From NCBI GenBank assembly GCA_032622095.1, contig CP136064.1:246917827-246981826 (forward strand): DNA of 64,000 bases. The letters run 5' to 3'. The first letter of the stretch is position 1. Each line of letters begins with the position of its first letter. Below the pieces are notes generated by a model, which was not told the DNA's origin, ran no database searches, and worked only from the letters and a program-made list of their open reading frames with translations. The position numbers and the translations under genes are program-made. The stretch is from Siphonodentalium dalli (lineage: Eukaryota > Mollusca > Scaphopoda > Gadilida > Siphonodentaliidae). Positions 1-64,000 of the stretch are shown piece after piece.

Positions 1-533
1 TGTTGAGTTTGATAGTAAATTTACGAGTCTTTAGAATTCCTCAAATATATCGCATGCAGGTTTTGTTACATGGTACTATGTCTTTAAATTCACAGAAAAT
101 GATATCCCCTTTCTTGGCGCCAAAATACACAAAAAATATTCCCGAGGCGACTGAGTTTCTGAAAAAACAAGATGGTGGATAAGTACCAAATATTGATTTC
201 ATATTAGGTGACCGACCTAATATGGGTTCATATACCGTCACTATATATCGACGCTGATTGGCTAATTGCAAGAACTGACATAATAAAGGAGGGATCAGAG
301 GACATAGTAAAGCGATATGCTATTTGATATAAATTTAGTTCGGCTCGTCAGTTGTTTTTTTACAACTATTTTACGGTGTGCCAAAAACGAACACAACATT
401 TGTTTTTTATCCCCATCTTGTGTATTGATATTATATCCACCAATGTAGTGTAAAATATTTTGTTGGCTCTTGTTTTCAACGAATAATAGCCCCCACGATT
501 TAAAATGGTATCGCAGTAGGGAGAGATACTCAC
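1..533. other. Intron of multiplexin, no feature seen
   Basis: Sequence below the donor of the last visible exon. It is AT-rich, and neither strand has a reading frame that looks like Gly-X-Y or any other protein I recognise. Confidence 0.5.
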
Positions 534-625
534 AGGCAGACCACCTCGACCAGAAAGTCCAGGCTCCCCCTTAGGACCAATCAGCTCACTGATATCAGGA
601 AGAATTGCCGCTTTGCCTTGGAGAC
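534..625 (-). CDS. Multiplexin exon: interruption and next helix
   Basis: 92 nt, begins with two bases completing the Gly codon left by the exon at 10104-10392, ends phase 0 at donor GTGAGT (528-533). It encodes [20 protein letters not shown] and then [11 protein letters not shown]. The [13 protein letters not shown] stretch is a non-helical spacer entering a new Gly-X-Y run. The intron between this exon and the preceding one is about 9.5 kb and filled with repeats. Later exons would lie before base 1. Confidence 0.85.
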
Positions 626-3600
626 CTGTATCGAAAGAACAAAAAAATTTGGAGAATATAACCCACTCTCATAAAAAATATGATGTACAGTAATGCCCTA
701 AATAATCGACCCCTAAACCACAGCAGAATTATGGGAAGTTGTTCAGTATTTAGTCGGAAATATGCCTTGCTGCCATTCATCGGAAAGCTCTCGGTGAGTA
801 CTTTCCGATGAATGGCAACAAGCCATATTTCCGACTAAATCCTGAAAAATGTCCCATAATTCTGCTGTGGTTAAGGAGTCGATTATTTAGGGCATTACTG
901 TATGTAGATCTAAAAAGGCTCATATACTTTGGGCATTACTGTATGTAGAGTTTAGACATTGAATGAGATATGTGACCCGCCATATCAAATCCAGTCGGAA
1001 GTCGGGATTTTTTTACCCTGTGCCAATGCATTCTCTTATATATGCGAGTCGACCATAGGTCGCCTCGCATATATAAGAGAATGCATTGGCCTAACAATTT
1101 TTTATCATTTGTTTTAAATAAATGTTTCTGACAATTTTTAGGACATAAAATAAAAAACATCCATTACCCTGCAGGGAGCCCCACACATACAATGTATATA
1201 GAAGCATATAGATGAGTGTCGTCTGCTCATGTTTGTCTGGGGCTCTGTATGGGTGAAATTATAAAATTGTTAAAGAATACAATAAAAAATTATTAAAATT
1301 GTAAAAAATTGTTAGGCCAATGCATTCTCTTATATAAGAGACACAGGGTAAAAAATCCCGACTTGCGACTGGATTTGATATGGCGAGTCACATATTAAGT
1401 AGATTACATAGACAGTAATCACTTGACTGAACTGGTGACGTGAAATAATTCATGAGATGCAGGGACGTTGTATAAACACGAGAGCACATTGCATTCGTGT
1501 GTTTTACAAAATAGTTCATGTGTCGATTGAATAATATCACGTCACCAGTTCAATTAAGTGTTTATTCTGTTTATTATATTCCACTATTAAAATCTGATTT
1601 ACTAGAAATCCGAATCATACTGCCATTATACCCATGATGCATAAATTTCTATAGCGTGTATGAATACAAAACCCGCTATTTAAAGTGATATAATTCAATA
1701 GTGAAATTATCTTTTATAATCACTCGAGAAATCAAGGTAAACCACGTGCACACACAGGTAAGTTGTAACTGGAGGTCTACAACTATGAATGCACCTTTAA
1801 CCCTTTAGGACGGGAGCTGCGCTGGTGCAGCATTACAGATCATGTACCAGTGCATTCTCTTATATATGTGAGTCTCCCATAGGGAGCCTCGCATATATAA
1901 GATAATGTACTGACTTACATGGTCAAGACAAATATTGTTAGAGCAATGTATTCTCTTATATATGAGAGACTCATATATATATAAGAGAATACATAGGGTA
2001 TTCGCAAAATTTCAGGAAGCTCTAGTAATGGAAGGGTTAAAAGTTGTCATAAAAATATTTGATTAAAGACATATTATGTACTTGTTCGGGTGCGTGAAAC
2101 TGATAAGTTAGTATTCAGGTGCTATGCCAACTGGATGAATGTAGCATTCTACTAACATTGCGAAAACCTCAAGCAAATCGATCGTACCACTCGATAGAAA
2201 ACATCATCTGAACTATGCTCAATTGTAAACATTTACTACTCGATTCGGGACGCATCTATCGGCGATAAACTAACGAAAACGATTTTGTCATCGACAGTCA
2301 CTAATATATAAGAATGACGGTGCACGTTGTCAATTTACATATGATAATAGTAAAACAACTACTTTGAACAAGATTATTCTCCATTTCTATTTGATCACCC
2401 TACAGGAGTGTTTCACATCACTTTAATTATATCAATTTATGGGAGCAGGACATATTTCTTTGACTAGTTGTGAAATCAATGTCATTCGCAGTCATCGTCT
2501 GATGAACGACAATCTTTAATTTGACAGGTACGACTGTCTTCTTGTTGCATAATATTATGCAAATTACTGCAACACACCACAGCCATATATCATATGAAAA
2601 ATAATAAAATGCGATGACTGATTTTTATACTCAACAGTACAATGCTTGGAATTGTACATGAAAGCCTGTTGTGACTCATAATGTTGCTTAATTATCTTTT
2701 TATTCATTAACCCTTTACCCAACAAACCGGCCAAAACCGGCCAAATAAAGCTTCAACAGCCTAAAATATCTTGGGTCTGTCTCAATAAAACCATACAAAT
2801 ATGGATATCATTGGAACCGGCTCCTTGGCCACATTGTGATAGTTACAGTTATGCCCTGTGCCAATGCATTCTCTTATATATGCGAGTCGACCATAGGTCG
2901 CCTCGCATATATAAGAGAATGCATTGGCCTAAAAAAAATCTTTTTTTACCATTTTTTCTTACATTCTTTAACAATTTTATAATTTTTAATGTGTTAAGCC
3001 AATGCATTCTCTTATATATGCGAGGCGACCTATGGTCGACTCGCATATATAAGAGAATGCATTGGCACAGGGCCCTTATGTTGGGTAAAGGGTTAAGTAT
3101 TAACACTAAGACATGAAACATGCAACTCACACAAGCCTGCAAATAGTGTGTCTGTCATTTGCAGAATGAGGTCCCCAGAAGGTGAATTTAGGGTCCTATC
3201 CTGCATCGTGGGCTAGCATCATCAAATTCACCCTCTGTGGACCTCATTCTGCTTAGGCCTCATCTTCTGTGATGTTTCCATAGTTTCAAATTAACAATGT
3301 TTTTTTGTTACTTTTTCCCTTCTGTTCGGTTTCTATATCCCCTAATTATCGGAAGATAAAATGCATAATCGAGGTGACTTATGGGTGAACATCACAAATT
3401 TCATCTCGGAAACTTCAATCTGATTGTAAGTCGTCCATAGCAGTTGAGGCCTAAGCATAATGAGGTTCCCAGATGGTAAATTTGGTGATGCTAGCCCACA
3501 TAGCATAATAACATCACTAAATTCACCCTCTGGGGACCTCATTCTGTAAATGATAGACACACTATTTGCAGGCTTGAACTCACAACCCTCATCGGACAGC

Positions 3601-6600
3601 TTTAAGGTTGACATAAATCATGTAGCATATATTACATAACACTTGCCACATTTTATCTAGACACATTTTATTTATTACCCTACAGTCACTTATCATGAAG
3701 ATAGAATGTTGTTTCTGAGAAAATGTGTGTTCTTTGATAAGATTTTTACTGTATAATGACACTAAAGTTTTATTACAATACTATAAAGAATTTAGCCACT
3801 AAAATGTTATTATTTTTTATAAAAATAACATTCAAACCTAACACATAAAGAGCAATCAATTTGTTTTCTGTTTGATATTTCTCATGAACATTTGAAGGAA
3901 GTCATGAACTAATGTTTGTGTTTGAGTGCAAAGTAAATGAAAGGAGACAGTATTGAGTAGTACATGTGAACTTGAACCTATACAAATTCTGGAATTGAAC
4001 TCTCTCAGTGCTGGGAATTTGTGGCATGTAGACGCCCTAGCCTGCAAATAGTGAGTCTGTCTTTCGCAGAATGAGGTCCCCAGAGGGTGAATTTAGTGAT
4101 GCTATCCCGCATAGTGGGCTAGCATCACCAAATTACTGTGTGGGATAGCATCACTAAATTCACCCTCTGGGGACCTCATTCTACTTAGGCCTCAACTGCT
4201 ATGGGAGCCCTAGCATCAGATTAAAATTCCCCAGTTGAAGTTGGTGATTTTCACCCATTTGTCACCTCAATTATTAATTTTATCTTCTGCAGAATGAAAC
4301 AAGTAACTAAATTATTATGCGGGGATAGCATCACTAAATTCACCCTCTGGGGACCTCATTCTGCGAATGACAGACACATTACTTGCAGGCTTGGTAGATG
4401 CCTGATATCCACACATAGATTTCTAACAGTTTGTATATGTGATATATAGTGGATTAGGCCAATATAAAAACATGCTTGTGTGACAGTGCTATTTTATATA
4501 CCAAAACAGTATATGCCTTTATCACATGCTACACATGTATACTAACTAAGTTATTAAACTTAACTCACTAATATACATTTTATAGCCACATTGTAATCAT
4601 TTCATTCCGCGTACTTGGTTCATTCCATTCCGCGCTATTCCGTTCTATACATTTCCCGTTCCCAGTCGCATTGCTGTTCTGCATGTTGCTATTTCGTATT
4701 TCTACTTTTGCCCAATACCTCATCCACTCTATTCTCTACCTTTTATTTAGCGCCCAATCTGAGACCTAACTGTCGGACACTAAGGTAATGTTATTTGCCG
4801 CCTTTTGTCAGTTCATAAATTGTGTTTGAGGTGTCAACATCGCTGCTGTATTGTGTTATCGCACTTGTAATTCTTCAAATGTCTGAAGAATGTAGAAGTT
4901 GATAAAGTATAAGAAATGAATACTACGTTATGACATCTTGACAGCTTGAGTATTCGATTAAATGCATGAAGACTTTTAAGGTAGGCTTAGTGTTTTCATA
5001 GACCCTGCCAGATGTTTAGACTCAGAGCCCATAAATGTTTGTGATATAGCGACTGATGGTTCACTAAAGACCCACCCCTGTGCTCTACCACACTTGATTC
5101 TCAGTCCCTCCCCTCCTCAAATATATTTCTTTGCATAATTTTCAGGTAGACTTTTTTCTCAAGCCTTTACCCTTCCATGACTGGAATTTCCTGAATTTTT
5201 TCGAAAACCCTTTGCCAATGCATTATCTAATATATGCGAGTCTCCCATAGGGAACCACGCATATATAAGAGAATGCATTGGCCTAACAATATTTACCTTG
5301 ACTGTGTAAGCCAGTGCATTCTCTTATATATGCGAGGCTCCCTATGGGTAACTCACATATATGAGAGAATGCATTGGCACAGGATCTTTAATGCTGCACC
5401 AGCACAGCTCCCGTAATGAAAGGGTTAATTAACCTTCAAAGTACATTGCAATGACCCAATAATCAGTCTATTTAAAAAACAAATTGGACACTTTAAAGAC
5501 ATATTATGGACTTGTTTGGGTGCTTGAAATTGATAAGTTAGTACTCAGGCGCTATGCCAACATGCGAAATGTAGCATTCTACTAACATCGCCGATTTTTT
5601 TTAAAGAAATCGACCATACCACTCCATAGAAAACATCGTCCGAACTACGCCCAATTGTAAATATTTACATCTTGATTCGGGACGCAACAATCGCCGATAA
5701 ACTAATGCAAATGATTTTGCCATCGATGCTCATCGCATTTAATAAATATATAAGACTGGCGGCGCGTGTTAATATTAATATTCATAAAAATAACTACTTT
5801 GAGCAAGATTATTCTCCATTTCTACTTGATCACCCTATCGGAGTGTTTCACATCACTTTAAATAAACTATTATTGTATAGAACTGACCATTTAAAAATAT
5901 ACAATGGAAGCTGTTGGAAGAGTCTATTATTCAGCTGGATAAGTGCTTATGAAAAATGAGCAGACGACAGACAGACCAAAGGATAATGCAAATGCAGAAG
6001 AATTCTTATACATTGTTGGGAAATGTTCAGATAATACGTTCAGCAAACAACTTATGGTTGTTTACTGAACTTATTATCTGAACATTTCCTAAGGGGACTA
6101 CTCATCAATGAGTATTTAGTATAGAAATAGTTAAAGATGATCTATAATCTCTCCTATAACACTTTTTATATAGTTTCCTGAGTATAAAATAATAAATATG
6201 AATCGAAGACCCCTTTCCGGAAACCCTTATATCAATTAATATTCATGTTATGCCAAACTTTCTGGTATAATACATGTAATAAATTTGGGACAATTTATGG
6301 CTCGCGAGAATGTTCGGAGCATAGCAAGGGGAAGAACTCTATCTCTATCTGAAAACGCCTGAAAATTTCATAATGGTCTGTTCTAAAAATAGTAAAAAAA
6401 ATTGTCCCAATTGATTATTACATTATATAAGAAAATATCAATATAAAATAATTCCGGACAGGTGTGTTCGAGTCATATTTATTATTTTATGCACCGGAAA
6501 CTATATATAACTTGTCAAAGGATGAGATGGACCATCTTCAAGAATAAAACATAAAAAATAAAATTTGCCTGCCACAAAATTGTGTGAGAATCTAGTAATT

Positions 6601-9600
6601 AACCCTTTCAGTGCCAAGTCCGATTTTTGTATCAACCCATATTTCCTAGATCATTTTTCAAATTTATTGATTATAATAATGTGATACATTGATGGAAAGA
6701 GCTTATTATAATCAATAAATTTGAAAAATGATCAAGGAAATATGGGTTGATACAAAAATCGGACTTGGCACTGAAATGGTTAAGTTATATTGGCCTCAGC
6801 TGATAGTAGTTAACATATTTTCAGATGCCATGAATTCCTTGAATAATTGAAATCGTATTTTCTGAAGGGTATCTTCTGAATGTATATCGTTTTTGATAGC
6901 AATCGACAGCTTTTGAATCAATAAACATACATTTATATTGTTACATAATCCATACAATTTCCCTCGAGATATAATCAAATAAGTTTCTTGAGAAAAGTGG
7001 TTGTTTTTAAATCAATTCTTTTAGTGACTGAGTTCAGGTTGGCGTGTGTCGAGTGTTGCTTTAGTTGGTAATTTGGCTAAATTAACACTCCTACATACAC
7101 TCAAACTGTGGAATTTAAATGGAGTATGTTGGTTGGTTGAAATCATGTCATGTGATGTCGTGCGTATGCTCCAACTTGTTTTTATATTGTATGGATGCAA
7201 CTTTTCGTGTTTCACACAAAATTTCAGACCAACTCGGAATGCAAGCAAAATTTTCAACATCCATTTATTAAATGAACTCCCTCCCCCACACATCAAGATC
7301 AGTGATGCCATGTCCTGTTTATGCTCCTTTTTAGATCTACATACAGTAATGCCCTAAATAATCGACTCCTTAACCACAGCAGAATTATGGGTAACTTTTC
7401 AGGATTTAGTCGGAAATACGGCTTGTTGCCATTCATCGGAAAGCTCTCACTGAGAGCCATATTTCCGAATAAATCCTGAAAAGTTACCCATAATTCTGCT
7501 GTGGTTAAGGAGTTGATTATTTAGGGCATTACTGTATATTATTAGAACAACACATAATTCATAGATCATAATTGGAAGTCTGTGTACATGAAGCAACTGA
7601 CTCCTGTCGGCAATACATGTAACAATATATGACAGAAGCGACAAGCACATGTATATGTACACATCTTAACCATTTAATGGGTACCATGACATGTATGTCG
7701 TTTAACCCTTTCAGTGCCAGGGGCCGATCTCATCGGCCCTAATTTACGGTCTGTAAAATCGGCCCTAAAAAATAAAAAAATTAAAAAAATACAATTTATA
7801 TATATATATATATTTGTTTTTTTGGGTTGAATTTTTTTTGGGTATGCTTAAGCATGCTATAGCGAATTTAAAAACAAACTGGATAAAACCTTAGGGGCAT
7901 GTTATAACTCAAAACTATCACCAAGTATTCATAGTAATAATTTTGATGCCCATGAAAAACGTAAGATTCCCTGGCACTAAGCCTACAAAATAAGTCTGTT
8001 AAAGAATATAAGAAAAAATTATTAAAATTGTAAAAAATAATAACAAATGATGAATTTTTTTTAGGCCAATGCATTCTCTTATATATGCGAGGCGACCTAT
8101 GGTCGACTCGCATATATAAGAGAATGCATTGGCACAGGGTATATGGGTTGATACAAAAATCAGACCTGGCACTCAAAGGGTTAATGGTTGATGAGCAAGC
8201 CTTGAAATAGGGTGTCTGTCATTTGCCGAATGAGGTCCCCAGAGGGTGAATTTAGTGATGCTACCCCCACATAGCGGGCTAGCATCACCAAATTCACCCT
8301 CTGGGGACCTCATTCTGCTGAGGTGTAAGCAGAATGAGGTCCCCAGAGGGTGAATTTGGTGATGCTAGCCCGCTATGCAGGGTAGCATCACTAAATTCAC
8401 CCTCTGGGGACCTCATTCTGCAAATGACAGACACCCTATTTCAAGGCTTGTTGATGAGTGGAATGACATAGATGTTGATTTACAGTAGATTGAGGGTATT
8501 ATTATGTTAGAGTGTTCATAAATTCGAAAACTCATCTCCTAAAACTTTTCATGGATATAATGGGGAGAGATATTGTTTTTATTATTTTTACATTGATAGC
8601 GTGCATTGGCTTACAAGGTCAAGGTAAATATTGTTAAGCCAATGTATTCTTTTATAAATGTGAGGCTCCCTATGGGAGACTCGCATATATAAGAAAATGC
8701 ATTGGCACCGGGCTTTCGAAAAAAAATTCAGGAAGCTCCAGTCATGAAAGGGTTAATAATGTTGTCTGTATGATTTATTTGTTACAATAGGCGATTGGTA
8801 CAATATAACTCAGTTTATTTGCAATAATATATTCGCTCATGAACATGACGTCGTATATGGCGTACTCACCCATCAAAGCATTAATCTAACTATTTTCTAA
8901 TTTACAGAGGCAATTGATAGTTCCTAGAGACTTTGAATCAGTGCATAATAAAGAAAACTTGCATAAAAAACTAAAACTTTCATGTTGTTAATGAATAAAT
9001 AATAGCACATAAAATAAAAAAAATGCATGTTCATGTTGACATGTTTGCTTTAGCGGATAATTAACACATAAAATAAAAACCAGAATACACTTTCATATTT
9101 GCTTTAGTGCATAATCACAGGAACAATCAAAGAATTTACCCTTTCTGTACTAAACAATCAAATGTATAAGAAACTTGCATTATCCTTTGGTCTGTCTGTC
9201 TATCGTCTGCTCATTTTCCAAAAGCACTTCTCCAGATGAATAATAGACCCTTCTAATGCATATTTTTAAAGGCACACTTAATTTTCGAATGCCCAGATAA
9301 CATTATACAAAACATATTCCATATTATATAACATTTGGAAGAGGAACCAAAAAATGTATATAATCCAACAGAATACGGAACAGCTGTGGCCAAGGGGTGT
9401 CCACCAAGTGATAGCGATTCTCATTATTCCAAGACTTTCCCCGTTGTCAACCCAGAATGCATCAGAATTCAACCTAAGATATAGAGTTATTCCCCCTTCC
9501 ATTGAGAATGATATAATTTACAGTACAGTCCGGATCAAAATTAAGCACAGATCACACCTCGACAAAAACAACATGTTCCCAGTTTATTCGATTGGATCAG

Positions 9601-12600
9601 TTGATAATACAATGTTTTGGAGCTTCCTCTTTCAAATGGTATATACTATGGAATATGTTATATATAATGTGATCTTGTGATTCGAAAATTAAGTGGGCAT
9701 TTAGATGGTTGTTTGTTGAACTTATTATCTAAACATTTCCCTCAATAAATATGGATCCTTTTGCACTTTTATTTATCTGTCATTTGCTTCTATCACCTTA
9801 TCATCCCTCCAAATCAATAATAGACCATTCAGATGTACACTGCTTATTAACTGACTGGGAGAGTCCATTTAGTATAGAAAGGATTAAAACACTCTTGTGT
9901 CGTCATTTTGCTTCCAAGTTGGAGAGAATCAACTAATAGAACAGACAATATGGATAATGTCTGAGACAGGACAAAATGCCGAAATGGCCATTTATGATAC
10001 ATATAATTGGTTGTTTTTTTTTTCAAAGTCATATTTTGACCAATTTAAGTTTAGTCATTTAAATGAGACATGGCACATTAAAATAAAAAAAATATAAACT
10101 AACCTTGCAAACCAGGAGGTCCTTGTCGTCCATCAAAGCCCATTGGACCTCTTGGTCCCACTGGACCTGTTTCACCTGCCTTTCCTTGAGGTCCGAGTTC
10201 TCCAATCTCACCAGGTGGTCCGCGTTTTCCTGGGACTGCGCCACCATCAACGAACACATCATCACCACTATCACCTGATCCCACAGTATCACCACCAGGT
10301 GGTCCAGGTGGACCAATGGGTCCTTGAGTGCCAGTCTGTCCACCATCACCCTTCACACCGCGTTCACCTTTCACACCAAAGCCTCTGTCTCCCTAGTAAT
10401 AGAAATCACATGGAAAATTTAAAATAAACTTTTAACCCTTCCATTGACAGGAGCTTCCTGAAATTTTGCGAAAACCCTCTGCCAATGCATTCTCTTAGTG
10501 CCACCGCAGACGCTGCGATTAAAATCGTAAGTGGGGAATATCGCAGGTAGAGCATCCACTGCGCATGCTCAAGACAATATCACAGTCATATCGTAGCGAT
10601 CAAGCAATGATTATTGCCAGGAAAATCGTGGCATGACCTTGGCAACGCATGCGATCATAGCTGTCACATGACCATGGTCACACCGGTCTCACAATTTATT
10701 GGCATGTGCTCGATCACTTGGATAAAATCGTAGCTGCAGACATCGCAGCACCGTAGCGTCTGAGGGCAAGCCACTTTTCTCCACCGGCGATTTTCCCAAC
10801 TTACGATATTAATCGCAGAGTCTGCGGTGGCACTTACATATAAGAGAAACATTGGCCCAAGAATTGAGACCAGCGAGATTTTCACAGAATGATTTTATAT
10901 GTAATTCCCTTGAGACATGCAACTCCTGGAATACCAGAGTCCAAATGTGTTTACGCCAATCATGCAGAGATTGTGCCCTCTATTTGAGATAATTTTTTAC
11001 AGTGTTAACTGTACGTGTGCACATTCATTCGTATTGCAAAGTTTCTTACGCAAGAGCAGCGCTTTATATACAGTAATGCCCTAATCGACTCCTTAACCAC
11101 AGCAGAATTATGGGTAACTTTCAGGATTTAGTCTCAGTGAGAGCTTTCCGATGAATGGCAACAAGCCATATTTCCAACTAAATCCTGAAAAGTTACCCAT
11201 AATTCTGCTGTGGCCAAAGAGTCGATTATTTAGGGCATTACTGTATATAGGCCGTTTGTTGAACTTATTATCTGAGCATTTCCCACCAATGAATGAATAG
11301 GAATCCTTCTGCACTTGTATTACTGTATTCTGTTTATATTTTCTGAACATCCCTCCAGAAGAATAATGCACCATTCCTATGTATACTTTTATAACTGATT
11401 AATTTAGCAATGAAGGGTTAACAAACCACTACTGACCTTTTGACCTGGCAGACCGATGAGGCCCGCATCTCCAGGGTAACCAGGTCCTCCGGGGAATCCG
11501 TCCACTCCAGGAATTCCAGGTTCGCCTGCAAGACCTGCGTTACCTTTTGAACCCTTCTCTCCCAATCCGCCACCATTGAACGGCGGTTCTGGAATGAATC
11601 CACCTGGTGGGCCAGGTGGTCCCGCCTCACCCTTTGGTCCCTGCATGCCAATCCCAGGACTACCAGAATTACCAGGAATTCCCTATAAAACAAAAATAAA
11701 TAAAATAATATGAATCATACGTGACATGTAGTGGAGCAACCACAAGTGCTGTGGCTCTCATGGATTGTGCAATCTTGTCTGGATTCTGACCCACATAGCC
11801 AACATGACGTAAATGACGTCATGAACCGTGCCATGACGTCTTCTCTGGTTTTCATTGAACTAACTAACAAAATAGGTCTAAACGAAACTAATATGCCTTA
11901 ATCACATGAGAATTCTTCGGAAGTGGTGAAGTTGACAATTTTATTTTCATCTCGTTGGTCCACTTCCAACTCCACAATTTTACACTCTCCAGACAGTTGC
12001 TAACCAGAGTCACATGTCAATTTTACAAAAAAATGTACATGCCACCACTCATCGCTATAGAAAATATAGAACAAATTATATGACATCATCACTCACCTGC
12101 ACCTAAGGTATAAGCTCCAATGTTGTGGTTGCTATAAAATCGAGCACCAGAGACAAGCCTAAAAGGCGAGTCATGGAGTCATTGTCACAAGAAACCTGAT
12201 CACATTCATAGCCAGCTTTTCAGATCGGACAACATTTGCCTTGACCTTGTAAGTCAGTGCATTCTCTTATATAAGCGAGGCTCCCAATGGGAGATTCATA
12301 TATATAAGAGAATGCACTGGCACAGGATCTTTAATGCTGCACTAGCGCACCTTCCGTCATGGACCCCAATCTCCCACCATAAAAGTGTTAACACTGAAAG
12401 CACACACTGATATCCAAATTAGTGTGGAAAGAGACCGTGTGTGAATTTTCAATGCATCAAAGGATAATCTCATTTACTGATTGGCTGAATATATCTGCTA
12501 ATAAAATAATTTGATTGGCAACTTGGGAAAGATTAATTATGCTGAACGTAAGTGAGACTAACATCTTGTCCAGGTATTCCCGGATCTCCTTTGGATCCCA

Positions 12601-15600
12601 TCAATCCGTCGATTCCAGCCAATCCCTGATTCCCTCTATCTCCTTTCTGCCCTGGCACGCCTGGAATTCCCATTTCACCTGGTATGCCATCATGACCAGT
12701 TTCACCTGTGTTACCTTTATCACCTTTATGATCTCCTAAAACAAAAATAGTTTTAAAGGGATACTCTACACCAATTTCAATAAATTCCTGGTAATACATG
12801 TAACAATGAGCTAATATCGATAATATATAGAACAATAAGTAACTTGAGTCGAAGATGTTTTCTGTAAATGTTCAGGTTAACATGTTATCTTAAAATTAGA
12901 GTTAATAATTTTATATAAATTAATTTATGGCTCCAGCCATAAGTTAAATTAAGAGTTTCCCTGTACAAGACATAATCAAATTAATTGACGGAAATTGGAT
13001 TAAGCAAAGCGTAGCACACATAATCAAGTAAAATATTATGTTGATACGGAGTGTAAACTCAATCCACTCACTGACTAGTGACTATACAATATCTTAAATG
13101 AGTATATGGGACTAGTATGCATATAAAACATTTATTTGACACATTTGTTTGAAAACTATACAAAAATTACTCGATGATAGTTCTATTTTCTCATTCCCGG
13201 CTAATCTGCCATCCATAACAATACTTCGTACTCAACAGACTTTCAAATAATGGAAATCTGGTTACCTTTGAGCAAGCCTTGAAATAGGGTGTCTGTCATT
13301 TGCAGAATGAGGTTCCCAGAGGGTGAATTTAGTGATGCTACCCCGCATAGCGGGCTAGCATCACCAAATTCACCCTCTGGGAACCTCATTCTGATGAGGT
13401 GTAAGCAGAATGAGGTCCACAGAGGGTGAATTTGGTGATGCTAAAATTCTTAAATCTACGTGTCGCGATCCCTCCCTCCCCCTTTGGAGCTCCATGCCCC
13501 GCATTGTTCGGCATCGCGGAGTGGCGCGTCATATTCATTGTTGTGTGATGCCATGTTTTTGGGCCTGTGGCCTTGTTGTTTGCATCTCGTTGCTGCTGTT
13601 CTTTATCTTTCAGGTGCTGTGTCATCAGTGCCATTGGTCCAGCTTTGGTGCGTCCTGCAGGGGTAACGGTTGTGTTACCCGCCCATTGCCGGTCGGCATA
13701 TTCCATCATGCTCTGCTCGAGTGTGATCTTACCAGGCCGGTGCTTAGCCACAGGGAGTTGGGCTGTCCAGTGGTCTCTCCTGCGCCGCACTCGTTGGGCT
13801 TCTCCCTGTTGGCCGTGTGTGCTTAATGCTTAGGGCGCCTCATAGCACTTCTTAGGCGTTTGCTCCGAATCATACCGTAGCTCGTCGGGCCATGCTCATA
13901 ATGCCCTGCGCTGTACAGCAGTATTTCTTCAGCGTCGGTTTCTCGTCAGAACTGAGGATCTGCTATAAATTGGTGCGTTTGGGCTATCTGCTGGACAAGC
14001 TTGTATATAATGTCGCATTAAAGCTGAGATCATACTCCACTCATGTATTGTCGCTTAAATATCCCATGCTGTAAGAAAGTGTTCTCCGTAGTGCATAGAT
14101 AATTGATACGGTAGTAGCAGGGCTGTCGCTGGTGGGGGTGGTGTCTCTCGGATCTGAGTAATCACATAATGCCTTGATATATGGTTTTAATAACAATCTA
14201 TGACATAAAATATGATTAAAATACTATAATTCATCACCATTTGGAACGTCTGTGTCTCAGAAAGTGTACATGAAGTATTAGAAAACAGCTGAAAAGAGAA
14301 TGTATTGGCCTAACAATTTTTATAATTTTTTCTTACATTTTATAACAATTTTTATAATTTGTTCTTATATTATTTAACAATTTTATCATATTTGCTTACA
14401 TTCTTTAACAATTTTTATCATTTTTTATCATTATTTCTTAAATTCTTTACATATTTTATCATTGTTTTCCTTTTTTTCTTACATTTTTTAACAATTATAA
14501 AAAATAATATCAAATTTGTTATTCCAATGCATTCCCTTATATATGCGAGGTGACCTATGGTTGACTTGCACATATAAGAGAATGCATTGGTACAGGGTTT
14601 TCACACAAAAATCAGGAAGCTCCCATCATAAAAGGATTAATAACTGGTGTGTAATAAATACAGAACATCAGACATGTGAAGGAGGTGAACTTTATCACAC
14701 TTGTTTGTTTTGCGCAAGTTACAACTCAAGCCTCATGGTTCTCGTTGCAATGTTTACACTCTGTGCGGTTCTGTCGATTTATTATACAGAACAATTTTAT
14801 AAGCTGAATACATCACTGGAGAAAATTGATGTTTAAAGTAGAAGTTATTGGAATTGCTACCTAATAGCCCTTCAGTAATATGTGTCCATGTGAACATGTA
14901 CCATCTGTTCCCCATATTAGTCACGCGGTGTGTACCATATTGTTATGACCACATTATATTGACCAAAGTAATTTACACTAGGAGTCAGAAATGACTTCCA
15001 TGTGATTGCCGACTTTGTTGCAATTTTTTTGACACTGGTGATGTCATAATTAATGAGCCAGGTTAGTTCTAGATGATTATACACATAGAATCAATCAATT
15101 TTATTTAGTGTATAATGATGAACTTGTATTTCACCTTACTGAACTACAGTAATGCCCTAAGTAATCGACCTCTTAACCACAGCAGAATTATGGGTAACTT
15201 TTCAGGATTTAGTCGGAAATATGGCTTGTTGCCATTCATCGGACAGCTCTCGGGGAGAACTTTCCGATGAATGGCAACAAGCCATATTTCTGACTAAATC
15301 CTGAAAAGTTACCCATAATTCTGCTGTGGTTAAGAGGTCGATTACTTAGAGCATTACTGAACTATGTTGTCCAAGTATTAACCCTTTATTCATTGAATCG
15401 ATTCTCCCATTCAGTTCAAGCCTTGAAATTGTGTGTCTGTCATTTGTAGAATGAGGTCCCCAGAGGGTGAATTTAGTGAGGCTACCCTGTTTTTCCTTGC
15501 TAAAAAGTGATTATGTAATAACAAGGATCTCAAATTTGTCACAATTCTATACAAAATTGATTAACCTCATCCACTAAAGCTTGGCTCGAATCAAATTTAG

Positions 15601-18600
15601 TGCACTATGTTAATAAATTTCGTAAAGAATTACGATTCATTAAAGATCCTCTATATAAACAAGATATTGCACCCAAAAATTATATAATAGCAATTATTGC
15701 ACCTAGTGCGAACTACTCAGGAACTCCAAAGACATCATCAGTATTTTAAGTTGTTTAAGTGTTTTGCTCACATCAGGTTTTGATACAGCAATGCTCTAAT
15801 TAATCGACTTCTTAACCACAGCAGAATTATGGGTAACTTTTCAGGATTTAGTCGGAAATATGGCTTGTTGCCATTCATCGGAAAGCTCTCGGGGAGAGCT
15901 TTCCGATGAATGGCAACAAGCCATATTTCCGACTAAATCCTGAAAAGTTACCCATAATTCTGCTGTGGTTAAGGGGTCGATTACTTAGAGCATTACTGTA
16001 TGTGTATAATTTAATTGAGCTCTCATGCGTCAGGTGTTCTCATAATCTATCTCATGATTTCCTAAAATTTAATCAAAAAATTTACAGAAAAAGTTAATGA
16101 TGTTAATAACCAACACATGAGATTAGATAATGTCACGTTCCCATGCTATTGTCTACATAGGAACCAGATGACTCGAGATGAGGACATTAACACGAAACTT
16201 ATGGCTTATTTCCCAGAATTCATGCAAATTTTAACTTCTGCTCACCATAATGAGCTGTTAATTACACCACAGTTCACTTTGATATAAATGGTGTGTTAGT
16301 GCCCGTTTATGTGAGGCCAGTCCAGATAAGTGTTTCTGACAATTGCAGAATGAGGTCCCCAGAGTGTTAATTTAGTGACGCTATCCCACACAGTAGGCTA
16401 GCATCACCATATTCAACCTCTGGTGACATCATTCGACTTTTGCTTATCTCTGGGAGGATATACATGTAGAGCTTCACTAAATTCACCCACTGGGAACCTC
16501 ATTCTACTCAGGCATCATCTTCTGGGAAGTATCTATAGTCTCAAACTAACATTGTTTTTAGTTACTTTTTCCATTCTTTTCAGTTTCTATATCCTCTAAT
16601 TTGCACAAGATAAATTGCATAATAGAGGTAACTAATGGGTGAACATCACCAACTGCAATTATGGAACTTCAATTTGATCCTAGGTCTCCCATATCAGTTG
16701 AGGCCTAAGCAGAATGAGATTCTCGGAGGGTGAAATTGGTGATGCTAGCCCACCATGCGAGATTTTATGGGCACTTTTATTTCAAAGGGTTATGCTGTAA
16801 CATACAGTTGACACACTTTTTCACCAGCGTTCTGTTTAACACCTGCACAATGTTGCACTATCATTTTTTATGATAGATTGCGGTTGACTTTAGGTAGTGG
16901 GTGGATTGAGGCCACTCTATGGTTGCTGAGCAATACTAACAGAAACCTTGCAAATGGGAACCATTTCTATATCTCCCGTCAGCCTTCGTTTGTGGGGGAT
17001 ACTGACTGATACACTACAGGAGTGCCCTAAATAATCGACTCCTTAACCACAGAAGAATTATGGGTAACTTTTCGGTATTTAGTCGGAAATATGGCAACAA
17101 GCAACAAGCCATATTTCCGTCTAAATCCTGAAAAGTTACCCATAATTCTGCTGTGTTAAGGAGTCAATTATTTAGGGCATTACTATACTTCAGCATATAC
17201 AGTAATGCCCTAATTAATCGACTCCTTTAACCACAGCAGAATTATGGGTAACTTTTCAGGATTTAGTCGGAAATATGGCTTTACTGTACTTTATATCTGA
17301 TCAGGAGTGATTTAGTGTGTCTGTCATTTGCAGAATGAGGTCCCCAGAAGGTGAATTTAGTGAAGCTATCCCACTGTGCAGGATAACGTCACTAACTTCA
17401 CCCTCTGGGAACCTTATTCTGTAAATGAGAGACACATTATTTCAAGGCTTAAGTGAATGAGTTAAATCGGACATCTGCAAACCTGACAGAAATACAACCA
17501 GTAGACGATTCTGGTAAATATTAGCCCTGTGCCAATGCATTCTCTAATATATCAGTCGCCCATACAGCACCTAGCATATATAAGAGAATGCATTGGACTA
17601 ACAATATTTACCTTGATCTTGTAAGCCAGTGCATGCTCTTATATATGCGAGGCTCCCTATGGGAGACTCGCATAAATAATAGAATGTACTGGCACATGGT
17701 CTTTAATGCTGAACCACGCAGCTCCCGTCATGAAATGAATGACTAGCTCAGTGATTGGCTTACCTTTCGGTCTCATTGGTGGTGGAGGTGGCAAGATGCA
17801 ACCAGGACATTTTGTAACAGGTGGGCTCTGAAAGAGTAATAAATTGAGTTGAAAAAATGTATGTCCTTGCCATGCTACAATATTGATATGGCCTCGTAAA
17901 CCAGGCTATAATATGCGTGTGGCTATTTTCAAGCCTGCCATAGCAGTTGAGGGCCTAAGCAGAATGAGGTCCCCAGAGGGTGAATTTAGTGATGCTAGCC
18001 CACTATGCGGGGGTAGCGTCACTAAATTCACCCTCTGGTGACCTCATTCTGCAAATGACAGACACGCTATTTGCAGGCTTGGCTATTTTGTTTGATATTG
18101 AATTTTTTCTGGTTTTATTTTATACTGTTTTGATGTTATAGAGGGACACCAAAAATAATATTAATTTTTCAATAACAACAGATATTCCTTGCTATAAATA
18201 AGTCTAGTTTTTGGACATATTTGGTTTTCAATGTATTTTTAACAGAACAAAGCAGAAAAGCAGATTGTTTGATGTTGTAAATTGAGGTCTGAAACCCTGT
18301 ATGCATCTTTAACCCTTCTATGACTGGAGCTTCCTAAAATTTTGCAAAAACCCTGTGCCATTGTATTCTCTTATATATGCGAGTCTCCCATAGGGAGCCA
18401 CACATATATAAGAGAATACATTGGCCTAACAATATTTAACTTGTCCTTGAAAGCCAATGCATTCTCTTATATATGCGAGGCTCCCTATGGGAGACTCATA
18501 TATATAAGAGAACTCACTGGCGCATAATCCTTGCACCAGCGCAACTCCCATCATAAAAGGGATACTAGCCTATGGGAGACTCACATACATATAAAGAGAA

Positions 18601-21600
18601 TGCACTGGCACAGGATGTTTAATGCTCCCATCATGAAAGGGTTAAGAGTGTAAAAAGTCTGATTTTCTAAACTTACTTCAGTAAATATCGGTGGTTTATC
18701 TGAGTGAAAGTCAATGTGAACATCTGGCGTCGATCCAGATCCGCTTCCCTGAAAAAAATTACAAAAAGATCATTTATTATAGACAGACAGACACTAAGAT
18801 TGATGAAGAGTATCAAAAGACCAATGATCCAGATCCGCTTCCTTGAAAAAAAGTATGAAATGATCATTTATTAAAGCTGTATACACATGCTAAGATGGAT
18901 GAAAGGATTATCAGAATTATTAATCTTTGAGTCTTAATAACTTGTTAACTAACATATACCTGAATATTAGTTTTAAGGATATTAAATTCACTTTTATATT
19001 TTACTTACAAAGAGAGAACTACCAGATGATTACTGATGGTGGGTGGTTTATGAATGGTCTTCTTTATTGAATCCGTCTTCTCTGTGATATATATGACACA
19101 GTTCAGGTGCACCAGTTATTTTTGTGCACTCAACTTCACGGAGTACTTAAATTCTAATAAATTTGAATAGCGCACAAACAAATGAAGTTATAATGGGAGG
19201 TACTGCACCATAGATAGTGTATGATGGTGCATCAAAATCAAAATTGACTAGTCAAACACCTGTTTGCAATAAATTTCTAATAAATGTTCAGACATTTTCA
19301 ATATAAACATTCCTGTGAATTGATTCATAATGTGGGGAGGTCTGCCTTCGTCTGACTAACGTGTGGAGGTCTGCCTCAGTCCGACTGATGTGGGGAGGTC
19401 TGCCTCAGTCTGACTAATGTGGGGAGGTCTGCCTCAGTCTGACTAATGTGGTGAGGTCTGCCTCAGTCTGACAAATGTGGGGAGGTCTGCCTCAGTCTGA
19501 ATAATGTGGGGCGGTCTGCCTCAGTCTGACTAATGTGGGGAGGTCTGCCTCAGTCTGACTAATGTGGGGAGTTCTGCCTCAGCTTGACTAATGTGGGGAG
19601 GTCTGCCTCAGTCTGACTAATGTGGGGAGGTTTTTCACAACATCCCAGGAAGCTCCAGTCATGGAAGGGTTAAGGTCACATTTTCAGACAGTATGACAGA
19701 CCGGCTGTGGCGTCTGAAAGATCTCTAGCATAATCTGCATACTCCGGGCCAATCCTTCTAACATTCAACAAGTTGAAAACTGCTGAAGTTGCAGGGGTGG
19801 TGAAAAACCCAAAGTGCTAGATAGGATATCTACTACAGAATACCAAGGAAGATATGTCTGTCGTAAAAACATCGTTAGCCACGGACTAATTAATTAAGAG
19901 GTGCCAAATCGGAGAGAGCATGGAGCATGTCCTTCCTTCATCACTTCCAAAATATTTCACATCTCATCAACGTACAGTCATCTGGGCAACTGCATATTTC
20001 CTATCTGATTTATGCCAAGTGTGAGGATAGCATACAGTAATGCCCTAATTAATCGACTGCTTAACCACAGCAGAATTATGGGTAACTTTTTAGGATTTAG
20101 TCGGAAATATGGCTTGTTGCCATTCATCGGAAAGCTCTTAAATTTTGTTGCATTCTGGGTAAATAAAGGGGGAAGTCTAATGGGGTGAATCTGAGAATCT
20201 CTATCACTTGGTGGACAATCCTAGGTCACAGCTGTTATGTATCCTGGTGGAATATATATATTTTTGGTTTTATTTCATGCCAACAATATTCAATAACACT
20301 GCACTCTATAGAAATAACCGGGAACTCAAACATTGAGTGGGCCTTTAAATACACTGAATTTAAAGATCGAAATACTAGCTTCTATATAATTCTTTATAAA
20401 TTCCCAATTAAAAACCTCAAGGAATGTATATATATGAGAGTATGTCTCAGTTATTGAAGGTTTGGGAATATTCATCTACCAATGGACGTTTTCGACAACG
20501 AGCCAAAGTTCGGAACTGTTACAAATTATATGAAACATAGAAGCTTAGACACTTTTATGCTTGCCTTCTCCTAGTAAAAAGCCTCTACTCTCTGCCGTGG
20601 CAACCCTGTAGGGCTCAGAATGTTCCTCCTCTGATCAGAGAAGAAACCAAATATGTTAAGCATTCGATGCTCCGTAGAAGCCAGGGTTGGCAAGATATGG
20701 CTGGCTTGTCGACCATTGGTATTTATTCCGCACTTTAATATGATTAGCGCAGTAGAACAGTATTAATTTCTGTACAGGTTTAAATTCATGGACTAATTAG
20801 CATTTGATGTCACCAGCCCCAAGGGTGCCTCAGAATTAATATTAGTTTTATTGCCAATTAAAGTAATAGTACATGCTTTCGCATTCTAAATACATGAAAA
20901 ACATGAAATTTAAGTCCAGTTTAGAGTTTCTTCACAAATTTAGGCTTTCATCTGGAATATTAGGGTAAGATACTGATATGGTGATGTTGTCCTCAATACG
21001 GCAGCTACAGCCAATAATTTAGAGTTTTTCATTGAAAATTTAAATCTAGAAAAATATAAAAGAAAAGTAAAAAATCCTTCTTCTCCCCCATCACACCCCT
21101 TATGATAACTTATGTTTCATATGTCAGTAAACATTAAGTTAAAATAATATAATAAGAGATTCCCACAACCCTAAACCCTAACCCTAATCCTAAACCTATT
21201 GACCGAAAAATGTAGGAATAAAAGCTTGGACAAAATTATGCATATTGCGAAAAAGTTCTAAGTAAACAACAGGGGGATAACTCCACCAAAAAAGTCGGAC
21301 AGACGTCAAAATCACAGGTGCACAGGTTCCCATGGTACTAAATATCTGTGCAAAATTTTTAAATAATTGACCTAAAAATGTAGAAATAAAAGCTCAGACA
21401 AAATTATACATGTTGCGAACATTTTCTAAGTCGAAAAAGGGGGATAACTGCACCAAAAAAAGTCTGACAGACATCATAATCACAGGTGCACAGGTTCCCA
21501 TGGTGGTTGATTTCTGTGCCAAGTATCCTGGTAAATGATTTAAAAATGACTGAGAAAAACTCCAGACAAATTTGTCCATGGACAGATGATGGAGAGGCAG

Positions 21601-24600
21601 ACGGATGGACGAGCTGATTCCAGTATACCCCCCACAACTCTTTGTTGTGGGGGGTGGGGGGGGGGTATAATAATCTAGGTTATCTTCACCATCCTCCCCA
21701 AAATTTGTAACAACTCAACTTTTAAAGCTTCTGCAGTCCCTGCACTCCAGCATTAGGCCCAGTCTGAATTTTAGTGCAGAATTTGAAGAATGAGGTCCCC
21801 AGAAGGTGAATTTAGTGACACTATCTCGCACAATGGGCTAGCATCACCAATTTCACCCTCTGGTGAACTTATTCTGCTTATAGGCTTCAGATTGAAGTTC
21901 CCAAGTTGAAGTTGATGATGTTCAACCATTAGTCACATCGATTATGGAATTTATCTTCTCCAAATTAGGGGATATAGAAACTGTATACCTACTAAAAACA
22001 ATGTTAATTTGATACTATAGATACTTCCCAGAAGATGAGGCCTAAGCAGAATAAGGTCCCCAGAGGGTGAATTTGGTAATGCTAACCCACTGTGAGGGAT
22101 AGCGTCACTAAATTCACCCTCTGGGGACCTCATTCTGCAAATGTCAGCCACACTATATCCAGGCATGCATTAACCCTTTGAGTGCGAGGTCCAATTTTTG
22201 TATGAACCCATATACCCTGTGCCAATGCATTCTCTTATATATGCGAGTCGACCATAGGTCGCCTCGCATATATAAGAGAATGCATTGGCCTAACAGTTTT
22301 TCATCATTTGTTATTATTTTTTTTACAATTTTTTACAATTTTAATAATTTTTTCTTATATTCATTAACAGACTTATTTTGTAGGTTTAGTGCCAGGGAAT
22401 CTTACGTTTTTCATGGGCATCAAAATTATCACTACGAATACTTGGTGATAGTTTTGAGTTATAACATGTCCCTAAGGTTTATTCAGTTTGTTTTTTAAAT
22501 TCGCTATAGCATGCTTAAGCATACCCAAAAAAAATTCAATCAAAAAAAGTTTTTTTACAGACTGTAAATTAGCTAGGGCCAATGAGATCGGCCCGTGGCA
22601 CTCAAAGAGTTAAGTAAAATCAGAGTAAAGCTCATGTCCTCATACCATAAATATATCACACATGACATGAAACATATGGAAATGACTTATGATAAATAGA
22701 TCCTGTCATGCTGGGAGGTAGTATGCACTACTTAGAATGGTCACACACTAGTGATACCAACTGTAATGAATGGGCGATATCGCCAATATCTCAATGAACT
22801 AAACAGCAAATACTACAATCATTACATGCAACAAGTATACCATAACGGTCTGAATGTGTGTCAAAAAGCTTACTTCGCATGCCTTAATGATATAATGGGT
22901 GCGTGAATTAATCCACATAGAGTCAATGTCTTTTATTATCTCGTGTAGAATGGGATTACCAACGATATAAACACGGATTTAACACCTGGAGTCGCTCTTT
23001 AATACAGTTAACCTTTCCATGACCAGAGCTTCGTGAACTTTAGTGAAAATGCTGCGCCAATGCATTCTGTTATATAAATGCGAGTAGGAAGCCTCGCATA
23101 TATAAGAGAGAACTATATTTACCTTGACCTTGCATTAGCCAATGCATTCTCTTTTAAATGCGAATCACCCATAGGGAGCCTCACATATATATGAGAATAC
23201 ATTGGCCTAACATTATTTACCTTGACCTTGTAAGCCAGTGCATTCTCTTGTATATGTGAGGCTACCTATGGGAGACTCACATATATAAGAGAATGCACTG
23301 GCACAGAATCTTTAATGCTACACCAGCGCAGCTCCAGTCATCAAATGGTTAATATTCGAATCTGCACTTCTATTCTATTCCAGCTGAATGAGTAGTATAC
23401 TCAAGCCTTGAAATAGTGTGTCTGTCATTTGCAGAATGAGGTCCCCAGAGGGTGAATTTAGTGATGCTACCCCGCATAGCGGGCTAGCATCACCAAATTC
23501 ACCCTCTGGGAACCTCATTCTGCTGAGGTGTAAGCAGAATGAGGTCCCCAGAGGGTGAATTTGGTGATGCTAGCCCGCTATGCGGGGTAGCATCACTAAA
23601 TTCACCCTCTGGGGACCTCATTCTGCAAATGACAGACACCCTATTTCAAGGCTTGAGTATACTGCAAACATACTGCCTCATTCATATACTGCATGAACTT
23701 GTGTCAGGTCTATGACATGCATGTTCTAACTATCTGTCTGGCCGGGAAGTCAGGAGATGTCCCCATGAATATTTGTCAGACACTATAGTATGCTCTTTCA
23801 TTTCCTAAAGTAACATAAAATCTATGTTATATGCTGCGTTGATAACATTACAAGTTGACCACGCTAACCATGTTCTAGGCTATCGAACTATATTTATCAG
23901 ATGCAGATACTTCACGCTATAACAACACACTGAAAGAGCTATGTATAATATTAGTTTTCACCCATGTCAGACCATCAAAGAGGGCTTACCCTAGATCATG
24001 CCATGAATCTTTACTCTGGCTAATGCCCGCAGAGATCATATTCCTTTGGTGTTCTGATCTGTTTTGATGGGGAACTTTATAACATTGAATAAACAATGCA
24101 GGGAATATATTTCTTTGTTTATACTTGTTCCTCAATAATCTATTTCACATTAGAGGTGCTAACCACTGTCAACTATAGTATAAAATTGCTTGAAAAGTGT
24201 TATTTATCAACATGTTGTTCGACGAAATTTGGCCTTATTATCAACACAAAGCCTCTTGATTTTAGAGTTATCCATCTTCATCCGCAATTTGGTCCAAGAC
24301 CATCAGCTCGTCGACTTTTCACTGGACCATTAATAAATCTCGATGGTGAAAAATAATAGATTTCAAAAATCGATATCTGATAACTATGAGCTTGGATAGG
24401 TGGGTTCCTCGACTCGAATGAAATATTTTTCACCCCGAATCCAAATAAATAGTAATTGGGGGGGGGGGGGGGGGGGGGGACCTATGGTCGACTCGCATAT
24501 ATAAGAGAATGCATTTGTATATGGGTTGATACAAAAATCGACCTGGCACTCAAAGGGTTAACACATTTATTTGCTCTTACCTCAATCAGTTCCTCAGGAT

Positions 24601-27600
24601 CATTACAGGTGTCATCTAGAATTTCATCTGGATTTTCAAATATTTTTAATTCTTGTAGCCCACCCTGAAAAGGAAAAAGATGGCGCATGTTCAAAATGGT
24701 TCCATGTACAAATTGACATGAACTGCACCAAATTAGGAAAAAAATTTTTTATCTGCCAATCAGTAAAGGCCCGTATTATCTTTGGGATAAAATCTAGGTA
24801 TATATTTTTTGAGTAGGTTGTAGGTTGATAACTATGCTTTATGCTCACGTTTATGCTATACTTCTGTGGACAGTTTTGTGGCATAAAAGAATACTGAGTA
24901 ATACTTATTGACCACCAAGAAGGCTAGAATATCATATAAAATATGTTATGACTGTTGGGATTAACCTACCAGATACATGTACATGTACCCCGCTGGACAA
25001 AACAAGTGTCCATTGCCACAGCGTTGTATTTGCCAGTCGGCCGCAGTGTCAGAGTTTGTAACTGCAGTTGAGCACCGCGGCCAAATGGCAAGTACACCGC
25101 GGCGAACGGCAAGTACACTGCGGCCGAACGGCAAGTACACCACGGCCGAATGGCAACTACACTGCGGCTGAACGGCATGTACACCATGGTTAGATTTCTG
25201 GTTTGTATTGTCTTTTTTCAGTCTAATGAACGTACACCATGGCAACTGCTCCATGGCCGAACGGCAAGTACACAGCAGCCCAACTGTAGTTAGCCGGTGG
25301 AGCTGCGGTGTAGTTGCATTTCGGCCGCACCACGGTTAAGTGGACACTAGTTTTGTCCAGCAGGGTTTCCATTGTTAACCAATCAGAAGGAACCTTTCTG
25401 AATAATTGCATCACTATTCCACTTCGCTGATATTTTAACATATTCCCCGAAGTCCTTCTTTCACGTCTATTAGAGACTCGATCATTTTAACATTACATCT
25501 AACATATGTACATACATGTACATAGTATCATATTCAATTTAAGAATTTGTTTATCTTCTTAACCCTTTACCCAACAAACCGGCCAAATAAAGCTTCAACA
25601 GCCTAAAATATCTTCGGTCTGTCTCAATAGAACCATACAAATATGGATATCATTGGAATCGGCTCCTTGACCACATTGTGATAGTTACAGTTATGCCCTG
25701 TGCCAATGCATTCTCTTATATATGCGAGTCGACCATAGGTCGCCTCGCATATATAAGAGAATGCATTGGCCTAAAAAAAATTTTTAATGTGTTAAGCCAA
25801 TGCATTCTCTTATATATGCGAGGCGACCTATGGTCGACTCGCATATATAAGAGAATGCATTGGCACAGGGCCCTTCTGTTGGGTAAAGGGTTAAAGGCCC
25901 CCTTAATTTTCAAACTCCCAGATCACATTATATAAAATATGCCATATCATATACCATTTGAAAGAGTTTTGTTCAAGTTATTCGATGTAATAAACTGTGA
26001 ACATGTTGTTTTTGTCGAGATATCAACATCTGTTCTGCACAAAGTCGATTATTTTCAATGGAAGGGAAATAACTCTATATATTTAGATATAGTGTTATTC
26101 AGATTCCATTGAGAATAAACTACAGTTGAATGCTGTTGCATTCTGGGAGCCATAACGGGGGAAATGAATTTATGATTTCAGCTATTTTCTATTACTCTAT
26201 GGGCACCTTCTGAGACACAGTCGTTCCAAATGGTGATGAAATATAGTATTTTAATAATATTTTATGGCATAGATTGTTATTAAAACCGTATATCAAGGCA
26301 CTATAAAAACAAATCAGTGACTCGAAAATTAAGTGTGCCTTTAAAGGGGTACTGTACGCCATTTTCAATAAATTCCCGGTGATAACAACGATCTATTATC
26401 GATACTATATAGAAATATAAGTAATTTGAGTCGAAGATGTATTCTGTAAACGCTCAGGTTAATAGGCTATCTTAAAATTTAATAATTTAAAAGTTAATAA
26501 TTTAATATAAATTGATTTTATGGCTCCAGCCATAAAATGGCGTCTCTTAAAATTCGAATTTCCGTGTACAAAACGTAATCAAATTATAATTGAGGGATAT
26601 TGGATTAGGAAAACAATTGCACACACGATCGTTTGAAACATTATGCTTATACGGGGAGAAAACCCAAGCCAATCATTGACTAGTGACGGTACACTAACTT
26701 AAATGAGTATATGGGACTACTAACCATATAATATAATGTTTATTTGATTCATTTGGTTGAAAACTTTACAAAAATTACTCGACAACGACAATTTGTATTT
26801 TTGCATTCCGGTAAATTTGCCATCCGTAACAATACTTCGTACTCAACAAACTTTCAAAAAATGGAAAAGTTGTTACATTATTCTCCGACTCGGGGATTAT
26901 AGAAACCAACAACAACATCTTGGGTACAGTACCCCTTTAACTGATTTTTTTTATAACAAGTAAAAAAATAAAATTTAAAACCAATTTATATTTTATTCCC
27001 CCCCTTCTCCTAGCTACCCTCTTTATAAAAAGTTCTTTCTCCATGATGCTACATGAAGCGAAGCGTCAATGTCTGAATTGCATTGAGATGATTGAATGAG
27101 TGTTGCAATAACAAGGGATATCCATCCTGGATCAAGTTCAGATGTACTCAACTCTTTCTGGTACCCTAGAACTACCAATAAAGTTTGAAAGTCAAGTCGA
27201 CTTGATTATCTCTATATTCTAGGTCTATTCAGCCATTGATCAGGCAATGCATCTCATTTTATACTCTATGGATGACATGCAACAAAAGAATTTATTTAAG
27301 TCAAGTATGAGTGCTAAATACATGTACCACAAAGAACCACATATAACAACAAGCCTTGAAATAGTGTGTCTGTCATTTGCAGAATGAGGTCCCCAGAGGG
27401 TGAATTTAGTGATGCTACCCCGCATGGCGGGCTAGCATCACCAAATTCACCCTCTGCGGACCTCATTCTGCTTACACCTCAGCAGAATGAGGTCCCCAGA
27501 GGGTGAATTTGGTGATGCTAGCCCACTATGCGGGGTAGCATCACTAAATTCACCCTCTGGGGACCTTATTCTGCAAATGACAGGCACACTATTTCAAGGC

Positions 27601-28997
27601 TTGTATAACAACATGGTAATTATAGCGAAAATAAATAAAAGGCATACTAGTAAAGTCATTTACATACTAGTAGTTCCTTTCACCATGTTGTTTTATGTGG
27701 TTCTTTGGCCGATGGGGCCATTGTCATAACGTTGTATACATAAATGCACACCAGTCTTTGTCCGTGCAGGATTGAAACAATGTCAGAAATAAATGTCATG
27801 ATGTACGTACTTCAATTTTTCATCCGACAATCCTCAAAATTGGCCACGGCAATAAGCAATGCTATGGGAAACGCTGTGGCAACATTTGGAATCTAATACT
27901 CCACATCATTGAATTTGCCATGGGACATTTTTCCTAATTTTGAGGCTGATCCAATATGCTGATATCACGAAAAATCATCTTCTACAGTAATGCCCTAAAT
28001 AATCAAATCCTTGACCACAGTAGAATTATGGGTAATTATGCTGTGGTTAAGGAGTTGATTATTTAGGGCATTACTGTAAGTTCTATGCAATGTTAAAGTG
28101 CATCGGCCATTGGTCACACATCAATCTTAAAATTAATTAGTCGGCGCCAGTATGGGGCTGAACGCTAACGAATAATTTGTGTGCATTTCTGTTTAAAACA
28201 ATATGACAATTAATGACCCAACCCTTGTCAAGTGACATTAGGTAAGGCTGGTGTGCATTTCTGTTTGTAGAAGTGTGCACAATGTGTATTTGTATATAAA
28301 AAGTTATTACAACAAACAATATTGCACTCATCCCTCAACTCAAATTGATTCTCTTGAAGCATATTCTCTCTTGCGTAGAGTAGATAATGGCAAAAATGTA
28401 TAATCACTACATTTAGGTGCAGTATCATTTTAAATAACAAATTAATACTTACATGCATACTTTTTTCAAAATTTGGTCCCGAGAATATATATAAATGTGA
28501 TCCTGGTTGGAAGTGAATTGTGTTATAACTGTTTTTGGTGTCTTTGGTGCCAACTAATTTACAATTAACGTACAGCTGAATCTCATTATTGTTAAACCGC
28601 AATCCAAGCCTCGTCCATTTATCCAGAATGGAGGGAATATCGAAACTTGCAAGAATATTAGACTCCGACACATGAATCGAATCTGGAGTGTAGTATAAGT
28701 TTACTCTCTGCTCACCATTATAAACCTCCGAAAGTTCTAAACCGAACTGAATTATAAAACTTGGACTAACAACAGAAAACAAGTAACCTCCTATAGCACT
28801 TTGAGGTTTACAAGTCAACGAAATAGAAAAATCCTGATATAACGTTGGATGGAAGAACTGTCTAGCAGGAGTCCGAACTCTTGTACCCTCCCTTATAAGA
28901 AATGCTGGATATCCGTCCAGTCCGTTCACATAGGTTATTCCATTATGGTCTGGTAATCCTATGGCTGATAGTAGCTCTATTTCTGCGACCGTTTTGT
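534..28997 (-). CDS. COL18A1-like: Multiplexin (collagen XV/XVIII-like) gene, N-terminal part, 8 exons seen
   Basis: Eight minus-strand exons (28453-28997, 24581-24664, 18677-18748, 17764-17827, 12563-12735, 11437-11682, 10104-10392, 534-625) splice together without a frame break: every junction has AG/GT ends and matching phase (0,0,0,1,0,0,1). The product runs laminin-G/TSPN-like domain, short acidic and Ser-Gly linker, Cys/Pro-rich linker, then interrupted Gly-X-Y repeats. That order, with a conserved block of the type GLQELK following the LamG core, then a Cys and an acidic stretch, is the N-terminal layout of vertebrate collagens XV and XVIII and invertebrate multiplexins, secreted basement-membrane proteoglycan collagens. 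About 520 residues are visible. The signal peptide exon, the remaining collagenous domains and any endostatin domain are not in view. All exons are free of stops although the introns are crowded with mobile elements, so the gene looks functional. Family assignment is from domain order and recalled similarity, not a search. Confidence 0.85.
688..900. repeat. Family D palindromic MITE (Tc1/mariner-like)
   Basis: Near-perfect fold-back of about 210 bp flanked by TA. The ends read CAGTAATGCCCTAAATAATC and its complement, and the arms meet at a GAAAGCTCTC/GAGAGCTTTC-type centre (here altered). TA flanks and CAGTA ends match Tc1/mariner (pogo-like) non-autonomous elements. About 18 copies or fragments occur in the window. 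A further solitary end lies at about 928-942. Confidence 0.8.
985..1390. repeat. TTAA-type composite MITE with hairpin module, PB4 variant
   Basis: Outer inverted ends (CCAGTCGGAAGTCGGGAT / ATCCCGACTTGCGACTGG) enclose one full hairpin module (1022-1089, core TCTTATATATGCGAG) and one truncated module (1316-1340). The interior (about 1100-1260) recurs at 31260-31440, including CATCCATTACCCTGCAGGGAGC. Outer ends differ from PB1-PB3, but the hairpin is the same. Confidence 0.7.
1400..1796. other. Unassigned intron with an inverted pair
   Basis: A loose inverted repeat pairs AATCACTTGACTGAACTGGT (about 1417-1436) with its complement near 1541-1560, each next to a GACGTGA motif, giving an imperfect fold-back of about 150 bp. 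The rest shows nothing I can name. Confidence 0.4.
1801..2036. repeat. PB3 MITE copy
   Basis: TTAA at 1797-1800 and 2037-2040. The PB3 family has unlike arms: one end carries GGAGCTGCGCTGGTGCAGCA, the other TTTCAGGAAGCTC, each next to CCCTT/AAGGG. Inside are two hairpin modules whose loop is TCTCCCATAGGGAGC rather than the TCGACCATAGGTCGC of PB1/PB2. Reverse orientation relative to the copy at 32201. Confidence 0.75.
2063..2425 (+). repeat. Family F dispersed repeat
   Basis: Starts TTAAAGACATATTATGTACT and ends near CACATCACTTTAA. Four copies are seen (also 5492, 46190, 63835), colinear over up to 370 bp. No inverted termini or coding potential seen. It directly follows the PB3 copy. Confidence 0.65.
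2711..3092. repeat. PB1 MITE copy (TTAA, CCCTTTACCCAACA ends)
   Basis: TTAA at 2707-2710 and 3093-3096; terminal inverted repeat CCCTTTACCCAACA. TTAA duplication and CCCTTT ends are typical of piggyBac-group elements. A unique arm (CCGGCCAAATAAAGCTTC and on to about 2855) precedes two 67-bp hairpin modules, each with 32-nt arms, one mismatch and an ATA loop, in opposite orientation around an AT-rich spacer. Eight copies occur in this window. Confidence 0.8.
3132..3576. repeat. Family E long element with 8-bp target duplication
   Basis: Ends CAAGCCTGCAAATAGTGTG and complement; flanked by AACTCACA at 3124-3131 and 3577-3584. Inner palindromes built from GAATGAGGTCCCCAGAGGGT. An 8-bp duplication fits hAT, but the CAAGCC ends are not classical for that group, so superfamily is open. 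The long form has a non-palindromic interior around 3270-3460 shared with copies near 4240, 16500, 21900, 32850 and 48720. Confidence 0.75.
4037..4393. repeat. Family E copy
   Basis: Starts CTAGCCTGCAAATAG and ends CTTGCAGGCTTG. Flanks GTAGACGC (4028-4035) and GTAGATGC (4394-4401) look like an 8-bp duplication with one change. Contains the GGTCCCCAGAGGGTGAATTT units. Confidence 0.65.
4400..5165. other. Unassigned intron
   Basis: Slightly more C-rich around 4600-4760 (ATTCCGCG repeated twice), otherwise nothing recognised; no exon with the gene's phase was seen here. Confidence 0.4.
5168..5424. repeat. PB3 MITE copy
   Basis: Right TTAA at 5425-5428; left end reads TTTACCCTTCCATGACTGG, so the left TTAA has mutated. 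Two hairpin modules with CTCCCATAGGGA loop types; the unique right arm is TTTAATGCTGCACCAGC. Confidence 0.75.
5492..5862 (+). repeat. Family F copy
   Basis: Colinear with 2063-2425 from TTAAAGACATATTATGGACT to GTTTCACATCACTTTAA. Confidence 0.65.
5940..6520. repeat. Imperfect inverted repeats, unassigned family
   Basis: GGGAAATGTTCAGATAAT (about 6020) is complementary to ATTATCTGAACATTTCC (about 6075), forming a fold-back; the same end recurs alone near 9717, 11262, 35698 and 30210. A second loose pair (6180-6240 against 6440-6500) surrounds an AT-rich stretch. Confidence 0.4.
6603..6779. repeat. PB2-end fold-back MITE without the hairpin module
   Basis: TTAA at 6599-6602 and 6780-6783. Ends CCCTTTCAGTGCCAAGTCC. 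The whole 177 bp is one palindrome with arms of about 75 nt; the ends match PB2, but the shared hairpin module is absent. Confidence 0.75.
6790..7340. other. Unassigned intron
   Basis: Both strands have open frames of about 100 codons between 7021 and 7357, but they overlap, have no recognisable domain, and lie in the large collagen intron. I do not call a gene. Confidence 0.4.
7344..7534. repeat. Family D MITE
   Basis: TA at 7342-7343 and 7535-7536; full palindrome with CAGTAATGCCC ends. Confidence 0.8.
7706..8180. repeat. PB2 MITE copy
   Basis: TTAA at 7702-7705 and 8181-8184; ends CCCTTTCAGTGCCAGG / CCTGGCACTCAAAGGG. Contains GGCCGATCTCATCGGCCC near the left end, a (TA)n run at 7798-7812, the motif GGTATGCTTAAGCATGC, and one hairpin module at 8065-8131. 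The internal TTAA at 7848-7851 is the empty version of the site occupied in the copy at 29101. Confidence 0.8.
8196..8450. repeat. Family E short element, 8-bp target duplication
   Basis: Flanked by TTGATGAG at 8188-8195 and 8451-8458. Ends CAAGCCTTGAAATAGGGTG. Consists of two opposed palindromic units, each a GGTCCCCAGAGGGTGAATTT fold-back, around a GCTGAGGTGTAAGC centre. Confidence 0.85.
8598..8752. repeat. PB3 MITE, left-truncated
   Basis: Begins with GCATTGGCTTACAAGGTCAAGG and keeps one hairpin module and the right end before TTAA at 8753-8756. Confidence 0.65.
9270..9700. repeat. Family I element
   Basis: Left end after TTAA (9266-9269) reads AGGCACACTTAATTTTCGAA; right end is the complement, TTCGAAAATTAAGTGGGC, with the right TTAA mutated. 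Open frames inside on both strands have no recognisable domain. Another full copy is at 25895-26340 and a fragment at about 20141-20370. Confidence 0.65.
10104..10392 (-). CDS. Multiplexin collagenous exon with acidic interruption
   Basis: 289 nt, starts phase 0, ends after one base of Gly. Acceptor TTACTAG, donor GTTAGT at 10098-10103. It encodes [12 protein letters not shown], Gly-X-Y through GPPGPPG, then an acidic non-helical segment ([18 protein letters not shown]) with two Ser-Gly sites in an acidic setting, then a second helix from VPGKRGPPG to GPPGLQ. The acidic Ser-Gly context makes it a second candidate glycosaminoglycan site by inference. Confidence 0.9.
10432..10880. repeat. PB3 MITE split by another element
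   Basis: TTAA 10432-10435 then CCCTTCCATTGACAGGAGC; the first hairpin arm stops at TCTCTTA (10497), resumes at 10834 (TTACATATAAGAGAAACATTGG), and the rest is degenerate. Confidence 0.75.
10498..10833. mobile_element. PIF/Harbinger-like MITE with TTA duplication
   Basis: Terminal inverted repeats GTGCCACCGCAGACGCTGCG and complement (about 30 nt, imperfect inside), flanked by TTA at 10495-10497 and 10834-10836. A 3-bp TTA duplication is the hallmark of PIF/Harbinger elements. The 336-bp body is GC-richer than its surroundings and carries many GATC/CGATC motifs. The open frame inside is not coding as far as I can tell. It sits inside a hairpin arm of a PB3 element. Confidence 0.75.
11071..11243. 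repeat. Family D MITE
   Basis: TA-flanked palindrome, left half shortened relative to the 210-bp form. Confidence 0.75.
11437..11682 (-). CDS. Multiplexin collagenous exon with one interruption
   Basis: 246 nt, 82 codons, phase 0 both ends, acceptor TTTTATAG, donor GTCAGT at 11431-11436. It encodes [12 protein letters not shown], a short imperfection, then [13 protein letters not shown], an interruption [12 protein letters not shown], and a second Gly-X-Y run ending GLPGQK. Multiple short breaks in the helix are the feature that gives multiplexins their name. Confidence 0.9.
11690..12235. other. Multiplexin intron, unassigned part
   Basis: No recognised repeat or exon; ATGACGTCATGAA-like palindromes around 11805-11842 (three TGACGT motifs) are the only local pattern. 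Confidence 0.4.
12236..12392. repeat. PB3 MITE, right half
   Basis: Contains CTTGTAAGTCAGTGCATTC, one hairpin module, TTTAATGCTGCACTAGC and a degenerate end; the left half is missing. Confidence 0.6.
12563..12735 (-). CDS. Multiplexin collagenous exon (Gly-X-Y)
   Basis: 173 nt, begins with two bases completing the split Gly codon, ends phase 0 at donor GTTAGT (12557-12562). Acceptor TTTTGTTTTAG. It encodes uninterrupted Gly-X-Y triplets: [20 protein letters not shown] at the start and [12 protein letters not shown] at the end. Charged KGD and KGE triplets are typical of triple-helix stabilisation. A TTAA-flanked family H element begins only about 16 nt upstream of the acceptor AG. Confidence 0.9.
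12757..13272. repeat. Family H element, truncated
   Basis: TTAA at 12753-12756 then AGGGATACTCTACACC; colinear with the full copy at 26345-26936 (shared TCGAAGATGT, TTATGGCTCCAGCCATAA) until a family E insertion at 13273. Its first base lies about 21 nt from collagen exon 12563-12735. Confidence 0.7.
13273..13445. repeat. Family E element, left part only
   Basis: CAAGCCTTGAAATAGGGTG start and one and a half palindromic units, broken at 13445 where sequence of different composition starts. Confidence 0.7.
13446..14150. other. GC-richer block of unknown origin
   Basis: Abrupt composition change relative to both flanks. Overlapping open frames on both strands (134-138 codons at 13386-13826) have no domain I recognise; the minus-strand one is rich in Gln, Lys, Arg and His and could be a remnant of a retroelement gag-like protein, which is only a guess. 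Starts inside a broken family E element, so it is probably an inserted or rearranged piece. Confidence 0.35.
14287..14636. repeat. Chimeric TTAA MITE
   Basis: Ends in TTAA (14637-14640) with the PB3 right end (ATCAGGAAGCTCCCATCAT), but its remaining hairpin module (14523-14590) has the PB1/PB2-type loop GGTGACCTATGGTTGAC. A long stretch of TTTTTATCATTTTTT repeats separates the module arms. Confidence 0.65.
15147..15359. repeat. Family D MITE
   Basis: Complete palindrome; the flanks read GAACTA before and GAACTA after the last ACT, so the right TA is not directly adjacent, unlike other copies. Confidence 0.75.
15417..15487. repeat. Family E end fragment
   Basis: CAAGCCTTGAAATTGTGTG and the first unit only. 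Confidence 0.6.
15786..15998. repeat. Family D MITE
   Basis: TA-flanked full palindrome with a GAAAGCTCTCGGGGAGAGCT centre. Confidence 0.8.
16331..16760. repeat. Family E long element, degenerate
   Basis: Contains the GAATGAGGTCCCCAGAGTGT unit, the long-form interior (16500-16700) and one final unit; outer ends are lost. Confidence 0.6.
17017..17184. repeat. Family D MITE
   Basis: Palindrome with shortened arms, ends CAGGAGTGCCC and GGGCATTACTA. Confidence 0.75.
17200..17286. repeat. Family D half-element
   Basis: One arm from CAGTAATGCCC to AATATGGC, then directly a TTTACTGTA end: the second arm is almost wholly deleted. Confidence 0.7.
17312..17450. repeat. Family E copy, single unit
   Basis: One fold-back unit between TTTAGTGTGTCTGTCATTTG and ATTATTTCAAGGCTT. 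Confidence 0.65.
17524..17735. repeat. PB3 MITE, ends decayed
   Basis: Two hairpin modules, with loops near 17555 and 17660, and the TTTAATGCTGAACCACGCAG arm. Terminates about 25 nt before the donor of exon 17764-17827. Confidence 0.65.
17764..17827 (-). CDS. Multiplexin exon: Cys/Pro linker before the triple helix
   Basis: 64 nt, starts phase 0, ends after one base of a Gly codon. Acceptor CTCTTTCAG, donor GTAAGCC. It encodes [21 protein letters not shown] and the first base of Gly. The CPGC pair just ahead of the first Gly-X-Y exon may form interchain disulfides that register the trimer; this role is inferred from collagens in general. Small exon, but phase with both neighbours is exact. 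Confidence 0.8.
17930..18081. repeat. Family E copy with 8-bp target duplication
   Basis: Flanked by GCTATTTT at 17922-17929 and 18082-18089. Single fold-back unit between CAAGCCTGCC and GCAGGCTTG. Confidence 0.8.
18313..18641. repeat. PB3 MITE with internal duplication
   Basis: TTAA at 18309-18312 and 18642-18645. Two hairpin modules and then a duplicated piece of the right arm (CTATGGGAGACTCACAT at about 18570). Right TTAA lies 25 nt from the donor of exon 18677-18748. Confidence 0.75.
18677..18748 (-). CDS. Multiplexin exon: Ser-Gly linker
   Basis: 72 nt, 24 codons, phase 0 both sides, acceptor TTTTTTTCAG, donor GTAAGT at 18671-18676. It opens with GSGSGS followed by [18 protein letters not shown]. 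Ser-Gly runs preceded by acidic residues (here from the preceding exon) are typical glycosaminoglycan attachment sites, and collagens XV and XVIII carry such chains; attachment here is an inference. The 3' splice site and first 17 nt of this exon recur in a partial duplicate about 98 bp upstream (about 18825-18870). Confidence 0.8.
18725..18900. repeat. Partial tandem duplication of a collagen splice acceptor
   Basis: GATCCAGATCCGCTTCCCTG at the start of exon 18677-18748 recurs about 98 bp higher (18831-18848, CCTTG for CCCTG), followed by similar sequence including GATCATTTATTA. The upstream copy thus holds 17 nt of exon plus the polypyrimidine tract, with CAAG in place of CAGG at the acceptor. 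Confidence 0.75.
19327..19632. repeat. 29-bp minisatellite, about 10.5 units
   Basis: Unit TGTGGGGAGGTCTGCCTCAG followed by TCTGACTAA, with few changes between units; the first two are the most diverged. It runs directly into a PB3 right end. Confidence 0.9.
19633..19669. repeat. PB3 right-end remnant
   Basis: CCCAGGAAGCTCCAGTCATGG and AGGG before TTAA (19670-19673), abutting the minisatellite; everything else of the element is missing. Confidence 0.65.
20035..20140. repeat. Family D half-element
   Basis: Left arm only, TA then CAGTAATGCCC, stops at GAAAGCTCTT. Confidence 0.7.
20141..20370. repeat. Family I fragment
   Basis: Shares GTTGCATTCTGGGTAAATAA-like and CTATCACTTGGTGGAC-like segments with 9270-9700 and 26100-26200; no ends. 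Confidence 0.5.
20371..21775. other. Unassigned intron, with a short telomere-like run
   Basis: A degenerate CCCTAA tract (CCTAAACCCTAACCCTAATC) lies at about 21170-21200. Two related segments (about 21215-21320 and 21365-21500) share AAAATGTAG and AAAGTCGGACAGACGTCA-type text, so they are a diverged direct duplication. G-run at 21650-21665. Confidence 0.5.
21780..22168. repeat. Family E long element, decayed ends
   Basis: Two GGTCCCCAGA units around the long-form interior; adjacent on the right to a PB2 element. Confidence 0.65.
22174..22609. repeat. PB2 MITE copy, reverse orientation
   Basis: TTAA at 22170-22173 and 22610-22613. One hairpin module (22221-22287); the interior is the reverse complement of 7706-8180, including the empty TTAA at 22515-22518. 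Confidence 0.8.
23012..23348. repeat. PB3 MITE with three hairpin modules
   Basis: TTAA at 23008-23011 and 23349-23352. Three modules instead of two (around 23055-23110, 23137-23203, 23235-23301). Confidence 0.75.
23402..23655. repeat. Family E short element, 8-bp target duplication
   Basis: Flanked by AGTATACT at 23394-23401 and 23656-23663; two opposed fold-back units. Confidence 0.85.
23992..24190 (+). repeat. Family G fragment
   Basis: Starts TAGATCATGCCATGAATC and follows the family to CACATTAGAGGTG, then ends. Confidence 0.65.
24458..24479. repeat. Poly(G) tract, 22 bases
   Basis: Uninterrupted G run that replaces the first half of a PB2 hairpin module: sequence resumes at 24480 exactly at the loop (ACCTATGGTCGACTCGC). 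Confidence 0.85.
24480..24557. repeat. PB2 MITE, right remnant
   Basis: Half hairpin module and the PB2 end before TTAA at 24558-24561. Confidence 0.7.
24581..24664 (-). CDS. Multiplexin exon: end of LamG/TSPN domain
   Basis: 84 nt, 28 codons, phase 0 at both ends. Acceptor CCTTTTTCAG before 24664, donor GTAAGAG just below 24581. It encodes [19 protein letters not shown] followed by a Cys and an acidic NDPEELIE tail. In collagen XVIII the corresponding block has the last LamG strand (AELKV-like) followed by a Cys and acidic residues, so this Cys probably pairs with Cys145 of the preceding exon, an inference from the family. A truncated MITE ends at 24561, about 15 nt beyond the donor. Confidence 0.85.
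24988..25365. mobile_element. Unassigned inverted-repeat element with a 22-bp internal array
   Basis: Ends CCCCGCTGGACAAAACAAGT and complement of CCCTGCTGGACAAAACTAGT, about 25 nt with few mismatches. No target duplication found. Inside are five 22-bp units (about 25075-25185) of the type GCGGCCGAACGGCAAGTACA and an inverted single unit near 25250, giving a CpG-rich block. Confidence 0.55.
25563..25890. repeat. PB1 MITE, short spacer
   Basis: TTAA at 25559-25562 and 25891-25894. Two full hairpin modules separated by only about 25 bp. Confidence 0.85.
25895..26340. repeat. Family I element
   Basis: Begins at the TTAA shared with the PB1 element and ends at TTAA 26341-26344. Ends AGGCCCCCTTAATTTTC and GAAAATTAAGTGTGCCT. 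Confidence 0.7.
26345..26936. repeat. Family H element, full copy
   Basis: TTAA at 26341-26344 and 26937-26940; ends AGGGGTACTGTACGCC and GGGTACAGTACCCCT. About 590 bp, includes TTTTATGGCTCCAGCCATAA. Confidence 0.75.
27350..27603. repeat. Family E short element, 8-bp target duplication
   Basis: Flanked by TATAACAA at 27342-27349 and 27604-27611. Confidence 0.85.
27985..28076. repeat. Family D minimal MITE (92 bp)
   Basis: TA-flanked; only the outer about 45 nt of each arm remains. Confidence 0.8.
28453..28997 (-). CDS. Multiplexin exon 1 of those seen: LamG/TSPN-like domain
   Basis: 545 nt, acceptor TTTTTCAG before 28997, donor GTAAGT at 28447-28452. The exon starts with two bases of a split codon, so an upstream exon with one base is required. 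It encodes 181 residues with alternating hydrophobic beta-strand character: an [12 protein letters not shown] start, [13 protein letters not shown] near residues 52-64, [10 protein letters not shown] near 69-78, VNLYYTPDS near 98-106, [10 protein letters not shown] near 125-134, and IQLYVNC with Cys145. This is the TSPN/laminin-G fold found at the N terminus of collagens XV, XVIII, V/XI and IX; the WTRL and LYVNC patterns best recall XV/XVIII. The frame stays open for some codons past the donor, but that stretch is intron: the strong GTAAGT and the in-phase next exon decide the end. Confidence 0.88.
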
Positions 28998-29100
28998 CTG
29001 AAAAATAAGAGAATTAAAGGTGAGTATTTTTTGGAGCATTTTTATAAATTAAAAAGTCTGATTTCTTACCGCATATCACTTAAATCTGATTGAGTTTTAA

Positions 29101-29935
29101 CCCTTTCAGTGCCAGGGGCCGATCTCATCAACCCTAATTTACGGTCTGTAAAATCGGCCCTAAAAAAAATAAAAAATAAAACATATTTTTATTTTTTAGA
29201 TTTTTTTGGGTTGAATTTTTTTGGGTATGCTTAACCCTTTACCCAACAGAACGGCCCTGTGCCAATGCATTCTCTTATATATGCGAGTCGACCATAGGTC
29301 GCCTCGCATATATAAGAGAATGCATTGGCTTAACACATTAAAATTTATAAAATTGTTAAAGAATGTAAGAAAAAATGGTAAAAAGTGTTAAAAAAATATT
29401 TTTTTTAGGCGAATGCATTCTCTTATATATGCGAGGCGACCTATGGTCGACTCGCAAATATAAGAGAATGCATTGGCACAGGGCATAACTGTAACTATCA
29501 CAATGTGGTCAAGGAGCCGGTTCCAATGATATCCATATGTGTATGGTTCTATTGAGACAGACCGAAGATATTTTAGGCTGTTGAAGCTTTATTTGGCCGG
29601 TTTTGGCCGGTTTGTTGGGTAAAGGGTTAAGCATGCTATAGCAAATTTAAAAACAAACTGGATAAAACCTTAGGGGCATGTTATAACTCAAAACTATCAC
29701 CAAGTATTCATAGTAATAATTTTGATGCCCATGACAAACGTAAGATTCCCTGGCACTAAACCTACAAAATAAGTCTGTTAAAGAATATAAGAAAAAATTA
29801 TTAAATGAAAAATTGTTAGGCCAATGCATTCTCTTATATATGCGAGGCGACCTATGGTCAACTCGCATATATAAGAGAATGCATTGGCACAGGGTATATG
29901 GGTTGATACAAAAATCGGACCTGGCACTGAAAGGG
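29101..29935. repeat. PB2 MITE carrying a nested PB1
   Basis: TTAA at 29097-29100 and 29936-29939. Interrupted by PB1 at the internal TTAA of GGTATGCTTAAGCATGC. One own hairpin module at 29819-29885. It starts about 100 bp upstream of the LamG exon's acceptor. Confidence 0.85.
29235..29626. repeat. PB1 MITE nested in PB2
   Basis: TTAA at 29231-29234 and 29627-29630; two hairpin modules; reverse orientation relative to 2711-3092. Confidence 0.85.
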
Positions 29936-29939
29936 TTAA

Positions 29940-30175
29940 ACCTTCCATGATTAGAGCTTCCTGAGATTTTGTGAAAAACCCGAGCCAGCGCATATAATAT
30001 TCTCTTATATAGGGAGCCTTGCATATATAAGAGAAAACATTGGACTAACAATATTTACCTTGACCATTGTAAGCCAGTGCACACTCTTATATATGGGAGA
30101 CTCGCATATACAATAGAATGCACTGGCACAGGACCTTTAATTCTGCACCAGCGCGAACTCAATAAATGTTATCCC
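29940..30175. repeat. PB3 MITE sharing TTAA with PB2
   Basis: Begins at the TTAA 29936-29939 that closes the PB2 element; reads CCTTCCATGATTAGAGC, two partly decayed modules, and CTTTAATTCTGCACCAGC; right end lost. Confidence 0.65.
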
Positions 30176-30704
30176 TTTCTTTACTAAATGCTCATTAATG
30201 AGTAGTTCCCTTAGGAAATGTTCAGATAGTAAAATAAATGAATAGGAATCACAAGTAACTTAGTGAATATGCTGTTAACAAAGTTAAGGTTCCAAGTATT
30301 AAGATTGCACTTTGCAGACTATACGATTACGAAATTTAAAGCATTAAAATGTCCCAATGCAATTCCACCAAAATTCTGTGAAATTTAAATTGTAAATTGT
30401 GAAATTTAAATTGTAAATTTCACTGAAATTCTCACTTATAATATTTCATAAGACATCCAGTCAGACTAGAATCCCAGAAATTCCAACTCAATTTCACTTC
30501 AAGATGATTGTTGGCTAAGAATCTAAGCAAATGACCCAACTCTCTTTGATACTAAAAAATCCATGTATGTATGCATTTAAATTTGAATGTTTGTAGTTCA
30601 ACATACAAGGCTCTTTATTTTTAAAAATTGGCAGTTCTCACACTAGAAAGCTACAGGTTGTTATAGGGAAGGGGGATGTGAACAAACATTATCTAAACAC
30701 ACAC

Positions 30705-31577
30705 TAGATCATGGCATGACTCTCTATTATGGCTAACACCCATAGAGATCATATTTCACCAGTACAAAACCTGGGAACGTTTTGACGAGATTATAAAGGT
30801 AAAAAAAATAATGCAGGGAATATATTTCTTGGTTATTGCCTGTTCCATAATAATGTAGTTCACTGTAGGTGAAGGTCCCAACTCCAAATTGCACGATTTA
30901 AGTGACTTTTTGAGTGAATTTGTTTTACGTCGCTAACAATTATGGAATTTCTCCTGGGTAATTAATTCAATGTTTATTGCGATATTGACTCACAAAAGTC
31001 ACATAAAAACATAAATTTCAAGCTGGAACTGCCCCCTAATGTGAAGTAGATTATTGAGGAACAAGTATTAACAAAGAAATATATGCCCTGCCTTGTTTGT
31101 TCAATGTTATAAAGTTCCCTGTCAGAACGGATCAGAACATCAAACAGTTCCAAGGTTTTGTAAGTTTTTTTACCCTGTGCCAATGCATTCTCTTATATAT
31201 GCGAGTCGACCATAGGTCGCCTCGCATATATAAGAGAATGCATTGGTCTAACAATTTTTTACAATTTTAATAATATTTTCTTGTATTCTTTAACAATTTT
31301 ATAATTTCACCCATACAGAGCCCCAGACAAACATGAGCAGACAACACTCTTCTATATGCTTCTATATATGTGTGGCGCTCCCTGCAGGGTAATGGATGTT
31401 TTTTTATTTTATGTCCTAAAAATTGTAAGAAACATTTATTTTAAAAAAATGATAAAAAATTGTTAGGCCAATGCATTCTCTTATATATGCGAGGCGACCT
31501 ATGGTCGACTCGCATATATAAGAGAATGCATTGGCACAGGGTAACAAAAATCCCGACTTACAACTGGCATGATCTAA
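30705..31577. repeat. Family G element carrying a PB4 element
   Basis: Ends TAGATCATGGCATGA and TGGCATGATC; flanks ACACACAC and ACGCGCAC (6 of 8) at the family's usual 8-bp position. Inner halves are inverted (30780-30970 against 30970-31160). Interrupted near 31165 by PB4 sequence. Confidence 0.65.
31168..31557. repeat. PB4 composite MITE
   Basis: Two full hairpin modules (31186-31252, 31469-31535) around a CCCATACAGAGCCCCAGACA interior shared, inverted, with 1100-1260. Outer ends are short and decayed. Confidence 0.65.
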
Positions 31578-32200
31578 ACGCGCACTAAAAAGCCACTGAC
31601 TGTGAGTCATAGATTAGAATGAAATCGGCCTGGTAAGGCGAGAGTTAAATATGCAGCTAATTTTCTCAGACCACAGTGTTGTGCTGCAGGAAGCCTTTAA
31701 GCTACTAGTCACATTAAAGTTCAGTCATAATTAATTTTAGATTTGTCATCAAGCTCTGTATACATCCTATTATACGGAGGTGCTCAGGAAATACATGGCA
31801 TACCCTTTTTTGCACAATGTGGAGCACTTGCCGCAGGCTCGTCCTATGCATTCAGGTATGCAATAGCATAATTGCTTCAGTAATATATGCACTTTTTTTT
31901 CTAGTCTGCTCCAGGTTATTGGCCGTACATGTATTATAAATCGCTACTGCAATTTAGGCCATATAAAATAAATACCTAGATTTTCATTGGATTCTCTTCA
32001 AAAATTGGGGGGGGGGGGTATTTTTTTATAATTTCTTTTCTATGCACCATTCAGTCCCTCTATATTCATTAATGCATACATTGTACTAATAATTTCACAT
32101 TTGCTTTCAGACATGTCAATAAATTAGTCTATTCACAAGTTACAATCCAATTTCCCAAGTTTATTTCCACATGGGCAGACCCTTCGAGATGTGTCATTAA

Positions 32201-32460
32201 CCCCTCCATGACTAGAGCTTCTGGAAATTTTGCGAAAACCCTGTGCCAATGCATTCTCTAATATATGTGAGTCTCCCATAGGGAGCCTCACATATAAAAG
32301 AGAATACATTGGCCTAACAATATTTACCTTGACTTTGTAAGCCAGTGTATTCCCTTATGTATGTGAGGCCTTCTATGTGAGACTCACATATATATTATAA
32401 GAGAATGCACTGGCACAGGATCTTTAATACTGCACCAGTGCAACTCCCGTCATGAATGGG
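32201..32460. repeat. PB3 MITE copy
   Basis: TTAA at 32197-32200 and 32461-32464; two modules; right arm TTTAATACTGCACCAGTGC. Confidence 0.8.
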
Positions 32461-32675
32461 TTAACTGTCAACCTGCTACGGTGGTAATTGGATGCCCGTT
32501 CTTGAACATTTGCAAACTTTTTTTGTGAAATAGGTGAATTCTACAATCCGACTATGAGCAAGGGATCTTGAGTAAATAAGAAAAAAAATCTGAGACAGGC
32601 TGAAATATTGGGGAGGGGGGCGATATTCTAGGAATTTATTTTTTATGGCCTTATGAATGTGAAGCAGACATGAAC

Positions 32676-33131
32676 CAGCCTTGAAATAGAGTGTCTGTCA
32701 TCAGCTGTCATATGAAAAATGAGGTCCCCAGAGGGTAAATTTCAGAGACGCTATCCTGCACGATGGGCTAGCATAACCAAATTCACCCTCTGGTGACCTC
32801 ATTCTGCTGAGGCCTCAACCACTATGGGAGACCTAGACCTATCTAACATCAGATTGAAGTTCCCCAGTTGAAGTTGGCGATGTTCACCCATTAGTCACCT
32901 CGATTATGGATTTTATCTTCTGAATTAGGGGATATAGAAACAGAAGGGAAATAGTAACTAAAACAATGTTAATTTGAGACTATAGATAATTCCCAGAAGA
33001 TGAGGCCAAAGCAGAATGAGATCCCCAAAGGGTAAATTTAGTGATGCTAGCCTGCTGTGCGGGATAGCAAAACTAAATTCACCCTTTGTGTACCTCAATC
33101 TGCAAATGTCAGACACACTATTTCAAGGCTT
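32676..33131. repeat. Family E long element
   Basis: Ends CAGCCTTGAAATAG and CTATTTCAAGGCTT, long-form interior, units altered. No clear target duplication. Confidence 0.65.
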
Positions 33132-33594
33132 AGATTTCTCTCATGTCAACTTGCGAGATAAATCACTTAATCACCGCTAAGGGGAAATAATTAAGGAGGA
33201 AAGATGGTGACAAGAAGCAGGTACAGGTGAAAGAGGCCGTCCTAATTATATTTACTTAAGTTAAACTAACTGCACAAGGTGCATCTTATGAGGTAATCCT
33301 CAATTGAAACTTTATTTGCGGCAGTGTGACTACATCTCGACAAACCGTGATGGTAACGTTGTAGAGCTGCCATGGATGAAGTTAAATGCATGTTTCTGCC
33401 TACATGGAATCCATCCTCAGATGATGAGACACAAGGAAGATAACTCTAAACCCTTGGTCAAAGCATAGATCAAGTACTTTTGATATTTGTTCAATGAGGC
33501 TTACACTATACCTGATACAATCTTATTAGATAGGTCCCGTTGACATCAGATGTCTTAAAAAGACCAGTTGAGACTCTGCACGGAATGTTGTTAA

Positions 33595-33996
33595 CCCTTT
33601 ACCCAACAAACCGGCCAAAAACGCCCAAATAAAGCTTCAACAGCCTAAAATATCTTCGGTCTGTCTCATTAACACCATACAAATATGGATATCATTGGAA
33701 CTGGTTCATTGACCACATTGTGATGGTTACAGTTATGCCCTGTGCCAATGCATTCTCTTATATATGCGAATCGACCATAGGTCGCCTCGCATATATAAGA
33801 GAATGCATTGGCCTTTTATAATTTGTTATTACATTTTTTTACAATTTTTATAATATTTTTCTACATTCTTTGACAATTTGATCATTTTTAATATGTGTTA
33901 AGCCAATGCATTCTCTTATATATGCGAGGCGACCTATGGTCGACTCGCATATATAAGAGAATGCATTGGCACAGGGCCGTTCTGTTGGGTAAAGGG
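33595..33996. repeat. PB1 MITE
   Basis: TTAA at 33591-33594 and 33997-34000; two modules (33743-33810, 33902-33968). Confidence 0.85.
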
Positions 33997-34345
33997 TTAA
34001 CAAGTTGCTGCACATAAGTGAACAGGACGCTCTTTATTTATACCATATCAGGAATATATCAACAGTGAACTCTCTTTATTGTTAATCTATGGAGAACTCA
34101 ATGTCACACATCGCCTCTATTAGCATAAGCTCTTTATCCATACCATATCATGACTCCCATTGCCAGTTCTATGTTGGGTGCACAAGGGTTGGATCATCAC
34201 AACACTTATTCAACATGCAGCAGAAGGGAAGACCACCAATGTGGTGTACAAAGAAATTCTTTGAAAATGAGTAAATGCATGTCACAACACTTCAAGTTGT
34301 TTCCAATCTCCTTTACCCGAGCAACGCCGGTATGTACCCCAGTTA

Positions 34346-34558
34346 CAGTAATGCCCTAAATAATCGACTCCTTAACCACAGCAGAATTACGGGTAATTTT
34401 TCAGGATTTAGTCGGAAATATGGCTTGTTGCCATTCACCGGAAACCTCTCAGTGTGAGCTTTCCAATGAATGGCAACAAGCCATATTTCCGACTAAATCC
34501 TGAAAAATTACCCATAATTCTGCTGTGGTTAAGGAGTCGATTACTTAGGGCATTACTG
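34346..34558. repeat. Family D MITE
   Basis: TA-flanked palindrome, 213 bp. Confidence 0.8.
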
Positions 34559-34562
34559 TACA

Positions 34563-34627
34563 TGTATAAGAGAATGCATTGGCACAGGGGTTTCGCAAAA
34601 TTTCAGGAAGCTCCAGTCATAGAAGGG
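34563..34627. repeat. PB3 right-end remnant
   Basis: Half a hairpin module, TTTCAGGAAGCTCCAGTCAT and TTAA at 34628-34631, starting where a family D element ends. Confidence 0.65.
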
Positions 34628-35155
34628 TTAAGGAGTAACCACCAACTCATATTCTGTTATGGAGAAGCTTGTGGAAGGAACTACCTGCGATCAAGATGTC
34701 CTTCAAAGCTAAGCTACCAAAGTAATGATAAGAGGCCTGTTTAGAACCCTGTTTATACATGTATATCGCATGAAGTACCACACACCTTCTACCACTCTAC
34801 AGTACCGTTCCTATATAAACTAATGATAGACATGGAGACTGCGAAACAATTTGTAACGAGTAAACAAATGACTCAACTATGAGGTATGTACGGGGTCAAT
34901 ATGGTCTCGATCCCTATCAAATACGAACATGTTACATGCAATAATATCTACATAACGCTTCACTTTTAGACTACTTCCAGTAGTATTTGAAATTGTTCAA
35001 CAGAGATCTTGGCATGAAGTCCTGGAGCATCATAAAACAAGCTGTAGTACGTAAACCTGACGTTTATAATCATAGCAAAGCGTAAATTTAGCTCTTTTTG
35101 AATAGTTGGGTCCACCAACTACCAGTCTCAGTAAAGATTATATAGAAATAACCAC

Positions 35156-35304
35156 TAGGATTTAGTCGGAAATAAGGCTTGTTGCCATTCATCAGAAAGC
35201 TCTCATTCTGATGATGGCAACAAGCCATATTTCCGACTAAATCCTGAAAAATTACCCATAATTCTGCTGTGGTTAAGGAGTTGATTATTTAGGGCATTAC
35301 TATA
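35156..35304. repeat. Family D MITE, left-truncated
   Basis: Starts inside the left arm at AGGATTTAGTCGG, complete right arm to GGGCATTACTA. Confidence 0.7.
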
Positions 35305-35775
35305 CACTGTTCTGCATTGTATGACCACCCAACTGAGTCCACAAACTCATGTTTGTCTATTTATTTTGGTTGGCCATGCACAGTTCAAGTTTATGGTATG
35401 TTGTGTTCTAGACATGGGAATTGGGGAACCACCTAGTTTCAAGTTTAATATGGGTTTTCCCAGTGTATCATTCATATTAAACATCTGATAACAAGGAAAA
35501 TGTTTTAGATTATGAATGTCATTTTCTGTGATATTCTTTCATAGACCGCATTCCGAATATTATTTGAATCAGTGTTCCATTAAAGCATATAGTATTTGAT
35601 CATGCAAATAATTTCTTGTTCAGTATTTTTGCACTTAGATCTTATTCACTGGTGCAACATCTTTAGATAATATTAAAGTTCAACAACTGGCTATTTGTTG
35701 AACTTATTATCTGAACATTTCCTAAGCGATCTAATTGTCAATGATTAATTTGTAAATTTAGTAAAGATATGTTAA

Positions 35776-36020
35776 CCCTTTCATGATGGGAGCTGCGCTG
35801 GTGTAGCATTAAAGATCATGTGCCAGTGTATTCTCTTATATATGTGGGTCTCCAATCAGGAGCCTCGCATATAAGAGAATGCACTGGCTCAAGGTAAATA
35901 TTGTTAGGCCAAGGTATTCTCTTATGTATGTGAGGCTCCCTATGGGAGACTCGCATATGTAAGAGAATGCATTGGCAAAGGGTTTTCGCACAGTTTCAGG
36001 AAGCTGCAGTCATGGAAAGG
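35776..36020. repeat. PB3 MITE, reverse orientation
   Basis: TTAA at 35772-35775 and 36021-36024; two modules. Confidence 0.8.
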
Positions 36021-36049
36021 TTAATCATCTGGAGGAGATATAAGTAGAT

Positions 36050-36258
36050 GTAATGCCCTAAATAATCGACTCCTTAACCACAGCAGAATTATGGGTAATT
36101 TTTCAGGATTTAGTCGGAAATATGGCTTGTTGCCATTCATCGGAAAGATCTCAGTGAGAGCTTTCCGGTGAATGGCAACAAGCCATATTTCCGACTAAAT
36201 CCTGAAAAGTTACCCATAATTCTGCTGTGGTTAAGGAGTCGATTATTTAGGGCATTAC
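36050..36258. repeat. Family D MITE
   Basis: Full palindrome with slightly eroded ends (TGTAATGCCC / GGGCATTACA). Confidence 0.75.
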
Positions 36259-36259
36259 A

Positions 36260-37470
36260 TGTACTGTAGATGGCAGATAGCACAAGTGCAGAAGGATTCT
36301 TATTCATGGTGGTGCAGCAATAAAAATCCTGCGCCAAAATCACTCTAATGTGGGAACTGCTTTATAGTTCATAAAGCACATTGGCAAAATTCTAAAAAGC
36401 CTACACATAGAAACAAAAATAAAAGGTATGACAATAGTAGTGTTTGTATAACCTCAATCCATAGAAAAGCAAATCAAGAACAAGTCGACTTGAATAAGAA
36501 ACAATCAGCACTTAGAGCTGTCACAAGGAATGTCATTTGTTTCAGAGTAGGTATATATAGGAGTGTGACTGCTCATAATGAACCAAGCTATTCAATTAAT
36601 TCTGAGAATGTCAATGTATAAAACACACAATGATGGTTCTCATGCAGCGCTTACTTTTATCATGTGTTCCGTGTTTTTAGCATAGTGATCATACTGTGTG
36701 ACAGAAAACAAAGGTGTACCCAGGTGGTATGTAGCATGTTATATATATGATACTAGGGGAATATGCCAGCCAAATTAACGGGTCTTTATCGTTTCGTGGA
36801 TTTACTGACGCAGTCACCAATAACTGTATCTTATATCTATCATGACATAGATCGCTATAGAATTATCTTACAGGTAGTGTTCTCAGCGGCGCCCGCACAT
36901 TCGTATGCCAAATAATTTTTAATTGTATGATTATTTCGCAATTGCGACCCTTTGGAATGTGCTATATATCAGGCCATCTTTAAATGATCAGCCTGAAATT
37001 TCGCGTGTCATATTCTAAGATATGTCTTTTCGTATGTTCCTAATTTGGGATAAATTTGGCATATGAGTGAAAAGTTATAAACGCGCCAAAAGCGTGACAG
37101 AGTTACATACAGATACACACACACAAACGCTTGGCTTTTATATAGATAGATAACTGTAATATTCTAACAGATAGGAGTGAAGATATAAATTTAAAACCGA
37201 CATTTTTGGTGAGAAAAAAAGAGTAGCAAATGAGGAAGAGAAAAAAGACAAGCACACATCCATGTTCCCGATCCGTGGCAAGGGAAGTGAAGAAATATGG
37301 TGGCAAAATATTTGAAGCACACTTTAAATAGACATGGCTCGTTTGTACACACAATTTGAGAGGTGAGATATCTAAACATAGCTATGCTATCATATACAGA
37401 TTATTTACAATCAAACTCATTGATATAGTGCTGTAAACATGCTTTCTTTCTAACAATTTGTGGTGAAAAA
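36260..37470. other. Unassigned DNA
   Basis: No repeat family in common with the rest and no recognisable protein. The frames at 37103-37379 on the minus strand overlap each other and lack a domain. Confidence 0.4.
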
Positions 37471-37475
37471 AGTTA

Positions 37476-37580
37476 CAGTAATGCCCTAAATAATCGACTC
37501 CTTAACCACAGCAGAATTATGGGTAATTTTTCAGGATTTAGTCGGAAATGGGGCTTGTTGCCATTCATTGGAAAGCTCTC
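37476..37580. repeat. Family D half-element
   Basis: Left arm only; stops at the centre GAAAGCTCTC. Confidence 0.75.
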
Positions 37581-38622
37581 ATATAATATTTTGTCTGTTA
37601 TTGTTATCTATCAGATGCAAGGACTTAGTATGAGTGTTCATTGCTTCATATGTGCTTAACTCAGTGAGCATGAACAAATACTCATTTCTTATCGAAATGA
37701 CCGCCATGTGTCGATCGGAATGGCACAATTAATGTCTCACAAACCAGATCATGATTTAAAATCGGTCAACCCACGCTAACTTCGTCTAGCCCAGACTGCG
37801 ATGATCTTATCCCGACCCAACCACTGCGGCTACGAGGACGGTACATCCTTATAAAGGAAGCCCTTTCACCGAGAGTTGGGAAGCGTATAGAGGAATTACA
37901 TTTCTCTGTGGCAGCAGCGATTTTATAACCATGTGACCATTGATAATTCTCTTCTATGACTAACAAACAGCTTCTATCTTTGAGATAGTGCTAACTCCTA
38001 TATCCATCAAAATATCAGTCTCTACCTACATTTTCGGAAGTCCCAAATTACTCATCGAAACTTAACAAAATGTACAAAAACTCGCTTTGCTAGAGATATA
38101 GAAATAGCATGCATGCACAAATGCCATGGGATATCGCAAAATAAAGCATGGAGCCAACCATATCACTATCATCCTAATGGGAATGTGAAACCAAAAAAAA
38201 AATAACATCGAGTAGTCCCATTGGGTACGATAAAACGGAAGGTGTTGTTGAAACATCTCAGGTGTGAGAACGAAGTCAGGAAAACAAAGATACCTGAATG
38301 ATATATGCTATCATTCAGTTGTGGATAGGGACTAGAGAATAAACATGAACGCAGATGTATAGGTTAATTACACGTCATAATCACAACCCCAAAACATCTT
38401 TGTTAATATGAAAAAAATATTGAGGATGAAACTGGTTTTTCAAGCTGATGATGTCTGCTTTAGAGACGTGACTGCTGGAGCTTGGGTCGGGTGAGTTCGT
38501 AGCAGAAGGGAAAGCCATCAAAGAATTACTATTACAGATAATACAGGTATAGGTATTCGTGCTGGTTTGCTACGTATTGGAGCAACAAGAGATATCGTAT
38601 TAGAACAGGTACATGGTGCCAC

Positions 38623-38963
38623 GAGAGAATTCCACACTGATTATAGTGGGATGTTTTAACCATTGTCATCGCTCTTACACAAGGTTCAGATTGAAGGTTC
38701 AGATTGGATCCCATTCATTCATTTGTTGGGATGTGAGAGAATTCCACACTGATTATAATGGGATAATATTTTAACCATTGTCATCGCTCTTACACAAGGT
38801 TCAGATTCAAGGTTCAGATTGGATCCCATTCATTCATTTGTTGGGATGTGAGATAATTCCACACTGATTATAATGGGATAATATTTTAACCATTGTCATC
38901 GCTCTTGCACAAGGTTCAGATTCAAGGTGAAGATTGGATCCCATTCATTCATTTGTTGGGATG
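38623..38963. repeat. Tandem triplication, 112-115 bp unit
   Basis: Unit starts GAGAGAATTCCACACTGATT and ends CATTCATTTGTTGGGATGT; copies begin at 38623, 38735 and 38850 and differ at a few positions. An inner TTCAGATT(C/G)AAGGTTCAGATT direct repeat occurs in each. Confidence 0.9.
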
Positions 38964-39389
38964 TTCATCTAATAAGTACAACATTTATAATAATTAGTTC
39001 CTGTTTAAATTATTAGCTAACCATCCCCTGAATGAAATAATGGGAATTCTATAACAACCTGCCTGTAAGTATCCAGTTATCAAATGGTTATGTCAAATAC
39101 TCAGGCACAATATTCATCGGTATTTCAAGCTGAACTACAGTGTCATTGACATTTTGAATAAAGTCGATCTCAATGTCAAAAGTTAATATTGGAATTTATA
39201 ATGCCTCAGACGTTTTCTGTATAAATGTCCTAAGGCCAACTGCTAACACAGGGACCAGCCGAGGTGTTTCAAAATGGGAGAAGTCACTTCTGTCAGTTTG
39301 GTTATTAGGACTGTTATAAGGACAAATAACAATGGCTGAAGTTCAATTTACACCTCAACATCACCCTTCTATGATCCAATAAGTATTAA

Positions 39390-39778
39390 CCCTTTACCCA
39401 ACAGAAGGGCCCTGTGCCAATGCATTCTCTTATATATGCGAGTCGACCATAGGTCGCCTCGCATATATAAGAGAATGCATTGGCTTAACACATTAAAAAT
39501 TATAAAATTGTTAAAGAATGTAAGAAAAAATGGTAAAAAGTGTTAAAAAAAGATATTTTAGGCCAATGCATTCTCTTATATATGCGAGGCGACCTATGGT
39601 CGACTCGCATATATAAGAGAATGCATTGGCACAGGGCTAACTGTAACTATCACAATGTGGTCAAGGAGCCGGTTCCAATGATATCCATATTTGTATGGTT
39701 CTATTGAGACAGACCGAAGATATTTTAGGCTGTTGAAGCTTTATTTGGCCGGTTTTGGCCGTTTTGTTGGGTAAAGGG
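39390..39778. repeat. PB1 MITE
   Basis: TTAA at 39386-39389 and 39779-39782; two modules; reverse orientation. Confidence 0.85.
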
Positions 39779-39844
39779 TTAAGCAACACAAGAGGCCATT
39801 TATAAGCCCATAATAGTGAGTAAGAACACCATTATGTACTTTAA

Positions 39845-40134
39845 CCCTTTACCCAACAAACTGGCCAAAACCGGCCAAATAAAGCTTCAACAGCCTAAAA
39901 TATCTTCAGTCTGTCTCAATAGAACCATACAAATATGGATATCATTGGAACCGGCTCCTTGACCACATTGTGATAGTTACAGTTATGCCCTGTGCCAACG
40001 CATATATAAGAGAATGCATTGGCCTAAACAAAATCCTTTTTTTTAACACTTTTACCATTTTTTCTTACATTCTTTAACAATTTTATAATTTTTAATGGGT
40101 TAGGGTAACTTAGGCCCTTCTGTTTGGTAAAGGG
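39845..40134. repeat. PB1 MITE, internally deleted
   Basis: TTAA at 39841-39844 and 40135-40138. The left module lacks most of one arm (CTGTGCCAACGCATATATAA) and the right module is almost gone. Confidence 0.8.
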
Positions 40135-40269
40135 TTAAATATGCTGTTTGAACATATGCATACTGGTATATTAGAGAGAAGTCACTACTCCCTTCGACAA
40201 AAATAGGGAAAAGTGGCACATTTTAGGGAGCAGATGTCTCCCAGGTTGCCCTTTAGGCTGGTCCCTAGG

Positions 40270-41140
40270 CTAAGAATGTGAACTTTAACACAATCTCTCT
40301 CTCATGTGTTTTGTCTACGAAACCTCAGAAGGCAGTGATCATAAAAACATAATGCCAAGATTGAAAATGCTTTCAAAATTCAATATTCATATTCCATGAT
40401 TGATATTGCTTCCAAAATTCAATAAGATAATTATTATAGAAATTTTTTTCTAACTTTTGAGCCATCAAAAAAGGGAAAGACGCTTATCTTTGCAATTTAT
40501 AAGCTAACAACAGGAAGCATGTCCAATGATACCATGCAGTGTTTAATTTGCTTCGACCCATTCACTAAACATATATCTCAGTTTGCGAAGTCACGAATAA
40601 CATGGTCAACGACCTGTCTAAGGAAGCCGATTAATTTCTTTTTGCGAACCCTGACCTTAGAGGTGACGGATGACACTCTTAAATCACAATTGCTTTTCGA
40701 ATAAGAGAAGAGGTTTTCATATACATTCCGCGACTTCATGAAAATTCATGAAGCAAACATTGAAGTAGAGATTTCTTTAATGACACTTACAATATGTCTA
40801 AGCTTGTAAGCTTAGCAGATAGTCTACATTGTATTGGCAGGTTCAGAGTAGTGTGTGAAGACATCACTTGAGAATCTTGTATTATATTTCTGCGAATTGA
40901 CAGACACCTTACTCTAATGATCAAAAGAAAATATCCATTTTCTGCAGGTCGTATGTAATGCTATTGTGAAATATTAAATGCAAAGATTACAAAATATATT
41001 TGAATGTTTCAAGTGGTGCATATCAGGAAACCATATTTGACACTAAATTAACTACAAATAGATTAGTTCTATGGATTCAATTTGAAGTGAAAGTTTTGTC
41101 ATTTTCAAGTGTGACATTCACTGTGATTGTATTTTGTGTT
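40270..41140. other. Unassigned DNA
   Basis: No recognised repeat or gene in this stretch. Confidence 0.4.
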
Positions 41141-41144
41141 TAGC

Positions 41145-41407
41145 CCTATCATGAGGTTCATGGTGGGAGCTGCGCTGGTACAGCATTAAAGATCCTGTGC
41201 CAGTACATTCTCTTATATATGTGTGTCTCCCATAGGGAGCCTCGAATATATAACAGAATACACTGGCTTACAAGGTCAAGGTAAATATTGTTGGGCCAAT
41301 GTATTCTCTTATATATACAAGGCTCCCTATGGGAAACTTGCATATATAAGAGAATGCATTGGCACAGGGTTTTCGCATAATTTCAGGAACCTCCAGTCAC
41401 GAAAGGG
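41145..41407. repeat. PB3 MITE, reverse orientation
   Basis: Right TTAA at 41408-41411; left end reads TTTAGCCCTATCATGAGG, so decayed. Two modules. Confidence 0.7.
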
Positions 41408-41700
41408 TTAAAATAACTGATTACCACTTAAAAATACAAATCAACACCACTTTGGAATAGAAACTGAAAATGAATAGAAATGAGGTTATTCAATCTATAA
41501 AGCCTGGAGGTTTTAAATTGGGGAGATGTCATCTCCCTGTTTGGTTATTAGGGAGAATTGGACTGTTATCAGGGAGAAGTAACAATGGATGAAGTTCAAT
41601 TCACACCCTAACATCACCCTTCTATGAAACAAAAAGAATTATGCAACACAAGAACCCATTTATAATACCATTCTAGTGAGTAAGAGCATGATTATAACCA

Positions 41701-42607
41701 GGCAAAAAATCGAGATAAAACTCCATAGAAAAGCTTCAACACTCAGATAACCTGCAGTATAGGTCTAGCGCTTTCGTTAATCAATCAATCAATCAATCAT
41801 GTTTATTTGTACGTTTCACCATATATGGTCAAATGTACATGAACACAGAATAACAAGACAAAATGGACGGATTACATGAAAAAAAGTTAAGTACAATGTA
41901 ACAACAATGATATATGGCGGTATATGATTATATATGACAATATACATATGTTATACCGGTATATGCCTATCATAAGTTCAGATAATATATGTAGATGAAT
42001 GGCAAACATACCATTCAGAGTTGATACTGGCAACACTGACATGGTCTCAAGTCGAAGAATCTTTGTTCCTTTTTAGTTGTACTCGATTTAAGAGTTCGTT
42101 ACTCGGTTGCCAAACCCCTTTATTTTTCAATCCACAGTGGACGAAGTGTGCCAAAGCCCGCATAGTTTTTGAGTCGCTGCTGATCATTATTTGTTTAAAT
42201 AGTTTCTCGTTGGGGATGTTTAAAAGATTGGGTGATATTTTCTCGTAGAATAGGGCGCGCTCGTCTGACAGAGAAGTACAGTAAATAAGAAAGTGTTCTT
42301 CATTGTCGATTTCATTGCATGTTTCGCAAATTCGGTCCGCTTCATCGAGATCGAAGTAGCGTCCGAGTACGATTACCAAGGTGTGGCAACTTATTCTTAA
42401 TTTTGTCAGGGATTCACGTTAATGTTTAACTTCATCAGGACCGAGTTTGGCATGTGATGTTTTGAGGATTATGCTCGCCTTTCATACCGAGTTTTTCACT
42501 CTCCGATGTCACCAGTGACACAGCTCAACCACAGTGGAATTTCATTCTCTACGAACCCTCCAACCATTGGCGATGAACAAGAAGGACTTTTTAGTCAATT
42601 CTTTTAT
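41701..42607 (-). mobile_element. 5'-truncated non-LTR retrotransposon (CR1/L2-like)
   Basis: Direct repeat CATGATTATAACCA at 41687-41700 and 42608-42621. Minus strand: a C-terminal reverse-transcriptase-protein tail (42047-42420), then a 3' region ending in a TGATTGATTGATT repeat (about 41779-41800), typical of CR1/L2-group tails. About 75 bp of other sequence lies between that tail and the left direct repeat. A second copy of the 3' end is at 43385-43475. Confidence 0.7.
42047..42420 (-). pseudogene. LINE reverse transcriptase, C-terminal fragment
   Basis: Open from about 42420 to a stop at 42047. Reads RESLTKLRISCH, then a Cys-X2-Cys...His-X4-Cys zinc-binding tail (ICETCNEIDNEEHFLIYC) and an alpha-helical end. 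This is the usual C-terminal finger of LINE proteins of the Jockey/CR1/L2 type. The catalytic domain is absent, so it cannot act; it is a 5'-truncated copy. Confidence 0.75.
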
Positions 42608-43089
42608 CATGATTATAACCAATAAAAAACTTTAAAATATGTTATGTTGGGGACACATGTATACTGGTATATGAGAGAGAATTCAATAGGGAGCAGAGAC
42701 ACATTTTAGGGAGAAGATGTCTTCCAAGTCACCCTCTATGTTGGTCCCTGTTTGAATTTGAACCATAGCTTCATGGCTTAAGGAAGTCAGTTTGTATTTA
42801 AAGCACTTCTTTCAATTCAGAGATAATCTCTTGGATAAACTCCAAGATACCAAGACAAGATCACTTTTTCTTCTTCAGGTATCAAAGAAGAGTGTTTAAT
42901 AGTGTTTAATAAATGAGAAAGGTACCTGAAGTTACACCAATTTTCTTTTTAATTGGGAATGATATTAATGAGAATAATTATTTCCGTACTCTAAGGTCTA
43001 ATGTTTGATAATATTTTTTTACTTTCTAGTATTTCATCGACTAATTTACTGGTTTCCTGTGGGAGCTGACGTCCCACTGACAGACTATC

Positions 43090-43731
43090 ATTAGGCTATC
43101 ACGGCAAGACAAAATAATCTTTCTGAGGCTGAAATATTATCCTGGCATATCCTCAACAGAGTTGTGCTGAAACCATCCTAAGTGACTAAGTCTGAGGTGG
43201 TGTTTATATGGGCGAGCTGGCCCGATCTCCTATACTGGCACATGTTAAATATCATTTGCGTTTATATTATGCGAGCCAGCCCTGTCAACCGAGCCAGCTC
43301 AGCCGAGCCAAATACCAGTATGCATATGTTCAAACAACATATTTAAAGCGTATTTCCGGATTATCATTTTGTAATTACTCATTATATCAATCAATCAATC
43401 ATGTTTATTTGTACGGTACACCATATATGGTCAAATGTACATGAACACAGAATAACAATACAAAATAAAGGTGTTAATAATGGGCTTTTGTATCGTATAA
43501 ATTTATTGGATCATACACATGTAGCTGCTATTTGAACATAACGATTCCATATTTGTACAATTGTTTCATCATTTTAATTTAAATATTACATATCTCCTAT
43601 TTTCGTTACTACTGTGCAGGTCAATTTCAATTTTGAAACCCCATTTCACCCTGGAGAATGACCACTTCACCTTATTTTTGTGACAGGGAGAAGTCACTTC
43701 ACCCTGAAAATCAGGTCTAGGCTGGTCCCTG
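43090..43731. mobile_element. Family J element (copy 4), with LINE tail inserted
   Basis: Matches copies 1 and 2 in CCAGTATGCATATGTTCAAA and TAATGGGCTTTTGTAT, ends GGCTGGTCCCTG. The left boundary is uncertain. A (TCAA)n-tailed LINE 3' end lies at 43385-43475. Empty PB1 site at 43343-43346. Confidence 0.5.
43385..43475 (-). repeat. LINE 3' tail, second copy
   Basis: Shares ATCAATCAATCATGTTTATT and CATATATGGTCAAATGTACA with 41780-41860; only about 90 bp retained. Confidence 0.75.
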
Positions 43732-43854
43732 TCATAGCATCGACATATATAGTATATATATATATATAGGTCGATGATCGTAGATAGGTGATGTTGGGCT
43801 GTAAACTGAAGTTCACCCTTTATAAATTCTTCCTGATAACAGCCCACTTTTCCC

Positions 43855-44335
43855 TAGATCATGCCATGAATCTCTACTCTGGGTAACGCCCATAGGGATC
43901 ATATTCCACATGTAGGAAACCTGGGAACTTTCTAAAGTTTTGACAGGGAACCTTATAAAGTCGAAAAATAATGCGGGAATATATTTCTTAGTTAAATATC
44001 TGTTCCTTAATAATGTACTTCACTGTAGGTGAATGTCCCAATTCAAAATTGCATGTTTTTCCATGGTATTTGTGAGCCGATATCGCAATAAACAATGAAT
44101 TAATTAGCCAGGAGAAATTCCATAATTGTAATCGTAAAAGTTCGAGTTGGGACATTCATCTACAGTGAAGTACATTCTTAAGGAACACATAATACTAAGA
44201 ACAATTTATTCCCCGCGTTATTTTTCATCTTTATAAGGTTCCCTGTCAAAACTTCAAAAAGTTCCTAGGTTTTGTACTGGTGGAACATGATCTCTACGGG
44301 CGTTAGCCATAGTAGAGATTCATGGCATGATCAAA
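43855..44335. repeat. Family G fold-back element, 8-bp duplication
   Basis: Flanks CTTTTCCC (43847-43854) and CTTCTCCC (44336-44343). Arms of about 230 nt inverted, ends TAGATCATGCCATGAATCTC. Confidence 0.75.
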
Positions 44336-44890
44336 CTTCTCCCTAATAAGCAAATTAGGAGAAGTGAGTTCTGCAAATATGAAACTTCCATGCTGGTCCC
44401 TGGACCATATAATATAGGATCAAACATTATGCATGACCTTATTCAAGGAAGTTGAATGTTCTATTACCATCAACTACAATGGAATGAGGAAGTATGGTCT
44501 AGTCTCTAGGTCTGACTGTCAAACAATTTATTTTTCCCATGACGAGCATTATCAAACCTTTTTTTACGGAGTTTCCCCAGACAGTTCTGATGGAAAGCAG
44601 ACTGCCCGAGACACGTGATGAATGCCAGTTTAATTTCAAAATGCCAAACGGAAACAATTGAAATAAATGATAGAATTGAGCATCGCATGTGAAGCAAGCA
44701 ATTTACCTTCACAAATTGATGATAATTGTAGTATGGGCAGTGAATCTGTAATATAACCTTTAGTTAATTTGTTGGATTTATTCTCTACTGTTAATTCGCT
44801 AACCACTAAATATGTGGTATGATGCCAGAAAATAGCCGATTTCAAGTTGCATTCTTTGTGTATAGGAAGTATAGAACTACTGTTTATTAA

Positions 44891-45121
44891 CCCTTACATG
44901 AGGTTCATGACGGGAGCTGTGCTGGTGCAGCATTAAAAATCCTGTGCCAGTGCATTCTCTTATATATGCGAGGCTCCCTGGTTTACATGGTCAAGGTAAA
45001 TATTGATAGGCCATTGTATTCGCTTATATATGCAAGGCTCCCTTTGGTCAACTCGCATATATAAGAGAATGCACTGGCACAGGGTTTTCGTAAAATTTCC
45101 GAACTTCCAGTCATGGAAGGG
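44891..45121. repeat. PB3 MITE, reverse orientation
   Basis: Left TTAA at 44887-44890; right end AGGGTTCTAA mutated; first module has lost its inner half. Confidence 0.7.
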
Positions 45122-45124
45122 TTC

Positions 45125-46189
45125 TAAAGAAAATGGGAAAAAGTATATATACCCAGGGTTGCCGGGGTAGGCGGGCATAGGGGTCAATTCCCCCATCTTG
45201 TCCTGAAGAGCAAGGGGCAGGAGTGCCCTTCCATTATATAAAATATGCCATCAAAGGTTGGGCTTCAGATCTATGGGTAAATGCCCTAAAATGCAGTTGC
45301 ATACACTTGTGGATCTTAACTTTACAGAGTACCAGTATTTTGACATGAACACAAAATTTGTCTGGGTATAATCTATTAATACCAGCTGGTCGTGTTCAAA
45401 ATCTTCAGATACTGGCATTTGCCATGCAGTATCTGAAGGTTTTCCCACCGGGATGATGAAGTCTCGTAATATTCACGTCTTTGCAAGAGCATATATATGT
45501 CGGTCACATATTGAACACAAACAATTTTACCTGCACCAGGAAAAAAGTGCCCCAAAAATTGCCCCCCCACATGCCCTCAGGCGGCCCTGTATATGCTTGA
45601 GAAATGTGTCATGATTTACTTCTCAATTTATAATCCATTTTCTAAATTTATATGAAAGAAAAAGATTCACTGGTATTAAATTTCAGATGAACCAGCTTCT
45701 GAATTCAAGTTGACAAGAGACATGCACCACAGGGCACAAAAAATCATACAAACACCTCTCTTCTATTAGTCTGTGTATAAGCCAATGATATACACGTGGA
45801 GATGAAACCTCACACAGTTACTCCTGTATGGCTCCACATCAAACACAATATCCCTTCAAATTATATTTGTATTCATTTCGTCTGAGCAAACATAGACCAT
45901 AAAAGAGCTTATGGTTGTACACATGAGAGCGTTATCAGAGTATAAATGGTCACATTATCCCTAGCTCTTCACCAACAATTGCGTGACATTTTCATGATGA
46001 AATTTCATCCGAAACCTTACCCCTACTGTCTGGTCTCAACAATGGTCGACTTACATAAAACACATAAAATACCGCAGGCACTGAATGCACCACAACATAG
46101 ATCTGAGCTAGGATCCAAAAATATATCGCAATGTTTTTAGTTTCATTTCATCAAAGTAAAGCTACACTGGGAAATTAAACACGTATCTA
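45125..46189. other. Unassigned DNA
   Basis: No repeat family or protein recognised. Confidence 0.4.
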
Positions 46190-46464
46190 TTAAAGACATA
46201 TTATGCACGTGTTTGGGTGCGTGAGACTGATAAGTTAGTAATCGTGTGCTATGTCAACTGGAAAAATGTAACATTCTACTAACAATAACGAAAATTTTAA
46301 GCAAATCAACCATCCCACTCCATTGAAAACATCAATTGAACAACGCTAAATTGTAAATATTTACTACTTGATTCTGGACGCATCTATCAGCGATAAACTA
46401 ACGATGATTTCGCCATCAAGAGTCACTGCCTTTAATTAATATATAAGAATGACTGTGTGTGTTG
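46190..46464 (+). repeat. Family F copy
   Basis: TTAAAGACATATTATGCACG onward, ends where a PB3 fragment begins. Confidence 0.65.
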
Positions 46465-46626
46465 TCATATATAAGAGAATACATTGGCCTAACTATATTT
46501 ACCATGACCTTGTAAGCCAGTGCATTCTCTTATATATATATCCTTATGGGAGGTTCACATATACAAGAGAATGAACTGGCACATGATCTTTAATGCTGCA
46601 CCAGCACAGCTCCCATCATGAGAGGG
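46465..46626. repeat. PB3 MITE, left-truncated
   Basis: Starts mid-module (ATATATAAGAGAATACATTG), then one module and the right end before TTAA 46627-46630. Confidence 0.65.
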
Positions 46627-46874
46627 TTAATATTCATGAGATAAAGAGATATTCTCATAATTGTAGATCGCTTACAACTAACACAAAACCTATGCTATTC
46701 TTACAAGTTACAAGAGAGGAACTTTTGAAGTGGTACTTGGCAAGCCAGTGTTGTTTTTTTCACGTGAAGAAAAATACACAAAGAAGAGATATCGTGCTGT
46801 AAGAGATATGCTCTCAGTTCCAATATGATGGGGCTACTTGAATATAATTGTGTCCGTCTGATAGCTCTAGACTA

Positions 46875-47036
46875 CAGTAATGCCGTAAATAATCGACTCT
46901 TAACCACAGCAGAATTATGGGTAACTTTTCAGTATTTAGTCGGAAATGTGGCTTGTTGCCATATTTCCGACTAGATCCTGAAAAGTTACCCATAATTCTG
47001 CTGTGGTTAAGGAGTCGATTACTTAGAGCATTACTG
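46875..47036. repeat. Family D MITE, inner deletion
   Basis: TA-flanked, arms intact outside but the centre is deleted. Confidence 0.75.
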
Positions 47037-47459
47037 TACATGTAGTAGATCTACATCTAAGTTGTAACTGAAAATTGATCAAATATCCTCAATATTAAGG
47101 GGTATCCATGTCTGAGCTATGTCAGAAGGTGGAAATTTTAGATGGACCTATACAGAAAACTTAAATGTTGAGCAAGTGCACCATCTGAAGGAATCTATGC
47201 CATCTGAAGACCACACCAAGCATATTATATGACAATAAAAATGCCAAAAAGGTGACTTTAAACATATTTTTAGAAGGAAATGTTGGGAACAGTGTTCTCA
47301 GCAAGTATAAAAATTATTGGAAATGATTAACTGCCATAAAAAGTACATTTAAAAATATGATTCAAGTTATCTTTTTGACATTTATATTGTTAAAAAAATA
47401 TGCTTGATGTGGTCTTCAGATGGTGCACTAGCTTAACAATTAAGTAGTTTTCTGTGTAG

Positions 47460-47667
47460 GCCCTTAAATAATCGACTCCTTAACCGAAGCAGAATTATGG
47501 GTAACTTTTCAGGATTTAGTCGGAAATATGGCTTGTTGCCATTCATCGGAAAGCTCACAATGAGAGCTTTCTGATGAATGGCAACAAGCCATATTTCCGA
47601 CTAAATCCTGAAAAGTTACCCATAATTCTGCTGTGGTTAAGGAGTCGATTACTTAGGTCATTACTGT
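47460..47667. repeat. Family D MITE
   Basis: Full centre; left end eroded to GGCCCTTAAATAATCG, right end TCATTACTG. Confidence 0.75.
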
Positions 47668-48216
47668 AGTAGATCTACATCTAAGTTGTAACTGAAAATT
47701 GATCAAATAACCTCAATATTAAGGGGTATCCATGCCTGAGCTATGTCAGAAGGTGGAAATTTTAGATGGACCTGCACAGAAAACTTAAATGTTGAGCAAG
47801 TGCACCACATGAAGGAATCTAATTATATCTGAAGACCACATCAAGCATATCATATAACAATAAAAATGTCAAAAAGGTGACTTTAATCATATTTTTAGAA
47901 GGGAAATGTTGGGAACAGCGTTCTCAGCAAGTATAAAAAATTATTCGAAATGATTAACTGCCATAAAAAGTACATTTAAAAACATGATTCAAGTCATCTT
48001 TTTGACATTTATATTGTTATATAATATGCTTGATGTGGTCTCCAGATAGCATAGATTCCTTCAGATGGTGTATTAACTTAACAATTAAGTGGTTTTCTGT
48101 GTAGGCCAAGCTAAACTATAGCTCAGGGGTGGATACCTGTTAAAGACACAATACCTTATCATATTGAAAGTTGATAAAATCAATGTCAAAGGAAGAAAAA
48201 GAACACATGTCAGATA

Positions 48217-48429
48217 CAGTAATGCTCTAATTAATCGACTCCTTAACCACAGCATAATTATGGGTAACTTTTCAGGATTTAGTCGGAAATATGGCTTGTT
48301 GCCATTCATCGGAAAGCTCTCGGGGAGATCTTTCCGATGAATGGCAACAAGCCATATTTGCGACTAAATCCTGAAAAGTTACCCATAATTATGCTGTGGT
48401 TAAGGAGTCGATTAATTAGAGCATTACTG
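48217..48429. repeat. Family D MITE
   Basis: TA-flanked full palindrome of 213 bp. Confidence 0.8.
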
Positions 48430-48583
48430 TAGGCCTATGCCACTATTAAAACTGCATGTGCACAGACTGTCATTTAGCAGAAACTAGATAGTGTTCAAAT
48501 TAATGTCAGTCAATACCTACATCACTTATCTCTCACCTATCGAATGACTAACTACACCTGTGTCGCATTCCCCAATATCCATC

Positions 48584-49026
48584 CAAGCCTTGAAATAGTG
48601 CATCTGTCATTTGCAGAATGAGGTCCCCAGAGGGTGAATTTAGTGACGCTACCCATCATGGTGGGCTAGCATCACTAAATTCAGCCTCTGTGGACCTCAT
48701 TCTGCTTAGACCTCATCTGTTGGGAAGTATCTGTGGACTCAAATTAACATTGTTTTAGTTACTTTTTCCTTTTTGTTTAGTTACTATATCCCCTAATTTG
48801 CAGAAGAAAAAATGCATTTATATCGAAGTGACGTGTGAACATCACCAACTTCAACTGGGGAACTTGAATCTTATCCTAGATCTCCCATAGCAGTTGAGGC
48901 CTAAGCAGAATGAGGTTCCAAGAGGGTGTATTTGGTGATGCTAGCCCACCGTGTGGGATATTGTCACTAAATTCACCTTCTGGGGACCTCATTCTGCAAA
49001 TGACAGACACACTATTTCAAGGCTTG
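48584..49026. repeat. Family E long element
   Basis: Ends CAAGCCTTGAAATAG and complement; long-form interior. Flanks TATCCATC and TATATGTC agree at only 5 of 8. Confidence 0.7.
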
Positions 49027-49198
49027 TATATGTCTTAGCATTGTTGATGTTTATCTCACTCTGTTATCTCCCATGAAGACGACACATGAGAAGTGTGCCT
49101 TGTTCGACATTGTAAAGGAGAAATACTTTCAACATTCAGATAGCGATCAGAATATCCACCCAAAATATATGAGGACTCTCGCCGACTGCTAAACGACA

Positions 49199-50146
49199 CA
49201 GGGACCAGCCTACAAGGCGACTTGGGAGATATCTTCTCAATAAATTGTGCCACTTCTCCCAATTTATGTCCTAGGGAGAAGTGATATCTCTCTCACATAC
49301 GCCCTGTCACTAACTCGCGGCCATGTTGGATCCACCAGGTCCGGTTCTGTGTCAAAGTTTTGGAGTAGCTTTTCATATATGGAAGTCATGAATAATTCAA
49401 AAGCTCCATATATGGAAATGCTACTTCAAAACTTTGACCAGTAGCACTAAAACCATGGAACTCGGGCTGGAAGAATCTCTTAAACCACGGAAAGGAGCTG
49501 GATGAATCCAATACGACCGCGACCCAGTGATCTCGCTTATAACCCCAGTATGCATATATCAAACCAGCATGTTTAACCCTTTACCTAACAGAAGGGCCCT
49601 GTGCCAATGCATTCTCTTATATATGCGAGTCGACCATAGGTCGCCTCGCATATATAAGAGAATGCATTGGCTTAACACATTAAAAATTATAAAATTGTTA
49701 AAGAATGTAAGAAAAAATGGTAAAAAGTGTTAAAAAAAGATTTTTTTTAGGCCAATGCATTCTCTTATATATGCGAGGCAACCTATGGTCGACTCGCATA
49801 TATAAGAGAATGCATTGGCACAGGGCATAACTGTAACTATCACAATGTGGTCAAGGAGCCGGTTCCAATGATATCCATATTTGTATGGTTCTATTGAGAC
49901 AGACCGAAGATATTTTAGGCTGTTGAAGCTTTATTTGGCCGGTTTTGGCCGGTTTGTTGGGTAAAGGGTTAAAGTGTATTATAATGGTTTTATAAATGGG
50001 CTTTTGTATTGCATAACTTATTGGATCATGAGAAGTTGATGTTGGGATGTAAACTGAACATCAGCCATTGTGACTTCATGCAAATTCTCCCTTATAGGCA
50101 AATAAGGAGTGACCTGTCCCAATTTGAAACTTCTACACTTGTCCCT
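49199..50146. mobile_element. Family J element (copy 2) carrying PB1
   Basis: Ends CAGGGACCAGCC and TTGTCCCTG; the body matches copy 1 in reverse orientation around the PB1 site. Confidence 0.6.
49577..49968. repeat. PB1 MITE
   Basis: TTAA at 49573-49576 and 49969-49972; two modules; sits in J copy 2 at the same TTAA as the PB1 at 39845 in J copy 1. Confidence 0.85.
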
Positions 50147-50664
50147 GAAGCAGCGTGTGGGGAAATGAAGTATCTCAACCAGGTCCCCAAACTCAACCAA
50201 CAATTTCAGAACTGAATTCGGCAAAAAAGGCAATCTTAAAAGAAGTTTGGCTAACTTGTATTAATAAGCTTATATATGGAACAACACCATTTTCTTGTAT
50301 ATGTATATCTCCATACATTTCTATATCCTGGCAACAGTTGAAATAGTCAAGGGTGTCTCAGTTGGGTATCTGGGTATACTACATTCAGAAATTGATAGTT
50401 AAGAAGAAAATGTCAGCACAGCCCTCATTCTAATAACGCTTCAGTAAGTAAGTATGAGGCTATGATAATAAATTTTACTATACAAGGATGGGCCTGCCTG
50501 GCAACCACTAAATTCTTCATACACAAATTTTAGAAGATGAACAATTCATGACCAAAATGAATTCTGATACTGTCAGACGCATACTGTGTCATCATTGTAC
50601 AATATTAGAAGACTACTACACCTTAAAGATACATACACACACTGAAAATAAAATGAAAGATGAA

Positions 50665-51232
50665 CAGGGTTCGTGCTGCCACTTGCCAATGGCAAAAATA
50701 ATTAACATTTGGCAAAAAATATTTTCATTTGGCAAAAGTTTTGGCAAGTCACTTTTTAATTCCTCAAGAAAGTTGAACAATATTGGTAAATCGATACCAT
50801 TCATTTCAGGAAACTTTTACAACATAATTATATTAGTTGAGCTTTATAAGGTTTTGGAAAATTTAACACCTATAAGGATGTAGTTAATCTCATAGCATTA
50901 GTTCCGATGGTTGGAGTGATTACTAGTATTGAGTGTGGTGGTGGTGGTGGTTTTACATAGCTAATCCTGTGCCCTTCTAATGAAGCTACCCTTCTACCAT
51001 TGTATTGTTCGGTGATTTGTTTATTGGTGTATGATAAACCACAATAGAGATCCGAGTATAATTATTTACTTATTAACTGCTGTTCTATCGATATCAAGTT
51101 CAAACAGCAAGTGTCGAAATATAAGACTTAAGGTTGCAGAAAATGATACTATCAGGTATAGCATTTGGCAAAAAATATTTTCATTTTGCAAATTATTTGG
51201 CAAAAGTTAAATTCGGTCCAGCACGCACCCTG
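50665..51232. mobile_element. hAT-like non-autonomous element
   Basis: Ends CAGGGTTCGTGCTG and complement CAGGGTGCGTGCTG. Sub-terminal TTTGGCAAAAAATATTTTCA occurs near both ends in the same orientation. Flanks AGATGAA and ATATGAA agree at 6 of 7. CAGGG ends suit hAT. No coding. Confidence 0.6.
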
Positions 51233-51633
51233 ATATGAAGTTAGACTCTTACAAAAGCATGACAGTAACAACCAGACTGGGGTACATCTCTACAAGAGTT
51301 GTCTATCTTACCAATATAGGTATTAAAGATAGACAACTCTGACAGAGATAGGGCTGGAGTGTCTCTGTTTGAGGGTAGAGAGGTAATGTCGCAACAGCTA
51401 TACTCGTCCTTGACCTTGATCAATGGTATACTCGTAGGGTGCGCATCTATAATCTAAAATCGACTCCACACTCTGCGCATGTGCAATTTAACTTATATAT
51501 CAGGATGTTCCACCCACTTTGATGTTCTAGAAACAACCCGAAAGAGACTGGTTAATTAGTTGAAAATAAGGTGACTGCCATTCTGAGGTGAAGGTCGAGT
51601 ATAGCTCTTGCGACACTACCATGTTTGAGTGAG

Positions 51634-51713
51634 GGGGGGGGGGTCCACCTTGAAACTAGTAAGTTTCCATCTGCACCACTCCATCCCTACTGACCCCCCC
51701 CCCCCCCCCCCCC
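51634..51713. repeat. Facing poly(G) and poly(C) runs
   Basis: About 10 G at 51634-51643 and 20 C at 51694-51713, 50 bp apart; they could pair on a single strand. Confidence 0.8.
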
Positions 51714-51719
51714 GTTGCA

Positions 51720-54100
51720 ACAGCCAAGAGCAAAAATGTTAGTGAGGAAACCAGCCACTGTTAAGTTGAATGTCGGGTAACATCAATGCCAGCCCGAGAA
51801 TGCTCTGATTGCCAACAAACGGATGCACTAGATGCACTCTCCCACAGCACACATGTTCAGTGATCGTTTCTCCAGACATGTCGATCCAGCAGACATAACC
51901 AACTGCACAACTGAACGCGAAACTGGCATAAATTCTAGAACAAAATACCGCGCAATTATACGACAATGATAAAGAATGTATCCGGCATATGTCGCTCGAA
52001 AAATGTTCGTCTGGTGTGACTGAATCATGGTCCAAGAATGATGTAACATCGTGGAAAACATAATGACTAATATTAAATCTATTTTTCGACGAGATCCAGG
52101 AATAAATTACCGATCAATGAATAACGCATGCAGACATCACATCCCAGCTCACAGCGCATCTTTGTCGCACTTGAATGTCTCGCACGAGATCCCGAATTTT
52201 GTCGCACAATTTGTGGCATTAATTTTGTCGCGCAACAAACCCGTGTTTTGCTGCGGGTATAATTGTGTGGCCCTAAAAGTAATTCCAATTGTACCAATAG
52301 TTACTGGTGGTCAGTATTGGTCACTCGACCCCAGACTGTCTCGTTGAAGATTTCACAAAAAGCTCGACGTGACCCAAACATTTCCAGTCATGTATATATA
52401 CGGGTAGATGTAAATGTCCCCCGCCAATCGCGTGTCTTCCGAACATGCCATCATGGGCACCGAAAGCAATCAAGCTTGCACAACTTCCATAAAAGGCCAA
52501 ATGAGAGGTATCGGCAAACATGTTGCCAGCATAATATATCCCAGAATGACACATTGAAGGTCATGCAAATACAATTTTGAACACGATGTTTGGGTCCCAT
52601 CTGCACGACATGAAACAGAAAAGAGCGTTCCGTGTTATTCTGTTCAAGATATGGTAGAAAAAAGAGCGTTTGTTTCCAATCATGTGCGAAAATTAAAACA
52701 GCTTGAAATTGGCTATGACCATGGTCAGTATTGTTCAGACCATATGCAGCCGGTATATCAATATATCGTGTATTCGTCAACATATTTTATATCTCTTTCC
52801 AAAATACTTAGAAAGAATTTATACGCTCAAATGAGCCATGTCCGTTTAGGCTTCTAGAATGAGTATATTTGTCTCTTCTGTCAATATAACAATGCTGTTT
52901 TGGCTGACATCTCAGGAATATCTTGCCGGTATATGCAGTTTGAAATGGCACTATGTGCCGCCTTTGGGAAGGGTATATGGGTGAGCCTCCATCTGCCCCC
53001 CCCCCCTTCCCCGGTGCCCCTGCATGCCAAATCGGGAAATCATACAGTATATTATATCTAATATATGAATGTTACAACTCACAACGTTGTTCCTGTGGTG
53101 GGATACAGTTAACTTTAACTTAAGAAATTGTCCCTTGGCCTGCCTTGGCTATAATAAGGAGTGCAACTGGAAATATTTAAAGGTGAACACTCCCTCCATA
53201 ACTACATTGTAAAGACCTCCTATAGCACATATCCGGCAAACTATAGAAGACGTTATAATACTTATGAATGTCGTTGCGTCATTGTATAATTATGTAGAAA
53301 CCTCGTATCACTCCTACAGTGCATGGCTGCTCCCATATACACTGAACTGCCTGCGCCTTCATCGTTGTATTTGGGTGTTTTGCTGGCAGGAACATTGTAT
53401 TGGTCTATATCGCAGGAGGATGCCCGCATGCTTACCATGAAATCGACGATAACGACATTTATGTGGTCTGAAGCGCGACTCAACAGCAATAGTTTTCACG
53501 ATGCATGTCTACAATATACTAGACATAATTCAACCACTGCCAAGTTGCCAACTGCATAACAAATGAATCGGTAATGGTGCGAAACAGAAATGCAGATTGT
53601 TTTTATAAAGTCGCAGCACGACTGCTTGGTTGCACTTCATCCTAAACGAATATATTCTAAATATAAAAATCACCTAGCATAAGCTATGCGAAACTATGCC
53701 AGTGTGTAATTGTATTTTATTGGGTATTCTGACAAGAAAGATACAATGATATATGATGGTTATTGGGTATAATATTGGCCAAAGCTTATATAACCCTAAC
53801 CAGAACCACGTGTAGCAAGGCAGATTGCAGCTTACGAAACAGGGAGAGGCTTAATTGGAGGCCCTTTAATCATTATACAAGAGAGCTAACTATTAGCATG
53901 ATTACAGTGGAATAGGTATCTGGCTGTCTGCATTATGTGAAACGAACCATGATCGATCTTGGCAAACTTGGACCTCGTTGCCATTAAGGCTTGCTGGCAC
54001 TGGCATCCGTGATTCTCTTGCTTGTTTCTTCGTGATACATACTACGTAACATAGTCGATTATATACGTAACGCATAGCAGAACAGATCAGCAGTAACCGC
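51720..54100. other. Unassigned DNA
   Basis: Many open frames of 60-110 codons overlap on both strands (51739-52860), none with a recognised domain; text around 52100-52260 repeats GTCGCAC motifs. A distinct unknown repeat or a non-coding gene cannot be excluded. C-run at 52998-53010. Confidence 0.35.
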
Positions 54101-54114
54101 ACTTGGGCATTGAT

Positions 54115-54979
54115 TAGATCATGCCATGAATCTCCACTCTGGCTACGCCTGCTGATATCATATTCCACCTGTTCAAAACATGGGGGAATTTTGATATTCC
54201 GACCTGTTCTGACGGGGAATTTCATGACATTAAACAAACAACGCAGGGAATTTATTTGTTAATACTTGTTCCTTAATAATCCAGTTCACAGTTGAGGTGG
54301 TTGCTCCCAGCTCGAGATTGCATGATTTTTGTGAGCCGATATCGCAATAAACATTGAATTGAATGCCCGGGAGAAATTCTATGATTGTAAGCGATGCAAA
54401 GCAAAATCGCTCAGGAAAGTCAGTTAAATCATATAATCGCGAGCCGGATGTCGACCTTCACCTGGGACCTGCTGTGAAAAAATAGATTACATGCACTCGG
54501 ATTTATTTCAATGTTATAAACTTCCCTGTCTGGTCACAACATCAAAAAAGTTCACAGGCTTTGAACTGGTTAAGTATGCAACATGTCCTCACGCAAATAC
54601 GCACATAATCGACCTAGACCTATAATGTGAAATAGGTACATAATGTGATTATTTGATTCCGAAATAAGCAGATAAAGGAGTCATGTCCGTTATTTCGTCT
54701 TATGGCGCGGGCCACAGTGAAAACACCCGTTAAAGAGCATAAGGTCGTGAGTTGGCTTATATGTGTCATTGTCCGCACATAATCTGCTTAGAATCGCTCA
54801 TGATGACAACAACGCTCTCATTTTCAGCACATTATCGACTAAAATGAGGCGATTCTAAATAGATTATCTACGTAAATCAGATTCTATTATAAGCAGATAA
54901 TGTGCAGGTTTTCGAGAGAATAGACTGAAGTATGATCTCTACAAGCGTATAGCCAGAGAAGATATCCACGGCATGATCT
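54115..54979. repeat. Family G element with internal insertion
   Basis: ACTTGGGCATT occurs at 54101-54111 and 54980-54990, a target duplication. Ends TTAGATCATGCCATG and GCATGATCTA. About 330 bp (54570-54905) of unrelated AT-rich sequence with repeated TAATGTG/AGCAGATAA motifs interrupts the right arm. Confidence 0.65.
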
Positions 54980-54999
54980 ACTTGGGCATTTGCAGTAAC

Positions 55000-57900
55000 T
55001 CAAGATTCAAATGAACTCATCGAAAGAACAGTTCCTCTGCTTTTTTGTATTCGCAATTGAAGGCCAAAATCTAACCTGGGGTGTTCTCGCTGTTGTCGCT
55101 TTTCTTGCCTGATTCAACACAATGAGCTACACGAAATAATAAAGAGCGTCTCGTGTCACTTTTCCTCGATATGGCAAATCATAAAGGGCGTTCATGTCGT
55201 TTGAGGCATGAATTATTTTTTAATCAGTTACAGTTCTTCAAAGTTAGATATACGCGAAAGTGTCGCTATAACAAACAAAAAATTATCAGATTTTTCTTGG
55301 TGTTTTAACTTGATGGGCGGACATATTATAAAAGGGAAATATTATCATTAATTGTGACGACATACGAGGGGAGGGGGGGGGCGAACATTTTCAATGATTA
55401 ATCATTATTTTAGCTTCGCAACCTGATGTCTTCGCGGAATTTTACGAACGGCTTTCAAGTATTGTTGTGCGATACCAAAAAAGCATTTTGGGAGAAATCA
55501 ATGTGTTGTGGTTAACGGGTATGCGATTCATCAGACTGTCTGGCTTCACTCCGCTTCACTGTGTTATTCTGTTCGTTAGCATTCAAGATTATACAGTGCG
55601 TCTAGGGACCGACTATATCCTCTGGCCATATGGTTCAATTTCCCCAACAAAGTGTTCGCTTCAGACGGGAAATCGAATAGACATCCTATATGAAAGCTCA
55701 GAGAATCAGATTCCAGATTCGACCACAGATTACTGGTAAATCACGCGACAGATGGGAACAATTGGCTGTGTCAGACTGCACTTAGAGAGCTTATCTACTG
55801 CACCCATAATGCATCGCACGGACACGTGATTCCGACATATTTATATTGCAGGATTCCGCAGAATGTTATTCATCCGCCACAAACAATCTAGATACCAAAA
55901 GCCGCACAGCTATGCCAGCTCATTTCAAACAATCTATATAACGTGGTACAAATGAGAGGACATTTCCCTAACCGTATGTTAGCTACTTTTTGCACGATTA
56001 GCATCCAATAAATCCCCCAGGTGGGACGATCCCCCAGGTGCAAAACAGTTTTTGCATAACATCGTGCAGTGATGCGTTTTGACTTACAAAGAGGGAATCA
56101 TCTCACACATGACTTTTTGCAATCTCCGACTTCATGTTATCTAGCCATTTTAAAATATTTCTACAAGGCTGCTGGAATTCTCAACACGCATCTGTCGATG
56201 GGCCTCATTGCGTAATATGTAAATCTAATCATTCTTAAGTCAGCAGATCTATGCAACTGAATGTTCTTAGACATAGTTCAGATAAATCATAAATCACACC
56301 GTCGGCAGACTCGATCTCAACATCATCTTCGCTCTTGTTAGTAAGACATATACATAATATATATAATAGGCTACATATTCCATGTCTGACGCAAAATTAG
56401 TGGGAAATTTCAGACCAAAATAGCTGAGATTGTTCTGAAAGTTTGCTACATGTATTCCAAAAAACATTCGGTGTGAAATATGTTGCTGTTATAGACTAAC
56501 ACTCGAATATTTTCATATTTTCGGTAAAATTATCTGACTGAAATCTGACATCAGTTGTAAAAGTCCAACCGGGGTGGGGAGGGGTGTAAATATGATTCCA
56601 CGGATTTGGAAATTTCGGGGTGGGTTGTAAATTCAAAGTTTGACAATCACAATGGAAACCCTCCAGCCACACCCCCGTAGCTATGACATCGGTCTGTGCA
56701 GGTATATGGATGGCAGAGATAAAAAAAAACCAATACATTGCATTTGTCTGTCAATAAAAATGGGTACGTTTATTTCATGACCGGTATATGTGGCACCTGT
56801 AATATTGAAGAAGGCATCTTGGACTCTGGTCTTGTGTTGGATTGCTCGTGTTATATTGAAAATGCGTCAATATATAGACATATTAATCCACAAAACCAGT
56901 GTGGCGGTTGCATGGTAAATTTACAGAAAAATTTCACATTTGCGAAATGCTCCCCAAAATATCTTGAAATATTATATATATTATATATAATATCTGCATT
57001 CGTTATATAATCGCAGAAACAGAAACGATAACAGACATGCATCATGCAATAAAAACAAAACATATGGTTTTGAGTCACGTAAACGCACCTTACTATCATT
57101 TACTGCACGATGGTATGCTGATTTAACAATCTACAAAACATATCAAAGACGCCCATACTAACAACAAGATGAGCAAAAAATTCCAACAATCTCTCATTCA
57201 AATCTTGACTCTGCTGCATCCAATCACTGTTTATCAGCTGGTCGTTTAAATTCTATTTTGGACAGATGATGATTCTATTCTCACGAAACCAGTTTTGACA
57301 AATCAGTATCAGCAACATGACTCGTGATGCCGTTTGCTTTGTACACCTTTATAACACACAACACATGTCATTTCCTATTACGAAATGAATGCTTTGAACT
57401 CGAATAACAGGTGAATTTCGCCACGTTGGAACAATCACAGCTATACTCTGAAGGCGATCACCTGCAACTGTATCGTGAATATTTTCGTAACACTGCACTC
57501 ACTGCAACCCCCTTCGACCGATGGCTTGTGTTGCGAAATATTATGTTCGCTGACCTATTTGCAACCAGTTCCATGTTGCAACAATAATAGGCAGATCAGA
57601 CATCATGAATTCATGGTATCCGTATTATTGTTACCTCATGTTCATGTCCGTACACCATGCTATAACCGTATAAACACACCTCTGTATTACAAAGAGATTA
57701 CAATATCTTGTTTTCGCAACTGATTGTCCCCCATCCGTATGGTAAACATACACAAGTCTGATAGGAATTCATCGTGCTCTGGAAGCTTTGATCGGAATTT
57801 ATGGCAATGAATTTCTTCTCATGCACCGAACGGAATATATTACCCAAGAGTATGAGCCACATCTCCCTTATTAACCCCATGAACATCGTAAACACACCAT

Positions 57901-58330
57901 TCGAATGGCATTGCACCATAAAATCGTATCACTGGAGTTACACGGGTGGAGGGAAAGAAAAGATTTCTTATATAAAGTTATATATTCAGTATCTATTTAT
58001 TCGACGTCGGGGATGATGCACGCACTTTATGGCGACTATAACTTTACTAAGCGTATATCCAACAAATATTCCCACGGTGAAGATTTCAAAAACAGGTCCG
58101 CATTTCTCAAGCATTTATCGACCTATTTAGACCCTAGACACGTGACAAAATCAAGCAGTTAGGCTACATACTATATCATGTTGTTTCTTACTTGGGGCAC
58201 AAGTGATAACTTCGACCCTCCCCGTTGGAACAACATAAAACAAAGCAATACTTTAGCATGCACATGATGGGCTGTACGGACTGATATTTGACGTTCATTG
58301 ACAATCTCTACCAGAACGTACCAGTCATAT
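55000..58330. other. Unassigned DNA
   Basis: No repeat family shared with the rest. Frames of up to 90 codons (55467-55739, 56738-57010) lack recognisable motifs; G-run at 55371-55381. Confidence 0.35.
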
Positions 58331-58331
58331 A

Positions 58332-58409
58332 CAGTAATGTCCGAAATAATCGACCCATAAATCACAGCTGGTTAAAGGGTCATATACTTCATGCATTACT
58401 ATACTTCCT
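58332..58409. repeat. Family D remnant
   Basis: CAGTAATGTCCGAAATAATC and a GCATTACTA end with most arms deleted. Confidence 0.6.
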
Positions 58410-58868
58410 TCAAGGGAAGTAAACCCTGGATGGAGTTTGGTTCACTGAAAGAGCGTTGCAGTGCTATATATATATATAGGTTTACTTTGAGTCTTCAAAT
58501 CCCGGTAACCATGGTAGCATCAAACACGATTCTCACTTGTTTTCTGCGGGGTCGGCCCAACAGACTGGCGTTTGACTGCATGTTGCAAGGAGCTTTTGTA
58601 GTCTGTTTGAACAACATGAGGACGTTTGAGTTCGCTCGGAGGAAAGCATTCCGATACTGTTTTCATGCTGACTGACCATGAACCCCCACATGGAGAAACA
58701 TGCTTTTTTCTCACTATATCGTACTGTTAGGTAAACAAATACTTTGCTCTGGATGTATCGAACATGCCATCTATTTGTTGACATAAGCTACTTTAATGCC
58801 GGTCCACACCATTGGGAATATTTGTTTGCGAATGCATGAGTCTCGGATTATAGTAAGACCATTAAGAC

Positions 58869-59362
58869 TAGATCATGCCATGAATCTCTACTCTGGTTAA
58901 CGCCCGCAGAGATCATGTTCCACCTGTACAAAACCTGGGAACTTTTTGATGTTCTGACCTCTTCTGCTATGGAACTTTATAACATTGAACAAACAAGGCA
59001 GGGGATATATTTATTCCTCGATAATCTACTTCAAAGTATGGGGTGGCCCCCCAGCTCGAAATTGCATGACTTTTAGTGACGGTAGTGAGCCGATGTCGCA
59101 AAATAAACATTGAATTAATTACACTGGAGAAATTCCACATTGATTGTAAGTGGCGCAACGCAAAATCGTCCACAAATCCCTTAAATAATGTGAATAAACT
59201 ATTAAGCATGCAACAGGTATTAACAAAGAAAAAAATCCCTGTGTTATTTTTTCGACTGTATGAGGTTCCTTGTCAAAACTTCAACAATTTCCCAGGTTTT
59301 GGACCGGTGGAATGTGATCTCTACGGGCGTTAGCCAGAGTAGGGATTCATGGCATGATCTGT
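58869..59362. repeat. Family G element, perfect 8-bp duplication
   Basis: ATTAAGAC at 58861-58868 and 59363-59370; ends TAGATCATGCCATGAATCTC and GAGTAGGGATTCATGGCATG. Confidence 0.8.
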
Positions 59363-59507
59363 ATTAAGACATCCTGTATATGGTTTCTGTAAACTAGAGA
59401 AACAGTGAGAGGTTTCTCACCCAATAATAAAAGCGTCATATATAGAGATTCCCAATTTCATTTTTACCAGAATGTTATAATATGTAAATTTTCGGTTGAC
59501 GGATCGA

Positions 59508-59526
59508 CGACGACGACGACGACGAT
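59508..59526. repeat. (CGA)n microsatellite
   Basis: Six GAC/CGA triplets. Confidence 0.85.
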
Positions 59527-60205
59527 CAGAATTAATATGCATCACGAACGTTTAAAACACACTAAATATAGCAACAACAAACATCAAAACAAGCTAAAAA
59601 ACGCTAAGGTAAGATACCCATTTATGAGAGGTTATTGGTTCGGTAATACCGGATATTATGGTGGCACCATAATCACCACCCCCCCCCCTAATCATAAAAA
59701 AGCCCACAATGATCGAAGACAAATCAGAAAATGTAAACATTCGATAAATATTGTCCTGCCTTAAAGATACGGGTGTCGTTGGCGGTGGGTATGTTGTTAA
59801 AATATTCAGCTCCGTCAAAAACCGCCATAAACAGAAAGAAGAGTAATATATAGACATTGTTCTTATACCAATCAGAAATATGACATAAACAGTATGTTAT
59901 TGTCAAAAGTTTTTCCTTTGTTATGTAAACAAAAGCAAAAAAACGTTACATAACCTGGCTTTTGTTTAGATCCGGATATGGTAAAATACCTACACCATCG
60001 TACGTCTTGACGACAATATACTATTTACGCGCTGATTATGTTTGGCATATGAACAAAACTATATATTTTTTAATATTCCTTCCGTTGATGGCGATTTGAA
60101 CAAATATAAATATTTCTGCAACGAACGCCGTCCGTGCCTTTAATTAGTATCTGATAAATATAAAGCATTATAATAATTATTTCAAATGCACAAGAATGCA
60201 TGACT

Positions 60206-60206
<1 letters not shown>

Positions 60207-60245
<39 letters not shown>
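60207..60245. repeat. (TA)n microsatellite
   Basis: About 19 uninterrupted TA units. Confidence 0.95.
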
Positions 60246-60246
<1 letters not shown>

Positions 60247-60628
60247 TGGAGTGAATGGAGTCGATAAATCTCTTACAACGCATAAAAAGTTAGACTAACG
60301 CTCTTTATCTTTGCCGTATCAGGCAGAAATTAACAGAAAACGCTCTGTATTAATATATGCTGCAGAGAAAACGGAACACGCATTTGAAGCTGAAAATTTC
60401 ATATCTTTATCCGCCTATTAATAAATCTAAAAAGACAATGTTTGTGATTTATAAATTATTTTTTTTAAATAAGATTCGTATGGTTGAAGTGATATATTAC
60501 TGATTTGTATGGTTGAAGTGTTATATTACTAGTTGAACGTATGCTAATATATTATATTAAGCGTGACATATAGGCCTTATAGGCCGGGGGTTTACTGTAT
60601 ATTGTTATTATTATATTTTGTATTATGT

Positions 60629-60817
<189 letters not shown>

Positions 60818-60819
60818 GG

Positions 60820-61560
60820 TGAGGCTTGAAGATCATATTTGTTTTATTCGTTTCAATTGAAGCCCCTTAAACACGTGGATTACAAAAAGCACTTTCAACC
60901 CGAAAAAAAGACGCATCGACACCTCATCAAACGATCTGAACAAGTTACTTTGACACAGATAGACCGCCTATGACCCATAAAAAAGCTACAAAAGAATCTC
61001 AAATTGCTCAAACCATTTGAATTGATTTGTGATGTGCCGGGGGTAATGCCAACAGATTATAGATCTAAAGCCATTTTAACATACACCTTGAGGCATAATC
61101 CTTCTTAATTGTATACTTTACAAACAGCTGCTCCGTTTAGACAGCAAACGACTTGAATTTGTGAATGAAACTGTCTATATATGACGTATATACCGTTTGT
61201 GACAGGAAAATATTTATTTCAATTCGAAAACACGCAATTAGAGCATGTCAAATACGCATATGCCCGGAATACGATATTCATATTGCCATCTTAATTGAAA
61301 CTTGCAATAGCGGCGTTTTGTTATAAAACTAAATTTTTTTGAGTCGTCAAATCACGGTCCCCTTGAAAGATACCAACACTTAAAGATATCTTACCCGATT
61401 AACACCAAATTAGTCAACATTGTGCAAGTTAATCTTCAGCTCACTAGGCAAAAGAAAAGTGAAAAATACTTGCTATCAACATCGTTCGCATGGCACAAGT
61501 GTCGCGAAATACACACAACATAATACATTAACGTTGAAACCAACCAACCTGCATATACTC
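60820..61560. other. Unassigned DNA
   Basis: Nothing recognised. Confidence 0.4.
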
Positions 61561-61569
61561 TGTGTTTAA

Positions 61570-61951
61570 CCCTTTACCCAACAGAAGGGCCCTGTGCCAA
61601 TGCATTCTCTTATATATGCGAGTCGACCATAGGTCGCCTCGCATATATAAGAGAATGCATTGGCTTAACAAATTAAAAATTATAAAATTGTTAAAGAATG
61701 TAAGAAAAAATGGTAAAAAGTGTTAAAAAAAGATTTTTTTTAGGCCAATGCATTCTCTTATATATGCGAGGCGACCTATGGTCGACTCGCATATATAAGA
61801 GAATGCATTGGCACAGGGTCTAACTGTAACTATCACAATGTGGTCAAGGAGCCGGTTCCAATGATATCCATATTTATATGGTTCTATTGAGACAGACCGA
61901 AGATAATTTAGGCTGTTGAAGCTTTATTTGGCCGGTTTGTTGGGTAAAGGG
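61570..61951. repeat. PB1 MITE
   Basis: TTAA at 61566-61569 and 61952-61955; two full modules (61597-61663, 61744-61811). Confidence 0.85.
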
Positions 61952-62334
61952 TTAATGGGTCACAATAACATATATTCAACCGCTATTCGCGTATGTCGAC
62001 ACCGGCACAATTAACGACATATCCACTGCTTTGTTTGGTCAGAGTCAATGCAGAATAGAGCAATTGAGATTCGAAATGAAAAATAAACCGTGTCCACCTT
62101 CTACTATTTTCACAGCGATTTGAGGAATTTTGTGCAATAGATGCGACAAATAGAACGATTAAAGTAAACAGTTACAACCGAGATTAGATAATAACATCTG
62201 TTGAAACAACCGAAATCGCTGGCGGTTCACAGTTACGTGAGAAAAATGAGTGGACAGAAATGCAACGTGTACATATACGTCGCCACCAGGGACTAGACCA
62301 AGTATTCTCGATCCACAACAGCTTGGGATATCGG

Positions 62335-62645
62335 CTGGGATGATGAAGACTGGGATGTACGCAGAAAGTCATAAATATATATATACGCTCGCAAGATTTA
62401 GAACACGAAACCATAATTTACCCATTGAATCTGGTAGTTGGAATACTATCCCCAAAGATAAACGTTTATGCTCAGGATGCGACAAAAATGAGATTGGAGA
62501 TGAACTACACTATCTAATAGATTGCAAGTGTCTTAACCAGTCAAGAGAATTATTATTCCCAGTATTTTCTAGAACCGAATATAGCTTGAGAAAATTGAAA
62601 ATGCTTCTAACAAATTCGAGACCATCAGTTATGAAAAACATGTAG
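62335..62645 (+). pseudogene. LINE protein, C-terminal fragment
   Basis: The open frame reaches back to 62250, but recognisable sequence starts near TGMYAESHKY. It reads LARFRTRNHNLPIESG, then Cys-X2-Cys...His-X4-Cys (LCSGCDKNEIGDELHYLIDC) and a helical tail ending SVMKNM. The same C-terminal finger layout as at 42047, but a clearly different subfamily. No reverse transcriptase core upstream; 5'-truncated. Confidence 0.7.
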
Positions 62646-62654
62646 GATGATCAG

Positions 62655-62705
62655 ATGTATATTATCAACTGCTACCTGTTCTCCAGGTTGAAAGAGGAAC
62701 AGGTA
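62655..62705. repeat. Short hairpin after the LINE fragment
   Basis: CTACCTGTTCTCCAGGTTGA pairs with AGGAACAGGTAGC a few bases later. Confidence 0.6.
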
Positions 62706-63314
62706 GCAACCACCTGTCAGGAGGCAGCCTGGTAAATCTGCCATAACTGATACACTCCTTATGCTTTTTGTCAAATCCCCTGTCACGTCCTGATAACACA
62801 TATACATGCAAACTTTATGGAGCATATGCAACGAATGGTCTAAAATTAACGTACATATTAAGTAGATATGCTTTAACATTTAACATAAATTGTTATCCCC
62901 ACGTGACAGATGATAGGTATTGTTATTGTAACCTGCTCTGTCTCGGTACCATATATGTTGGATGAGAGAATAAACACACATGGTAAGAACAGCATCATCC
63001 AACCCGATATCCCAAGCTATTGTGGATCGAGAAGGCCAAACTCCATGCAGGGTTTACCTCCCTTGATGACTCGGTATACCGCTGCAACCGGCGACATTTC
63101 ACCCACATTTGGTGGACTTCCGCGAAAATAAGATATATACTAAGCGAACAGAGCAACATGCTGCTCTTGTTAAGCATACAAAACATCGAACAAAATTTGT
63201 ATAAATTTTGAACCTTAAGTTTGAAAATCCCACTAAAACCGAATAACTATATTTCGAAACGGTTCTCCGATTATTTTATCATCACAAAAGTCAAAACGCA
63301 CATGGACGACAATG

Positions 63315-63500
63315 TCACGACAACACGCATGGCAAGTCAGACACAAGAGTTCTAATTTGCTCCAATTTTGACGAGTTGCTTGCGAGAATCGTCAACAAAA
63401 CTACCGATCTGATCCTCCATTCTGTCATTAAGTTCTTAGTGCGGGAATCGTTCTCAAAGCAGATAGGAAATTTGACTTTGGGGCGATCGGTTTTCGCCAT
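63315..63500 (-). CDS. Small ORF of unknown nature
   Basis: 61 codons starting ATGGCGAAAACCGATCGCCC in a good initiation context (AACAAAATGG) with CTATATTTAGCGCGGGG about 35 nt upstream. Product basic at the start, no recognised domain. It might be the first exon of a gene or of a mobile element; no splice evidence was found. Low confidence. Confidence 0.2.
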   Translation of the reverse strand: MAKTDRPKVKFPICFENDSRTKNLMTEWRIRSVVLLTILASNSSKLEQIRTLVSDLPCVLS

Positions 63501-63619
63501 TTTGTTCGGAAAACCCCGCGCTAAATATAGAAACGGAAACTAGTACCCAGTCGGTGACAGAGTCAGACAGGAAGTATGACTGGTGCGCTCTGGTAGAGAT
63601 TGCGAGAAGGCTTGGTCTA

Positions 63620-63834
63620 CGAGGGACAATCATATAGAGGGAGACATGTTCTCCCTACAATGTGTCACTTCTCCCGATTGTTGTGTTATGGAGAAGCGAC
63701 CATAGGGAGAAGTCATATAGGGAGAATTATCTTATTCCAGCATGCATACCTGAAAACACTGTATTTTCTTATTATAATGGTGTGATTACTGATTTTAGTG
63801 GGGATTATACATGGGGTTTTGTATGGCATAATAC
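63620..63834. repeat. Family J fragment
   Basis: GGGAGAAGTCATATAGGGAG, CAGCATGCATACCTG and GGGTTTTGTATGGCATAATA match J copies 2 and 4; outer ends lost. Confidence 0.5.
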
Positions 63835-64000
63835 TTAAAGACATATTATGTACTTGTTCGGGTGCGTTAAACTGATAAGTTAGTATTCAGGCGCTATATC
63901 AACTGGGGGATGTTACATTCTACTAACAACGCCGAAAATCTCAAGCAAATCGACCACACCACTCCATAGAAAACATTGTCTGAACTACGCTCAATTGTAA
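63835..64000 (+). repeat. Family F copy, cut by window end
   Basis: TTAAAGACATATTATGTACT onward to the last base, colinear with 2063-2225. Confidence 0.7.

Follow-up and report, generated by a model that had tools for sequence, protein, structure and literature searches.

Known TTAA elements with a common inside

The closest described counterparts of the elements reported here are the CMITEs of the coral Acropora, small TTAA-flanked MITEs of the piggyBac type that fall into six families distinguished by their ends (Wang et al., 2010, PMC2872659). One internal region is common to these families and better conserved than their ends, and one copy joins the ends of one family to the inside of another (PMC2872659). 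In the 64,000 nucleotides of the scaphopod Siphonodentalium dalli that we analysed (the window), TTAA MITE families likewise combine different ends with a better-conserved common inside. The first-pass annotation had called this unusual for MITEs, which it is, but the pattern is not categorically new, as the coral elements precede it. The layouts differ. Whereas the coral internal region occurs once per element of about 100 bp, the module described here occurs twice per PB1 or PB3 element; the common part is a 67-bp near-perfect palindrome adjoining the ends, and it is also present in two carriers (E4) without paired TTAA ends. The 60-base coral consensus (PMC2872659) folds only into short stems. 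Similarity pointing to kinship with the coral core was not found: comparison with the m1 or m2 form of the module gave p values of 0.27-0.65, and a p of 0.03 against the PB1 spacer on the reverse strand, one of eight comparisons, is taken as chance.

In piggyBac, each end contains a palindrome-like repeat of 19 bp that is bound by a dimer of the cysteine-rich C-terminal domain (CRD), and its distance from the tip differs between the ends (PMC7351741, PMC11707139). The elements of the window resemble Trichoplusia ni piggyBac and Myotis piggyBat, as portrayed there, in having a subterminal palindrome, which in those elements is bound by a dimer of a transposase domain; piggyBac has one palindrome per end, with unequal tip distances. 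The palindromes in those accounts are shorter than 20 bp, whereas that of the window spans 67 bp and occurs with several tip sequences; the likeness is one of position and symmetry.

Further likenesses are more partial. CMITE-IN and the MSITEs Microuli and Wuneng, as PMC2872659 describes them, are also new mobile units built around an older TTAA element; the inner element of CMITE-IN, however, retains its own TTAA borders, and none were seen around the core here. Kolobok and KolobokP share the TTAA target duplication, but Kolobok termini read 5'-RR...YY-3' (PMC9587614), in contrast to the 5'-CCCTT found here, and the long direct repeats described there for KolobokP were not seen in the window.

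Elements and their hairpin module

The TTAA motif borders both sides of 17 of the 19 elements examined (Table 1). The consensus tip is CCCTT in PB1, PB2 and PB3, with termini reading CCCTT...AAGGG, and single copies deviate from it (e.g., TTAACTCTTT at 22613). PB1 ends occur in eight elements. The consensus ends of PB3 are CCCTTCCATGACTGG on one side and CCCTTTCATGACGGG on the opposite side, and PB2 carries its module at the end reading ...CAGGTCYGA or close to it, while the end ...GGGCCGAT has none; the three complete PB2 elements hold one module each. The distance from tip to module is 27-48 bp, except on the long side of PB1, where it is 150 bp. The terminal motif CC[C/T]T serves as a criterion for TTAA MITEs of the piggyBac type (PMC2872659). 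PB1, PB2 and PB3 display both this motif and the TTAA target site duplication, and from their sequence they would be classed as non-autonomous piggyBac-type elements (MITEs). A transposase domain was sought in 20 of the 63 listed open reading frames of the window and none was found. The window also contains collagen exons.

Empty sites attest that two PB1 elements inserted into TTAA as complete units. The element at 29231 has one at 7784-7911 (89% over 129 bp) and a second at 22455-22548 (92%), and the element at 39386 has one at 41580-41695 (84% over 116 bp). Five further elements have weaker empty sites; for the PB2 element at 7702 the spanning match is weak (8402-8475, 84%, one side only 13 bp). 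In contrast to these families, neither E4 carrier has paired TTAA ends. The first has outer inverted repeats of 46 nt (96%), with TTAA on the right only (1395-1398) and TA readable on both sides. As candidates for the Tc1/mariner type, the E4 carriers offer one copy with TA readable on both sides but TTAA on one, and a second copy that is truncated. Neither an empty site nor a common terminus was found for E4 ends in the window; the second carrier may interrupt repeat F, as a match of up to 13 bp on its right side would suggest (E = 0.16).

Table 1. Elements and module traces, in window coordinates
Feature	Position	Strand	Remarks
PB1 element	2707..3096	+	TTAA both sides; modules 2861-2927 (inward +), 2999-3065 (inward -); tip-module 150 bp, 27 bp
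PB1 element, shortened spacer	25559..25894	+	modules 25703-25769, 25797-25863
PB1 nested in PB2 at PB2-internal TTAA	29231..29630	-	modules 29262-29328, 29410-29476
PB1 element	33591..34000	+	modules 33745-33811, 33903-33969
PB1 element	39386..39782	-	modules 39417-39483, 39563-39629; empty site
PB1 element	39841..40138	+	partial module 39999-40022; no second module
PB1 element	49573..49972	-	modules 49604-49670, 49752-49818
PB1 element	61566..61955	-	modules 61597-61663, 61745-61811
PB2 element	7702..8184	+	single module 8066-8132, B end
PB2 element	22170..22613	-	single module 22222-22288, B end
PB2 element hosting nested PB1	29097..29939	+	single module 29821-29887, B end
PB2 B-end fragment	24476..24561	+	truncated module 24476-24515
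Fold-back, two PB2-B-like arms without module	6599..6783	.	89% identity to own reverse complement; TTAA both sides
PB3 element	1797..2040	-	modules 1847-1913 (B side), degenerate 1944-1997
PB3 element, left flank TTTA	5166..5428	+	modules 5215-5281, 5311-5377
PB3 half element	8610..8756	-	module 8639-8705, A arm, TTAA
PB3 A end	10432..10501	+	only outer part of module arm; outside the 51 traces
PB3 half element	12229..12361	+	module 12254-12320, B arm
Recombinant	14310..14640	-	PB3-type A arm, m1-type module 14524-14590, m1-type AT-rich spacer
PB3 element, A arm unrecognisable	17532..17735	+	modules 17532-17596, 17626-17692
PB3 element	18309..18645	+	modules 18358-18424, 18454-18520; extra fragment 18569-18608
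PB3 element, three modules	23008..23352	+	degenerate 23057-23109, then 23139-23205, 23235-23301
PB3 element, degenerate	29940..30152	+	module traces 30009-30043, 30074-30126
PB3 element	32197..32464	+	modules 32246-32312, 32342-32413
PB3 A-end fragment	34561..34631	-	module remnant
PB3 element	35772..36024	-	modules 35823-35887, 35909-35975
PB3 element	41157..41411	-	modules 41200-41266, 41296-41362
PB3 element, right flank TTCT	44887..45125	-	fragment 44947-44979; mosaic module 45011-45077 (5' arm m1-like, 3' arm m2)
PB3 half element	46466..46630	+	traces 46466-46487, 46517-46579
E4 carrier	968..1395	.	outer inverted repeats 968-1013/1350-1395; modules 1023-1089, collapsed 1317-1341
Second E4 carrier	about 31160..31570	.	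adjoins or sits inside repeat F; modules 31180-31246, 31468-31534

A near-identical hairpin in families with different ends, as the first-pass annotation had proposed, is indeed present within the ends of PB1, PB2 and PB3 and in the two E4 carriers. Its estimate was of more than 40 modules; the window has 51 traces, 40 near-complete (36 of exactly 67 nt, four with indels) and 11 fragmentary. A 26-nt piece of the module arm, at three mismatches or fewer, has 71 matches in the window and none in 100 dinucleotide shuffles. The m1 hairpin folds into 31 pairs and one T.C mismatch around an ATA loop, in agreement with the 32-nt arms with one mismatch described earlier for PB1 and PB2, at -33.2 kcal/mol as DNA (z = -14.2). 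Among the full-length modules the mismatch T27.C41 is universal (36/36) and the ATA loop nearly so (34/36). The loop marks lineages, as had been suggested: columns 29/30 and 38/39 read GA/TC in 19 of 20 full-length modules of PB1, PB2 and E4, as against TC/GA in 11 of 15 from PB3. Counting AC/GA as m2 as well raises the latter to 13, and counting TC/TA too to 14, the last being a mosaic. The unit common to the families exceeds the hairpin and comprises CCCTGTG, the module and CYTAA (about 79 bp). No exact match to a 26- or a 20-base piece of the module was found among viral and prokaryote contigs, and five sequence stretches sought as letters were absent from the papers searched.

Modules are often paired, one per element end (PB1, PB3), and all 15 complete pairs face inward. 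A CCCTGTG-like flank (at most two mismatches) lies on the outer side, as defined by the loop, in 33 of the 36 full-length modules, and on the inner side in none of the other three. Fragments are of mixed orientation: 44947-44979 runs opposite to the sense expected on its side, and two degenerate modules, 1944-1997 and 30074-30126, match in + sense where - is expected.

Maintenance of the palindrome

Of nine module positions that differ between the lineage consensuses, six belong to pairs in which both partners changed (at 29/30 and 38/39 possibly in one event), whereas within 35 of the 36 full-length copies, 14524 being left out, only 2 of 71 changes are compensated (Fisher p = 7e-6, neighbouring changes counted apart). 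Compensated changes separate m1 from m2 and also the two sides of PB3, although the PB3 A-side consensus has two broken pairs (columns 7/61 and 23/45). Compensation between lineages and its scarcity within copies indicate that mobile source elements retained the palindrome, which decays once copies are resident. On three of five measures the covariation counts surpass every one of 500 shuffles; for the remaining two, 159 and 139 shuffles attain the value observed. These counts come from 24 rows, the full-length modules without the 12 m1 rows that match the consensus exactly, and as the rows are related to each other, more weight is given to the comparison of lineages and copies above.

In PB1, private substitutions affect 4 of 938 module bases against 22 of 1283 arm bases (p = 0.005), with modules cut out individually and the element at 39841, which has no full module, contributing arms only; this deficit could also stem from conversion or read polishing. 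The PB1 spacer, counted without the divergent copy at 33811-33903, shows 4 private changes in 393 bases, not far above the modules. For PB3 the figures are 61 of 1200 against 69 of 666, a biased comparison, as similarity was used to find the modules whereas the arms were cut to set lengths, and we place no weight on it.

We propose, with a probability of about 0.5, that the module is a subterminal palindromic cis-signal, perhaps bound by a transposase, which has been recombined between elements that differ in their ends; the hairpin probably serves as a signal in transposition. Among the three options first offered for the module, a conserved cis signal provides the best fit to the compensation between lineages, the placement adjoining the ends and the decay within copies, and it is also favoured by the rarity of private substitutions in PB1 modules relative to their arms. 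The functional arrangement would consist of a long, inward-facing palindrome just inside the tips, with a copy at each end of PB1 and PB3 and at a single end of PB2. The core would comprise the palindrome and its CCCTGTG edge, plus the AT-rich middle in the m1 families, joined to several sets of outer arms that are unrelated to each other. A source element whose palindrome is damaged may be mobilised less, which would keep the palindrome intact. Its likeliest role would be to offer a transposase or host factor a double-stranded binding site with two-fold symmetry, the idea of transposase binding being drawn from position and symmetry by analogy with the CRD-bound palindrome of piggyBac; a function as hairpin is here indistinguishable from one as duplex palindrome. 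New combinations of arm and core may arise by recombination, or by post-excision gap repair templated by another element. The single module of PB2, the partial module of 39841 and the TTAA-flanked fold-back at 6599, which has none, indicate that two modules, or any at all, may be unneeded.

The boundary between arms and core

Across five arm types with one representative each, PB3-B being left out, the flank from -27 to -8 is 31% identical, CCCTGTG 100% and the module 95%. No pair of outer arms from different families showed similarity at p < 0.01. Inside the module, an AT-rich spacer is alike among PB1-A, PB2-B and E4: each of the three pairings among PB1-A, PB2-B and E4-R exceeds its shuffled controls in similarity (p = 0.003), whereas other pairs, for example PB1-A with E4-L (p = 0.07), PB1-B with PB2 and E4 (0.28-0.92) and PB3 with the m1 families (0.03 or higher), do not. 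Co-segregation of arm and core is not strict, given the PB3-type arm with an m1 core at 14524 and the m1/m2 mosaic at 45011. Exchange between elements, the second of the original options, is supported by one arm/core recombinant and one mosaic loop, but it is not pervasive, as the A-side and B-side modules of PB3 remain distinct.

MITEs often contain unrelated filler, and the core might be such a passenger, handed between elements by recombination or abortive gap repair without any role in transposition, the identity among PB1, PB2 and E4 then reflecting recent transfer. The sharp outer boundary, the spacer shared in part of the pairs, the recombinant and mosaic copies, the commonness of filler and the TTAA-flanked elements with one, partial or no module are all compatible with this possibility. 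We nevertheless find it doubtful, since it leaves unexplained the compensated changes that separate m1 from m2 and one PB3 side from the other, the T.C mismatch in 36 of 36 modules and a rate of change in PB1 modules four-fold below that of the arms.

A bolder version of the cis-signal would make the hairpin a portable mobilisation signal that recruits a common factor beside almost any pair of tips, so that MITEs could swap their ends and the cutting transposase, perhaps across superfamilies (TTAA piggyBac-type, E4), while retaining the core; this we hold to be unlikely.

We consider ordinary divergence from one ancestral element, with ends that drifted or tracked their transposases around a conserved core, more unlikely still. 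It would account for the CCCTT tip common to the TTAA families, for the layout of arm, module, spacer, module and arm in both PB1 and PB3, and for the association of m2 with PB3 arms in 13 of 15 cases. Drift, however, would not halt at one base, and the arms lack significant similarity between families next to a spacer that is similar in several pairs. The PB3 arm with an m1 core breaks the congruence of arms and modules, and the E4 arms have no paired TTAA ends. Divergence of one family with congruent trees, named at the outset as what would overturn the idea of a shared module, is disfavoured by the arm comparison.

It is improbable that the hairpin acts as RNA, with a read-through transcript serving as Dicer or Drosha substrate that silences or hides the elements. 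A stem of 31 pairs with a 3-nt loop and the compensated changes would also fit RNA, but no Rfam family matched in the window at the gathering threshold, and inward orientation and placement near the ends indicate transposition instead. That the module is itself mobile and was inserted into several elements, as its occurrence with four kinds of outer arms might suggest, is rejected as very improbable, given the uniformly inward pairs, the outer CCCTGTG-like flank and the absence, by eye, of a target duplication of its own at the borders. Self-correction by template switching between the arms, to which the rearranged stems of collapsed hairpins (1317-1341, 1944-1997, 30074-30126) might point, is hardly credible and largely refuted by the persistent T.C mismatch and the near lack of compensated changes within copies.

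Implications for TTAA elements

The ends of a MITE are usually what names its family and links it to a transposase. If a core persists while the ends change, the history of the inside can differ from that of the ends, and family trees built from either alone would then mislead. Together with the coral CMITEs, the module would be the second, unrelated sequence to show the same pattern in TTAA MITEs. This hints at a general property of piggyBac-type transposition, in which the terminal inverted repeat, past its first bases, may be less important than a subterminal palindrome.

Number, Fold and Carriers of the Module

A similarity scan of the 64-kb window with both types of the module, a 67-bp near-perfect hairpin, recovered 51 traces, of which 40 are near-complete (36 of them exactly 67 nt) and 11 are fragments. 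The 26-nt arm occurs 71 times when up to three mismatches are allowed, against 0 in 100 shuffles. Type m1, told apart from type m2 by letters flanking the loop, folds as DNA into 31 pairs around an ATA loop, interrupted by a single T.C mismatch, at -33.2 kcal/mol versus -5.4 for shuffles. The module coordinates, arm length and loop marker of the first-pass annotation are correct. Collapse in the stem or loop, seen in some copies (see table), is what palindromes are expected to undergo in replication.

The carriers include three TTAA-flanked, piggyBac-type MITE families with different ends: PB1 and PB2, which bear m1, and PB3, which mostly bears m2. The module or its traces are found in eight PB1 elements, in three complete PB2 elements and one PB2 B-end fragment (A and B being the two sides of an element), and in 15 PB3-armed elements or parts, counting the recombinant at 14310. 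PB1 and PB3 hold two copies per element, 150 and 27 bp from the tips in PB1 and 45 and 47 bp in PB3; in PB2 there is just one, lying 48 bp from one of the tips. All 15 complete module pairs are oriented inward. TTAA flanks both sides in 17 of the 19 TTAA elements checked; one of the remaining two has TTTA at the left and the other TTCT at the right.

Two further carriers of m1, termed E4, lack paired TTAA ends and may belong to another superfamily or be rearranged fragments. The carrier at 968-1395 is bounded by outer inverted repeats of 46 nt, and a TA can be read next to each of them; TTAA is present at its right (1395-1398) and absent at its left. The second (~31160-31570) matches the first across its interior, at 93% over 227 bp, and along 33 bp of one arm. 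Its left side adjoins repeat F and its right shows an 11-13-bp match to the F end; the right-hand match suggests, though not securely, that this carrier interrupts a copy of F, of which ~47 bp would be missing.

A Shared Core Between Dissimilar Arms

The boundaries of the shared core were profiled with five representative arms, one each of the types E4-L, PB1-A, PB1-B, PB2-B and PB3-A (L and R denote the left and right sides of E4). Identity rises from 31% just outside the CCCTGTG edge to 100% within it, is 95% in the module and 92% in the next five bases inward, and falls to 42% thereafter; inclusion of the omitted PB3-B would lower these figures. Exact CCCTGTG adjoins 25 of the 40 near-complete modules, and TCCTGTG or TCATGTG replaces it in 6 of 10 PB3 B-side modules.

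When arms were aligned locally and scored against 300 dinucleotide shuffles, which set the floor of p at 0.003, no pair from different families had p < 0.01, the lowest value being 0.033 for PB2-A/PB3-B. Arms are alike within families (p = 0.003 each for PB2-A/PB2-B, PB3-A/PB3-B and E4/E4; 0.013 for PB1-A/PB1-B). The inner AT-rich spacers are alike, at p = 0.003 each, for PB1-A/PB2-B, PB1-A/E4-R and PB2-B with both E4 sides; by the same alignments PB1-A/E4-L (0.07), PB1-B with PB2-B and E4 (0.28-0.92), and PB3 paired with m1 families (at least 0.03) are not. PB1, PB2 and E4 have exactly the same m1 consensus. Dissimilar arms beside partly similar spacers and an identical core are what arm replacement or core transfer predicts; slow drift of one family does not predict this combination.

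Two modules are direct cases of mixing, each a single case. The module at 14524, in the element 14310..14640, has an outer arm of the PB3 A type (80% over 44 bp, E = 8e-6), yet its module is m1-type, with 5 differences from m1 versus 10 from the PB3-A consensus. Its spacer resembles those of PB1-B and PB2-B (p = 0.003 each), with E4-R at 0.013, PB1-A at 0.037 and E4-L at 0.13. The module at 45011, in the PB3 element 44887..45125, is a mosaic with m1 letters in the 5' arm and m2 letters in the 3' arm. Frequent exchange is disfavoured, because PB3 A-side and B-side modules keep distinct letters at columns 4, 61 and 64; column 4, for instance, is G in 1 of 8 A-side versus 6 of 7 B-side modules.

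Movement of Whole Elements

The PB1 element at 29231 is nested in a PB2 element, at the latter's internal TTAA; the corresponding PB2 stretches at 7784-7911 (89%) and 22455-22548 (92%) lack the insertion and are its empty sites. An empty site for the PB1 element 39386 lies at 41580-41695 (84%). For the PB2 element 7702, a match at 8402-8475 (84%) reaches just 13 bp into one flank, and a second spans both flanks at 69%. Weaker spanning matches (67-81%) came from four further queries out of the 19; the remaining twelve, like the E4 query, gave none. The moving units are therefore whole TTAA elements, arms included.

Other Hairpins and Host Sequence

Near-perfect short-loop hairpins passing the scan number 39, against a mean of 0 in 3 shuffles, and are thus a general habit of the window. 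The collagen and laminin-G-like segments (see table) are probably exons of a host gene.

Features in the window, with positions
Feature	Positions	Remarks
Repeat family F, TAGATCATGCC-like ends	30703-31162, 43854-44332, 54090-54580, 58867-59360, 23960-24175
Second giant near-perfect hairpin family, ends TACAGTAATGCCC...	686-902, 15147-15359, 15783-16001, 34344-34560, 36043-36265, 47465-47655, 48215-48431	88-107 paired positions, loops 1-7 nt; more partial copies; unlike the module
Third hairpin family (GCAGAATGAGGTCCCCAGAGGGTG...)	8270-8377, 13303-13393, 17959-18052, 22046-22138, 23394-23663, 27349-27604, 48613-48705	38-129 paired positions, loops 3-8 nt
Modules collapsed or cut in stem or loop	1317-1341, 1944-1997, 23057-23109, 30074-30126, 44947-44979	fragment 44947-44979 has arm letters of the opposite side
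PB3 A end	19328-19673	joined to tandem array (29-bp repeat, 10.5 copies) in place of module
Three collagen triple-helix segments and a laminin-G-like segment	10099-12871, 28228-29013	- strand; laminin-G-like segment under Pfam cut-off, E = 0.003

Precedent and Possible Role

Coral CMITEs, TTAA MITEs with different ends and a common internal region better conserved than these, show the same headline pattern as the present families, and include one element whose interior does not belong with its ends (PMC2872659). Sequence comparison of their printed internal consensus with the module found no relationship. The core here differs in being strongly palindromic, paired within PB1 and PB3 elements, and marked by evidence of structure-preserving change. 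Since the pattern is shared and the core unrelated, the present case is new as a variant, not as a kind; a literature search, judged by titles and abstract openings, yielded no further case.

The ends of piggyBac carry a 19-bp palindrome-like repeat, to which a dimer of the cysteine-rich domain binds and which lies at unequal distances from the two tips (PMC7351741); piggyBat has an imperfect palindrome, in three copies at one end, bound by a differently folded domain (PMC11707139). The placement of the module, 27-150 bp from the tips, fits that layout, whereas its length does not. By analogy, the module would be a subterminal palindromic signal, putatively bound as in piggyBac ends. PB2 with its one module, a PB2-like fold-back without any and a PB1 copy with part of one show that an element need not have two modules, or else that these copies lost them after insertion.

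Proposed Selection on the Palindrome

Comparison of the m1 consensus with the two PB3 types gave differences at 9 distinct positions, 6 of which lie in pairs altered on both sides (4/64, 29/39 and 30/38); of the rest, one retains a G-T pair and two break a pair. The independent events behind the 6 compensated positions are few, two or three. In PB1, private substitutions affect 4 of 938 module bases versus 22 of 1283 arm bases (p = 0.005), or 26 of 1676 for arms plus spacer with the divergent spacer copy dropped (p = 0.011), a lower module rate that may also reflect source variation, as changes private among eight copies may have counterparts elsewhere in the genome. The 35 copies compared differ from their group consensus by 71 substitutions, 48 of them pair-breaking and 2 (one pair) compensated. 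Compensation between lineages and its rarity within copies indicate that the palindrome was retained in lineages that continued to jump and is randomly lost in resident copies, which is the pattern expected of a mobility signal, rather than of a host function or self-repair.
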